Source: Arthonia radiata
Taxonomy: Eukaryota > Ascomycota > Arthoniomycetes > Arthoniales > Arthoniaceae
NCBI GenBank assembly: GCA_002989075.1
Contig: PSQN01000017.1
Span: 1,922,001-1,986,000, forward strand
DNA: 64,000 bases
Direction: 5' to 3'
Under the pieces are notes generated by a model. The model had not been told where the DNA came from, did no database searches, and worked only from the letters and a program-made list of their open reading frames with translations. Shown piece by piece: positions 1-64,000 of the stretch. The translations under genes were made by a program, and so were the position numbers. Position 1 is the stretch's first letter. Every line of letters starts with the position of its first letter.

Positions 1-3000
1 TATTTCGCTGTATAGCTTATACCTCTTTATAGCTGTTCGTTAGCATATATTGTATTTAGCAACAAAGTTCTTAATATACGTTATTATCTTTTCTTACGTA
101 TATTTACGTCTCAGAATTTTAAGAGTCTTTTTAACCTTAAAGTAGTTAGTAAGCTTATTATTATAATTTCTACTTATAATTTTAAGCTTTAACGTAGAGC
201 ATTCTAGTATCTAGATTTTACTACCTTAGCGCAACAACCTATAGCTGTCGACTAACTATTTTACGTACTTTAGAGACTCGGAGTCCGAGTTAGACCCTAT
301 TAGGGCATCTAAGTTGATTCGACTCGTACAGCGCTTTCTTATACCGGCTTAACGGCGATCTATTGCCGTTTTATTACTCTACTAACCTTTAGTTCTAGCC
401 AATAATTTTAACTTCGATACTTTCTGCTTTATAAAGGCGTCTCTCTACTAGACTTTAAGGATTAGGGTCGTAAGACCTCAAGAAGTATTATTGTAAGCTG
501 TTTTAAGAGCGGTAGTTGTAACTACCTTAACTCGTAATACGAGAGCTACCGAAAAAGGCTCTATATTAGTAGAGAAAGACGAACGCGTTTCTCGCTTCTA
601 GGCGTTCTTTATAAGATCTGTATTTAACTCCAATTTACCTCCAATTTAGGCTATAGTCGCGTTCAGAGTTTTAGGTCGATGGCTAAACCGCTAATAGTAT
701 TTAAACTAATTTTTAAGTAATATAATTAAGGTAGCAATTATACCTTCTTCTAGGCTAAAGGGCTCTTCCCTAGTACTAGGTAAAGTAGCACCTCTCCTAA
801 GCTTCTGCTATAGGCTCGGCAACATCTTATTAGCGTTATCTTCCTTTACTCTACGCAAATTCTTATAATCTAGACGGCGCAACAGCGCGTCTGCTAGGTT
901 CTTGCTACCTGTACGGTATAGTATTTTAAAGTTAAATGCTAATAGGTCTTCTATCTAGCGCGCCTATCGGCGAAACAATACTTTCGTTGTTATAAAATAT
1001 TATAGATTATTGTAGTCTGTTATAACCTTTACTAAGTACTATACACTAATAAGGTAATAGCGCCAGTACTTAAAGCTAGTCTATATTGCTATAAGCTCTT
1101 TATTATAGGTATTATATCTTAGCTTAGCGTCTATAAATTTCTTTAAAAAGAACGCTACCGGATGCAAGTATATATCTGTCTTGTTATCGGTACTAGTTCG
1201 GGCGGTGTCCGCTATATCTAGTGTAAGCAAGCCTAAGTTAATATTTAACGGCAATAGCAATCGGCTATCTCCCCTTAGCTAAAGTAAGATGCCTGCTATT
1301 ATAAAGTCTAATACGTTAGTTATTAAAACGATTAACAGTATCGGGTTAAAGTGCGTTAGTACTGGTATATTTATAAAGGCTTGCTTTAGCGCTTTAAAAG
1401 CTTCTTGTTGGGCTTTGCTCTAAACAAACTTAACGTCTTTCGTTAGTGCGTTTATTGGCACTACAATGCGGCTAAATCTATAGATAAATCGCTAATAGAA
1501 GTTTGCGAATCTCAGAAAGAACAGAATCTACTTTACGGTAGTAGAGACTAGCTATTTGGCTATAGTTTGTATCCTTTCTGGGTCTATTTCGACACTATCG
1601 ACTTCTACGGTGAACCCTAGGAAAGAAACCTTGGTAATGTAAAATTAACACTTAAACAGCTTTATAAATAAACTCTATTTACGGAGCCTTCGCAGGACTT
1701 CTTTAATATAGCCTTTATAGCTTTCCTTGTCTTTAAAGAAAATTAAGATATCGTCTATATAAACGATATATACGGTATTAATAAGATTGCCTATAGCTTT
1801 ATAAATATATGTCTAGAACGTAGTAGAGGCGTTTGCTAGTCTAAAAGGTATTACCAGGTATTTATAGTGCCCGTATCGGGTATAAAACGCTGTCTTCTAC
1901 TTATTTTCTTTATAAATATAGATACGGTAATAGGTATCGTAAAGATTAAGCTTTGTAAATACCTTCGAGCTTTGTAGGCGATTAAGAATCTTAGAGACTA
2001 GCGGTAATACGTAGCGATTCTTTACAGTTACATTGTTTAAACCGCGGTAGTTAACATATAGTCTCAACGATCCGTCTACCTTAAGCACAAATAGAACTGA
2101 AGCACCCGCCGGACTAGTAAAGAGTTGTATCCACCCTTTCTTAATTATAGTATCTAGATACTCTCGGAGCGTCTTTAGCTTATTCTACGATACAGAGTAA
2201 ATTAGCTTATATAGAGGTTCTATGCTATCCTTAAGCTTAATCTTATAAGTATGCTTACTAAGCGGCGTAAGCTTACTCGACAGTTCTTTAGAAAAGATAT
2301 CTTTATATTTAGCGTACTAAGGAGGAAGCTTATCTCGCTTCTCTACTTTCTTAAGCTCGCTATCCGGGATCCAGTCTAGCGGCAAACTAACGTCTAATAG
2401 GACCGCTATTTAATACTTATAACGTTTATCCGCTCTTATCTATAAAATTGCGGAGTAGTACTGTTCGCCTCTTTATAAATATACTAAAATTACGTCTTTA
2501 TTAACAATCTCAATAGATTTAGCTTCTACTACCCGTTCTTTGGACGTAGAAAGGTTTCTCCAAGCGATTGTTCTTATCGCTTAGCTAATCTAGGGCTCAA
2601 CTTGCTTAAGCTATAGGTATTCTAAGACGAGGCTGTATCCTATAAAGTTAGCCGAATATAGATAGAGTTAGCAATACTATTCTTTCTTATATACGTCTCT
2701 TACAGTTATATTTACGTTATAAGCGCCGTAAAGCTACAGCTTATTTTTATTAAGGAATTTAGTATATAGAAGCTTTACTCTATACAATTTTTGCTATCCT
2801 CTTTTAAGCACAATACGATAATTAATAAGATTAATCTTTATACCGAAATCTACTAGCGCGAGGACCTCTTGTAGCGACCTACTTAGCTGTACCGAGACTT
2901 TAATTCGTCCTCGCCGTTAATCGATAGCTCTAAGCTTTAAAGACACAAGACCTACTCTCGGGACCTATCGTTTCTCTATCTAACTAGCGTCAAATTAACA

Positions 3001-4301
3001 CTAGTTTGAGGCGTAGTACATTTAGTAGCATAATACCCTTTCTAATTGTACGTAAAGCAGGTAATGTTTGCCTTACTATATATCGACCCTGGTTGCCTCT
3101 ATGCGGCAGAGCTATTGTCTCTTTGTTGGACCGGCAAGTTGCCTTATCTTCGGTATAAACCGCCTCGTCCGCGGCCCGACCCCTGTAGGGATGCTCTAGC
3201 GTTATAACCGCTACAGTTTGTACCTGATCCGCTACCAGAGCGATCTCGGTTTATATTAGTATTACGGGCGTCCTGCGATACACTATAATTAATATTTATA
3301 TATTAACAAACTTTTTTTAGAAGCTCGTTCGTGTCTTTAAGCAGATTCTCTAAGAGACCTTACTTAATTAGCTTTACCTTAATTTATAAAGGTAAGCGCG
3401 TATAGTAGAATGTAGCCCGATTCGGGTCCGGTATCTTGCTACCTAGCAACTTAGTTTCTTTGTTCTGTAGAAAGCTTAGAAAGTTCTTAAGCTTCTGCGT
3501 TAAACTCTATATCGACGTAAAGAACTTTTCTGCGTTAACTGTAGTAGCCGTAGCTAGGTCGACGATATATTTTATTACCTATCTTTTGAAGTACGCTTAT
3601 ACGTAGAGCGACGTCTTCTTTTTGTTCTCTTCGGCGTAAGTTCGCTATCTATCCGCTAGGTCTCTAGGAAGTTTCTAGACGTACTAGGTAATAACACGAA
3701 CGTTGTCGGAGTCTAAAACGTTAGCTATCTAAAATCTTTCCTTAATAGTCTAAGTCTATTAAGTATCTATAGAGCTTATAGCTCTCTTAAGCTTAGACGT
3801 CTCTTTCTTAAGAAGCTCGTTAATCTAGCTTTAAAGGCTTAAATCGCCTTGTAGCCGCTTGCTACCAGCCTCCGAATTGCAGGTAAACTAGAGCTTAACT
3901 TCGAGTATTCGCTTTTCGAGCTTAAGCTTCTTAATAGTGTGCTACTGCTGCTGTGTTAGTAGTTCTTGTCTTAGCTTTTATATCTTAACGCTTAAAAAGG
4001 CGCTAAAGAGGGATTCTTCGCGGTTAAAGCCTTAATAGGCCCCTTCGTCGTCGTTATTGTTTTAGTTTAGACTATCGTCCTTCCTAGTTTGCGATCTGCT
4101 CGACGTCTGTTCGCCAGCTTGTAAGCCCTCTTGCTTATCGTTGTCGCTAGATTCTATATAAGGGTCCTAGTCTTCTTTAGCGTTGGTTATATTTTACTAC
4201 GCTCTGTATTCTACTTGTGCGGCGAATATAAAGCGATTACCGTCGCGTGCTTAGTTCCTTGCTCGTTTTCTTTAAATACGGTACTTGCTAGCACCGACCA
4301 T
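1..4301 (-). pseudogene. A3 gag-pol fossil
   Basis: Gag would start at the minus-strand ATG at 4301-4299, the position matching the gag starts of A1 and A2. A long coiled-coil-like gag region follows to about 3000. The reverse transcriptase core is recognisable in 1600-2500: the open stretch 2088-1897 carries residues typical of gypsy RT (RLYVNYRGLN, then FTKLNL). RNase H falls near 1480-900 and the integrase zinc-binding region near 230-20, both placed by alignment with A1. The frame is broken many times. Several longer open frames on the plus strand here, such as 4131-4367, are antisense shadows. Confidence 0.8.
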
Positions 4302-4440
4302 CAATTAATTTTAATATTATTTATTTTAACGTATGTACGGAGTCTCAGCTATACTCGATTATGCTAGATTGACCCTTAAGCGACGTCGATAAGGTATCTG
4401 ACTGCCGGCCGCCCTCCTCGTAGGTTTAGAATAATTAGAA

Positions 4441-4636
4441 TATAATCTGGATGTAGAGCAGGAAGCAGTTAAGTAGCAAAAAGGGTCTAAATAGGCTCTA
4501 CTAGTGTTTAAGCTAATTATTAAGGAGACTAGAAAGGAATGCGTTCACTAGAGGAAAGATATCCTTCCAGGATCGCAGCCTTCCTAAATAGGCAACATTC
4601 CGTCCTAATTCGCTATCGGGACGTCTATACATTACA
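4441..4636 (-). repeat. 5' LTR of A3 (family A LTR, 196 bp)
   Basis: Reverse complement of the LTRs at 25281, 30679, 45413 and 60800, all of which are exactly 196 bp. On the minus strand it begins TGTAATG and ends in a RIP-altered form of GATTACA. The leader following it contains the family's conserved GGCGGCCGGCAGT-like block (4400-4415 on this strand). Confidence 0.9.
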
Positions 4637-7600
4637 AGACATTTTTTATTTTGTATCTAATTGTTATATTAGAGACGTTTAAAATTGTAAGACAAATTTC
4701 TAATCTCTGTCTAAGATAATTCTTTATAATTATCTATAATTAGCTAAGATAATTTAAAGGAATGTATATACTAATTGCTCTAAATTGCTAGCTTTCTTGT
4801 AAGATACGAAGTACGCGTACTTTATTAGTTTATTGTATATAACTAAAATAGCGTTGTAAGCTACTTTTATAAGTAAATTCTTAGAGATTACTAACTTAGT
4901 AATAAAGTTTAGTAAGACTATATATTATAACCTTTTAGGTATTTTTAGTGGCTATAGTTTACTATATAGTAAATGTCTTAGATACTTAGTTCTTACGTAT
5001 ACGTTGTATTCTCGAATATAATTCTTAACGTAATGTTAGATTCTTAGAATATAGTAGGTTCTTATAATCTTTTTAATAGTATTATCGATACCTTTATGTT
5101 CTTTCGTTAGGTTATCGTAAAAGTTACTAATAATATATCGGATTAGGTTTCTCGAAACATAGATCTTGCTTTAAAATTTATAATAGCCTCTATTGTTCTT
5201 ATTTAATTCTAGGTGTCGTTTCTCGTTTTCCTAGTAGGTCTTAGAATCGTTTAGAATGTCTAAGATTCGGCTATTTAGTTTAATAACAAACTCGATTGTT
5301 ATAGCCAATTAATTGTATCTAATCTCGTTATTGTATTCTCGGAATATTGTATGTTCGACGTGTTTCTTGTTATTAAGGTAATTTAAACGTCGGCTTAGAG
5401 CGTCGGCTCTATCGTTCTCGGAACTCTTTTTATAAGTAATAATAAAGTTGTATAAAGCTATAGTTTCTAACTATTTAACTTGTCTTTAGTTAAGTTTGTT
5501 TATTGTTATAAAGTAAGTTAGATTCTTATAGTCTATATATATTATAATTGTATAGTTTACTTCTTTTAAATAAGCTCGCTATATTTTAAATGCTGCTATA
5601 ATAGCTAAAAGCTCTTTATTATAAATGTTGTAGTTCTATTCTATAGGTAATATTTTTCTTAAGTAGAAAGTTACTGGTCTAAGCTTTCTTTCTTTATTAT
5701 TTTAACTTATATATACTCTAATTGTATAGTCTAACGTATCTATTTCTATAATAATCGGTAGATTAGGGTTAAATATTGCTAACATAGGTCTAATTTTAAA
5801 AGCTTTTTTAAGCTCTTTAAATACTAATTATTCTTTTTACGTTTAAAAGAATCTTATTAATTATTTTGTCTGTTAAGACAGCGGTGCTATATTTCAGCTA
5901 AAGTTAGATATCTATCGCTTATAGTAGTTAATAAAACTAAAAAACTGTTACAATTATTTTATATTCTTTGGTATAGGTTAGATTAAAACAGATTAAATCT
6001 TTAAATCTTTTATTTAAAGACTGTGCTCAGTAGTTATAAATCTAAGAAATTCGATAAATTGTTGAGAAAACTAAGTTTTCTCAATATCGATTTGTAAATC
6101 GGTACGCACCAATCTTTCTAATACCTTCTTAATATATTCTTTATATTCTTCTAGTATACGGCTATATACTAGAATATCGTCTAGATAAGCAGTTATAAAT
6201 ATATCTAAGTAATTACTAAGTATATTGTTAATTAGTTTCTAAAATAATACTAGTACGTTTATTAGCTTAAAGAGTATAACGCAATACTTAAAGAGTTTGT
6301 ATTTAGTATAGAAGGCTATATTTTATTCTTTATCTTCCTTTATATAGATTAAGTTATAGACTCCTTGTAAATTAAACTTAGTAAACTATTGTACGTTATA
6401 TAGTCGATCTATAATTTTGTCGATACGTAGTAGTAGATATTAATTTTTAACAGTTATTCTATTTAATTGTCTATAATCTACGTAAAGTTGTAGTTTACTA
6501 TTCTTCTTTAGTATAAAGAGTATTAAGTATTTAGCTAGTAATATTAATTTTTAGATAAATTCTTTCTTAAGGTTTTTGTCGAAATAGTTGCAGAGCGCTT
6601 AATTTTCTGCTTCTAATAGAGAGTATATTAAACCGAATATTAGCGTTTTGTCTTCTTATAAAGGTATCGTATAATCTTATAGTTTGTGTTCTAAGAGAGC
6701 TAAGTTCGGCTTAGCTTCCTTAAATAGATATCAGAATTAATTGTATTTCTCTAGTATCTTAGTAATTAACTGAGTACTTATCGTTATATAGAATCGTTAG
6801 CGTACAGTCGTCTCTTATTTATACCTACGTATAGTTAGCTATAGACAAGATACTGCGTTAAACTTCTCTTATAAAATATCTAAGTATCGAAATATAATAG
6901 TACTAACCCGCGTAAGTTCTTTATCGCGCTCCTTATTCTTACTACTAAAAATAGCTTATAGAATATTTATTTCGTAGAACGACTCTTATCTAGAGTACTT
7001 ATACTTAGTAAAGAGGAGTTTTTTAGTTCTCTAATCTACCTTTAGGTTATATTATTATAACTAAAGTATACCTAGTATAGCGTAGTGCTGGTTAATATTT
7101 ACAATATTATAAGTAATTTTTTCTTAATAGTTCCCAATAGTTATACTTATTAGCAAAGTCTTGTAGTTGACTCTTCTTTCTGCTCCTTAAAATTTAGATA
7201 GTATATAAGATAATTTCTTCTTTTGTGTTTATATTTAGTACTCTTTAACATAGCGTATCAAAATAAAGTTGCCTATTACGTCTAAATTAATTATAATCTT
7301 AATATTTCTGTAGTTTATTGTTGCTTAAGTATATAAGTATATTCTATAAATAGCCGAGCTTGTATAGAGCTAAACTTTTAAAGGGTTTAACCGTTAAACG
7401 AGCCAATACTACTGTTCTTAAAGTAATCGGCTTAATCTTTTTTCTGTTAATTTTATACATTCTAAAGTATTTTTAATACCGAAACCTATTGTCAGTTAAT
7501 TTGCTATAAGAATTTCTGTATAGAGTATTTTAGTACTACTCTTATTATAACGTTTAGTTTATTGTTTACAATTTTTACTTTAATTATACAACTATTACTA

Positions 7601-9462
7601 GTTAAGACTCGTTATATTTATAGGTTATATATTGTTAGTCGAAGGTATTAGTATTAACTACGTAATTCTAAATTTTTAATAAAATAGTCTATTAATTATT
7701 ATAAATGTAAGTAAATATATTTTAAAATATTGTTAATACCTTTATTAGCGCTTAACTTTCTCTTGTAGAAGGCTAACTAACAAAGTTTCTATATTCTTCC
7801 TTTCTAACGAATTAGAGTTTACTCTTTTTAGTTAGTATCGTTCTTAAGAGAGGATTTTATACTATTAGAATCTATATTTTTGTCTTTAAGTTGTTGTCTT
7901 ATCTATAACGTATCGTAGTTACTATTTTACTTAGCTTCTACAGCCTGTTCTTTCTTAAATTCCCCTTAGATTTCTAAATAAGGTAACCTAGATTGTCCTC
8001 GGATAAGGCCTAGTTCTTGTATCGAACCTTATTTTAGAGATATCGGTTTCTTCGGCTACTATCCTAATTCTAGTTTGTCGGATTTATAGATTGTATAATT
8101 GTTATTGTAGTACGCGGTCTAAGATAGTATTTTATATAGTATAACGATACTTCGTATCTACTGTCTTAGAATAGTGCGGTTAACATTGTTCTAATTCTGT
8201 AGATTTTGTTGTTTCTATTTTATTTGTTGTTCTTTTGTTTCTTTCTATAACTTACTGTCTGTATCTCAGTTTTTATATAAATTGAACAAGTTTAGTTCGT
8301 TGTACTTTTCGTTGAAAGTAACCTAATAAGTATCTTTCTAATTATAAAAGGTACTCTAGTAGATATTCTTCTGCTTCTTAGTTAGTTTGGTAACATACTT
8401 ATACTAGTTCTAGCTAATCTTTAGTAGGAGCCCTAGTTCTTAAAGAGAACGACCCTTAATTAAGTTTATGTGCCAGCGGTCGGAGAAGGCTGCCAGCAAT
8501 TTTATCGCCTTATTGCGACCGTTGTTCTCTTGTATCTAAATAGTTACATTAAACTATTGTCGCGGAGAGCGGGGCTTCTAAGACCGATTATTATACCCGC
8601 TTTGTTCTATACTATTAAACTGTTGTTTCTTAGAACAGTATTTCTTAACTTAATGTTTTAGTTTTTTGTAATATAAGTATAGCTTATTCTTTATTCTGTA
8701 TTTTCTTTTCTGGTTATTTAGTTTCTTTCGAGGCTTTATAAAATCTAACTCTATTAGATCGCCTCGGTTTTGTTGTAAGTTTGCTCGATTTTTTGTTTTA
8801 TAGAACCTATTAGTAGGGTTACCCTTCTTTTTTATTTATCTTTTAAAGTTACTGTTATTAATCTTTTTTGCTTGTTATATAAAGCTGTCGAGCTTATTAA
8901 ACTTCTCTCTATAAATATAAATTATTTTCTTAATATAATCCTTAAGTCTTTTATAAAAGGTCTTAATAAGAGATTTCTTGTTCTATTCTATTTAATTAGC
9001 ATATTATATAAATTTGGCGGCGTACTTACTCGCTGGTTCTATTTACTTAAGGTTCTAAAGCTTTCTAGTAGCGACGCGTCTAGCGTCGGTTTGTTTAAAA
9101 ATTTCGCGAAGCTTTTTTTAAAAGAAGGTAAAGCTAGCAAAGAACTTATCGGTATCTTTGCGTCTACTCTTTATTAGAATAAATAAAAAATCGTTAAGAT
9201 AGTACTTAACCTACTTATAAGTATCTCTATTTATATAAAAGATAGTAAATAGAACTATAGTAATATCGTTTGAAAACTAGTCTTTATAAGTTTTAAAGTA
9301 TATAGCTAGGCGTATTAAGAATAAAGTAACTTTAAAACGTTCATTTAAGAAGCTTTTTTTTATTTTAGTGTTAACGTCCGATATCTTACTTATACTGGCT
9401 ATCCTGTTGTCTTAACCTGTCCGTAGCGTTGCGACTATTGGATACTAAAGTAGTAGATACAA
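4637..9462 (-). pseudogene. E2 gag-pol fossil (partial)
   Basis: Parts are placed by alignment with E1: gag from about 9460 to 8550, a spacer, protease near 7300, RT with the YLDD-box region near 6190-6170, RNase H about 5750-5350, integrase zinc-binding region near 5150-5000, and the start of the integrase core to 4637. The open plus-strand frames at 8470-8661 and 8872-9177 are antisense shadows of gag and the spacer: the second has the same counterpart antisense to E1 gag. Many breaks. Confidence 0.8.
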
Positions 9463-9502
9463 CTAATCTACTTTCTCTACTTTCGTAGCGAGTCTATTAA
9501 AG

Positions 9503-9973
9503 TGTAACGCCGGTCGCTAAGAGAACCGAACTAAGGCTTGCTTACCTTGTGTGCTTATCGACCTTAGTAATAGGTATTTTGTGTGCTAGAGACTAAAAGA
9601 TAGAAGAGACGAGATAGATTATAGAAGGTAAGAGAGGCTTAACTAGAATAAATAGAAAATAAAGTACGTTACCTAAATATAGTTAAGAAACTTATATTCA
9701 GATATTAAGTTAATAGACTAAAGTTTATCTTAAGATTGACTATTAGTCTAACTATATAGTCTAAGGTATATAGAGAAGTTCCTCTATGTCTACTAGCTCG
9801 ATAATACCTATGTCGGGTTTATAGGAAATATAGGCTCTTATAGCTATTTTGTTTAATAATGCCTACGGCGGGTTTATAGGCTTCGTCGGAAATAATGCTG
9901 ATAGGGCTAAGATAACTAGTAATGGTTAATGCTCGGACGTGCGCTAGACCGTCTGGGGCTGATACCCGTAATA
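9503..9973 (-). repeat. 5' LTR of E2 (471 bp)
   Basis: Reverse complement of the E1 LTR. It has the E1-type U3 end (CCCCAGACGG motif, seen here as ccgtctgggg at 9947-9956), not the B1-type U3. The inner end reads tgtaacgccggtcg at 9503-9516, the reverse complement of the E1 LTR terminus. Confidence 0.85.
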
Positions 9974-10394
9974 TAGAGATTAAATTATATATAGAATTAG
10001 ATATTTATTGTAACTTTAATAGAATAAATTATAGCTAAATCTTCTAATCTAGTTTACTTTAGTTTTCATTCTAGAAATCTAAATATTTTATAAGCTTTTA
10101 ATTATCTAGTATAGCTTAGTTAATTTAGTTGATAATAAAAAGATCTATATTGATGGAAAACTAGTTTTAAATGAAAAAACCTAGATCTAACAAGAGAAAT
10201 TAATTACTAATAGATTTACTAGCATAACTCTAGCTTTAATTATACATAGACCTAATCTAGACTTAAATAAAGCTAAATTCTATATTAGAGCTAGCTTAAT
10301 ATACTAATTATATTATATTAGTATTCTATAACTTATTAGCTACTCTGAACTTTCTGTAGATTAGTATGTAAAATCGGCGTAACTTTTTTAAATT
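9974..10394. other. Unassigned AT-rich sequence
   Basis: About 420 bp between the outer end of the E2 LTR and the left arm of the hAT inverted repeat. It is composed almost wholly of TA/TAG/CTA-type words, has next to no CpG, and shows no open frame or recognisable element. It may be an older element decayed past recognition, or the original target of E2. Confidence 0.4.
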
Positions 10395-10661
10395 ATTTTA
10401 GATTAATCTAGTTCAGTTTAATTTGGTTTAGATTATATACAGAGCTGATTTGTTGGTTGAGTTCTAGTTTAAATTAAGATCAATCTATATTATAATTTCT
10501 AAAAATAGCAAGGTCGTATATTATATTTAGATACTATATTAAACTTAATACTATTACTAAAAGCTCTAGAACTTATTACTTAAAACTGATATACTAAAAT
10601 AAACTGATAGATTTAAATTCAAGCTTTATTTAGGTATCGCTTAAATCTCTTATATTCTAAT

Positions 10662-11170
10662 CGTTAAAGAAGGTGCAGGGAAGAAGAAGGATACTACTAC
10701 AAAGAGTAGAAAGACAAGACCAGCTTAAGACTGGTGCAATACTCAGGCTTGGTACAGGTACAATACTTAGTAGTAAGGAGAAGCTGTTGTTATATTGTCT
10801 GTCTTGTTAGCTAAAATTCTCTAGAGGGATCCTAGCTTATATATCTAAGTCTAGCGGCCTGTACAGGACTTAATAGATATCTGTTCTTTTTGATAGAAGC
10901 TAGATAACCCGTAACTTACTGTATAAGATAGTAATTCTGTCTATTTAAAACTGTTAGTCTCTAAGTCTATTCTGTGTTATCTTAGACTACAGGCCAGCTG
11001 TCTAGAACGGGTCGTACAATGCTCCTTTTTGTCCTAGGCCCGGGCTACTAGGCCCGACCCTTTAGGTAAAAGGCTTGTTCTATTCTAGGCCGAGACAGCT
11101 AGTAGGACCTGTCCGATACTCCGGGCCCCTAGAGGTTCCGGCTAACCAGCTAGTTGGTTAATTTCCAACA
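10662..11170 (-). repeat. Solo LTR of copia family D (509 bp)
   Basis: Same length (509 bp) and sequence family as the LTRs of element D at 46872-47380 and 59126-59634, in the same orientation, so minus-strand in element terms. It is flanked by a perfect 5-bp TSD, CTAAT, at 10657-10661 and 11171-11175. There is no internal copia sequence, so it is most simply the product of LTR-LTR recombination. It is clearly less decayed than the hAT sequence around it and is absent from the other arm. Confidence 0.9.
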
Positions 11171-11299
11171 CTAATCTAATATATACTATTAAATTAAAAT
11201 GTCTAGAATAAAGACAAGATTATTTAAATGATTTAAATAATCCTAGCTATATTATCTAGTAAGATGTAATTAACTTAGTTTATCTATTGAAGATTAAGT

Positions 11300-13900
11300 T
11301 TATTAGTTAGAGCTAAAACTAGATTAGTAAATCTAGGTTTACTAGTATTAGTAGCTAAGTTATTTTACTACTATTATTATCCAGATTAGAACTAGAAACT
11401 AATATAGTCAATTAATCTTCTAGACTATATTCTTCTGAATTATCCTCTAGATTATCTTCTAGATTAGAACTAGGCCAAATTAGGCTAGTAAGTAGATTAT
11501 TGATTAGCTTAGAGCTATTACTACTCTTTTTATTTTCTTTTTAGTAGCTTTAGTCTTTTTAGCTAGATTTTTAATATTATTATTCTTATCTAAATAAGAA
11601 GCCTAGTTTTTTAGACATAAGTATTATGTAAATTAATTTCTTTTTTTAGGAACTATATCTAAGTCTTGAAAGAATTTAGATTTTATAGAAGCTAAAGTAG
11701 CTAATATAGCTAGATATATTAGTACTAAGTAGGCTAGAATAGAATACTTAGTATCATATAGTTACTAGTATTCTAGAAGATTGGTCTATATTATAATTAG
11801 TATTGAATGTAGATTATATCTAGATTATATTGAATAAATTTGCTAATTTTAGTACCTTAGAGCTTTAGAAACTATTAAGATATTTAATATTATTATTATG
11901 TTCTTTATTACTATATATGTTATTATTACTACTAATATTACTTAGATTAGATCTAGTATTACAAATAGTATCTACTATTCTATTTAATTTAATAACATAA
12001 TTACTAGTTTTAATTAAATAGTTGTTTATATTAGATAAATAATTAGGTCTTATAACTTACTTATTATATTTAGTAATAAACTTATTTTCATTAATTCTAA
12101 TCCTATTATCTTTATAATCTAGATACCTAAATATATTTAATTTATATTTAGAGTCTAGTATTATTATAAACAGTAGTTTATATTTTTTGGAGTCAATGTT
12201 TTAATATTTCATTAGTTTTACTCTAATACTATTATAATAACAAGATTGTTATTATTATTTTTAGTATTTTCTAGTTCTTTTCAAATATAATGTAGTATAG
12301 TAGACTGTGATATAAGGTAAAATAGCTAGTACTTTATAGCTTTATTATTACTTTTCTTAGATATTTTAAATATTTTTACTATATTAGCTAGAATATTTAA
12401 TGTTATAGTACTAACATAGTAAGGCTATAAGCTAATATTCTTAATAGTTAAATTTTTTATAGAGCTTTATAAATCAATAAAGAATATTAGTATCTTAATA
12501 GTTGAATTGTATCTAGTTCTATTATTTAGATATAAGATAGACTTACTTATATCTAAATTTTTAGCGTATTTTTTAAGTCTTATTTTAGTTATAGACTATA
12601 TTAAATTTCATTAATTAATTTTGAGACTTTAGCTAGTAGTAGGTAGCTTATAATTAGTAGTAGAATTAGCCTTTAAATCTATATTAGTTTAGTTTATTAT
12701 AGTAGTATAATTACTTATAGTATATCTATTATATCTAATTAAGCTTCTAGTAGCTTATATATATTAAACTCTATAGCTAGACTCTAAATAATATTTTATT
12801 TTATTTTTATATTTTTAGTATTTCTTCTAATAAAACTAAATACTACTTAGTTTTATATTTTTTATATTTATATTTTATAAGTCTACTACCTTACTTAGAT
12901 ATAAAAAAACTCTATTTTAAAGTCTTTTAGCGTTTTTATAGGTATATTATAAAGATAATTATCTTTATATATCTATTTTAGTAGTACTAGGCCTAGAATA
13001 GTATTTTTAATAGTAAAATTATAATTAATATGATATATAGTAATTACTAGATAGTACTAGAGATTAAGATATTTAAAGTTAGACTAAATAGGCTATTTCT
13101 AGTCTTATATTATTCTAGTTCTAGTTAGACAAGATCCTTATAGTAGTAATAAATTAATATTAGATTCTTATAAATAATATAAGGGCTAATAATTAGTAAT
13201 TATTTATCTTAGTTAGTTTAAATAAAGTAACTAATAAAATATTAAAATGTACTATAGAACTTAGTACTACTAGTAGATTACTGGAAAATTAGAGTAAAAA
13301 TAAATAAAAAAATAAAGCCTAACTTATAGCTTTTCTAGAGCTAGTAATCTTATAAAAAAAATTACTAATTAATACTTTTAAAGAGAGATTATTTTTAATT
13401 ATAAATTAAACAAAATTCTCTTTATAGCTAGTCTTTATGTTAAAGGCTTTTTAATATCTATTTTTTATAAAGCTAGGTTAAAAAAATAAGTCTCTTATAG
13501 GTCTTTTACTAGTAATACTAGTAGTTGCTTTACTACTAGTAAAATTACTAGTATTAGAGTTTTCTAACAAAAATTAGTTAGTATATCATATATATTAGAA
13601 TTAGTACTAAATATAAACTCAACTTCTAGATCTTCTAAAGCTTTAATTCTAGTATCTTCTTATATCCTTTTATTTTTTAATTTAAGAATAATTAGGATAG
13701 TATTACTTTAAATATTTTTTTAAAGTTCTAGTACTAGTTTTATACTAAGCTAGTATATAAGTTTTAAAATAACGCTTATTAGTACTAGTTTTAGATAATA
13801 GATACTAAAATTTAACTATTTTAGTTACTTTTAAGGTTATAGAAGAGAGCTATAGTATCTTTTTGAAATAATTTTTCTAAAATATAAAGAGTTTAGATTT
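11300..13900 (-). pseudogene. hAT transposase remnant (left arm)
   Basis: Mirror copy of the transposase remnant at 16030-18640. The catalytic-domain segment that carries R-W-N in the right arm lies here at about 12500-12560, and the C-terminal dimerisation segment at about 11640-11740. Stops are frequent in every frame. The copy is less readable than its partner, and its assignment rests mainly on that partner. Confidence 0.5.
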
Positions 13901-14124
13901 TAAAGCTAGTAAAATAAAGCTAAAATTAGTAGAATTATCTTAAGATATAGTTGTAGGTTATTAGGTATATTAGTATATTACTCGGTATAGTGATAAATAA
14001 CTAGATGTAGTAGTAGTAAATATACTAGATAATATAGTGGATTAATATTAGACATTAAAACATTTCAAGTAGAAAAGATGGTAGATATATACATACTAAA
14101 TTTTAGATTACTAATTTAGATTAC

Positions 14125-14358
14125 TAGGCTTAATTAGAGATTAAGCTTAATAATTCTAGATTAGAAATTAAGCTTACTATGTCCAGATTATAATTAAGAT
14201 TATCAATCTAGAGTATAAATTAAGTTAGTAATTCTAGGCTAGAGATTGAACTTAGTAATTCTAGGCTAGAGATTAAACTTAGTAATTCTAGGCTAGAGAT
14301 TAAACTTAGTAATTCTAGGCTAAAGATTAAACTTAGTAATTCTAGATTAGAAATAGCT
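14125..14358. repeat. 27-bp minisatellite, about 8-9 units
   Basis: Tandem repeat whose best units read AATTCTAGGCTAGAGATTAA then ACTTAGT (27 bp). Four near-identical units lie in 14230-14340. Units to the left are more divergent and of 25-27 bp, and the last unit at the right is also divergent. It sits at the inner edge of the left hAT arm. I see no mirror counterpart at the inner edge of the right arm. Confidence 0.85.
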
Positions 14359-15714
14359 TTTTAATTTTAAACAAAGAATTATGAATATAATATCTAATAC
14401 TTAAGCCTAATTCTAGAAATAATAGTATAAAATCTATATACTTTATTTATACTATCTAAACTACTGAGTAAGATTAAACAAAACTATATTTCTATTAATA
14501 GAATATAAATCAATAAGCTAAAAGCTAATAGTTTTAATAGCATTTAGCTCTTTAAGTAACTTTTATTTATTTTGAAGTCTTAATTAATTATTGTAGCTAT
14601 CTCTATCTAATAATCAGTTGGATATCTAATTTCTATATTTAGCCTAGTAAGACTAATATCCTTATAATTAGAGTTTAGAAGTCAACTAAGATAATAATCT
14701 TCTATCTTTCTAGTAATTCATTAATATTATAAATTACTAGTTAATTAAGTATCTAGATAACTATTAGTAAAATAGATATAATCTAAGTAAAGACTAAATA
14801 ATACCTACCTTTCTAAATAAATCTAAGATACTAGTATCTTATAACATTTAAGAATTTAATTTCTAAGTTTAATAGAATAGTTAAATTAGTTACTAGACTA
14901 GTAGCTCTAGCCTCTTTAAGCGTAGTAATATAAGGATACTTAGCTTTAAGAGTAGAACATATATCAGTATAGTAAAAAACTAGATAATAACTTATTTAGA
15001 GATATTACTAGACTACTAGTAGTCTAGTAGATAGTTTAATAGTAGACTAAACAGGTAAATATATTTAGATACTAATAAGAATAGAAAATTAATTTTAAGA
15101 GAGAAGGAAGAGGCCTAATATAATTATAAACTACTTTAAGATTAACTTAGAATAAGGTTTAAAATTAGCCTAGAATTATTTTAGATTTTAAAGCAGCTTA
15201 CCAATTTTAAGAATCAAAAATATTTAATTATAGTAGAAATTACTACTTATATCTATTTATAATAGTAGTAAGACTAATATTTCTCTAATTACTAATCTAT
15301 TCTAATTATAAAGTAACTCTTATTAGTAAGTAAGTTCTTAACTTTAAAGTTAAGATAATTTTAGTAGCTAAAGCTTAGTAAAGATTTTTATTAGATAAAG
15401 TTAAATTTTTTTATCTATATCTATTTTTAGCTAGTCCCTATATAGAAAGAATAGCTTATACTAAATTATTTTTAGAGTCTAGATTAGATTTAGATTTGTA
15501 AGTAGCCTATACTTATTTAGTAATCTTATTTTTATTCTTACTAATACTTATTTATAACATAGTATTAGTAATTTATTAGTAATCTAATTAGTTATCTATA
15601 AGTATTCTACTTAGTAATCTAATTTATATTCTATCTATATATTAGGCTATTCTAAGCTCTTTAAGAATTTTTTTTTTCATTTTAATATAGTTCTAAATTT
15701 TAATTCCTATCTAT
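14359..15714. other. Spacer at the centre of the inverted repeat, unassigned
   Basis: About 1.36 kb between the minisatellite and the right hAT arm. It is extremely AT-rich, with hardly any CpG, and has no frame of useful length and no recognisable domain. The two halves do not mirror each other at length. One local feature is a 24-bp perfect palindrome at 15006-15029. It may be a third decayed element or host DNA that separated two transposon insertions. Confidence 0.4.
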
Positions 15715-18700
15715 ATCTAAATCTAAATTATTAATCTAAAACTTAGAATATATATATCTACTATTCTTTCTACTTAAATTATTTTAGTATTTAATATTAA
15801 TCTACTATATTATCTAGTATACTACTACTACTATACCTATCTAGTTGTTTACTACTATATCTAGTAATCTACTACTATATCTTAAAAAAATCCTACTAGC
15901 TCTAGGTTTATTCTACTAGGCTCTAAATTTAAATTCTTTATATTCTAAAAAATCATTTTAAAAAGATACTATAGCCTCCTTTTATAACTATAGAAGTAAT
16001 TTAAATATTTAAAATTTAGTATCTATTATCTAAAACTAGTACTAACAAGCCTTATGTAAAATCTATATACTAGCTTAGTATAGAACTAGTACTAGAAATT
16101 TTAAAATAATACTATTCTAATTATTCTAGAGATAAAGAAGAAAAGACTATAAAAATAATAGAAGATACTAGAACTAAAGCTTTAGAAGATCTAGAAGTTA
16201 AGTTTATATCTAGTACTAATTCTAATATAAATAATATACTATTTAATTCTTACTAGAAAACTCTAATACTAGTAAAAGACCTATAAGAGACTTATTTTTT
16301 TAACCTAGCTTTATCAAAAATAGATATTAAAAAGCCTTTAATATAGAAACTAGCTATAAAGAGAACATTATTTAATTTATAATTAAAAATAATCTTTCTT
16401 TAAGAGTACTAAAAATTACCGGTTCAGTAAAGCTATAAGTTAGACTTTTTTCATCTATTTAGTTTTGTTCTACTTTTCTAGTAATTTACTACTAGTACTA
16501 AGTTCTATAATATATTTTATTATTCTATTAGCTAATTTATTTAAACTAACTAATATAGAAGATTACTAATTATTAGCCCCTATATTATTTCAAAGGATCA
16601 AAAATTAACTTATAACTACTATAGAAATCTAGTTTAACTAAAACTAGAATAATATAAAACTGAAAATAGTTTATTTAGTTTTACTTGAGATACCTAGACC
16701 TTTAGTAATTTTATTAACTATTTAGAAATTACTATATACTATATTAACAGTACTTTTACTATAAGAATTACTATCTTAGGCCTACTACTACTAAATTAGA
16801 TATATAAAGGTAATTATCTTTATAGTATACTAATAAAAATACTAAAAGACTTTAAAACAGAGTCTTCTATATTTAAATAAGCTAGTATATTTATATTCTA
16901 TAAATATAAAAATATATAACTAACTAGAATCTAGTATTGCTAGAAATAATACTAAGAATATAAATAAACTTTTAAAACTTTATTAAAAGTCTAGCTAGTT
17001 AAAGGTAAGTAATATTTAACTAGTTAATATTAAATAATTAGTACATATTATAAGCTTAGTAGTTTAGAATTTTTTTATAAACGCTAGCTATAGAGTTTAA
17101 TATATATAAGTTACTAGAAACTTAATTAGATATAATAGATATAGTAAAAACAATTATACTACTATAATAAACTAAACTATTATAAATTTAGAAGCTGCTT
17201 ATATTACTAATTATAAGCTATTACTAGCTAGAGTTTAAAAATTAATTAATAAAATTTAATATAGTTTATAACTAAGATAGAACTTAAAAAAATAAGCTAA
17301 AAATTTAGATATAAGTAAGTCTATCTTATATCTAAATAATAAAACTAGATGGAATTTTACTATTGAAATACTATCTAATTCTTTATTAATTTATAAAGCT
17401 TTATAAGAAAGCTAATTACTAAAGATATTAGCTTATAACTTTACTATATTAGTACTATAGAATTTAATATTCTAGCTAATATAGGATAAATACTTAAAAT
17501 GTTTAAAAAAAAATTATAAAGCTATAAGCTAGTAGCTATTCTATCTTATATTATAGTCTACTATACTATATCAAATCTATAAAAGAGCTAAAAGATAAGA
17601 AAATAACAATAATAATTTTATTATTAAAATACTATTAGAATCTAGATTAAAAAAGCTGAGAAAATATTAAATTATTAATTTGAAAAAATAAACTACTATT
17701 TATAATAATACTAAATTTTATATATAACTCTAAAAAACTTTATATATCTAGATTATAAAGATAATAAGATAAAAGTTATTAAAAATAAGTTTATTACTAA
17801 ATATAATAGGTAGGTTACTATATATATCTAATTTAGATTTAAAAACTAATTATATATTTAGTATAAAGATCTTTCTAATTAGATCTAGTAATTATATTAT
17901 TAGATTTAATAGAATAGTAGATACTACTAGTATTTACTAGATCTAATCTAGATGATCTTAGTAGTAACAATAATATATATAAGAATAAAGAAAATAATAT
18001 TAATAATATTGAGTATATTGATTATTTTTAAAGCTCTAAGGTACTAAAATTAGTAAGTTGATATAAGTTAATCTAGATTCTAGATCTAATACTAATTATA
18101 ATATAGAACAATCTTCTAGAATACTAGCAACTGAATAATATTAAATATTCTATTCTAGCCTACTTAGTATTGATATATCTAGCTATATTAGCTACTTTAG
18201 CTTCTATAAGATCTAAATTCTTCTAGAGCGTAGATACAGTTACTAAAAAAAGAGATTAAATAGCTAAGAATAGTATAAGTATTATACTATGTTTAATAAA
18301 ACTAGGTTCGTTATTTAGATAAGAACAATAATACTATAAATCTAGCTAAAAAGACGAATAGCTTAATCTCATCATAATAGCTCTAAGCTAGTTTATAATC
18401 TATCCACTAGCCTACTTAAGCCTAGTTCTAATTAAAAAGATAATCTAGAAGAAGATCTAGAAGAACAAAGTCTAGAAGATTATTTAACTATATTAGTTTC
18501 CAGTCCTAATCTAGACAACAATAGTAGTAAAAATAACTTAGCTACTAGAACTAGATATTCTACTAGATCTAGTAAATCTAGATCTAGATCTACTAGTCTA
18601 GGTTTAGGTACTATAGAAGATACTACTAATGATTACTAAATTTAATCTTCTATAGATAAGCTAAGTTAATTTTATCCTACTAGATAATATAGCTAGAATT

Positions 18701-19045
18701 ATCTAAATTATCTAAATAAACTTAACTTTTTTCTAAATTTTAGTTTAGTAGTATATATTAGGTAGCTCAGAATACTAGAATAAATATAAGATACTTAATC
18801 AAAGCTCAAATTTAAATCTTTAGATTTGTTCTAGTATATAAGTTTTAAATATTAAGCTCTAGAACTTTTAGTACTAGTATAAAGTTTAATATAGTATCTA
18901 AATATAATGTAAAATTATTCTAATTATAGAAAATATAATCTAGATCGATCCTAATCCAAACTAGAACTGAACCAATATATTAGCCCTATATATATATTCA
19001 AAACTAAACTAAACCAAATTATATTAATCTAGATCAATCTAGATT
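15715..19045 (+). mobile_element. hAT DNA transposon remnant, right arm
   Basis: Plus-strand hAT-like element, reading away from the centre of the inverted repeat. It contains the transposase remnant 16030-18640 and about 400 bp of 3' sequence. At its outer end it abuts the family A fragment A0 near 19046 with no sign of A0 sequence on the other side of the repeat, so A0 lost its 5' part or the junction is a rearrangement. Terminal inverted repeats could not be fixed. Confidence 0.6.
16030..18640 (+). pseudogene. hAT-family transposase remnant (right arm)
   Basis: hAT transposases cut and paste DNA using an RNase H-like catalytic domain and dimerise through a conserved C-terminal domain. Two landmarks are seen. 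At 17341-17370 the plus strand reads KTRWNFTIEI, the R-W-N-x-T block of the hAT catalytic region; at 17647-17667 a LKKLRKY segment follows at the usual spacing. From about 18120 to 18310 short runs resemble the C-terminal dimerisation domain, including ATLASIRSKFF followed by SVDTVTKKRD, which matches the usual small-residue/S-x-x-x-x-x-F-S then K/R-R pattern. A serine/arginine-rich tail (TRYSTRSSKSRSRS) lies near 18560. A zinc-finger-like N-terminal part with cysteines may lie near 16900-17000. Stops are frequent in all frames; nearly every CpG and CpA has gone. The family call is by eye; I am fairly confident of hAT but not of a subfamily. Confidence 0.6.
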
Positions 19046-21042
19046 AGTAGAACTTATTTAGTATACTACTTATACTAAAAAGAATAAAAAAAGATATTAC
19101 TCTATATATAGATATGCTTTAAAAAATATATAATAAAATATATTATTAACTTAGCTATAGCTACTATAGCTGATATAAAAAAGTTTTTTATATTAATATA
19201 AAGTTTAATATAAAAACTTAAGAACTTTTTAAGCTTTTTATAGAAAAAAAAACTAAGTTACTAAATAGTAAAATATGAAATCTAAGTTAGACTATAGTTT
19301 ACTATATATATTTATTTTCATAAATTAAGATAAAGCTAATTAAATAAGATCTTTTAAAAAATCTACTTAAAGATATAAATAAGCTTTTAAAGAAAGTTTA
19401 GTATAGTATAGAATTTCTATACTCCTACTAATATAAACTAAGATTACTTAGATAGTAGATTAAGAATAAACTATAGTAGTTATAATATTTAAATAACTGT
19501 ATAAATACTAAGCTATAAATAAAATAGCATATATTAAAAATAAGATAACTTACTAGTTTGACTAAGAGATACTAGCTCTACTACATAGAGATAACTAGAG
19601 TTAATATATAGTAAAGTATATGTTATATACTTTATATATAATAAGAAGAGATACTATACTATAGAGAATACTATATTCTAAACTAGTATATATTTAGTAC
19701 TAGTAAAATTAAAGAATAATAGATTTTAAGAGTAAGTTTTATATATCTAAAGCTTAGAGCTATTAATTAATAGTAAGAATAAATTAAAGTCTTAGTATAG
19801 CTAGATAGGTTACTATAAGAGATTCTTATACTTATAAATTCTAGTATAGATATTAACCTTATTAATTACTATATTATACTTAAATAAGAATAGTAAAAGT
19901 TATATAAAGTAGAGCTTCTATATATTAAGTTTTTTAATAAAAACAAGCTATAGCTCTATAGTATATATAATATAAATATAACTATAAAAGATATATATAA
20001 ACAGAAATAGTATTACTAACTCTATCTATATTTAGCTAACTTTATAAAATATAGTCTTATCTTATAATATTAATAGCTTAAGTAAGTTAAGCTTTAAATT
20101 AGCTAAATAATAAAGATAATTACTTAGAAAAACTTTTCTTTATCTAAAAAATAGATAATCAGAGCTAAATTTTGTAAAATTATTAGTAAAGATATAATTC
20201 TAGTATATTTATAAAGAGAAAGTAGTACTATTTTATAATTCTATAAATAGAAGTAAATAAATACAATAAGTATTAAATATTAGTTTACTACTAGATTAGA
20301 CTTTAGATAGTAAGTTTAAGAAAGTAGAAAAGTATCTAAGATAAGCTTTCTTTTTAGTATACTAAATATGAAAATATCTTTTTTAAAAAACTATTATATA
20401 AGCTTATACTACTTAGTAAGTATACTTATAAAATTAAGCTTAAAAATAGTATAAAACTTCTATATAAGCTAATCTATTCTATATCATAAAATAAGCTAAA
20501 AATACTTTAAGATTATCTAAATACTATAATTGGAAAAAAATACAACTCTCTACTAGTTTAGTAAATACTTTAGTTTAGTTTATATTTAAGATAAATAAAG
20601 TATTAAAACTATATATAAACTACTATAAATTAAATAATATAACTATAAAGAGTTACTATATATTACTACTAGTCTCTAAGATTCTTAATTATTTATAAAG
20701 CTTAAAGATATTTATAAAGCTTAACCTTTAAGATACCTATTACTATATCTATATCTATAAAAAAATAAAAAAACAGTATTTTATATCTAATATAAGTACT
20801 ATAAGTACTTAGTAATATCTTTTAAGCTAGTAAATATTTCTACTATATTTTAGATATATATTTATAGAGCTATAGATAATCTTATTAATACTCTATGTAC
20901 TACCTATATAAATAATATATTAAATTTTTTTTAAAGATAAGAAAAGCTATAAAAGCTATATTAAAGAAGTTCTATAAAGGCTCTCTCTATAAATAGAGTT
21001 TATTTATAAAGCTATTTAAGTACTAATTTTATACTACTAAGG
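19046..21042 (+). mobile_element. Family A chromovirus fragment A0, left part (oldest host of the nest)
   Basis: Heavily decayed plus-strand copy of family A covering late gag, protease and RT, equivalent to about 26262-28283 of A1. It lacks the LTR and first part of gag, being cut off where the hAT right arm ends. At its right end B1 is inserted with TSD TAAGG (21038-21042 and 63941-63945), and A0 continues at 63946. The frame is broken many times, more than in any other family A copy here, which fits its place as the outermost element. Confidence 0.85.
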
Positions 21043-21492
21043 TGTTACGATCTTACTACATTAGGCTAGTATAGAGCTAAGCGCAGTCAGCCTTATTAAA
21101 GCATTATACAGTATACCCGATGACTCCGATATAGCGACGTCGGTAATATCGCTATATCGCAATAAAATTCCGATCACGCGACAAAGAGATTGTCGGGACC
21201 GTCGAATACAGGGAAACATACCTTTATATCTTAGACTATATAGTTAGACTGATGGCCGACCTTAAGATAAACTTTAGTCTGTTAACTTAATATCTGAATA
21301 CAAGTTTCTTGACTATATTCAAGTAACGTATTTTACCTTCTGTCTACTTTAATTAAGCCTCTCTTACCTTTTATAATCTATCTTGTCTCTTCTACCTTTT
21401 AGTCTCTAGCACACAAAACACTCCTTACTAAGGTTAATAAGTATACAAGGTAAGTAAGCCTTAGTTCGGTCCTTCTAGCGACCGGCATTATA
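21043..21492 (+). repeat. 5' LTR of B1 (450 bp)
   Basis: Begins TGTTACGATC and ends in accggcattata. The 3' two thirds (from about 21205) match the E1 LTR; the first roughly 160 bp do not. Paired with 63491-63940, which has the same length. Confidence 0.9.
21127..21159. promoter_or_regulatory. Hairpin-forming inverted repeat in B1 U3
   Basis: CGATATAGCGA at 21127-21137 and its exact reverse complement TCGCTATATCG at 21149-21159, separated by 11 bp. The 3' LTR has a decayed version near 63570-63605. It lies in the upstream part of the LTR, where an LTR promoter or its control sites would be expected. A role as a protein-binding site or RNA hairpin is inference only. Confidence 0.35.
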
Positions 21493-24400
21493 CTTTAATA
21501 GACTCGCTATAAAAGTAGAGAAAGCAGATTAATTATATTTACTACTTCGGTACTTAATAGCCGCGACGCTGTAAACAGGCTAGCTTGCAAAATAGCCGCT
21601 ACAGGTAAGATATTGAACGTTAACACTAAGATAGATAAAAGCTTCTTTAATAAACGTTTTGAACTTACTTTATTTCTAATACGCTTAGCTATATATTTTA
21701 AGACTTATAATAATTAGTTTTCGAATAACAGTACTATAGTTTTGTTTACCGCATTCTATATAGATAGCAAGACATATAAATAGTTTAACTTTTATCTTAA
21801 AGACTATCTTTATAAAGTATCTAATAAACGATAAGAGAAGACCGACGAACTCTTCTCTAGCTTTACTACGTTTTAGTAAAAGCTCTGACAGATGTATAGG
21901 AATATCGATTTCGGACGTACTGCTATACGTAAACTTAAGACACTCCGCTAAATAGAACCAGCTAGCCGATACGCCGCTAAGTTTCTATAATATACTAACT
22001 AAACTAAATAGAATAAAGGACCTCTAGTCGACGCCTTTTATAAAAGATTAAAGAACTATATTAAGGAAATCATCTATATCCGTAGAGAGAAGTTTACCGA
22101 ACTAAAAAAGTTTATAGAACGAGCCAAGGAAATCGACGACAGCAACTTTAAACGACAGTTAAAAAAGAAAGGAGCTAACTTAGATAAGTTTATCTAAACT
22201 TAAAGTAAGTACAACTTACAACAAGACCGGGGTAATCTAATAGAATTAAGCTTTACGAAGCTCCGTAGAAAACTAAATAACTAGAAACAAGAACACAGAA
22301 TAAAGAATAAGCTATACTTGTATTGCGAAAAACTAGAGTATTAAGTTAAAGAATGTCGTTCCAAAAAACAACAGTTTAACAGTACTGGCAGAAATAGACA
22401 CAACAATCGATCTCGGAAACCTCGTTTTCCGCGACAATAGTTTAATATAACTACTTAGATACCGGCGAATAAGAATTAGAACAAAGCAAAAAACCTACTG
22501 GCAACTTTTATAGATCGTTGAGACTTGTACTTAAAGATTAGCTAGGATTGTTACAACCCTACCGAATCTACTAAGGAAGAAAAAAAGAATCCTAACTTAT
22601 TCGAGTTGTACGCAAACTAAGATACAGATAATAAGTTATAGGATAAAACAAAAGAACGACAAAGGAAATAGAAACAATAAAGTCTATAGAACTGAAACAA
22701 TATTAACTGTATTATTCTAAGGCAACAGATATAAAATACCGTTACACTACACAAAAAACTATTCTAGACTGCGTGCTACAATAACGATTGTACGATCCAC
22801 AAATCTAACAAATTAGAATTAGAATAGTAGCCGAAGAAACTAACATCTCTAAAACAAGGTTCGACACAAGAACTAGGCCTTATCTGAGGACAATCTAGAT
22901 TACCTTATCTAAAAACTTAAGAGGAATTTAAGGAAGAACAGACCGTAGAAACTAAGTAAGATAGTAACTATAATGCGTTATAGGCAAGACAACGACTCGA
23001 AGACAAAAATATAGATTCTAATGGTACAGAATTCTTGCTCGAGAACGATACTAACTAAAAAGAACAAACCTTAATTCGTTAGGAAGGAATAATATAGAGA
23101 CTTTGTTAGTTAGCCTTCTACAATAAGAAGTTAAACGCTAATAGAGACATTAATAATATTCTAGAATATATTTATTTACGTCTACAATAACTAATAAACT
23201 ACCTTATTAGAGGTTTAGAATTATATAGTCAATACCAATATCTTTGACTAACAATATATAACCTATAAATACGACAGGTTTTAACTAGCGATAGTTGTAT
23301 AATTAAGACAAAGATTGTAAACAATAAATTAGACGTTATAATAAAGGTAGTACTAAAACACCTTATATAGAAACTCTTATAACAAATTAACCGACAATAG
23401 GTTTCGATATCTAAAATACTTTAGAACGTATACGATTAATAGGGAAAAGACTAGACTAACTGCTTTAAGGATAGTAGTACCGGCCCGTTTAACGGTTAGA
23501 CCCTCTAAGAGCTTAGCTCTATACGAGCTCGGCTTCTTATAGAATATACCTACACACTCGGACAACAATAAACTATAGAAACATTAAAATTATAATCGAT
23601 TTAGGCGTAATAGGTAACTTTATCTTAATACGCTATGTTAAGGAGTATTAAATATAAATATAAAAGAAGAAATTACTTTATATACTGTTTAGATTTTAAG
23701 GGGCAGAGGAAAGAGTCGACTACAAGACTTTGCCAATAGGTATAATAATTAGAGACTATTAGAAAGAAATTACTTATAATATTATAGATATTAACCAGTA
23801 CTATGCTATACTAAGTATACCTTAGTTATAACAATATAACTTAAAAGTAGATTAAAGAACTAAGAAACTCCTCTTTACTAGATATAAGTACTCTAAATAA
23901 GAGTCGTTCTATAGAATAAATACTCTATAAGCTATCTTTAGTAGTAAAAATAAGAAGTATAATAAAGAACTTACGCGGATTAGTACTACTATACTTTAAT
24001 ACTTAGATATTTTATAAGAGAAGTTTAATGTAGTATCTTGTCTATAGCTAACTATACGTAAGTATAAATAAGAGACAACTGTACGCTAACGATTCTATAC
24101 GACAACAAGTACTTAGTTAATTACTAAGATACTCGAGAAATATAATTAATTCTAATATCTGTTTAAGGAAGCTAAGCCGAACTTAGCTCTTTTAGAATAC
24201 AAACCGTAGAATTATACAATATCTTTATAAGAAGGCAAGACGCTAATATTTAGTTTAATATACTCTCTATTAGAAGTAGAAAATTAAGCACTCTGCGACT
24301 ATCTTAACAAAAATCTTAAGAAAAGATTTATTTAGAAATTAATATTACTAGCCAGATACCTGATACTCTTTATACTAAAGAAGAATAGTAAACTTCGACT

Positions 24401-25280
24401 CTACGTAGATTATAGACAATTAAACAGAGTAACTATTAAAAACCAATACCCTTTACTACGCATCGACGAAATAACAGACTAATTATATAACGTATAATAG
24501 TTTACTAAGTTTAATCTATAAAGAGCCTATAACTTAATCTGTATAAAGAAAGATAAAGAATAGAAAACGGCCTTCTATACTAGATACAGACTTTTTAAGT
24601 ATTGCGTTATATCTTTTAGGCTAATAAACGCACTAGCATTATTTTAAAAACTAATTAACAATATATTTAGTAATTACCTAGATATATTTATAACTACTTA
24701 TTTAAACGATATGCTAGTATACAGCCGTATACTAGAAAAATATAAAAAATATATTAAGAAGGTATTAGAAAGATTAGCGCGTACCGATTTATAAATTAAT
24801 ATCGAGAAAACCTAGTTTTATCAATAATTTGTCGAATTTCTTAGATTTATAATTACCGAGCACGGTCTCTAAATAGAAGATTTAAAGATTTAATCTGTTC
24901 TAACTTAGCCTATACTAAAGAATATAAAATAATTGCAACAGTTTCTTAGTTTTATTAACTACTATAGACAACAGATATCTAACTTTAGCCGAATTACAGT
25001 ACCGCTGTCTCAGCAAATAAAACAATCGATAGAATTCTCTTAGACGCAAAAGAAACAATTAGTATTTAAAGAACTTAAGAAAGCTTTTAAGATTAAGTCC
25101 GTACTAGCAATACTTAACCCTAACCTACCGATTATTATAAAAATAGACGCGTTAGACTATACAATTAGAGTATATATAAGTTAAAATAACAAAGAAAGAA
25201 AGCTTAGACCAGTAGCTTTCTACTCAAAAAAAATATTATCTATAGAACAGAACTATAATATTTACAATAAAGAGCTCTTA
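21493..25280 (+). pseudogene. B1 gag-pol fossil, first part
   Basis: Gag from about 21530; zinc-knuckle region at about 22315-22360; protease near 23585-23650, recognised by an I-I-I-D-L-G block; RT about 24270-24900; RNase H from about 25120 to the A1 insertion at 25281. The order and spacing match E1. The open minus-strand frame 23377-23568 is an antisense shadow with an exact counterpart in E1 (51333-51524). Many breaks. Confidence 0.8.
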
Positions 25281-25476
25281 TGTAATGTATAAACGTCTCG
25301 ATAGCAAATTAAGACGAAATATTGTCTATTTGGGAAGACTGCGATTCTAGAAGAATATCTTCCGTCCAGTAAACGCATCCCTTTCTTTTCTCCTCAATAA
25401 TTAGCTTAAACACTAGTAGAGCCTATTTAGGCCCTTTTTGCTATCTAACTGCTTTCTGCCCTACACCCAGATTATA
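25281..25476 (+). repeat. 5' LTR of A1 (196 bp)
   Basis: TGTAATG start, GATTATA end (TG...CA ends after RIP). The leader 25477-25615 starts with a conserved block containing GGCGGCCGGCAGTTAG (25504-25519) shared with A2 and A3. I see no convincing tRNA primer site next to the LTR; a self-priming mechanism is possible but not shown. Confidence 0.9.
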
Positions 25477-25615
25477 TTCTAATTATTTTAAACCTACAAG
25501 GGAGGCGGCCGGCAGTTAGATATCTTATTAACGTTGCTTAAAGGTTAATCCTCTATAACTAAGTATAGCCGAGACTCTATATACACGTTAAAATAAATAA
25601 TATTAAAATTAATTA

Positions 25616-28600
25616 ATGGCCGGTGCTAGCAAGTACCGTGTTTGAAGAGAACAAGCAAGGAACTAAGCACGCGACGGTAGTCGCTTTATATCCGCTATAC
25701 AAGCAAAATACAGAGCGTAGCAAAATATAGCTAATACCGAAGAAGACTAGAACTCTTATATAGGATTCGGCGACAACAATAAATAAGAAGGCTTATAAGC
25801 CGGTAAATAGACGCCGAGTAGATTGTAAACTAAGAAGAACGATAGTCTAAAGCAAAACAATAACGACGACAAAGGGGCCTATTAAGGCTTTAACCGCAAA
25901 GAATTCCTCTTTAGCGCCTTCTTAAGCGTTAAAGTACGAAAGCTAAGACAAAAACTGCTAGCACAGTAGTAGCAGTATACTATTAAAAAGCTTAAGCTTA
26001 AAAAGTAAATACTCGACGTTAAGCTTTAGTTTATCTGTAATTTAGAAGCTAATAGCAAGCAACTATAGAGCAATTTAAGCCTTTAAAGCTAGATTATCGA
26101 GCTTCTTAAGAAAGAGACGTCTAAGCTTAAAAGAGCTATAAACTTTATAGACACTTAATAAACTTAAACTATTAAGAAAAGATTTTAAATAGTTAATATA
26201 TTAGACCTTAATAATGTTTATATTATTACTTAGTACCTTTAAGAACTCTCTAAAGACCTAGTAGATAGATAGCGAGCTTATACCGAAGAGAATAAAGAGA
26301 AGACGTCGCTCTACGTATAAGCGTACTTTAAAAAATAGATAATAAAATATATCGTTAATCTAGCTACGGCTACTATAGCTAACGTAAAAAGGTTCTTTAT
26401 ATCGATATAGAGTTTAACGTAGAAGCTTAAGAACTTTTTAAGCTTTCTACAAAACAAAGAAACTAAGTTGCTAGATAGTAAGATATTGAACCTAAATTAA
26501 GCCGTATTTTACTATATACGCTTACTTTTATAAATTAAGGTAAAGCTAATTAAGTAAAGTCTCTTAAAGAATCTGCTTAAAGATATAAATAAGCTTCTAA
26601 AGAAAGTTTATTAATATATAAATATTGATCGTAGTATATTATAGAACGCCTACAATACTAATATAAACTAAGATTACTTCGATAGCGGATCGAATATAAA
26701 CTATAGCGTTTATAACGCTAGAGCATCTCTATAGGGGTCGGACCGCAGACAAGGCGGTTTATACCAAGGATAAGGCAACTTACCGGTCCAATAAAGAGAC
26801 AATAGCTCTACTGTATAGAGGCAACTAGGGTCGATATACAGTAAGGCAAATATTATCTACTTTACGTACAATTAGAAAGAGTATTATACTACTAAATGTA
26901 CTATACCCCAAACTAGTGTTAATTTAACGCTAGTTACATAGAAAAACGATAGACTTTAAGGGTAAGTCTCGCGTTTTTAAAGCTTAAAGCTGTCAATTAA
27001 CGGCAAGAATAAATTAAAGTCTCGATACAGCTAGATAAATTACTATAAGAGGTCCTCGCGCTAGTAGATTTTGATACAAAGATTAATCTTATTAATTATT
27101 GTATTGTGCTTAAAAGAGGATAGCAAAAATTGTATAGAATAAAGCTTCTGTATACTAAGTTTCTTAATAAAAATAAGCTATAGCTCTATAGCGCGTATAA
27201 TATAAATATAACCGTAAGAAACGTATATAGAGAGAAACGGTATTACTAACTCTGTCTATATTTAGCTAACTTTATAGGATACAGTCTCGTCTTAGGATAT
27301 CTATAGCTTAAGTAAGTTAAGCTCTAAATTAGCTAAGCAACAAAAACAATTACTTAGGAAAACCTCTCTGCGTCCGAAGAACGGGTAGCAAAAGCTAAAT
27401 CTATTAAGATTGTTAGTAAAGATATAATTTTAGTATATTTATAAAGAGGCGAACAGTACTACTCCGCGATTCTATAGATAGAAGCGGATAAACGTTATAA
27501 GTATTAAATAGCGGTTCTATTAGATGTTAGTTTACCGCTAGACCGGACTTTAGATAGCGAGCCTAAGAAAGTAGAGAAGCAAGATAAGCTTCCTTCTTAG
27601 TACGCTAAATATAAAGATATCTTTTCTAAAAAACTATCGAGTAAGCTTGCGCTACTTAATAAGTATACTTATAAGATTAAGCTTAAAAATAGTATAGAAC
27701 CTCTGTATAAGTTAATCTACTCTATATCGTAGAATAAGCTAAAGACGCTTCGAAAGTACCTAGATACTATAATTAAAAAAGGGTAGATACAACCCTCTAC
27801 TAGTTCGGCGGGTGCCTCGATTCTATTTATACTTAAGGTAGACAGATCGTTAAGACTATATATTAACTACCGTAGTTTAAACAATATAACTGTAAAGAAT
27901 TGCTACGCATTACCGCTAGTCTCTAAGATTCTTAATCGCCTGCAAGGCTCGAAGGTATTTATAAAGCTTAATCTTTACGATATCTATTATTGTATCTGTA
28001 TTTATAAAGGAGATAAGTAGAAGACAGCGTTTTATATCCGATACGGGTACTATAAATACCTAGTAATACCTTTTAGACTAGCAAACGCCTCTGCTACGTT
28101 CTAGATATATATTTATAAAGCTATAGGTAATCTTATTAATACCGTATATATCGTTTATATAGACAATATCTTAATTTTCTTTAAAGACGAGAAAAGCTAT
28201 AAAGGCTATATTAAAGAAGTCCTGTAAAGGCTCTATAAATAGGATTTATTTATAAAGCTGTTTAAGTGTTAATTTTACACTACCAAGGTTTCTTTCCTAA
28301 GGTTCACCGTAAGAGTCGATAGTATCGAAATAGACCTAAAAAGGGTACAGAATATAGCCGAATAGCTAGTTTCTACCACCGTAAAGCAGATCCTGTCCTT
28401 TCTAGAGTTTGTAAACTTCTACCAGCGATTTATCTATAGATTTAGCCGCATCGTAGCGCCAATAAACGTACTAACAAAAGACATTAAGTTTGTTTAGAGC
28501 AAAGCTTAATAAGAAGCTTTTAAAGCGCTAAAGCAAGCCTTTATAAATGTATTAGTGCTAACGTACTTTAACCCGATACTATCGATCGTTTTAATAACTA

Positions 28601-30678
28601 ATATATTAGACTTTATAATAGTAGACATCTTACTTTAGCTAAGAAGAGATAGCTAATTAATATTGCCGTTAAATATTAACTTAAACTTATTTATACTAGA
28701 TATAGCGGACACCGTCGAAACTAGTATTAATAACAAGATAGACATACATCTGTATTTAATAGCGTTCTTTTTAAAGAAATTTGTAGACGCTAAGTTAAGA
28801 TATAATATCTATAATAAAGAGCTTATAATAATATAGACTAGCTTTAAGTACTAGCGCTATTACCTTATTAATATATAGTACTTAGTAAAGATTGTAACAG
28901 ACTACAATAATCTATAATATTTTATAATAACAAAAGTATTGTCTTGCCGACAGACGCGCTAGATAGAAGATCTATTAGTATTTAACTTTAAAATACTATA
29001 CCGTACGAATAGCAAGAACTTAGTAGACGCGCTGTTACGCCGTCTAGATTATAAGAATCTACGTAGAGTAAAGAAAGATAACGCTAACAAAATATTATCG
29101 AGTCTATAGCAGAAGCTTAGAAGAGATACTGCTTTACTTAGTACCAGAGAGAAGCTCTCTAGTCTAAAAGAAGGTATAACTGCTATCTTAATTATATTGC
29201 TTAAAGATTAGTTTAAATACTATTAGCGGTTTAGCTACCGATTTAAAATTTTAAACGCGACTATAGTCTAAGTCGAGGGTAGATCGAAGTTAGATACAGA
29301 CCTTATATAGGATATCTAGAAGCGAGAAACGTGTCCGTCTTTCTCTACTAATACAGAGCCTTTTCCGGTAGCTCTCGTATTACGAGTTAAGGTAGTTGCA
29401 GCTACCGCTCTTAAAACAGCTTACAATAATACTTCTCGAGGTCTTGCAGCCTTAATCTTAGAAGTCTAACAAGGAGACACCTTTATAAAGTAAAAAGTAT
29501 TAGAGTTAAAGTTATTAGCTAAGACTAAAGATTAATATAGCGATAAAACGGCAGCGAATCGCCGTTAAGCCGGTATAAGAAAGCGCTGTACGAGTCGAAT
29601 CGACTTAAATGCTCTAATAGAGCTTAAGTTAAACTCTAAGTCGTTAAAGTATATAAAATAGTTAGTTAACAGCTACAAGTTGTTACATTAAGGTAATAAA
29701 ATCTAGATATTAAAATACCCTGTATTGAAGCTAAAAGTTATAAGCCGGAATTATAATAATAAGCTTGCTGGTTACTTTAAGGTTAAAAAGACTCTAAAGA
29801 TCTTAAGGCGTAAATATACGTAAGAGAATATAGCAACGTACATTAAAAACTTTATTACTGAATACGACGTATGTCAGCGCACTGCTGTAAAAAGGTATAA
29901 GCTATACAGCAAAATAGCGGCGATGTTGGTCCCGATTGGCCTCTTTAAGGACCTGTCTTTAGACTTTGTCGTTAAATTGCTAATAGTACGCTTGAAGAAC
30001 GAAGATATTGTTAATTTAATTTTTATAGTTGTTAACCGCTTCTTAAAGTTTGTAAGCTATATTCTAGTTAGAGAGACTATAAATGCTATAGAGCTGGTAA
30101 AAGTGCTTTATAAGCACTAAGCGAAAACGTTGGGATTCCCAAGAAGCCTCCTGTCTAATAGAGGATCTATATTTACTAGCTTATATTAAAGCACCTTCTA
30201 TCAATATCTAGCCGTAAAACGAAGGTTAAGCACAGCGTTTTACCCTCAGACTAATAGTTAAACCGAGCGTTAAAACTAGAAGCTTAAAAACTATCTATGT
30301 ATCTATATCTCTTAGAATTAAGTTAATTAGTATAAGTACCTAAAAGAAGCTGCTTTTACGTATAACTCGAAAATTTATTTATTAACGAAGATATTGCCGA
30401 TTAAATATGCGTTCGGTTGTATTGTAGACGTACTAGACGGCATACCGCCGCTAAATCGGCACCGTACCGTAGTTAAGCTAAAGAACCTTCCTATCGGTAA
30501 GAACACCTTTTATTAAGAAGGAAGGTAGTTTAGATCAGAACACCCTATAACAGTTAAGTATATAGAAGAACGCCTTCTCTGCTAATAAGAAATAAAGCAG
30601 CAGCTAGAAAAAGCTTAGCGTCTATAGACAAAATAGTATAATACTAAGTATACACTAAAACACTATATAGTAGATAAT
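25616..30678 (+). pseudogene. A1 gag-pol fossil up to the A2 insertion
   Basis: Gag start ATG at 25616-25618 (MAGASKY). Lysine/leucine-rich coiled-coil-like gag to about 26900, protease about 26950-27250, RT about 27650-28330, RNase H about 28440-29010, integrase from about 29600. The open stretch 29923-30120 is genuine integrase-core frame (GLFKDLSLDFVVKLL, then IVVNRF). It ends in the integrase C-terminal region at 30678, where A2 is inserted. Many breaks. Confidence 0.8.
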
Positions 30679-30874
30679 TGTAATGCATAAACGTCCCGAT
30701 AGCGAATTAAGACAGAATGTTGCTTATTTAGGAAGGCTGCGATCCTAAGAGAATATCTTTCCTCTAGTAGACGCATCCCTTTTTAGTCTCCTTAATAATT
30801 AGCTTGAACACTAGTAGAGCCTATTTAGGCCCTTTTTGCTACCTAACTGCTCCCTGCCCTATATCTAGATTATA
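30679..30874 (+). repeat. 5' LTR of A2 (196 bp)
   Basis: TGTAATG start, GATTATA end. Followed by the family A leader (30875-31013). Confidence 0.9.
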
Positions 30875-31013
30875 TCCTAATTATTCTAAACCTATAAGGA
30901 GGGCGGCCGGCAGTTAGGTACCTTATCGACGTCGCTTAGAGGTCAACCCGGCATAATCGAGTATAGCCGAGACTCTGTATATACGTTAAAATAAATAATA
31001 TTAAAATTAATTG

Positions 31014-33529
31014 ATGGCCGATATTAATAAATACTGTATTCGAAGAGAACAAGCAAGGAACTAAGTATGCGACGGTAGTCGCTTTATATCCGCCGTATAA
31101 GTAGAATATAGAGCGTAGCAAAATATAGCCAACACCGAAGAAGACTAGAACCCTTATATAAGATTTAATGACAACGATAAGCAAGAGAGCTTATAAGCCG
31201 GCAAACAGACGCCAAGTAGATTACAAACTAAGAAGGACAATAGTCTAAACTAAAACAATAACGACAATAAAGGAGCTTATTAAGACTCTAACCGCAAAGA
31301 ATCTCTCTTTAGCGCCTTCTTAAGCGTTAAGATATAAAAGCTAAGATAAGAACTGCTAGCATAGCAGTAGTAGTACACTATTAAGAAGCTTAAGCTCGAA
31401 AAGCGAATACTTAAAGTTAAGCTTCAGTTTATCTGTAATTTAGAAGCTAGTAGCAAGCGGCTATAGAGCGATTTAAGCCTTTAAAGCTAAATTAACGAGC
31501 TTCTTAAAAAAGAAGCGCTTAAGCTTAAGAGAGCTATAAGCTCTGCAGACACTTAATAAACTTAAATTATTAAGAAAAGATTTTAGATGGCCAATGTATC
31601 GGACTTCAACAACGTTCGTATTATTATTTAGTACGTTTAAAGGCTCTTTAGAGACCTAGTAGATAGATAGCGAACTTATACTAAAGAGAATAAAGAGAAG
31701 ACGTCGCTCTACGTATAGACGTACTTTAAAGAATAGATAATAGAATATATCGTCGACTTAGCTACAGCTACTATAGCTAACGTAGAAAAGTTCTTTACGT
31801 TAATATAGAGTTCGACGTAGAAGCTTAAGGACTTTCTAAGCTTTCTATAGAACAAAGAAACTAAGTTGCTAAGTAGTAAGATACCGGACCCGAATCGGGC
31901 CGTATTCTACTATACGCGCTTATCTTTATAGATTAAGGCGAAGCTAATTAAGTAAGATCTCTTAGAGAACCTACTTAAAGACATAAACAAATTTCTAAAG
32001 AAAGTTTATTAATATATAAATGTTAATCGTAGTATATCGCAGAACGCCCGCAATACTAATACAAACTAAAATCGCTTTAGTAGCGGATTAGATACAAACT
32101 ATGGCGGTTATAACGCTAGAGCATTTCTATAGGAGTCGGGCCGCGGACGAGGCGGTTTATACCAAGGACAAGGCAACTTACCGGTTCAATAAAGAGACAA
32201 TAGCTCTGCCGCATAGAGGCAACTAGGGTTAATATACAGTAAGGTAAATATTATCTACTTTACGTACAATTAAAAAGAGTATTATACTACTAAATGTACT
32301 ACGTTCTAAACTAATATCAATTCGACGCTAGTTAAGTAGAGAAACGATAGGCTTCGAGGGTAAGCCTCGCGTCTCTAAAGTTTAAGACTATCGATTAACG
32401 GCGAGGACAAATTAAAGTCTCGGTACAGCTAGATAGGTCGCCGCAAGAGGTTCTTACGCTAATAGATTTCGATATAGAGATTAACCTTATTAATTATCGT
32501 ATTGTGCTTAAAAGAGGATAGCAAAAATTGTATAGAGTAAAGCTCCTATATACTAAGTTTCTTAATAAAAATAAGCTGTAGCTCTATAGCGCTTATAACG
32601 TAAACGTAACTGTAAGAGACGTATATAAGAAAGAATAGTATTGCTAACTCTATCTATATTCGGCTAACTTTATAGAATACAGCCTCGTCTTAGGATATCT
32701 ATAGCTTAAGTAAGTTAAGCTCTAAATTAGCTAGGCGATAAGAATAATTACTTAGAGAAACCTTTCTACGCCTAAAGAACGGGTAGTAGAAGCTAAATCT
32801 GTTAAGATTGTTAATAAAGATATAATTTTAGTATATTTATAAAGAGGCGAACAGTAATACTCTGCAATTCTATAGATAAGAGCGGATAAACGTTATAAGT
32901 ATTAAATAGCGGTCTTATTAGACGTTAGTTCGCCGCTAGACCGGACTTTAGATAGCGAGCCTAAGAAAGTAGAGAAGCGAGATAAGCTTTCTTCTCAGTA
33001 CGCTAAATATAAAGATATCTTTTCTAAAGAACTGTCGAGTAAGCTTACGTCGCTTAGTAAGCATACTTATAAAATTAAGCTTAAGGATAGTATAAAACCT
33101 CCGTATAAGCTAATCTACTCTATATCGTAGGATAAGCTAAAGACGCTTCAAAAATATCTAAATACTATAATTAAGAAAGGATAGATACAACCCTCTATCA
33201 GTCCGACGGATGCTCTAGTTCTATTTATACTTAAGACAGATAGATCGTTGAGACTGTATATTAACTACCGCGGTTTAAACAATATAACTGTAAAGAATTG
33301 CTACGCATTACCGCTAGTCTCTAAGATTCTTAATCGTCTGCAAGGCTCGAAGGTATTTACAAAGCTTAATCTTTATAATGCCTATTACCGTATCTACATC
33401 TATAAAGGGAATAAGTAGAAGACAGCATTTTGTATCTAATATAAGTACTATAAATATCTAGTAATACCTTTTAGACTAGTAAACGCCCCTACTACGTTCT
33501 AGGTATATATCTATAAAGTTATAGGCAAT
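31014..33529 (+). pseudogene. A2 gag, protease and first part of RT (fossil)
   Basis: Gag ATG at 31014-31016; coiled-coil-rich gag to about 32300; protease region about 32350-32650; RT from about 33050 to the insertion of C at 33535 (TSD at 33530-33534). The minus-strand open frame 30936-31184 is an antisense shadow, repeated at the same place in A3. Many breaks. Confidence 0.8.
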
Positions 33530-33534
33530 CTTAT

Positions 33535-33816
33535 TATTATAAACCCGTTCCAGGCTCTCCGAGCGCTGGGCCTCCGAGCGCTTGGCGCATTATTGCAATT
33601 TCTGACTAACGTTCCCGACACATCTTAACCGCACCATTGCCCCTAGCTTTTCTATTTCTAGTTTAGCGCATCTATTAGGTAATTTAGATCCTTTTAAAAT
33701 ATATAGGGGCATCGCCCAACCTCTTATTCTTGTTCTGTATCTAATCCTCTTTATATCTATAATTGAATAGAGCTTTTAGTATTGCGTTCCTGCTGTTATT
33801 AGTTCGCTCTCTTATA
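33535..33816 (+). repeat. 5' LTR of C (282 bp)
   Basis: Starts TATTATAAACCC (TGTTATAAACCC in the 3' LTR) and ends ctctcttata. It holds a direct repeat of GAGCGCT[T/G]GG at 33561 and 33577. The two LTRs differ mainly by transitions. Confidence 0.9.
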
Positions 33817-36800
33817 CTAGAATTAGATTAAAATTACCGCAGCGGCTACTACAGTCTATTGTATACAATCTCAACAGCAATTAGTTCTTCTTGTTATTTA
33901 TTGTTTAGTCGTTCTTAATCCTTAGCTCTAGTCTATATCTATAATATAGGACTATTATATTAACCCTCTATCTAAGGCTATACTAGGTTATATAGGCCTT
34001 TTAGTTTTATTAAGTACTTTTAAGTCGTACTTCCTTTACTTAAGTTCTATAGAGTGCTTCGTACGCCTATTTATAAGGGTTCTAAGTTTTAGTCCTACGT
34101 TTCGAATCTTGGTTGTACTACGGTATAAATTATTCTCTACTATACCTCTTCCCTCTAAACAGTCCTTCGAAGAAGCTGTTTATATTAATACGCTCTAAAG
34201 CGCTAAAGACTATCTCTAATCCCTAGACAGCGATACTGCGGCAGCCGCGCAAGAGTTAAGACGTTAGTTTAACGCAGCCCTCCGACAATATATACAGTCC
34301 GAGACATACTAAACCGAGACTAGACTAAGGGAGCTTGTAGAGGCTGTTAGCTAGCTCTAAGCAGCCTGTTTGAGTTCTATAGACCGAGAATCTTTCCGCT
34401 CTAAACAGGAAACTGTCGCAGATATACTTTAGACCGATCTTTCTTATAGTCCCTACGGGACGTATAATTCTTCCTCTTTTATGCCTATAAACGATACTTA
34501 CGCCCGAGAGTCAACCCCTTCTAATATTACTAACCAAGCCTCTAATACAGCTATACATTTGTAGTTACTACCCGCTGTACCTTAACTACCTACCTCTAAG
34601 TCCGAGCGCGCAGCTAATCCCAAGAAATTCGATGGTCGCCAGCTCTAGAAGCACCAAGAGTTTGTTAATACTCTTTAAATTAAGCTTATCACTAATTATA
34701 ATCGATACCCTTCTAAAGAATCCTACATTAGTTACAGGCTGTCGATGCTAGAAGGTCCTACCCTTTTATATTTTTAACAGTTTATCCCTAATCTTGTTAA
34801 CTGTACTTAAGCTAGTTACCTTCGTACCTTTAATAACTTCTTTAGCCTCTTATATCGACGTTTCGGCGATCCGACGCGTACTTAGAACGCACGTTAATCC
34901 CTTATATCCCTCCGCTAGAAGAATAAATCTATTATTAAATACCTTTCTACTTTCTAGAAGCTTGTTAACGATAGCTAAATTGTTAATTAAGGCCTGCTTA
35001 AACAACTACTTATAAACAGCTTAAGCAACAAAGCTTTTAAGGACGTTCGCTACCTTATCTACTATTCTTATAAGCTTAAACAGCTTATACAAGAACTTAC
35101 TACTATTATTCACTAAGCTAGCGCAGGTTGTCGTTACCGCGCTATACAGTCTAACAGAAATAACCCCTCTAGTTCTAGATTAGCTTCTATTTACCGTCCG
35201 AATTTTAATATTTCCCGTCTAAGTAACGGTAACTAGGCTAATAAGAGCCGTACTGTTCGTTAGGTCCAGTTAACCCTCGCTAAAGCTAATCAAAGTAATG
35301 GTACATACGATTACTACGGTTCTGCTTCTATGTATCTTAACGACAAAGGTCGACTTACCCCTACTAAGCGAATGCGTCGATAAGAACAAGGCCTCTACCT
35401 TATTTATAGTTCCGACCAGTACTACCGCAATAAGTGTCCCCGTACTCGCTCTACTAACTTTGATTAATTAGGCGAGCTTAACAGTTAAGAGATCTCTGTT
35501 TCTCAGTTAGAGCTCGAAAACGAGTTACCTTCCGACTTAGAAAATATCTAGTCTCTGCACAAAGGCGCGTATAGAGACGTCCTCTACTTATTTCTTTAAA
35601 TCCACCCTTTCGAGTTCTGTTAACTAAAGCTAAAAACATTCTTTTAGATAATAAGAGGGGTTTTAACCTCGCTTATGCTAATATTTAGACCCGCATTAAC
35701 TGTTGGGTTTAGATAGAGAATATACTTTATTCTATTTCTGTCTTTCTTAATTCTAAATGTTTATCCGTTAGATTTATTAATTTAAAGTTTACGCAACGTT
35801 AAGGCTTTTTAATCCGCCGTCTCTATAAGTTCTATATATTAACAAACTTTAAGGATAATGCTTAGACCTATACTTAGGTTATCTATACTGCCTATATTAT
35901 CTTGTAGGTAGGCTCTTATGTCGAAAGATCTTGCTACCTTATTATTATCGACCTCTCTAATGAATCTATTTTTCTTAATCTTCTATAGCTAAGAAACTAT
36001 AACGTTACCTAGTAGTTTAGCTAGAATACCCTTTATTTCGATTTTAATTTCTGTTTCCAGTATTGCGGTATTCTATCTACCGGCACTACAATTTATATTA
36101 TTTTCAATGGTCCCTATAGCTATAAAGAAGAGCTATACGCCCCTAGTCCTACTAATTTAAAGCAGATTAACTCTATTACAAAGAAGCATGAGTTAAGAGT
36201 TTAGAAGACGTTAGAGCCCAAACTCAAGAAAAAGAAAGCTAAGCAGCAAAAGCTTACCTCAGCCCCTTTACCTTCAACTGCCAGCAATTCTAGTCCGTTA
36301 AGTACTTTTAAGCAGCTTAAGCTGTTAGTTTCTTATTTCTTAGCTACTCTTAAGTAGACTAAGCTAAATTCTAAGTCTGTAGTTGCGTTAGTGCAGACTA
36401 TCTTAGTTCAAAGGTTGCGTATCTACGCTCAAGCTACGTTAATGTAGCCTACCTCTAGAGTCCTAGTTCCGTTAAGCGCTATTAAGTAGCTTGCCCCTCT
36501 AGTTTCTAGCTCTATAGCTGCTAGGCTGTAGGCTGTTCCCCCTTCTAAGTTATCGGCTGCTCGTAAGCAGGCCGTCCCGAATCCTAAGTCCGTAGCTGCT
36601 TTCTAGCAGGCTGCTTGTCCGTTAACTGCTTCTAAGCAGGTTAACTTACCTCTATCGACGTTACGTTACCGCATTCTCTACGTAAGTGCCGCCCTATTTA
36701 CGTTACTAGCCCGTAAAGGGTATTAGATATATTCTATATTAGTTAAATAGATTTAAGCTCTCGTAGACAAACCTTTACAGTTACAGTCCAGTTCCGATCA

Positions 36801-39800
36801 AGAAGACACCGATTGGTTCCGCTTGCCAACAGAGTTGCAAGCCTTTCGCGAAGTATTCTCTAAAAAAGCCGTAAAAACTCTTCCACCACACCGTTAATAT
36901 AATCACAAAATTAAGCTTAAGCTCGGTTTAGAACTACCCTACGGCCCCCTTTACTTCTGTAGTCAATCCGAAGCAAAGGCGTTGCTTTAATAGCTCAAGA
37001 AAACCCTTAATTCTAGCTTTATTCGCGCTAGTTATAGTTTAGCCGCGTCCTTAGTCTTATTCGTTCAGAAACTTAATAGCAATCTTTAAGTTTATATCGA
37101 TTATAGAGGCTTAAACGCTCTGTTAATTAAATTTAAGTATTCTCTCTTATTAATCCGCGAAACTCTTAATCGACTATCTAAGGCTAAGTACTATACAAAG
37201 CTTAATATTATCTCTGCGTTTAACCGTATTCGTATAAAAGAAGGTAAAGAATAGAAAACCGCCTTTTAAACACACTATAGTCTTTTTGAGTCTCTTATCC
37301 TGCTGTTTAGCCTTTATAATGGCCTAGCAACGTTCTAACACTATATTAATAATACTCTGAGGGAGCATCTTAATAACTTTTACACCGCTTACCTAGATAA
37401 TGTCCTAATCTACTTTTAAGACAAGAAATCTTATTAGAAACACATTAAGCAAGTTTTAAAGAAGCTTAATAAGGCCGGCTTATAATGCAACCTTAAGAAG
37501 TATAAATTTATAGTCTAGAAAACTAAGTACTTAGGACTTATTATTACTACCGAGGGCATTCAAATAGATTCTAAGAAGATTAAGACTATTGTTAACTAGC
37601 TCTAACTCTGTTCTGTTAAAGACATTTAAAGTTTCTTAGGCCTTGCTAACTTCTATCGTCGTTTTATTCTTAAATTTTTAAGAATCGCTGCTCCGCTCAT
37701 TAAGCTTACGCGTAAGGGTAAAATATTCTTCTGGTCTCTATAATGTTAGTCTGCGTTCGAGAAACTCAAGTTAATGTTTACTAAAGGTCCTGTTCTTACC
37801 TATTTCGATCCGGGAAAATTAATTATCGTTAAAATAGATTCTTTAGATTGGGTCAATGCTAGAGTACTGTCTTAGTACGACGACAACGGTGTTCTCTACC
37901 CCGTTGCATTCTTCTCCCGAAAGATGTTGCCCGCTAAGTATAATTATAAGATCTACAACAAAGAATTGTTAGCGATTATTAAGTCTTTTAAAGAATAGCG
38001 ACCAGAGCTTAAGAGCTTACTATATTTAATTCAGATAATTACTAATTATAAAAACCTAGAGTAGTTTATAACTACTAAGAATCTCTCCCGTCGTTAAGCC
38101 CGCTGGGCTGAATTTCTATCTCGTTTCGATTTCCAGTTGGCCTATCGTCCTAGTAAAAAAGATAAAAAGTCCGATAGTCTTACTCATCGATCCAGTAATC
38201 TCTCTAAGAAAGGGGGAGATATAGCTCTAGACTTAAGAACAGCTTACCAACAACAGGTACTTATTAAGCTACAGCACACGCGCAATTTAAAAGTTGTTAA
38301 CAAACCTCTAAACTACGATAGCCCTAGTCCTGCTCCAGCTCCAGTTAACGCTCTCCGTCGATCTCTAAGAAATCATCAGTTAAGTTCTTAGTCGCAGTCC
38401 CGATCTGTACCTCCTTAGTTAAGCCGTTAAGCGGCTTCAATCCTTAGTTAAAGTCAGCGTTCAAGTCTAAGTCCCGCTCCCGCTCCGAGTATTCTAGAAA
38501 TTTGTGTCCAGTCTCTAACACCCGTTCCTCAAATCCCAATAAATAGTCTAAGTCCGCCGCTTTCTAGCGATCCTCTAGTTCCTGTTCCTCAGTTAACTGC
38601 CTCTAATCTCGAAGAACAAGATCTTAAGATTATACAGCTCTAAACTAACTCCCGTCGAAATAATCCTTAATATAAACAACTCTTCCGTAATCTTAAGCTT
38701 CCCAGTACTGTCCGCCGCAAAGACATCGATCTCTCTATCTATTCTGTTTAAGGCGATATAGTTTACTACTACGATTGTTAAGTAGTCCTAAACAACAACA
38801 AGCTTCGCCTACACTTGCTAGAAAGTGCTTATACCTATCCTACCTTTAGTTATTCTAGTTCCGCCCAGCTTTCGAGTCTCCTCCGTCGTTCTTTCTAGTA
38901 GCCTAGCATCCACCTAGCGGTCAAGCGTTTTGTATGTAATTACTATATCTATATTTAAACTAAGCTATCGCTTTAACGTTAGTATAGTTGGCTCTACCCC
39001 CTTTCGGTTCCTTAACAACGATAGAAAGACATTTCTATAGATTTTATCGTTCAGCTTCCTAGTTCTTGCCCCTTATCTAGCTTATCCGAGGTTTATAACT
39101 GCTTAGTAGTCGTTAATAGACTTACTAAGATAAAACACTTTATTCTCTATAAGGATATGTTAGCAGAAGCCGTCGCAGATCTCTTTCTAGCCTATATTTT
39201 TAAGCTTTACGGTCTTTTAAGTTCTATTGTGTTTAATTAAGGCATACAGTTTGTCTCTACCTTCTAGCGCCGACTAACCTAGCGTTTAAGATCGGTTAAC
39301 AAGTTTTCTATAGCGTACTATTTCTAGACTAATAATTAACCAGAGAACGCTAATAGTAGTCTTAAACGTTATCTCTGTGTCTACGTCGATTACCTATAAA
39401 ACGACTAAGCTGTCTAGCTTCTAATAGCTAAGTTTGCTGCCAACAATTACTAAAGCGCTACGACTAGCTGTACTCCGTTCTTTGCAAACTTAGGCTATTA
39501 CCCTCGTATATCTTTTAAACCTCCTTGTACTCCTTAAGGTAATCTGTTCTTAAGTTAGCTCCGCAATTAAGTCTCTGCCGACGAGTTTGCTGTTAAAATA
39601 AACCAAATCGTTGATGAATATCGCAAACTTATAGAATTCGCTTAGTATAAGCAAAAAGAATACGCAAACCGCTCCCGCAATCTACATCCTCGGTACTAAG
39701 TTGGTGACCGTATTTTTATCAGTATTAAAGACCTTAGTACTATACGCCCCAGCAAGAAGCTATTACGCTCCTAGAAAGGCCCCTTTGTTTTAGAGAAGGT

Positions 39801-40176
39801 TGTTAGTCCCTACGCTTACCGTCTATCTCTTCTACCGATAATACAGTGTCATCTAGTTTTTTATCCGTTTAAGCTTCAACCAGCACCTACCGATCCGCTC
39901 TCTAGTCAATATATCGAACTACGTCCGTTAATCGTTGCTAAAGATAGCGAATAGAAGTAGTACGTTAAGGATATCCTCGACTCTCGTCTCCGCCGTAGTA
40001 TGCTTTAGTATTTGGTCTACTAGGATACCGACAAGCAAACCTAGAAACTATAAATACTCGTTGACAAGCTCGAAGCCGTAGCCCAATTTAATGTCAAGCA
40101 TTCCTAACGTTCCGGTCCTATTAAATTAATACCTTAGTTAGCTCGTAGGTACTCGCCTTCGTTAAGAGAGACCTAC
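33817..40176 (+). pseudogene. C gag-pol fossil
   Basis: Leader to about 34150; gag about 34150-35560 with a capsid-like block near 34620-35140 and a knuckle-like segment at about 35395-35455; protease region about 35600-36150. A proline/serine-rich linker with imperfect repeats follows (about 36230-36690). RT about 36820-37660 has the YLD box region near 37390. RNase H about 37790-38130 ends in a tether (RWAEFLSRFDFQLAYRPS). A linker (38137-38391 open, with SPSPAPAP) leads to the integrase zinc-binding region about 38790-38960, core about 39020-39500, GPY/F-type part about 39690-39880, and chromodomain about 39950-40110 with an RRYSPSLRE tail. The long proline-rich linkers set it apart from families A and E. 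Tens of breaks. Confidence 0.8.
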
Positions 40177-40458
40177 TGTTATAAACCCGTTCCAGGCCCT
40201 TTGAGCGCTGGGCCTCCGAGCGCTTGGCGCATTATTACAATTTCTGACTAACGTTTCCGACACATCTTAACCGCACTATTGCCCCTAGCTTTTCTGTTTC
40301 TAGTTCAGCGCATCTGTTAGGTAATTTAGATCCTCTTAAAATATATAGAGGCATCGCTCGACCTCTTGTTCTTGTTCTGTATCTAATTCTCTTTATATCT
40401 ACAATTGAATAGAGCTCTTGGTATTGCGTCCCTGCTATTATTAGTTCGCTCTCTTATA
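40177..40458 (+). repeat. 3' LTR of C (282 bp)
   Basis: Begins TGTTATAAACCCG, ends ctctcttata, followed by TSD CTTAT and the A2 RT. A short purine-rich stretch (aagagaga, 40164-40171) precedes it. Confidence 0.9.
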
Positions 40459-40463
40459 CTTAT

Positions 40464-43410
40464 TGATACCGTATATATCGTTTATATAGACAATATCTTA
40501 ATTTTCTCTAAAGACGAGGAAAGCTATAAAGGCTATATTAAAGAAGTTTTACAAAGGCTCTGTAAATAGAGTTTATTTATAAAGCTATCTAAGTATTAAT
40601 TTTATATCACCAAGGTTTCTTTCCTAGGGTTTACCGTAAGAGTCAATAGTGTCGAAATAGACCTAAAAAGGATACAGACTATAGCCGAATAGCTAGTTTC
40701 TACCATCGCAAAGCAGATCCTATCCTTTCTGAGATTTGTAAACTTCTACCGGCGATTTATCTATAAATTTAGCCGCATCGTAGTGCTAATAAACATACTA
40801 ACGAAAGACGTTAAGTTTGTCTAGAGCAAAGCTTAACAAGAAGCTTTTAAAGCGCTAAAGCAAGCCTTAGTGCTAACGCACTTTAACCCGGTACTATCGA
40901 TCGTTTTAATAACTAACGTATTAGACTTTATAATAGCAGGCATCTTAATTTAGCTAAGGAAAGATAGTCGATTACTATTACCGTTAAATATTAACTTAGA
41001 CTTGTCTATACTAGATATAGCGGACACCGTCTAAACTAGTACTAATAATAAGGCGGACATATATCTATATCCGATAGCGTTCTTTTTAAAGAAATTTATA
41101 GACGTTAAGCTAAGATATAATACCTATAATAAAGAGCTTATAGTAATATAGACTAGCTTTAAGTACTAGCGCTATTACCTTATTAGTATACAGTACTTAG
41201 TAAAGGTCGTAACAGACTACAATAATCTACGGTATTTTATAATAATAAAAGTATTGTCTCGCCGATAGACGCGCTAAATAGAAGATCTGTTAGTATTTAA
41301 CTTTAAAATACTATACCGTACAAATAGTAAAAATCTAGCAGATACGCCGTCGCGCCGTCTAGATTACGAGAATTTACGTAGAGCAAAGAAAGACAACGCC
41401 AACAAGATGTTGCTAAGCCTATAGTAGAAGCTTAGAAGAGGTACTGCTTTACTTAGTGCTAGAGAAGAGTCTTCTAGCCTAGAAGAAGGTATAATTGCTA
41501 CCTTAATTATATTACTTAAAAATTAGTTTAAATACTATTAGCGGTTTAGCTACCAATCTAAAACCTTAAACGCGACTATAGTCTAAATTAAGGGCAGATC
41601 AGAGTTAAATATAGACCTTATATAGGACGTCTAGAAGCGAGAAACGCGTCTATCTTTCTTTACTAATACAGAGCCTTTTCCGATAGCTCTCGTATTACGA
41701 GTTAAGATAGTTGTAGCTACCGCTCTTAAAATAGCTTATAATAATACTCCTTAGAGTCTCGCGACTCTAATCCTTAAAGCTCAGTAGAGAGACGCCTTTA
41801 TAAAGCAGAAAGTATTGGAGTTAAAATTATTGGCTGAGACTAAAGGTCAGCAGAGTAATAAAACGGCAACAGATCGCTGTTAAGCCGGTATAAGAAAGCG
41901 CTATATAAGTTAAATTAACTTAGATGCCTCAATAGAGCCCGACTCGGACTTTAAGTCTTTAAAGTACGTAAAATAGTTAGTTAATAGCTACGAGTTGTTG
42001 TATTAAAGTAGCAAAATCTAGATACTAGAATGCTCTGCGTTAAAGCTTAAAATTACAAGCAGAAATTATAATAATAAGCTTGCTGGCTACTTTAAGGTCG
42101 AGAAGACCCTTAAAATTCTAAAACATAAATATACGTAGGAAAAGATAATAACGTATATTAAGAACTTTGTTGCTAAATATAATATATACTAACGAACAGC
42201 TGTAAAGAAGTATAAGCTATACAGCGAAATAGCGGCAATATTGGTCTCGATTGGCCTCTTTAAGGACCTATTCTTAAACTTTGTTGTTAAACTACTAATA
42301 GTTCTTTTAAAGAACGGAGACATTATTAATTTAATTCTTATAGTCGTGAACCGCTTCTCTAAGTTTATAATCTATATTCTAGTTAGTAAAACTATAGATG
42401 CTATAAAGCTAATAGAAGTACTTTATAAACACTAGACGAAAACGTTAGAATTCCTAAGAAGCCTTTTGTTTAATAGAGGATTTATATTTACTAGCTTATA
42501 TTAAAGTACCTTCTGCCAGCATTTAGCCGTAAAACGAAAGTTAAGCACAGCATTTTACCCTCAAACTGATAGCTAAACCGAGCGTTAGAACTAGAAGCTT
42601 AAAAACTATCTGTATATCTATATCTCTTAGAATTAAGATAATTAATATAAGTATCTAAAAGAAGCTACTTTTGCGTACAATTTAAAAGCTTATTTATCGA
42701 CAAAAATTTTGCCGATTGAATGTGCGTTTAATCGCGTTATAGACGTACTAGACGGCGCGCCGCCGCTAAATTGGTACCGCACCGTAATTAAGCCGAACAA
42801 CCTTTCTGTCGGTAAGAACACCTCCTGTTAAGAGGAAAGATAGCCTAAACTAGAACATTCTATAGCAGTTAAGTATGTAGAAGAACGCCTTCTCCGTCAA
42901 CAAAAAATAAAGCAGCAGCTAGAGAAAGCTTAGCGTTTATAAACAGAATAATACAACACTAAGTATATATTAAAATACTATGCAGTAGGTAACTTAGTGC
43001 TGCTATCGTTAAAGAACCTTAAAACAAAGAGGCTAATAAAGAAGCTTAATAATCGAAGCTTAGGACTATTTAGGATCCTTAAGAAAGTAGGTAAATAAGC
43101 TTATTAGCTGGTACTACTAGACTCCTACCGCATTTACTCTATCTTTTATATATTCTTACTAGAGCTATATCGCCGTCGGCCCGGTACAGAACCGCCTAGT
43201 TCGGTCGAAGTCAATAGTAGTAAAGAATAGCTTATTAAGGCGATCTGCTTTAACGTTAAGAATAAAAACTAGTATTGAACTAAGTAGTAGGGGTAGTCGG
43301 AGGTAAAGAATATAATAGAGCTACGGACACATCTTAAAGACTCTAACGCCCTTAAGAAATTTAAGAAGCGTAAAGATACTGAGCCGAGAGGCAAGCGTCT
43401 AAGATAAACT
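40464..43410 (+). pseudogene. A2 pol fossil after C: RT end, RNase H, integrase, chromodomain
   Basis: RT remainder to about 40700, RNase H about 40760-41350, integrase zinc-binding region about 42000-42200, integrase core about 42220-42750 (open stretch 42241-42435, GLFKDLFLNFVVKLL, is true integrase frame), GPY/F-type part about 43030-43190, chromodomain about 43230-43400. The order is that of chromoviruses. Many breaks. Confidence 0.8.
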
Positions 43411-45412
43411 AGGCAACGCGAATAAGAAAGGGCTACAAGCCTACGTAATTAGCCTACAATATAATACCGAAGAGAAGGTAGATTACCTAAAGTACAGTTT
43501 AAAACATAAAATTAGTATAGTATTAAACTTTAAGACTATTTATATATAATTATAAAGCTTAAGCTATAAGAAAGCTAAAATAAAACTTATACAGGAAGAA
43601 AATATAGAACTATTCCGATAGGCTAAGGAAAACTACTTATACAGACTAAGACCCTAGCCAAACAGAAGGCAGAAAACTATAAGAAGACTACCTAAACTAG
43701 CATCAAAGTTAGTACGGATCGGCGGTATAATACTACTTAAGCTAGCCGCAACTACCGTCGACGCGGTCTTAAATCTAATTAACTAGACCTACTATAGCTA
43801 GCTTATAAGAAGCCTTATTTATAGGCGGCTAAGGGCCGTATAACCTTATACTAGAATTAAAGCTCTAGCGTAGTACCTTAATACGCTTAAAATCGTTAGT
43901 ATCGGTCTACTCGACCGACTTAGTGTCTAGACCGCGCTACTAGGCCTGTAGCTAAACGCAAAAGGCGCGAAGTAGAGTAAGATAGTCGTTATAGAAAGAC
44001 TCTTCGTTATCTTAGACGTTCTCGCTAGAGGTTAAGAAGAAGTTAGCGTGTACAAGAAGGTTGTAGATACGTCTTTATCGAGTAGAAACCTAGCATACGT
44101 TAATATAGAGTTAATTAGTACCTAAGACGAGGGAGTATTAGACTTACTATCTTATACTTATCTTTCGACCTCCTAATACTAGTATAGCGAGCATACTTAG
44201 CGTACTGTCCCTTAGGCTACTCGCAGGTCTAGTCCTTATAATACTTAAAATCGGAGTTTACAGAAGAACTACTACGTACAGCTATATCGTTAAATAAGGC
44301 CTTTATACAATAGTAGCACACTAAGACGTAAGCCTCTAGCTAAGGCTAAATTAACGCAGATACGGCGCAAAAAGCAGAATTCGAGGAGGCAGACCGACGA
44401 GACTTTATAGGCGACTCGGGCTTATAAGTAGTACCGCGGTAATAGAGAGAATAGACAATCTTATTATCGTTGGAGTCGTCTTTATAGACGTAACGCTTTA
44501 AATAAGCTAGAATACTAACATTTAGACTAGAATAAAGCAATAAGAGATAGTAAACTTATAAAAAGTTATAAGAGTTAGAGACACGCTATCTAGTTTAGAA
44601 GAGCGTAAACTAAGAGAAGCCGTAAATAATTTAGAAATTAATAAAGTAACCTTAAAAGCTTTCTTTTTGCAGACGTTATAAAGAAGAGCTTTAAGATTAA
44701 CGGCGGCTTTAGAGTCCTTAATGCTGTAAGTTAAGCGGTAAGTTGGCGCTTTAGAAGAGCTCGCTCTAGTAGCGGGTTTGTTAATAAGGTTAAAACCCGA
44801 CATAGTAGAGATTATAAAGGCGAATTAGAGGCAATTTAATATCGAATTAGCTATAAACTTATTACTTAAGAAGAGAAGTAAAGGCCTATTAGAGAAGAAA
44901 AGCTTGTAGACTAAGCAGAAGAGTATAATAATATTAAAGAAAGAAAGAAAAAGTTTAAAAGAGCAAGAGCCTTGTTTTATACCTATTATTAGGTATCGAT
45001 AACAAAGCTTCTGCCTACAGGTACTAATATAGAAGCAAAGAAGCCTATTTACGTAGGTTGCTACTACCTATAGGAGCAATTAATCGGTAAAAGCGTGCAT
45101 AAGAGTATACAAAAGAACGCAAAATCAGGTAAAAATAATATATAACCTTATTATCGAGCTTATAACTTAGGCTCGAGAGCTTTAAATTAAAAGTAAAGCT
45201 TAGCACTATAACTTAGTGCTACAGAAAACTAGTACTAAACGACGCGTAGAATGATAGTAAGTAACATTACTCTTTTTCCGACTGAACGTAGACATAAGCT
45301 AGCAGGTTTTTAACAAGGTTGTTGCTCTACGTAAGACAATAAATAAAAGGTACGATAAAGATAGCGGATTACACCTAGATCGAGGGCGATCCTTCTTAAG
45401 AGGGAAGATAGT
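43411..45412 (+). other. A2 3' region with an unassigned reading frame downstream of the chromodomain
   Basis: About 2 kb lies between the chromodomain and the 3' LTR, far longer than a usual 3' untranslated region. From about 44590 to 45000 the plus strand shows a mostly readable frame rich in leucine, lysine and glutamate with heptad-like spacing (for example LRLTAALESLML and ILKKERKSLKEQEP), suggesting a coiled coil. Upstream, 43450-44500 is also protein-like but I recognise nothing in it. The minus-strand open frames at 44346-44803 look like antisense shadows. A polypurine tract (aagagggaagatagt, 45398-45412) abuts the LTR. The frame is broken; the function is unknown. Confidence 0.5.
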
Positions 45413-45608
45413 TATAATGTATAAACGTCTCGATAGCGAATTAGAACAGAATGTTGCCTATTTAGGAAGGCTACGATTCTAGAAGAATATCTTTCCTCTA
45501 GTGGACGCATCCCTTTCTAGTCTCCTCAATAATTAGCTTGAACACTAGTAGAGCCTATTTAGGCCCTTTTTGCTATCTGACTGCTTTCTGCCCTACACCT
45601 AGATTACA
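45413..45608 (+). repeat. 3' LTR of A2 (196 bp)
   Basis: Keeps the original GATTACA terminus, which fixes the LTR boundary of the family. Followed by TSD ATAAT and A1 sequence. Confidence 0.92.
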
Positions 45609-45613
45609 ATAAT

Positions 45614-46030
45614 CTAGTACTACTGTCGTTAAAGAACCTTAAAACAAAGAGGCTAATAAAGAAGCTCGATAATTGAAGTCTAGAACCGTTTAGAATCCTT
45701 AAGAAAGTAGATAAATAAGCTTACTAGCTGGCACTACTAGATTTCTACCGCATCTACTCTGTCTTCTATATATTCTTACTAGAGCTATATTGCTGTCGGC
45801 CCGGTATAGAACCGTCTGGTCCAATTAAAGTCGATAGTAGTAAGAAATAGCTTGTTAAGGCGATTTGCTTTAAGATTAAAAATAAAGACTAGTATTAGAC
45901 TAAGTAGTAGAGGTAGTTGGAGGCGAATAATATAATAGAGCTGCGGATATATCTTAAAGACTCTAATGCTCTTAAGAAATTTAAGAAGCGTAAAGACGCT
46001 AAGCCGAGAAGCAAGCGTCTAAGGTAAACT
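45614..46030 (+). pseudogene. A1 pol fossil after A2: integrase C-terminus and chromodomain
   Basis: Resumes directly after the A2 TSD. It carries the GPY/F-type integrase C-terminal part (to about 45790) and then a chromodomain (about 45830-46010), recognised by alignment with 43215-43400 of A2 and the I-E-L-R then L-K-D-S-x-A-L-K-K-F pattern. Chromodomains bind methylated histone H3 and steer chromovirus integration to heterochromatin. Broken. Confidence 0.7.
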
Positions 46031-46866
46031 AGACAATATAGATAAAAAAGAGCTACAAGCCTACGCAATTAGCCTACGATATAACGCTAAAGAGAAGGTA
46101 AAATACCTTGAGTATAGTTTAAAACATATAATTAGTATAGTATTAAACTTTAAGACTATTTATATAAAATTATAAAGCTTAAGCTATAAAAAAGCTAAAA
46201 TAAGACTTATACAAAGAGAAAATATAGAACTATTCCGATAAGCTAAGGAAAACTACTTATATAGACTAAGACCCTAGCCAAACAGAAGGCAGAAAACTAT
46301 AAGAAGACTACTTAAACTAGCATCAAAGTTAGTACGGATTGGCGGTATAATACTACTTAAGCCAGCCGCGCCTACCGTCGACGCGGTTCTAAATCTAATT
46401 AATTAGACTTACTATAGCTAGCTCGTAAGAAGCCTTATTTATAGACGGCTAAGGGCCGTACAACTCTATATTAGAGTTAAAGCTCTAGCGTAGCGCCTTA
46501 ATACGCTTAAAATCGTTAGTATTGGCCTGCTCGACCGACTTAGTGCTCAGACCGCGCTACCAAGCCTGTAGCTAAACGTAAAAGGTACGAAGTAAAGTAA
46601 GATAATTGTCGCAGAAAGACTTTTTGTTATCTTAGACGTCCTTACTAGAGGTTAAGAAGAAGTTAGCGCGTACAAGAAGATTATAGATACGTCTTTATTA
46701 AGCAGAGACCTACTATATATTAATATAGGGTTAATTAGTACTTAAGACGGAGAGTATTAGACTTACTATTTTATACTTATCTTCTAACCTTCTAACACTA
46801 GTATAGCGAGCATACTTAGTGTACTGTCTTTTAAACTACTCGCAGGTTTAATCTTTATAATACTTA
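46031..46866 (+). other. A1 3' region, first part (unassigned)
   Basis: Sequence between the chromodomain and the D insertion, closely matching 43420-44250 of A2. No known domain recognised. It continues at 59640 beyond D. Confidence 0.6.
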
Positions 46867-46871
46867 AAGTC

Positions 46872-47380
46872 TGTTAAAGAAGGTACAGGGAAGAAGAAGG
46901 ATACTACTATAAAGAGTAGGAAGACGAGACTAGCTTGGGACTGGTGCAATACTTAGGCTTAGTACAGGTACAATACTTAGTAACAAAGAGAAGCTGTTGT
47001 TATATTGTCTGTCTTATTAGCTAAAATTCTTTAGAGGAATTCTAGCTTATATATCTAAGTCTAGCGGCCTATATAGAACTTACTAGATATCTATTCTTTT
47101 TGATAGGGGCTAGATAACCTGTAACTTACCGTACAAGACAGTAATTCTGTTTATCTAAAACTGTTAGTCTCTAAGTTTATTTTGTATCGTCTTAGACTAC
47201 GGGCCAGCTGTCTAGAACGGGTCGTACAATGTTTCTTTTTGTCTTAGGCCCGGGCCACTAGGCCCGACCCTTTAGATAAAAGGCTTGTTCTATTCTAGAC
47301 CGAGACAGCTAGTAGGACCTGTCCGATACTTTAGGCCCCTAAGGGTTCTAGCTAACCAGCTAGTTGGTTAATTTCCAACA
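46872..47380 (-). repeat. 3' LTR of D (509 bp)
   Basis: On the minus strand it begins TGTTGGAAATTAACCAACTA. The purine-rich stretch next to it (minus-strand AAGGAGATG, 47381-47389) is the likely polypurine tract. Confidence 0.9.
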
Positions 47381-47389
47381 CATCTCCTT

Positions 47390-48863
47390 AATCGACTAGT
47401 TATTTTAGCCGGTTTATAAGCTAATTTAAGATCTAAACGTTAGTATTTTAGCCAAGTCGATCGGTTTTGTTAAACCGTCTGCTAATTGTTCCTTTGTAGA
47501 AACGTATTTAAGCTCTATTTGGCCTGCCTGAACGTTTTCTCTAATATAGTAATACTGTATATCAATATGCTTAGATTTAGCTCAGAAGGTAGGGTTTTTT
47601 GTAAGTTCTTTTGCTAAATTGCTGTCGGTAAGTAATAGTTTTATCGGTAAAACCAGGGTCTCCGGTCTAATTTGACCGGCTTGCTCGGGCATATATATGC
47701 TTGCCTGGTGCGTTAGAGCCCGCCGAGTCCTTTTATCCGCAGACTTTTTAAAAGTACCCGCTAAAACGGTAGTAATCGAATTTTCTTTAAAAATCCCGGA
47801 CAGTTTAGTAGCAATTAATCGGATAAATGACTGTTCCTTTATAGCTTCTTTAAGGGCTATATATTCGGCCTCACAAAAGCTTAAGACGACCGTTTTTTAT
47901 AGCTTCGAATTTTAGCTAAGGGCTCTGTTCCTGAGTAGAAAGATATAGCCGGTAGTCGATCTCCTGATACCGAGGTCCCCCCCCCAATCTGCGTTACAAT
48001 AGCCGGTTATACCGTCTATTAAGGGAGATTTATAGTAAAGGCCAAGATTAGAAGTTTTATCTAAGTAAGCCTAAAGGCTACTTAAAACTCTCTAGTGCTT
48101 CTTGCTAGAATTTAACATATACCGGGCTAGTAGGCCAGTTGTAAAGGTAATATCGGGTCTTATCTTTGTTATTAGATACAAAATTGACCCAATTTGTTGC
48201 TAATAATTAGAAATATTGGTACTGCTAGCTTGGTTAGGATTCGGTGTCAATTTTGAGTAGACGGATTGCGGTATTTTTCCGGGCATTCGGCCGTTTTTCT
48301 TCGAGTATTTGGTTAAAATTTTAGCCAAATAAGTCGACTGGTTCAGGCAAATTGTTTTTGCTGGGCGATCTCGAGTAATTTTAATTCTTAGGAACTTACT
48401 AACGTCTTCTAAGTCCTTAATCGTAAGAGTCTTATTTAGTTTCTAGTAGATTCTAGAGATTGTTTCGATAGAATCAGATACAGCTAATATATCGTCTACA
48501 TAGGCGATTAAAATTGCCTGCTTTCTAGTTCTTTAAATATAAACCGACTAATCGGATACTAGGGGTTTAAAACTTATTTTCCTTAGTAATTTTTGAAGAT
48601 AGGCTTTCTACTGTCGACCGGCCTGTTTTAGACCGTAAAGGGCCTTCTTTATTCAATAAACTTTATTAGTTCCGTTAGATAGGCCAGTTGGTTACTCGAC
48701 ATAGACAACCTCGTCTAACTTTGCGTTAAGATAAGCTAATTTTACGTCCTATTGCTTTATTTCTTAGTCTTTCTCTGCTGCTAAGGCTAGTATAAGCCGA
48801 TAAATAATTAAATTTACTATATTCGTAAAGATCTCTGTAAAATCGAGGCTGAGTCTTTGCTGG
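47390..48863 (-). pseudogene. D pol fossil: RT and RNase H
   Basis: Reading leftward: RT from 48863 with a readable DFTEIFTNIVN start and the YVDD catalytic box at about 48510-48490 (IAYVDDILAVSDS). RNase H follows to about 47450, ending in the copia hallmark QLADGLTKP at about 47490-47463. E1 is inserted at the upstream end. The plus-strand open frame 47697-47915 is an antisense shadow. Lightly broken. Confidence 0.85.
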
Positions 48864-48868
48864 CAGCC

Positions 48869-49340
48869 TGTTACAGGCACCAGCCCCAGACGGCCTAGCG
48901 TGCATCCAAGCATCAACCACCGCTAGTTATCTCAGCCCTACTAGCATTATTCCCGACTAAGCCTACAAACCCGCCGTAGGCATTATCGGACAAGACGGCT
49001 ATAAGAGCCTACGTTCCTTACAAACCCGATATAGGCATTGTTAAGATTAACGGACACAGAGGAACTTCCCTATGTACCTTAGATTATATAGCTAGACTGA
49101 TGGCCGACCTTAGAATAGACTTTAGTCTATTAACTTAACATCTGAATACAAGTTTCTTAACTATATTCAGGTAACGTGCTTCACCTTCTGTCTACTCTAG
49201 TTAAGCCCCTCTCACCCTTAGTAATCTATCTCGCCTCTCCTGCCTTTCAGTCTCTAGCACACAAGACACCCACCACTAAGGTCGACAAGCACACAAGACA
49301 AGTGAGCCTTAGTTCGGTCCTCCCAGCGACCGGCGTTATA
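48869..49340 (+). repeat. 5' LTR of E1 (472 bp)
   Basis: Begins TGTTACAGGCACCAGCCCCA and ends gaccggcgttata. The two LTRs differ at about 25 sites, nearly all transitions. These reflect RIP more than elapsed time, so LTR divergence cannot be used as a clock. Confidence 0.92.
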
Positions 49341-49382
49341 CTTTAACAGACTCGCTACGAAAGCAGAGAAAGCAGATTAATT

Positions 49383-50330
49383 ATGTCTACTACTTTGGCA
49401 CCCAACAGCCGCGATGCTGCGGACAGATTAGCCAACAGAATGGCCAGCACGAGTAAGATATCGGACGTCAACACCAAGATAGAAAAAAGCTTCTTAGGTG
49501 AACGTTCCGAAGTTACTTTATTCTTAATACGCCTAGCTGTATACTTTAGAACTTACAAAGACTAGTTCTCGAACGATACTACTATAGTTCTATTCGCTAC
49601 CTCTTGTATAGACGGAGATACCTACAAGTAGGTCGAGTACTACCTCGACGACTTCTTGTTTACTCCGATAAAGAGTAGGCGCGAGGACACCGACGAGTTC
49701 TTCGCCAGCTTCGCCTTCTTCCAGAAAAAGCTTCGCAAAATCTTTAGACAGACCGACGCTGGACGCGTCGCTACTAAGAAGCTTCGAAACCTTAAGCAGA
49801 CGGGACCAGCAAGCAGGTACGCCGCCGAATTTATATAGTATGCTAATTAAACAGGATAGGACAAGAAACCTCTTATCGAGACCTTTTACGAAGGACTCAA
49901 GGATCATATTAAGGAAATAATCTATATTCGTAGAGAAAAGTTTAATGATCTCGACAACTTTATATAACGAGCAAAGGAGATCGACGACAGCAACTTCGAA
50001 AGATAAATAGAAAAGAAGAGTAACCCTACTAACAGATTCTATAGAACAAAGAATCGAGCGAACTTACGACAAGACCGAGGCGATCCAATAGAGTTAGATT
50101 TTACCAAGCCTCGAGGGAAACTAAACAACTAGGAACGAGAACACAGAATAAAGAACAAGCTATGCTTATATTATAGAAAACCAGGGCATTAAGTTAAAGA
50201 ATGCCGTTCCAAGAAACAACAGTTCAACAGTACCGGCAGAAACGGGCACAACAATCGATCTTAGAAACCCCGACTCCTACGACAACAGTTTAACATAACT
50301 ACTCAGACAAAAGAGGACAACGGTCGCGAT
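49383..50330 (+). pseudogene. E1 gag fossil with zinc knuckle
   Basis: Starts at ATG 49383 (MSTTLAPNSRDAADRL), 43 bp after the LTR. This is the first ATG of the longest start-proximal frame, which stays open to 49565. A capsid-like helical region lies at 49480-49960, including the open run with RREDTDEFFASFAFFQKKLR near 49680. A CCHC zinc knuckle follows at about 50158-50200 (C-x2-C-x4-H-x4-C). Gag packages the element's RNA into virus-like particles. Broken a handful of times. Confidence 0.8.
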
Positions 50331-53300
50331 AAGGCAATAGAACTACTAGCAGCCTTCTCCGACCGTTGGCAGAAGGACCCGACCGAGGGTTGTCCTCTTC
50401 GAGAATTAGGTCTCCTACAGAAGACTATCCAGAACTAGTATGAGTACGTTACTAGACTAACCAAGGAGCAGAAGGACATCTACTGGGATACCTTCTATGA
50501 CTAGGAAAACACTTACCAGGCTTCGTCTAACGAAAAGCACTATAAATAGAATCTATTTAATTTACATAAAAACTGGGATACAGACATTGAGTTATAGGAA
50601 GAAACAAAGGAACGACAAATAAAACAGGGACAACGAAACCTACAGAACTGGAACAACATCAACCGCACTATTTCGAGACAGCAGGTACGAGATACCGCTA
50701 CACCACACGAAACACTATCCTAGACTGCGTGCTACAATAATGATTGCACGACCCACGAATCCAACAAATTGGGATTAGGATAGTAGCCGAAAAAACCGAC
50801 ATCTCCGAAACAAGGTTCGACACAAGAACTAGGCCTCACCCAAGGACGACCTAGGTCACCTTACCCAGAAACCCAAGAGGAATCTGAGGAAGAACAGACC
50901 GTAGAAGCTAAGCAAGACAGCAGCTACGATGCGTTACAGACAAGATAACGACTCGAAGACGAAAATATAGATTCTAATGGTACGGAATCCTCGCTCAAGG
51001 ACGACACTAACCAGGAAGAGCAAACCCCAATTCGTTGGAAAGGAATAATATAGAGACTTTGTTAGTTGGCCTTCTACGATCGAAAGTTGAGCGCTAATAG
51101 AGACATTAACGACATCCCAGGATACATTTACTTACGCCTACGATGACCAGTGAACTACCTTATTAGGGGTCTAGAATTGCGTAGTCAGTACTAATATCTT
51201 CGACTAACAATGTACAACCTACAGACACGACGAGTTTTAACCAGCGATAGCTGCATAATTAAAGCAGGGATCGTAAACGACAAACCAGACGTTATAATAA
51301 AAACAGTACTAGAACACCCTACACAGGAATTCTTATAGCAAATCAACCGACAATAGGTTCCGGTACCCAAAATACTCTAGAACGTACACAATTAACAGGA
51401 AAAAGACTAAGCCGACTGCTTCGAGGGCAGCAGTATTGGCCCGTCCAACGGTCAGACCCTCTAGGAGTCTAGCTCTGCGCGAGCTCGGCTGCCTATAAAA
51501 CATACCTGCACACTCGGGCAACAATAAACTACAGAAACATTAAAATTATAATCGATTTAGGCGCAACAGGCAACTTTATCTCAATACGCTGCGTTGAGGA
51601 GTACTAGATACAAACACGAAAGAAGAAATTACCCTACGCACTGTCCAGATTTCAAGGGGCAGAGGGAAGAGTTGACTACGAGACTTCGCCAATAGGTATA
51701 ACAATTGAGGACTATTAGAAAGAAATTAATTATAATATCGTAGATATTAACCAGCACTATACTGTGCTAGGTATACCCTGATTGCAACAATATAACCTAG
51801 AAGTAGATTAGAGAACCAAGAAACTCCTCTTTACTAGGTGCAAGCACTCTAGACAAGAGTCGTTCTACGGAACAGATACCCTACAAACTAATTTTAGTAG
51901 TAAGGATAAGGAGCGCGATAAAGAACTTACGCGGGTTAGCACCACCACACTCCGACATTCAGACATCCTACGAGAGGAGTCTAACGCAGTATCTCGTCTG
52001 TAGCTAACTACACGCAAGTATAAACAAGAGACGACTGCACGCCAACGATTCTATACGACGACAAGTACTCAGTTAATTACTAAGATACCCGAGAAATACG
52101 ATCAATTCCGACACCTGTTTGAAGAAGCTGAGCCGGACTCAGCTCTTCTAGAACACAAACCGTGGGATCACACAATACCTTTATAAGAAGGCAAGACGCT
52201 AACATTCGGTCTAATATACTCTCTATCAGAAGCAGAAAATTAAGCGCTCCGCGACTATCTCGATAAGAATCTTAAGAAAGGATTTATCCGAAAATTAACA
52301 TTACTAGCCGGATACCCGATACTCTTCGTACCAAAGAAGAATAGCAAACTACGACTCTACGTAGATTATAGACAGCTAAACGGGGTAACTATCAAGAACC
52401 GATACCCTTTACCACGTATCGACGAAATAACAGACCGATTGCATAACGCGCAATAGTTCACTAAGTTTGACCTACGAGGAGCCTACAATCTAATCCGTAT
52501 AAAGGAAGGCGAAGAATAAAAAACGGCCTTCCGCACCAGACACGGACTTTTCGAGTATTGCGTTATGCCCTTTGGGCTAACAAACGCACCAGCATCATTT
52601 CAGGAACTAATTAACAACACACTTAGCGATTACCTAGATATATTTATAACTGCTTATCTAGACGATATCCTAGTATACAGCCGTACACTAGAAGAACATA
52701 AGGAACATATTAAGAAGGTATTAAAAAGATTGGCGCGTGCCGATTTACGAATCGACATTAAGAAAACTCAGTTCTACCAACAATCCGTCGAATTTCTTAG
52801 ATTCATAATTACCGAGCACGGTCTCTAAATAGAAGATTCGAAGATTCAATCCGTTCTAACCTAGCCTACACCAAAGAATGTAAAACAACTACAACAGTTT
52901 CTTAGTTTTGCTAATTACTACAGGCAATAGATATTCAACTTTGGCCGAATCACAGCACCGCTGTCTCAACAGACGAAACAATCGACAGGATTCTCCTAGA
53001 CGCAGAAAGAACAATCAGTATTTGAAGAGCTTAAGGAAGCTTTTAAGATTGAGCCCGTACTAGCAATATTCGACCCCAACCTGCCGATCATCATAGAAAC
53101 AGACGCGTCAGACTATACAATTGGAGCATGTATAAGTTAAAACAACAAAGAAGGAAAGCTTAGACCAGTAGCCTTCTACTTAAGAAAAATGTTACCCACA
53201 GAACAGAACTACGATATTTACAATAAAGAGCTTTTAGCCATTATAGCAGTATTCGAAACATAGCGAGCTTACCTAGAAGAAGCAAACTATACGATTATAG

Positions 53301-54980
53301 TATATACGGACCACAAGAACCTAACTTATTTTACGACAACAAAGAAACTTAACCGCAGACAAGTTAGATGGTTAGAAACTATAGCTCCGTACGACTTTAT
53401 TATTACCTACAAGAAGGGTTCCGAGAACGATAGAGCTGACGCTCTAAGCCGACGACCCGATTATCTCAATAACAAGGAACACGTCGAGCATGCGATATTC
53501 TGAGCACACAATAACGAGATCAGATACAATCAACTAGCTATAACAACAGAGTTTGTTATCGAACCGGACAGCCGAATCTCAGACATCCTAAACGATCCTA
53601 AAACCTACCAGGAAAACGAGAAACGACACCTAGGACTAACTAAAAACAGCAAGAGCTATTACGAATTTTAAGGCAAGATCTACGTTCCGAGGAATCTAAT
53701 CCGACACATTATCAGTAACTTTCACGATAACCCAACGAAGGGACACAAGGGCATCGACAACACTATTGAGAAGATTACACGAACCTACTACATCCCGAGA
53801 ATCCGACACTACGTCGAGGATTATATCCGAAAATACGACATATGCGCAAGAACTAAGCACCCGAGGTACTCACCATACAGTGAACTACAACCACTCGAGA
53901 CACCCGAGAGACTATAGCATACAGTCTTACTAAACTTTATTACCAAGTTACCAACCTCCGAGGATCTACTCACAGGAGTAGCTTACGACGCTATCCTAGT
54001 TATATGCGACAAACTAACAAAGTACGCGTACTTCGTATCTTACAAGGAAGCCAGCAACTCAGAACAATTAGTATATACCTTCCTTCGAATTGTCTTAGCA
54101 AACTATGGTCAACCACAAAGAATTGTCTCGGACAGAGACCGGAAATTCGTCTCACGATTTTAGGCATCTCTGATGCAACAGCTAGGGACAAAGCAAAAGA
54201 TATTAACGTCGTTCTACCCGCAAACAGACGGACAGACAGAACGAACAAATTAAACACTAGAACAGTATCTCCGGGCATATATCAACTACCAGCAGAACGA
54301 CTGGGTACAATTACTACTAGTAGCACAAGCAGCGCACAACGATACGAAAAACGACACGACCAAAACAACACCGTTCTATGCCTTATACGGCTATTACCCT
54401 CTTCAGGGCAGACAACTGCAAAACACTACAAAAAACGACACTGCTACACGAATAGCGACGAATATAAAGACCCTGCATCAGCAGTTAAAGGCTGACAGCG
54501 AGTTTATTAACGAACGAACAAGGAAATAGTATAACAAATCAAGGGCGACCCCGAATACAAGCATAAAAGAGGGGGAAAGAGCTTACTTACTCATAAGAAA
54601 CTTAAAAACTATCAGACTAAGCAAGAAACTCGACTACACTAAAATAGAACTGTTTAAAATCTTACAGCAATTGAGACCCGTAACCTTCAAACTTAAACTC
54701 CCGAGGACAATAAGAATACACCCTGTATTCTACGTAGCGCTGTTGAAGCCAGCCTACTCCCGAGAAGCAGAACGACCCAACCCAGAAATCCTTCCTAACA
54801 ACTAAGAACCCGAGTATGAGGTTAAAACGATTCGAGCTCACAGACAACATCGAGGCAAACAACAGTATCTCATAAAGTAGAAAGAATATCCCGAACATAA
54901 AAATTAATAGGAACCGGAACGAAACCTAACTAACTATAAAGACACCATCCAACGATATCGGAACCAAAATATTAATCGGT
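50331..54980 (+). pseudogene. E1 pol fossil (protease, RT, RNase H, integrase, chromodomain)
   Basis: A spacer of about 1.2 kb (50331-51530) precedes the protease, whose active-site block IIIDLGATGNFIS is at 51545-51583. RT about 52230-52870: the open stretch 52565-52828 has MPFGLTNAPASFQ and the YLDD box at 52655-52666. RNase H about 53090-53500 starts ETDASDYTIGA. Integrase zinc-binding region about 53690-53860. Integrase core about 53920-54440 has VSDRDRKF and QTDGQTERTN, which carry conserved acidic residues of the DDE centre. Chromodomain about 54811-54975 (EYEVKTIRAHRQHRG then QQYLIK). The 163-residue frame 54004-54495 is an out-of-frame overlap. Tens of breaks. Confidence 0.85.
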
Positions 54981-55058
54981 CGTAGCAGCACTAACACCCT
55001 AATCCACTACCTAATGTACCTCGCCGGCACCCAGATCACCCTCAAACGAACCAGCCTA

Positions 55059-55286
55059 CTACGTTACAGGACTACCACCCAACACCGGGTAGGGATCACT
55101 CCGAAAGTCAACAGATAACCCGCTCGGACATTTGAATATATTATCACTAGCCATCGACGCAGCAAACTCCTCTTGCTTCAACAACTTATTTCGAGCTAGC
55201 TTCGCTGCTGCCCGCGCACGAGTCTTCTTAACTTCCTCTTTCAACTTCCGAACCTTAGATCGGTTACGCTGTACAGCCGCAACCAA
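55059..55286 (-). CDS. Antisense coiled-coil open frame in the 3' tail of E1 (hypothetical)
   Basis: Minus-strand open frame of 75 codons running against gag-pol, downstream of the chromodomain. Residues 1-45 are dense in lysine, arginine, alanine and glutamate with heptad-like spacing (RNRSKVRKLKEEVKKTRARA, then KLARNKLLKQEE), consistent with a basic coiled coil. The C-terminal 30 residues form a separate block (GLSVDFRSDP, then PVLGGSPVT). The start chosen is the first in-frame ATG; a longer product cannot be excluded. The related but diverged B1 tail keeps a similar pattern in the same antisense frame (62780-63130). That argues for past coding on this strand, though RIP also tends to leave antisense frames open by chance. 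It could be an element-encoded accessory protein or a captured host fragment; no function is assigned. Confidence 0.35.
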   Translation of the reverse strand: MVAAVQRNRSKVRKLKEEVKKTRARAAAKLARNKLLKQEEFAASMASDNIFKCPSGLSVDFRSDPYPVLGGSPVT

Positions 55287-55739
55287 CGCTGCTGCCTAAG
55301 CCTTTGACGCACGTAATTGGCTCTTCGCACGCTGAAGGGCAGCCGACTAAGAGGAATATTGAGAATAAACCGAACGCGCTGCAATTAAGTCAGTTCCGAT
55401 CACCACAAAACGACACTAACAAGGCATACTATCTGCCATTAACACCCGTAAATCACAACTCTTCCTATCCCGAGTACACACCGAACACGTCGCCTTCCTA
55501 GACTAAACCACACATCTTTCCTTAATCGACACACATCTAGAACAAGGAGGCATTTCGATACCGCAGGCTTTAATTAACAGGTATTAGCTGTACTTTTTAT
55601 TAGGACCTACAGCAACGGACTTTATACGAGGCATAGCGACTTACAGATTAGTTACGAAAGGGAAGGACGAACGCAACTTATAGGTGTTTGAAAGGCTAAG
55701 GGTCAATCGAGAACAATTTAACTAGAAGAGGGGGGATTG
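55287..55739 (+). other. E1 3' tail and polypurine tract
   Basis: Untranslated tail between the antisense frame and the 3' LTR. A plus-strand frame at 55304-55501 has no recognisable content. The purine run gaagaggggggatt at 55725-55738 next to the LTR is a classic polypurine tract. Confidence 0.6.
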
Positions 55740-56211
55740 TGTTACAGGCACCAGCCCCAGACGGCCTAGCGTGCATCTAAGTATTAACCACCGCCAGTTA
55801 TCTTAGCCCTACCAGCATTATTCCCGACTAAGCCTATAAACCCGCCGTAGGCATTATCGGACAAGACGGCTATAAGAGTCTACGTTCCTTATAAACCCGA
55901 TATAGGCATTATCGAAATTAACAGACATAGAGGAACTTCCCTATGTACCTTAGATTATATAGCCAAACTAATAGCCGACCTTAGAATAGACTTCAGTCTA
56001 TTAACTTAACATCTGAATACAAGTTTCTTAACTATATTTAGGTAACGTACTTCACCTTCTGTCTACTCTAGTTAAGCCCCTCTTACCCTTAGTAATCTGT
56101 CTCGCCTCTCCTGCCTTTCAGTCTCTAGCACACGAGACACCCACCACCAAGGTCGACAAGCACACAAGGCAAGTGAGCCTTAGTTCGGCCCTCCCAGCGA
56201 CCGGCGTTACA
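55740..56211 (+). repeat. 3' LTR of E1 (472 bp)
   Basis: Keeps the intact TG...CA ends (TGTTACAGG ... GGCGTTACA). Followed by TSD CAGCC and the D coding region. Confidence 0.93.
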
Positions 56212-56216
56212 CAGCC

Positions 56217-59100
56217 CTTAACTACCCAGCGGGCTTTAAAAATCGGCTCGCTCTCCGGGGGGTACTTAATCTTCGGTACTCAGCGCCCTTTTAGCGCCTT
56301 TCTACCTAGCAGCAGCTCAGTTAATATCTAATTTTCTTAGTTAGCTAGCTCTTTAAGCTCCGACTGTATTGCGTTTAGCTAAGAAGGCTAATCCTTGGAT
56401 GCTCTTATTTCTTTTAAGTTATTAGGCTCTTTAGTAACTATAACTAAGGTCTGTTTGGCGTATTGTTCTAGGTTATTGTAGAACTTGTTAAATTAATTTT
56501 TATCGGCGTTTTCGTATGTAAAATTTTTTTCTGGGCGCAATCGATGTCTACCCGGCCGGGGTCTTTAGTACTTCTGTAATCTAACTCGGTAAGAAGGTTA
56601 GACTCTTCTAGAGCTCTAGTTTAGTATAGTTCTTGTCTAGATTCGTCCGCTAGTTGTTAAGATATAGGGGGGGTATACTGTTTCTTATATAGAGGACTCT
56701 CTTCTTTATTAGAAGGTACCTTCCTATTATCTTAAGATTTAGTGGTCGGATTTAGCTCGTTTTTGAACTTAACTTTTAGTTGTTCTTCAAGCTCTTTAGG
56801 AATGCTCTTAGTTAATCGATTAACCGTAGATCTCTGTAGGTCTCAAACAAATTTTTCTTCTTGGACGTAGACGTCTCTCCCCTAGTAAACCTTCCGGCTA
56901 TTAGAGTCTAAGAGCTTATATTCGTTCGATCTGTAGCCTATTAAGATATAGGCAGTTGCTCTAGCGTCTAGTTTTTTTAGTTTGGGTTCTTTAAGATAAG
57001 TAACTGAGCCCCAGATTTTAATAGTACTGACATCCAGTTTTTTACCGTATCTTGCTTCGTACGGGGTAATAAACCCTGGTAATCTGGTATAAGAGGTTCT
57101 GTTATAAATATAGATAGCTGCTTTTAGCGCTTTATCTCAATATATCTAGAGTAGCCCGGCGGTATAAAGCATTGCTCGAACTTTACTAACAATTGTTCGG
57201 TTAAAGCGTTCGGCTCGTCTATTTTGCTGAGGGGTATACGGTACGAATATCGTTAGAATAGCTTCTTTTTGTTCTAAAAGCTGTTTTACCCGGCCTTCCC
57301 GATATTCTTTTATATTGTTTAAGTATAGTCTTTTAAAAGGATGCTCGAACTGCGTTTCTTTCTAAGTAATATAGATAGATAGTGTATTAAAAACCTAATC
57401 TTTAGACTATAGTATCTCGATAGTTGTATACCGGGTTTTATTGTCTATAAAGCTAGTAAATAATTGACCTTTGGAAGGGGTTTGCGGTACAATTGGCCCG
57501 CAAATATCTAAGTAGACTTTTTCTAAATAATTAGCTAATTTGTCCGGAGTTTCTTGGCTAACTTTAGCCGTTGCCTTTGCTTCGAAGTAAATTTAGTAAT
57601 TATCTCTCAATTTGTCTGAATGATCTGTTCCTAGGGCAACCTTTTTAAGCTGTTTTAAGGCGTTTTCGCCTATATATCCTATTTGTTGATGCTAAAGGTC
57701 AGTTTTCGAAAAAATAGTATAGAGAGATCGGACTATATTGATAGTCTGAGCTTTTATTACTATTAGGCCGTTAATATACCGCCCCTCGGTAATTAGTTGT
57801 CCGGCCCAATTAACTTTTGGCTTATTTTAGCTAAGAGTTACCTTACCTCCCCTCTTTCTAAGCTTATTAAAGCTTAGAAGGTTAATTCTAAATTTCTTAA
57901 CAAATAAAACTTTGTCTAGGACAATTGTTTTATTTTTAAAGAATAGTTTTGCTTTGCCTGTCTATACGGCTCGGATTAACTTCCCCCCTTCTCAACGAAT
58001 AATCTGGTTAGTTGGCCGGATATCCGTTAGAAGGTCAATATTCGAGTAAATATAGCTTGTTAAGCTTGTATCGAGGATCTAAGAATTAATAGAGTGATTA
58101 ACTCTATCTAATAATGCTGTAAAGCATTGTTCTTCTTGTAGATTAGAACTGTGTACAGAAAATATTAAAAAATCGGTGTTTTCGGAGCTTTTGTTGGAAT
58201 TTAACCGGAGGTTTGAGTATTTTTTCCAACAAGTTGCCGGTTTATGCTCCTTTTTGTTGCAAAAGAGGCATTTTTCTTGGTTTTTACTTAGAGATTTTAA
58301 TTTTTCTCCGGTCCTTTGCGTCAATTTGTTGTCTATTGCAGTAAAAACCTTTTCTACTGGAGTACTACCACGAATTTAGCGAGACTCGTCTATAAGTTAA
58401 CTAAATAAGTCCTATAGACTTATATTGCTAGTCGTTTGCCGATAGCTTTGGCTAATAATAGCTACCATGTGCTCGTATTCGGAGGTCAGATTGTAGAGGA
58501 CGTAGGCAGCTACCACCTTGTTAGGTAGTACTAGTCCTCGGGTTACCAAATCGTCCGTTAATTGCCTAATTTTAGTAAGGTAAAGCTTAAGGTTTTTTAT
58601 CTTACTAAGTGTAGTGCTAAAGAGCTCCTTATAAATTAGAAACTCGAAACTAAAACCTTTCGATTCGTATAACCTTTTTAGACTATCTCAAAGCTCTAGA
58701 GAGTTATAGATCCCCTTTATTTAAATAAGGGAACCGTCTTCTAGAGTTAGTTGAATAAGGGCTACTGCCCTTGTCGACCGTTTCTAGCGGCTAGCTTCGG
58801 TAATATCTCTAGCTAAATAGCCGGAAAAGGGGATTATAACATTACTGTAGCTCTTTTTAGTTAAAAGGGCCTCCATTCGAATCGATCAAATGTCTCAATT
58901 AGTCGAGCCCTTGAGTTTAGGAATCTTATAAGAGGAGTTTATAGCCAAATATATAGTCGGAGATTTCTAAAAAAAAGGAAATCTCTGTTCTAATAGTTAA
59001 ATTGGGCTAAAAATTTAGAGTCGATTGGTAATAGAATCGTTCGGAGGTGCCGATAGATGTCGTAGGGGAAATATTTTCTAAAAAGAAAATTCGAAAGAAA
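56217..59100 (-). pseudogene. D gag-pol fossil: gag, protease, integrase, start of RT
   Basis: Reading leftward: gag from about 58990 (a copia-type UBN2-like gag with SIRMEALLTKK near 58860). The zinc knuckle CLFCNKKEHKPATC lies in the open stretch 58324-58079. Protease follows about 58080-57900, a GAG-pre-integrase segment near 57700, and integrase about 57560-57000 with TSFIDNKTRY, the P-Y-T-P-Q-Q-N block near 57230, and RAERFNRTI. A linker leads to RT, whose first residues (RWVVKG) end at 56217. Lightly broken. The plus-strand frame 58176-58379 is a shadow. Confidence 0.85.
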
Positions 59101-59109
59101 TTGGTGCTA

Positions 59110-59125
59110 ACCCGGGCTTATAACC
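59110..59125 (-). other. Primer binding site of D, half-tRNA type (initiator tRNA-Met)
   Basis: On the minus strand the bases next to the 5' LTR read GGTTATAAGCCCGGG. The plus strand (cccgggcttataacc, 59111-59125) is nearly the anticodon arm of eukaryotic initiator tRNA-Met, with the CTCATAA loop changed at one base. This is the site type used by Drosophila copia, primed by a cleaved 5' half of initiator tRNA rather than by the tRNA 3' end. Confidence 0.6.
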
Positions 59126-59634
59126 TGTTAAGAAAGATACAGAAAAGAAGAAGAATACTACTATAAAGAGTAGAAAGACAAGACTAGCTTAGAACTAATA
59201 CAATACTTAAACTTGGTACAGGTACAATACTTAGTAACAAAGAGAAGCTGTTGTTATATTGTCTGGCTTGTTAGCTAGAATTCTCTAGAGAGATTCTAGC
59301 TTATATATTTAAGTCTAGCGGCCCGTATAGAACTTACTAGATATCTATTCTTTTTAATAGGGGCTAGATAACCTGTAACTTACTATATAAGATAGTAATT
59401 CCGTCTATCTAAAACTATTAGTCTCTAAGTTTATTCTATATTGTCTTAGACTACAGGCCAGCTGTCTAGAATAGATCGTATAATGCTTCTTTTTGTCTTA
59501 GGCCCGGGCTACTAGGCCCGATCCTTTAAATAAAAGGCTTGTTCTATTCTAGACCGAGACAGCTAGTAGAACCTGTTCAATACTTCGGGCCTCTAAGGGT
59601 TCCGACTAACCAGCTAGTTGGTTAATTTCCAATA
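59126..59634 (-). repeat. 5' LTR of D (509 bp)
   Basis: Pairs with 46872-47380 at identical length. Followed on the plus strand by AAGTT and the A1 3' region. Confidence 0.9.
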
Positions 59635-59639
59635 AAGTT

Positions 59640-60799
59640 GAAGTTCGCGGAAAATCTACTATATACAGCTATATCGCTAAATAAGACCTTTATGCAACGG
59701 CAGTATACCGGAACGTAAGCCTCTAGCTAAGGCTAAATTAACGTAGATACGGCGCAAAAAGCGGGATTCGAGGAGATAAATTAGCAAGACTTTATAAGCG
59801 ACTCGGGCTTATAAGCAGTACCGCGGTAATAAAGAGAACGGACAATCTTATTATTGTTAAAGTTGTCTTTATAGATATAACGCTTTTAACGAGCTAAAAT
59901 ATTAACAGTTAGACTAAGATAAAGCAATAAGAGAGAGAAGACTTATAAGAAGTTGTAAAAGTTAAAGATACGCTATCTAGTTTAAAAGAGTATAAAATAA
60001 AAAAAGCTGCAGATAATTTAGAAATTAGTGAAGCAACCTTAGAAGCTTTCTTTTTACGAACGTTATAAAGAAAAGCTTTAAGATTAACGGCGGCTTTAGA
60101 GTCCTTAATGCTGCGAGTTAAGTAGCAAGTTAGTGCTTTAGAAGAGCTCGCTCTAGCAGCAGGTTTATTAACGGAGTTAAAACTTAATATAGTAGAGATT
60201 ATAAAGGCGAATTAAAGACAATCTAACACTAAATTAGCTACAAACTTCTTGCCTAAGAAGAGAAGTAAAGGCTTACTAAAGAAGAGAAGCTTGCAGGTTA
60301 AGTAGAAGAGTATAATAATATTAAAGAAAGAAAGAGAAAGTTTAAAAGAGCAGGAGCCTTATTTTATGCCTATCGTTAGGTACCGATAACAAAGCTTCTA
60401 CCTATAGATACTAATTTAGAAGCAAAGAAGCCTATTTACGCTAGTTACTACTACCTATAGAGGCAATTAATCGGTAAAAGCGTATATAAGAGTATACAAA
60501 AGAACGTAAAATTAGGTAAAAATAATATAAAACCTTACTATCGAGCTTATAACTTAGGCTCGGGAGCTTTAGATTAAAAGTAAAGCTTAGCACTACAACT
60601 CGATGCTGCAGAAAACTAGTACTAAACGACGCGTAGAATGACAGTAAGCAATATTACTCTTTTTCCGACTAAACGCAGATATAAGCTAGCAGGTTTTTAA
60701 CGAGGTTATTGCTCTGCGTAACATAAGAGATAGAAGGTACGATAGATATAGCGAATTGCACCCAGATCGAGGGCGATTCTTTTTAAGGGGAAGGGTAGT
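59640..60799 (+). other. A1 3' region, second part, with unassigned reading frame
   Basis: Resumes after D and its TSD; matches 44255-45412 of A2. It contains the same coiled-coil-like plus-strand frame as A2 (about 60020-60380), broken several times. The last bases before the LTR (aaggggaagggtagt, 60785-60799) are the polypurine tract used to prime plus-strand synthesis. Confidence 0.6.
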
Positions 60800-60995
60800 T
60801 ATAATATATAAACGTCTCGATGGCAAATTAAAACAAAATATTATCTATTTGGGAAGGCTACGATCCTGAAAGGATATCTTCTGTCTAGTAGACGCATCCC
60901 TTTCTTTTCTCCTCAATAATTAGCTTAAACACTAGTAGAGCCTATTTGAGCCCTTTTTGCCACCTAACTGCTTCCTGCCCTACACCCAGATTATA
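60800..60995 (+). repeat. 3' LTR of A1 (196 bp)
   Basis: Pairs with 25281-25476. Followed by TSD TCTTA and then B1 RNase H sequence. Confidence 0.9.
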
Positions 60996-61000
60996 TCTTA

Positions 61001-62725
61001 ACTATTATAGCAGCATTTAAAATATAGGAAGCTTATTTAAAAGAAGCAAACTATATAATTATAGTATATATAGACTATAAGAATCTAACTTACTTTACAA
61101 CAACAAAGAAACTTAACTACAGACAAGTTAAATAGTTAGAAACTATAGCTCTATACAACTTTATTATTACTTACAAGAAGGGTTCTAAGAACAATAAAGC
61201 CGACGCTCTAAGCCGACGTCTTAATTACCTCAATAACAAGAAATACGTCGAGCACGCAATATTCTAAGAGTACAATAACGAGATTAGATACAATTAATTG
61301 GCTATAACAACCGAGTTTGTTATCGAATTAGATAGCCGAATCTCAGATATCCTAAACGACCCTAAAACTTACTAGAAAAACGAGAAACGACATTTAAGAT
61401 TAACTAAGAATAGTAAAGGCTATTACAAATTTTAAGGCAAAATCTATATCTTAAGAAATCTAATCCAATATATTATTAGTAACTTCTACGATAACTCAAC
61501 AAAAGAATATAAAGGTATTAATAATACTATAGAAAAGATTATAAGAATCTACTATATCCCGAGAATTCGACATTACGTAGAGAATTATATTCGAGAATGC
61601 GATATATACGTAAGAACTAAACACCTAAGATATTTACTATATAGTAAACTATAGTTACTAAAAATACCCGAAAGGCTATAGTATATAGTCTTACTAGACT
61701 TTATTACTAAACTACTAATTTTTAAGGATCTACTTATAGAAATAGCTTACAAAGCTATTTTAGTTATATACAACAAACTAACAAAGTACGTATACTTCGT
61801 ACCTTATAAGAAAGCTAGCAATTTAGAACAATTAGTATATATATTCCTTCGGATTATTCTAGCGAACTATAGTTAATTACAAAGAATTGTCTTAAACAGA
61901 GATTAAAAATTTGTCTTACGATTTTAAACATCTCTAATGCAACAATTAGAAACAAAATAGAAAATATTAACGTTATTCTATCTATAAACAGACAGATAAA
62001 CAGAAGAAACAAATTAAACACTAGAACAGTATCTTTAGATATATATTAACTACCAGCAAAACGACTAAGTACAATTACTACTAGTAGCGTAAGCCGCGTA
62101 CAATAATACAAAGAACAATATAACTAAGATAACTCTATTTTATATCTTATATAGCTATTACCCTCTTTAAAGAAGACAACTATAAAAAACTATAAAAAAC
62201 AAATTAGCTACGTAAATAGCTATAAGTATAAAAGCCCTGTACTAGTAGTTAAAGTCTAACAGCAAGTTTATTAACAAACGAACAAGAAAATAGTATAATA
62301 AGTTAAAAACTACCCTAAATATAAGTATAAAAGAAGAGAAAAAAGCTTACTTACTTATAAGAAACGTAAAGACTATTAAATTAAATAAGAAACTTAACTA
62401 TACTAAAACAAGACTGTTTAAAATCTTACAGCAATTAGAGCCTGTAACATTTAAACTTAAACTCTTAAAAACAATAAGAATATATTCTATATTCTATGTA
62501 GCGCTATTAAAGCTAGTCTACTTCTAAGAAGTAGAACGATTTAACTTAGAAATCCTTTCTAACAACTAAGAATCTGAGTATAAGGTCGAAATAATTTAAG
62601 CTTATAGACAATATCGAGGCAAACAACAGTATCTTATAAAATAGAGAGAATATTCCAAATATAAAAATTAATGGGAACCGAAATAAAACCTGACTAAATA
62701 TAAAGATACTATTTAACGATATTAA
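61001..62725 (+). pseudogene. B1 pol fossil, second part (RNase H end, integrase, chromodomain)
   Basis: Resumes after A1 and its TSD. RNase H remainder to about 61250, integrase zinc-binding region about 61440-61620, integrase core about 61660-62200 (T-K-Y then a Q-T-D region, as in E1), GPY/F-type C-terminal part, and a chromodomain at about 62570-62725. These positions come from alignment with 53240-54975 of E1. Many breaks. Confidence 0.8.
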
Positions 62726-62779
62726 AACTAGAATATTAATCGGTTGTAGCAGTACTAATACTCTAATTTACTATCTAAT

Positions 62780-63130
62780 ACGCCCCGCTGGCACCTAAAT
62801 TATCTATAAACGAACTAGCTTACTATGTTAGTAGCCTACTACCTAACTCTAGATACAGATTATTACAAAAATTTATACTTAAGCTACTTAATATATCTAT
62901 AATATTACTACTAAATATAGCCGCTAGCTATTCTTCTTTAAACAATATATTATTCTAATTTATTTTATTTTACGTCTAAATACACAACCTTTTGAGCTCC
63001 TTCTTTAAATCTATAACTACCGTTTTAATAGCTTTGCGCTATCTTTTCGCCGCACAAACGACTTTCTTCTCTTCTGCTAAACGCTTGCGTTGCTTCTAAA
63101 GGATATTTAATACTTGTAAGTACTAAGAAC
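62780..63130 (-). pseudogene. Decayed counterpart of the E1 antisense frame in B1
   Basis: On the minus strand this stretch reads short runs similar to the antisense open frame of E1 at 55059-55286. A lysine/glutamate-rich helix (DLKKELKRL against KLKEEVKK in E1) is followed by a C-terminal block with a shared pattern (S-S-L-S-I-N-F against P-S-G-L-S-V-D-F, then an L-G-S against L-G-G-S near the end). The substitutions are largely conservative in this frame. It is broken several times. Beyond it, 63131-63490 is a 3' untranslated tail ending in a purine-rich stretch (63473-63485). Confidence 0.4.
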
Positions 63131-63490
63131 GGATACTCCGAGCTAAGTAAGTTAGAACCGACCAAACGGACGTTAGACTAAGAAACTAACCATCCTTTAA
63201 CGACGAACGAACGTTATACGACTTCTTGTCGCGAATATATATAAAGTACAATACCTTCCTAGACTTTAGTATATACTTCTCGCTTAGATAAGAATAATAG
63301 AAACACAGAGGCATCTCTTGGCTATAGACTTTAGTAAGAACAGTATTAATCTTAAGCGCTTTGTTAGCGTTAAAAGCTTTCTTAACTTTAGATATAACGA
63401 CTTACAGAATTAAATCTACTGTAGAGCAACAATAAAGTTTTAATATCTCTAAGACTATTAAGAACAACTAGCCTTAAAGAGAAGATCTTA

Positions 63491-63940
63491 TATTATAATC
63501 TTACTATATTAGACTAATATAGAACTAAGCGCAGCCAACCTTATTAGAGTATTATATAGTATATCTAATAACTCCAATATAGCGATATCGGCAACGTTGC
63601 TATATTGCAATAGAATCCCGACTATACGACAAAGGAATTATTAAGACCGTTAAATATAAAGAAACATACCTTTATACCTTAAACTATATAGTTAGACTAA
63701 TAGCTAATCTTAAGATAGACTTTAGTTTGTTAACTTAATATTTAAATACAAATTTTTTAACTATATTTAAATAACGTACTTTACCTTTTATCTACTTTAG
63801 TTAAGCCCTTCTTATCTTCTATAATCTGTTTTGTCTCTCCTATCTTTTAGTCTCTAGCACACAAGATACCTCTTACCAAGGTCGATAAGTATATAAGATA
63901 AGTAAGCCTTAGTTCGGTCCTTCCAGCGACCGGCGTTATA
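63491..63940 (+). repeat. 3' LTR of B1 (450 bp)
   Basis: Pairs with 21043-21492 and carries the same B1-type U3. It is followed directly by TSD TAAGG and then by family A sequence belonging to A0. Confidence 0.9.
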
Positions 63941-63945
63941 TAAGG

Positions 63946-64000
63946 TTTCTTTTCTAAAGTTTACTATAAAAGTAAAGAGTATTAAAATAGACTTAAAAAG
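63946..64000 (+). mobile_element. Family A fragment A0, right part
   Basis: After the B1 TSD (63941-63945) the sequence continues family A at the point where it stopped at 21042, matching 28287-28341 of A1 (end of RT). It runs off the right edge, so the 3' half and any 3' LTR of A0 are outside the window. Confidence 0.85.

Follow-up and report, generated by a model that had tools for sequence, protein, structure and literature searches.

A nest of RIP-mutated LTR retrotransposons over CpG-depleted DNA at a candidate centromere of Arthonia radiata

The window considered here is the whole stretch of DNA that was analysed, 64,000 nucleotides of Arthonia radiata contig PSQN01000017.1 (C1; GCA_002989075.1, positions 1,922,001 to 1,986,000). 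It contains the following features (TSD, target duplication).

1..4639, minus: part of a second nest, in which a family A element lies inside one of family B; TSD AGATA/AGACA; far end of the A element in locus L002
4640..9973, minus: family B element (part), host of that A copy; flanked on either side by AT-rich DNA poor in CpG; TSD TAGAG/TAGAG
10399..14122, minus: left palindrome arm, a CpG-poor candidate centromere-zone repeat (self-BLAST, genome matches), split by a D-family solo LTR
10662..11170, plus: that solo LTR, 509 bp, in the left arm only; TSD CTAAT/CTAAT
14123..15719, no strand: palindrome spacer; 17/17 genome matches inside the same per-contig zones
15720..19068, plus: right palindrome arm; queried with 15720-18760, 54/54 genome matches lie in a single zone of each contig
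19069..21042, plus: A0, 5'-truncated Ty3/gypsy relic of family A, host of B1; GC 0.18, zero CpG
21043..63940, plus: B1, of family B, enclosing every inner insertion; its LTRs span 21043-21492 and 63491-63940; TSD TAAGG/TAAGG
25281..60995, plus: A1, family A element in B1; TSD TCTTA/TCTTA
30679..45608, plus: A2, family A element in A1; TSD ATAAT/ATAAT
33535..40458, plus: C, probable Ty3/gypsy-type element in A2; TSD CTTAT/CTTAT
46872..59634, minus: D, Ty1/copia element in A1; TSD AAGTC/AAGTT
48869..56211, plus: E1, Ty3/gypsy element in D, sister subfamily of B; TSD CAGCC/CAGCC
63946..64000, plus: A0 after B1, running on into locus L004 (C1:1986001 on)

Paired LTRs and a flanking 5-bp TSD were found for 6/6 elements from B1 inward, the TSD of D having one C/T difference. 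The preliminary description had proposed a five-level nest with such a duplication at each of six insertions, and self-BLAST and boundary reading in the window agreed on it. Its LTR pair lengths of 450, 196, 196, 282, 509 and 472 bp (B1, A1, A2, C, D and E1) were all found again, and coordinate subtraction returned its sizes for the family A copies minus inserts, 8012 bp for A1 and 8001 bp for A2. The nest was amended in that E1 belongs to a sister subfamily of B, D lies on the minus strand and A0 is a 5'-truncated relic from ~19069, the adjoining repeat ending at 19068; no LTR of A0 was found within the window.

Insert-free relatives showed five of the six insertion sites unfilled. For A1 in B1 the two matches met, to within a few bases, on the B copy of reverse orientation at 4641-8272, and for C in A2 they did so on A1, which is continuous there. 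The unfilled sites of A2 and D in A1 were both on a reverse A copy in locus L003, and that of E1 in D was seen in D copies of loci L014 and L019. At the remaining site, B1 in A0, the left flank ended at 28288 and the right started at 28285 in A1 coordinates, an overlap that fits a duplicated target. GC content is an independent check on the nest and tracks insertion order, rising along A0-B1-A1-A2-C (0.177 < 0.294 < 0.334 < 0.349 < 0.383) and along A1-D-E1 (0.334 < 0.371 < 0.428); only 6 of 5040 orderings are compatible with the nest and the observed GC order is one that complies. The sequence of events put forward earlier (A0, B1, A1, then A2 before C, and D before E1) is backed by TSDs, insert-free copies and GC. 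That description had covered neither RIP nor a candidate centromere, nor the altered state of the DNA beneath B1, nor the link of E to B. Collapsed or misjoined repeats might mimic such a nest, the analysis being made from the assembly alone and 4691 Ns lying directly right of the window in locus L004, but an assembly artefact is highly improbable given intact TSDs at all six insertions, five sites unfilled in insert-free copies, B1 flanks that meet on A1 coordinates and a nest depth tracked by GC.

The list of ORFs for the window held a single one of at least 150 aa, and protein scans covered 36 of 219 stop-to-stop pieces of at least 45 aa plus 20 further pieces of 36-68 aa, with no B1 piece among them. 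E1 carried RVT_1, RT_RNaseH, Integrase_H2C2 and SH3_Tf2-1, in that order and all above cut-off, as in Ty3/gypsy elements. It shared LTR termini with B1 and 82% identity over 2669 bp of interior, despite 41 transversions in 443 LTR sites; E is a sister subfamily of B, and B1 is filed putatively under Ty3/gypsy by homology to E1. In family A an RVT_1 match at 1606-2085 of the window, on the minus strand, exceeded the cut-off and contained stops; the family's other domain pieces were below cut-off, as were the weak RT, RNase H and SH3 pieces of element C. In D, Retrotran_gag_2 and SH3_retrovirus were above cut-off and rve_3 and RVT_2 below it; the order gag, integrase, RT, all on the minus strand, places integrase before RT as in Ty1/copia. 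No chromodomain, which chromoviruses carry at the integrase C-terminus, was detected in the scanned pieces, the frames of which are stop-broken. Scans of the 64-kb window for tRNA and Rfam families gave no match, and a 5.8S RNA search aimed at the species gave none either. Pfam matches to CTU2 and a PriA-like protein fell below cut-off and were regarded as chance.

RIP is premeiotic and needs RID. Its spectrum, C to T transitions in repeats with CpA preferred and with stops, was found across the window, where every 2-kb bin had a TpA/ApT of 1.3-2.0 and a (CpA+TpG)/(ApC+GpT) of 0.17-0.76. Genome-wide, stops were present in 150/150 scored RVT_1 matches (out of 550 first-look candidates). Paired LTRs within elements differed by 224 transitions and 1 transversion over 2105 sites, with 0-1 transversions per pair. 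The preliminary description had made it a test of the nest that paired LTRs be each other's closest copies, and this failed in 3/3 families searched genome-wide (LTRs of A2, D and E1), among the matches listed. Among copies in the window, the D solo LTR (90.4% identity) is also a closer match to the 5' LTR of D than its own partner is (89.2%). That an LTR often has a closer copy than its partner is taken as an effect of RIP, which mutated each LTR separately, as indicated by the 0-1 transversions of the pairs. LTR-pair identity, swamped by RIP transitions, was therefore dropped both for pairing LTRs and for dating them, and LTR divergence at this nest is no clock. The genome has RID-like and DIM-2-like genes, of putative function, among them three RID-like methyltransferase paralogues (36-39% identity in the two comparisons made).

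The old DNA beneath the nest is scarred differently from the newer insertions. The DNA hosting B1 has ~20% GC and is almost CpG-free, and A0 has lost 96% of its CpGs relative to a sister copy, whereas the six nested elements have a CpG o/e of 1.02-1.46, at or above expectation. In the family-A comparison, in which A0 is a single relic, its three stretches had a CpG/CpC loss-rate ratio of 3.5-4.2 against 0.60-2.53 in nine other A stretches; 29 B/E and D stretches had 0.41-2.06, all below A0. Two simple explanations were set aside. A plain effect of centromeric position was rejected for the LTR insertions of the zone: CpG persists in B1, in the B copy of reverse orientation and in the B-family copies of loci L005 and L006, although their aligned stretches have lost 37-57% of CpG sites relative to E1. 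Saturation of the same RIP spectrum is unlikely, as the CpG/CpC ratio moves from ~1 to ~4 with CpT largely intact.

Slow decay of methyl-CpG is narrowly favoured as the cause over an older RIP specificity. The latter would make the CpG-poor layer the product of an earlier RIP-like regime that hit CpG and CpA, with CpA-dominated RIP only from B1 upward, so that the nest would bracket a change in RID/DNMT specificity at the insertion of B1; we regard this as possible though doubtful. The edge between A0 and B1 is abrupt (eight successive 250-bp bins lack CpG altogether and the next, spanning 21043, has 15), CpG o/e is two-peaked over 483 AT-rich bins (32 bins <0.3, 13 in 0.3-0.7), the A0 ratio was reached by 0/29 B/E and D and 0/9 other A stretches, and the three RID-like paralogues point the same way. 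A0 is, however, far richer in transversions and gaps than other A copies (2.4-3.7% transversions against 0-0.58%), and age may account for the gap without a switch. Transversions were dropped as a clean measure of age: B/E stretches with 1.99-2.08% (L006, L014) or 6.0-6.3% (window 21208-22459, L031) transversions relative to E1 kept a CpG/CpC ratio of 1.2-1.6, short of that of A0. Such stretches, at 2-6% without CpG excess, raise the weight of an older regime a little and lower slightly that of the overall reading given below. Their high load is presumably subfamily divergence, which could equally explain the load of A0.

Matches to the palindrome arm (54/54) fell inside a single 150-kb span on each of 13 contigs. 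Adding two further CpG-free queries brought the in-zone count to 88/91, against 49/150 of the RVT_1 matches listed, and all four queries of the lower layer, the spacer included, had 105/108 matches in-zone on 13/16 contigs. Lower-layer repeats confined to one zone per contig would mark candidate centromeres, and a regional centromere is one AT-rich, gene-poor zone per chromosome; here the repeat-marked zone is on 13/16 contigs, with base composition read at sampled loci. In the C9 zone, one 8-kb segment had a GC of ~0.2, contained 15 CpGs and carried the palindrome repeat in inverted copies. Both ends of C1 bear telomere repeats. Counting against a centromere are the three off-zone matches of the 108 (C2:565265, C11:1805072, C16:1432139), the absence of matches to any of the four queries on C7, C8 and C14, a single CpG-free kilobase near a contig end on C10 (L018), and the lack of CpG-free bins at L019 and L029, sampled inside zone spans.

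Mycosphaerella graminicola is the same fungus as Zymoseptoria tritici. Its nested blocks were described when its centromeres were unidentified (PMC4522978), and the Arthonia locus might be an ordinary dispersed AT-rich TE block, usual in RIP-active fungi, with a palindrome repeat that is merely clustered. Three contigs are zone-free and, among the matches listed, RVT_1 and the LTRs of E1, D and A2 occur in many blocks on many contigs. This is nevertheless unlikely, with all palindrome-arm matches lying in a single zone per contig across 13 contigs, 17/20 other sampled TE blocks lacking a CpG-free bin, and two of the three exceptions ending ~1 kb (L024) and 11.4 kb (L026) away from matches to a zone repeat. 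Among the matches listed, 12/41 D LTRs lay within zones ±30 kb, against 4/40 for E1 (Fisher p 0.049) and 19/150 for RVT_1 (p 0.016); targeting of centromere zones by family D is only suggestive, since the counts come from best matches listed.

The locus is probably part of a centromere. LTR retrotransposons inserted into the candidate centromere zone of C1, at 1.909-2.08 Mb, and then into one another, and each new copy was mutated by RIP, C to T and mainly at CpA, which explains the stops, the low GC and LTR pairs whose differences are nearly all transitions. The lower layer, the palindromic repeat and A0, would have had a long stay in methylated heterochromatin, slow methyl-CpG decay acting atop fast RIP. 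We consider it probable, from sequence, that this is part of the C1 centromere or its immediate flank, in a genome of the filamentous-ascomycete kind, inflated by LTR elements and mutated by RIP, over a lower layer that lost almost all of its CpG, likeliest by slow decay. By coordinates, later LTR insertions make up 71,485 of the 84,800 bases of C1:1,908,900-1,993,700, and the locus illustrates how such a zone grows. The nest, ordered by its TSDs, also serves as a test case: under RIP, LTR divergence is of no use as a clock, while GC load ranks the insertions correctly. AT-rich, nearly CpG-free sequence is a simple mark that may flag fungal centromere cores without ChIP.

Studies of Verticillium dahliae found a CenH3-bound, AT-rich, RIP-marked and repeat-filled region on each chromosome, and of three AT-rich regions on chromosome 1 one was CenH3-bound (PMC7482064). 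VdLTRE9 was restricted for the most part to these centromeres, with 186/207 matches in strain VdLs17 (PMC7482064). The Arthonia zones, where sampled, are similarly AT-rich and RIP-marked with a zone-confined repeat, but are candidate centromeres marked by sequence, whereas those of V. dahliae were proven by CenH3 ChIP and Hi-C (PMC7482064). Whereas the main repeat of V. dahliae is LTR-derived, the marker repeat here forms palindromes on C1 and C9 and has almost no CpG; the term CpG is absent from the main text of that account (PMC7482064). In M. graminicola 78 nested LTR clusters were reported, one of 47 kb with an LTR base and a 5-bp target duplication, together with RIP at CpA; those of N. 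crassa, M. grisea and F. oxysporum were noted to lie mostly within putative centromeres (PMC4522978). Nested LTR elements, 5-bp duplications and CpA RIP are common to M. graminicola and the Arthonia nest, but in that account centromeres had yet to be identified and its description of the clusters has no CpG-free layer (PMC4522978). Aspergillus flavus has AT-rich centromeric regions of ~100 kb with RIP-mutated Gypsy elements, in an account whose description of these regions gives neither a TSD-based nest order nor CpG strata, unlike the Arthonia nest, which has both (PMC9910759).

Beneath the nest of LTR elements lies DNA that is almost free of CpG. Between 10001 and 21042, with the solo LTR of family D removed, there are 15 CpGs in 10,533 bases and the GC content ranges from 0.15 to 0.26 (250-bp bins clear of that LTR), and from 19046 to 21042 no CpG was observed against 15.6 expected. 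CpG reappears in the bin containing 21043, the point at which B1 is inserted, and the observed/expected ratio of the six nested elements, taken by segment, is 1.02-1.46. The features concerned are listed here with LTR length, target duplication and GC in brackets.

10399-19068, CpG-poor palindromic repeat (left arm, spacer, right arm) holding a D solo LTR at 10662-11170
~19069 onward, A0, host of B1 (GC 0.177)
21043-63940, B1, in A0 (450 bp, TAAGG, 0.294)
25281-60995, A1, in B1 (196 bp, TCTTA, 0.334)
30679-45608, A2, in A1 (196 bp, ATAAT, 0.349)
33535-40458, C, in A2 (282 bp, CTTAT, 0.383)
46872-59634, D, in A1, Ty1/copia element, minus strand (509 bp, AAGTC/AAGTT, 0.371)
48869-56211, E1, in D, Ty3/gypsy to judge from its domain order (472 bp, CAGCC, 0.428)

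Self-BLAST of the window recovered all the LTR pairs named in the preliminary description, and its LTR lengths, its 5-bp duplications (read directly) and its totals of 8012 and 8001 bp for the family A copies (by coordinates) were reproduced. Five insertion sites are supported by copies without the insert: A1 itself for C in A2 and a reverse B copy for A1 in B1 (both by self-BLAST of the window), the reverse A copy at another locus (L003) for A2 and D in A1, and D copies at two loci (L014 and L019) for E1 in D. For B1 in A0, placed on A1 coordinates, the left flank stops at 28288 and the right flank resumes at 28285, consistent with a duplicated target. Paired LTRs had been expected to be each other's closest copies and this was not so in any of the three families searched genome-wide; three other loci outscored the partner of the E1 LTR, the partner of the A2 LTR was at rank 38 of the 40 matches listed and that of the D LTR was missing from the 41 listed. 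The pairing nevertheless stands on the duplications and on the transversions, the six pairs differing by 224 transitions and one transversion in 2105 sites. Element GC also tracks the nest, which is satisfied by 6 of 5040 orderings.

The start of A0 is set by the adjoining repeat, which its copy on contig C9 shows to extend to 19068; the A0 alignment begins at A1 position 26277, so that A0 is ~1 kb short at the 5' end. E1 and B1 are sister subfamilies, with identical LTR ends and 82% identity inside over 2669 bp, but with 41 transversions in 443 LTR sites. Protein-domain scans of elements other than B1 gave for family A a reverse transcriptase match above the cut-off only if read with stops, besides weaker pieces, and for C only matches below it.

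A RIP signature is found in every 2-kb bin of the window, and every one of the genome's 150 RVT_1 matches that were scored, out of 550 first-look candidates, contains stops. Fast, CpA-led RIP accounts for everything from B1 upward. Relative to the reverse A copy, A0 has lost 185/193 CpG, 82/89 CpA, 61/115 CpC and 96/316 CpT. The ratio of CpG to CpC loss rates was 4.2, 3.5 and 3.8 in three separate stretches of A0, of which two lie outside the window, against 0.60-2.53 in nine other A stretches (eight at most 1.09; alignments of at least 500 columns) and 0.41-2.06 in 21 B/E and eight D stretches (at least 800 columns), family C not being in the comparison. A0 also carries 2.4-3.7% transversions vs 0-0.58% in other A stretches, and 9-11 gaps vs 1-2, and so is either much older or of a diverged lineage. 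It counts against a simple reading by age that the ratios are ordinary (1.2-1.6) in B/E stretches which differ from E1 by 2-6% transversions; those transversions are taken as subfamily divergence and the ones in A0 may be likewise, so that a long interval between A0 and B1 is likely only. On the right continuation of the window (L004:6150-6670) A0 holds a CpG-free, MITE-like insert of ~500 bp, without clear match when compared with the window LTRs. Its ends are imperfectly inverted and a repeat of ~10 bp flanks it; it fits an older guest.

The extra CpG loss below B1 could be due to slow decay of methylated CpG over a long time or to an older mutator with CpG specificity, readings between which the data do not discriminate. 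One paper explains the CpG signatures of fungal transposons by methylation and subsequent deamination (PMC4352252), and according to another DIM-2 raises CpA mutation during mitosis in Z. tritici (PMC8016269). In the Arthonia genome a single DIM-2-like protein is encoded alongside three single-domain C5-methyltransferase relatives, all three on contig C11 (L008, L009 and L010; the identity of L008 is 36% with L009 and 39% with L010). These three are taken to be RID-like, and the best PDB chains to be Neurospora DIM-2; such an expanded RID-like set appears to be unusual.

Growth of the zone can be followed from its left edge, where GC falls from 0.5-0.65 to ~0.2 over ~400 bases. There follow 250 bp free of CpG and a B-family element (TAGAG) containing an A element (AGATA/AGACA), itself containing a B/E-type element (ATCGT); rightward come the palindrome with its D solo LTR (CTAAT), A0 with B1 and the nest, and another D in A0 (ATAAC). 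Four insertions with duplications lie directly in CpG-poor DNA (the left B element, the D solo LTR, B1 and the second D) and all four bear CpG. Of the second D only the ends are visible, a run of 4691 Ns taking up its interior just right of the window (L004:762-5452). The D solo LTR has 11 CpGs vs 11 and 9 in the LTRs of D. No CpG-free element within a CpG-bearing one was met, the search being unsystematic. By coordinates, later LTR insertions make up 71,485 of the 84,800 bases of C1:1,908,900-1,993,700.

All 54 matches to the palindrome arm (15720-18760), spread over 13 contigs, fall within one 150-kb window per contig; with CpG-free pieces from C4 and C15 added 88/91 matches lie in such zones, as do 17/17 for the spacer and 105/108 for the four queries together. 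By the same measure the controls gave 49/150 (scored RVT_1) and, among matches listed, 22/41 (D LTR) and 19/40 (E1 LTR). C7, C8 and C14 had no match to any of the four queries. Telomere repeats lie at both ends of C1 (among the matches listed, which reach into C5). In the C9 zone, one stretch of 8 kb (L033) combines a GC of ~0.2 and 15 CpGs with copies of the zone repeat in inverted arrangement. The repeat copies there and at window 10399-19068 are oppositely oriented, the palindrome centre on C1 being the outer end on C9. No CpG-free bin was found in 17 of 20 transposon blocks sampled by RVT_1 position; two exceptions (L024 and L026) end at ~1 kb and 11.4 kb, respectively, from a match to the zone repeat. 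The third (L018:1-1000) is a CpG-free kilobase on C10, ~15 kb from the contig end and outside the C10 zone, and contains a direct repeat of ~200 bp. DNA nearly free of CpG may also occur near telomeres. Two loci (L019 and L029) are inside zone spans yet lack a CpG-free bin.

Full-text literature searches brought no published description of CpG-free centromere cores to notice, in the parts of the papers they returned, which is weak evidence of absence. Earlier papers describe, in fungi, nested clusters of LTR elements that show RIP and target duplications (PMC4522978) and LTR-filled centromeres with RIP marks (PMC7482064, PMC9910759), so the nest and its RIP-marked, LTR-filled zone are of a known kind; the CpG-free layer is the one feature worth pursuing. 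One repeat zone per contig is the pattern expected of centromeres, which makes these zones candidates, and the proven parallel for one centromere zone per chromosome, as part of PMC7482064 presents it, is Verticillium.
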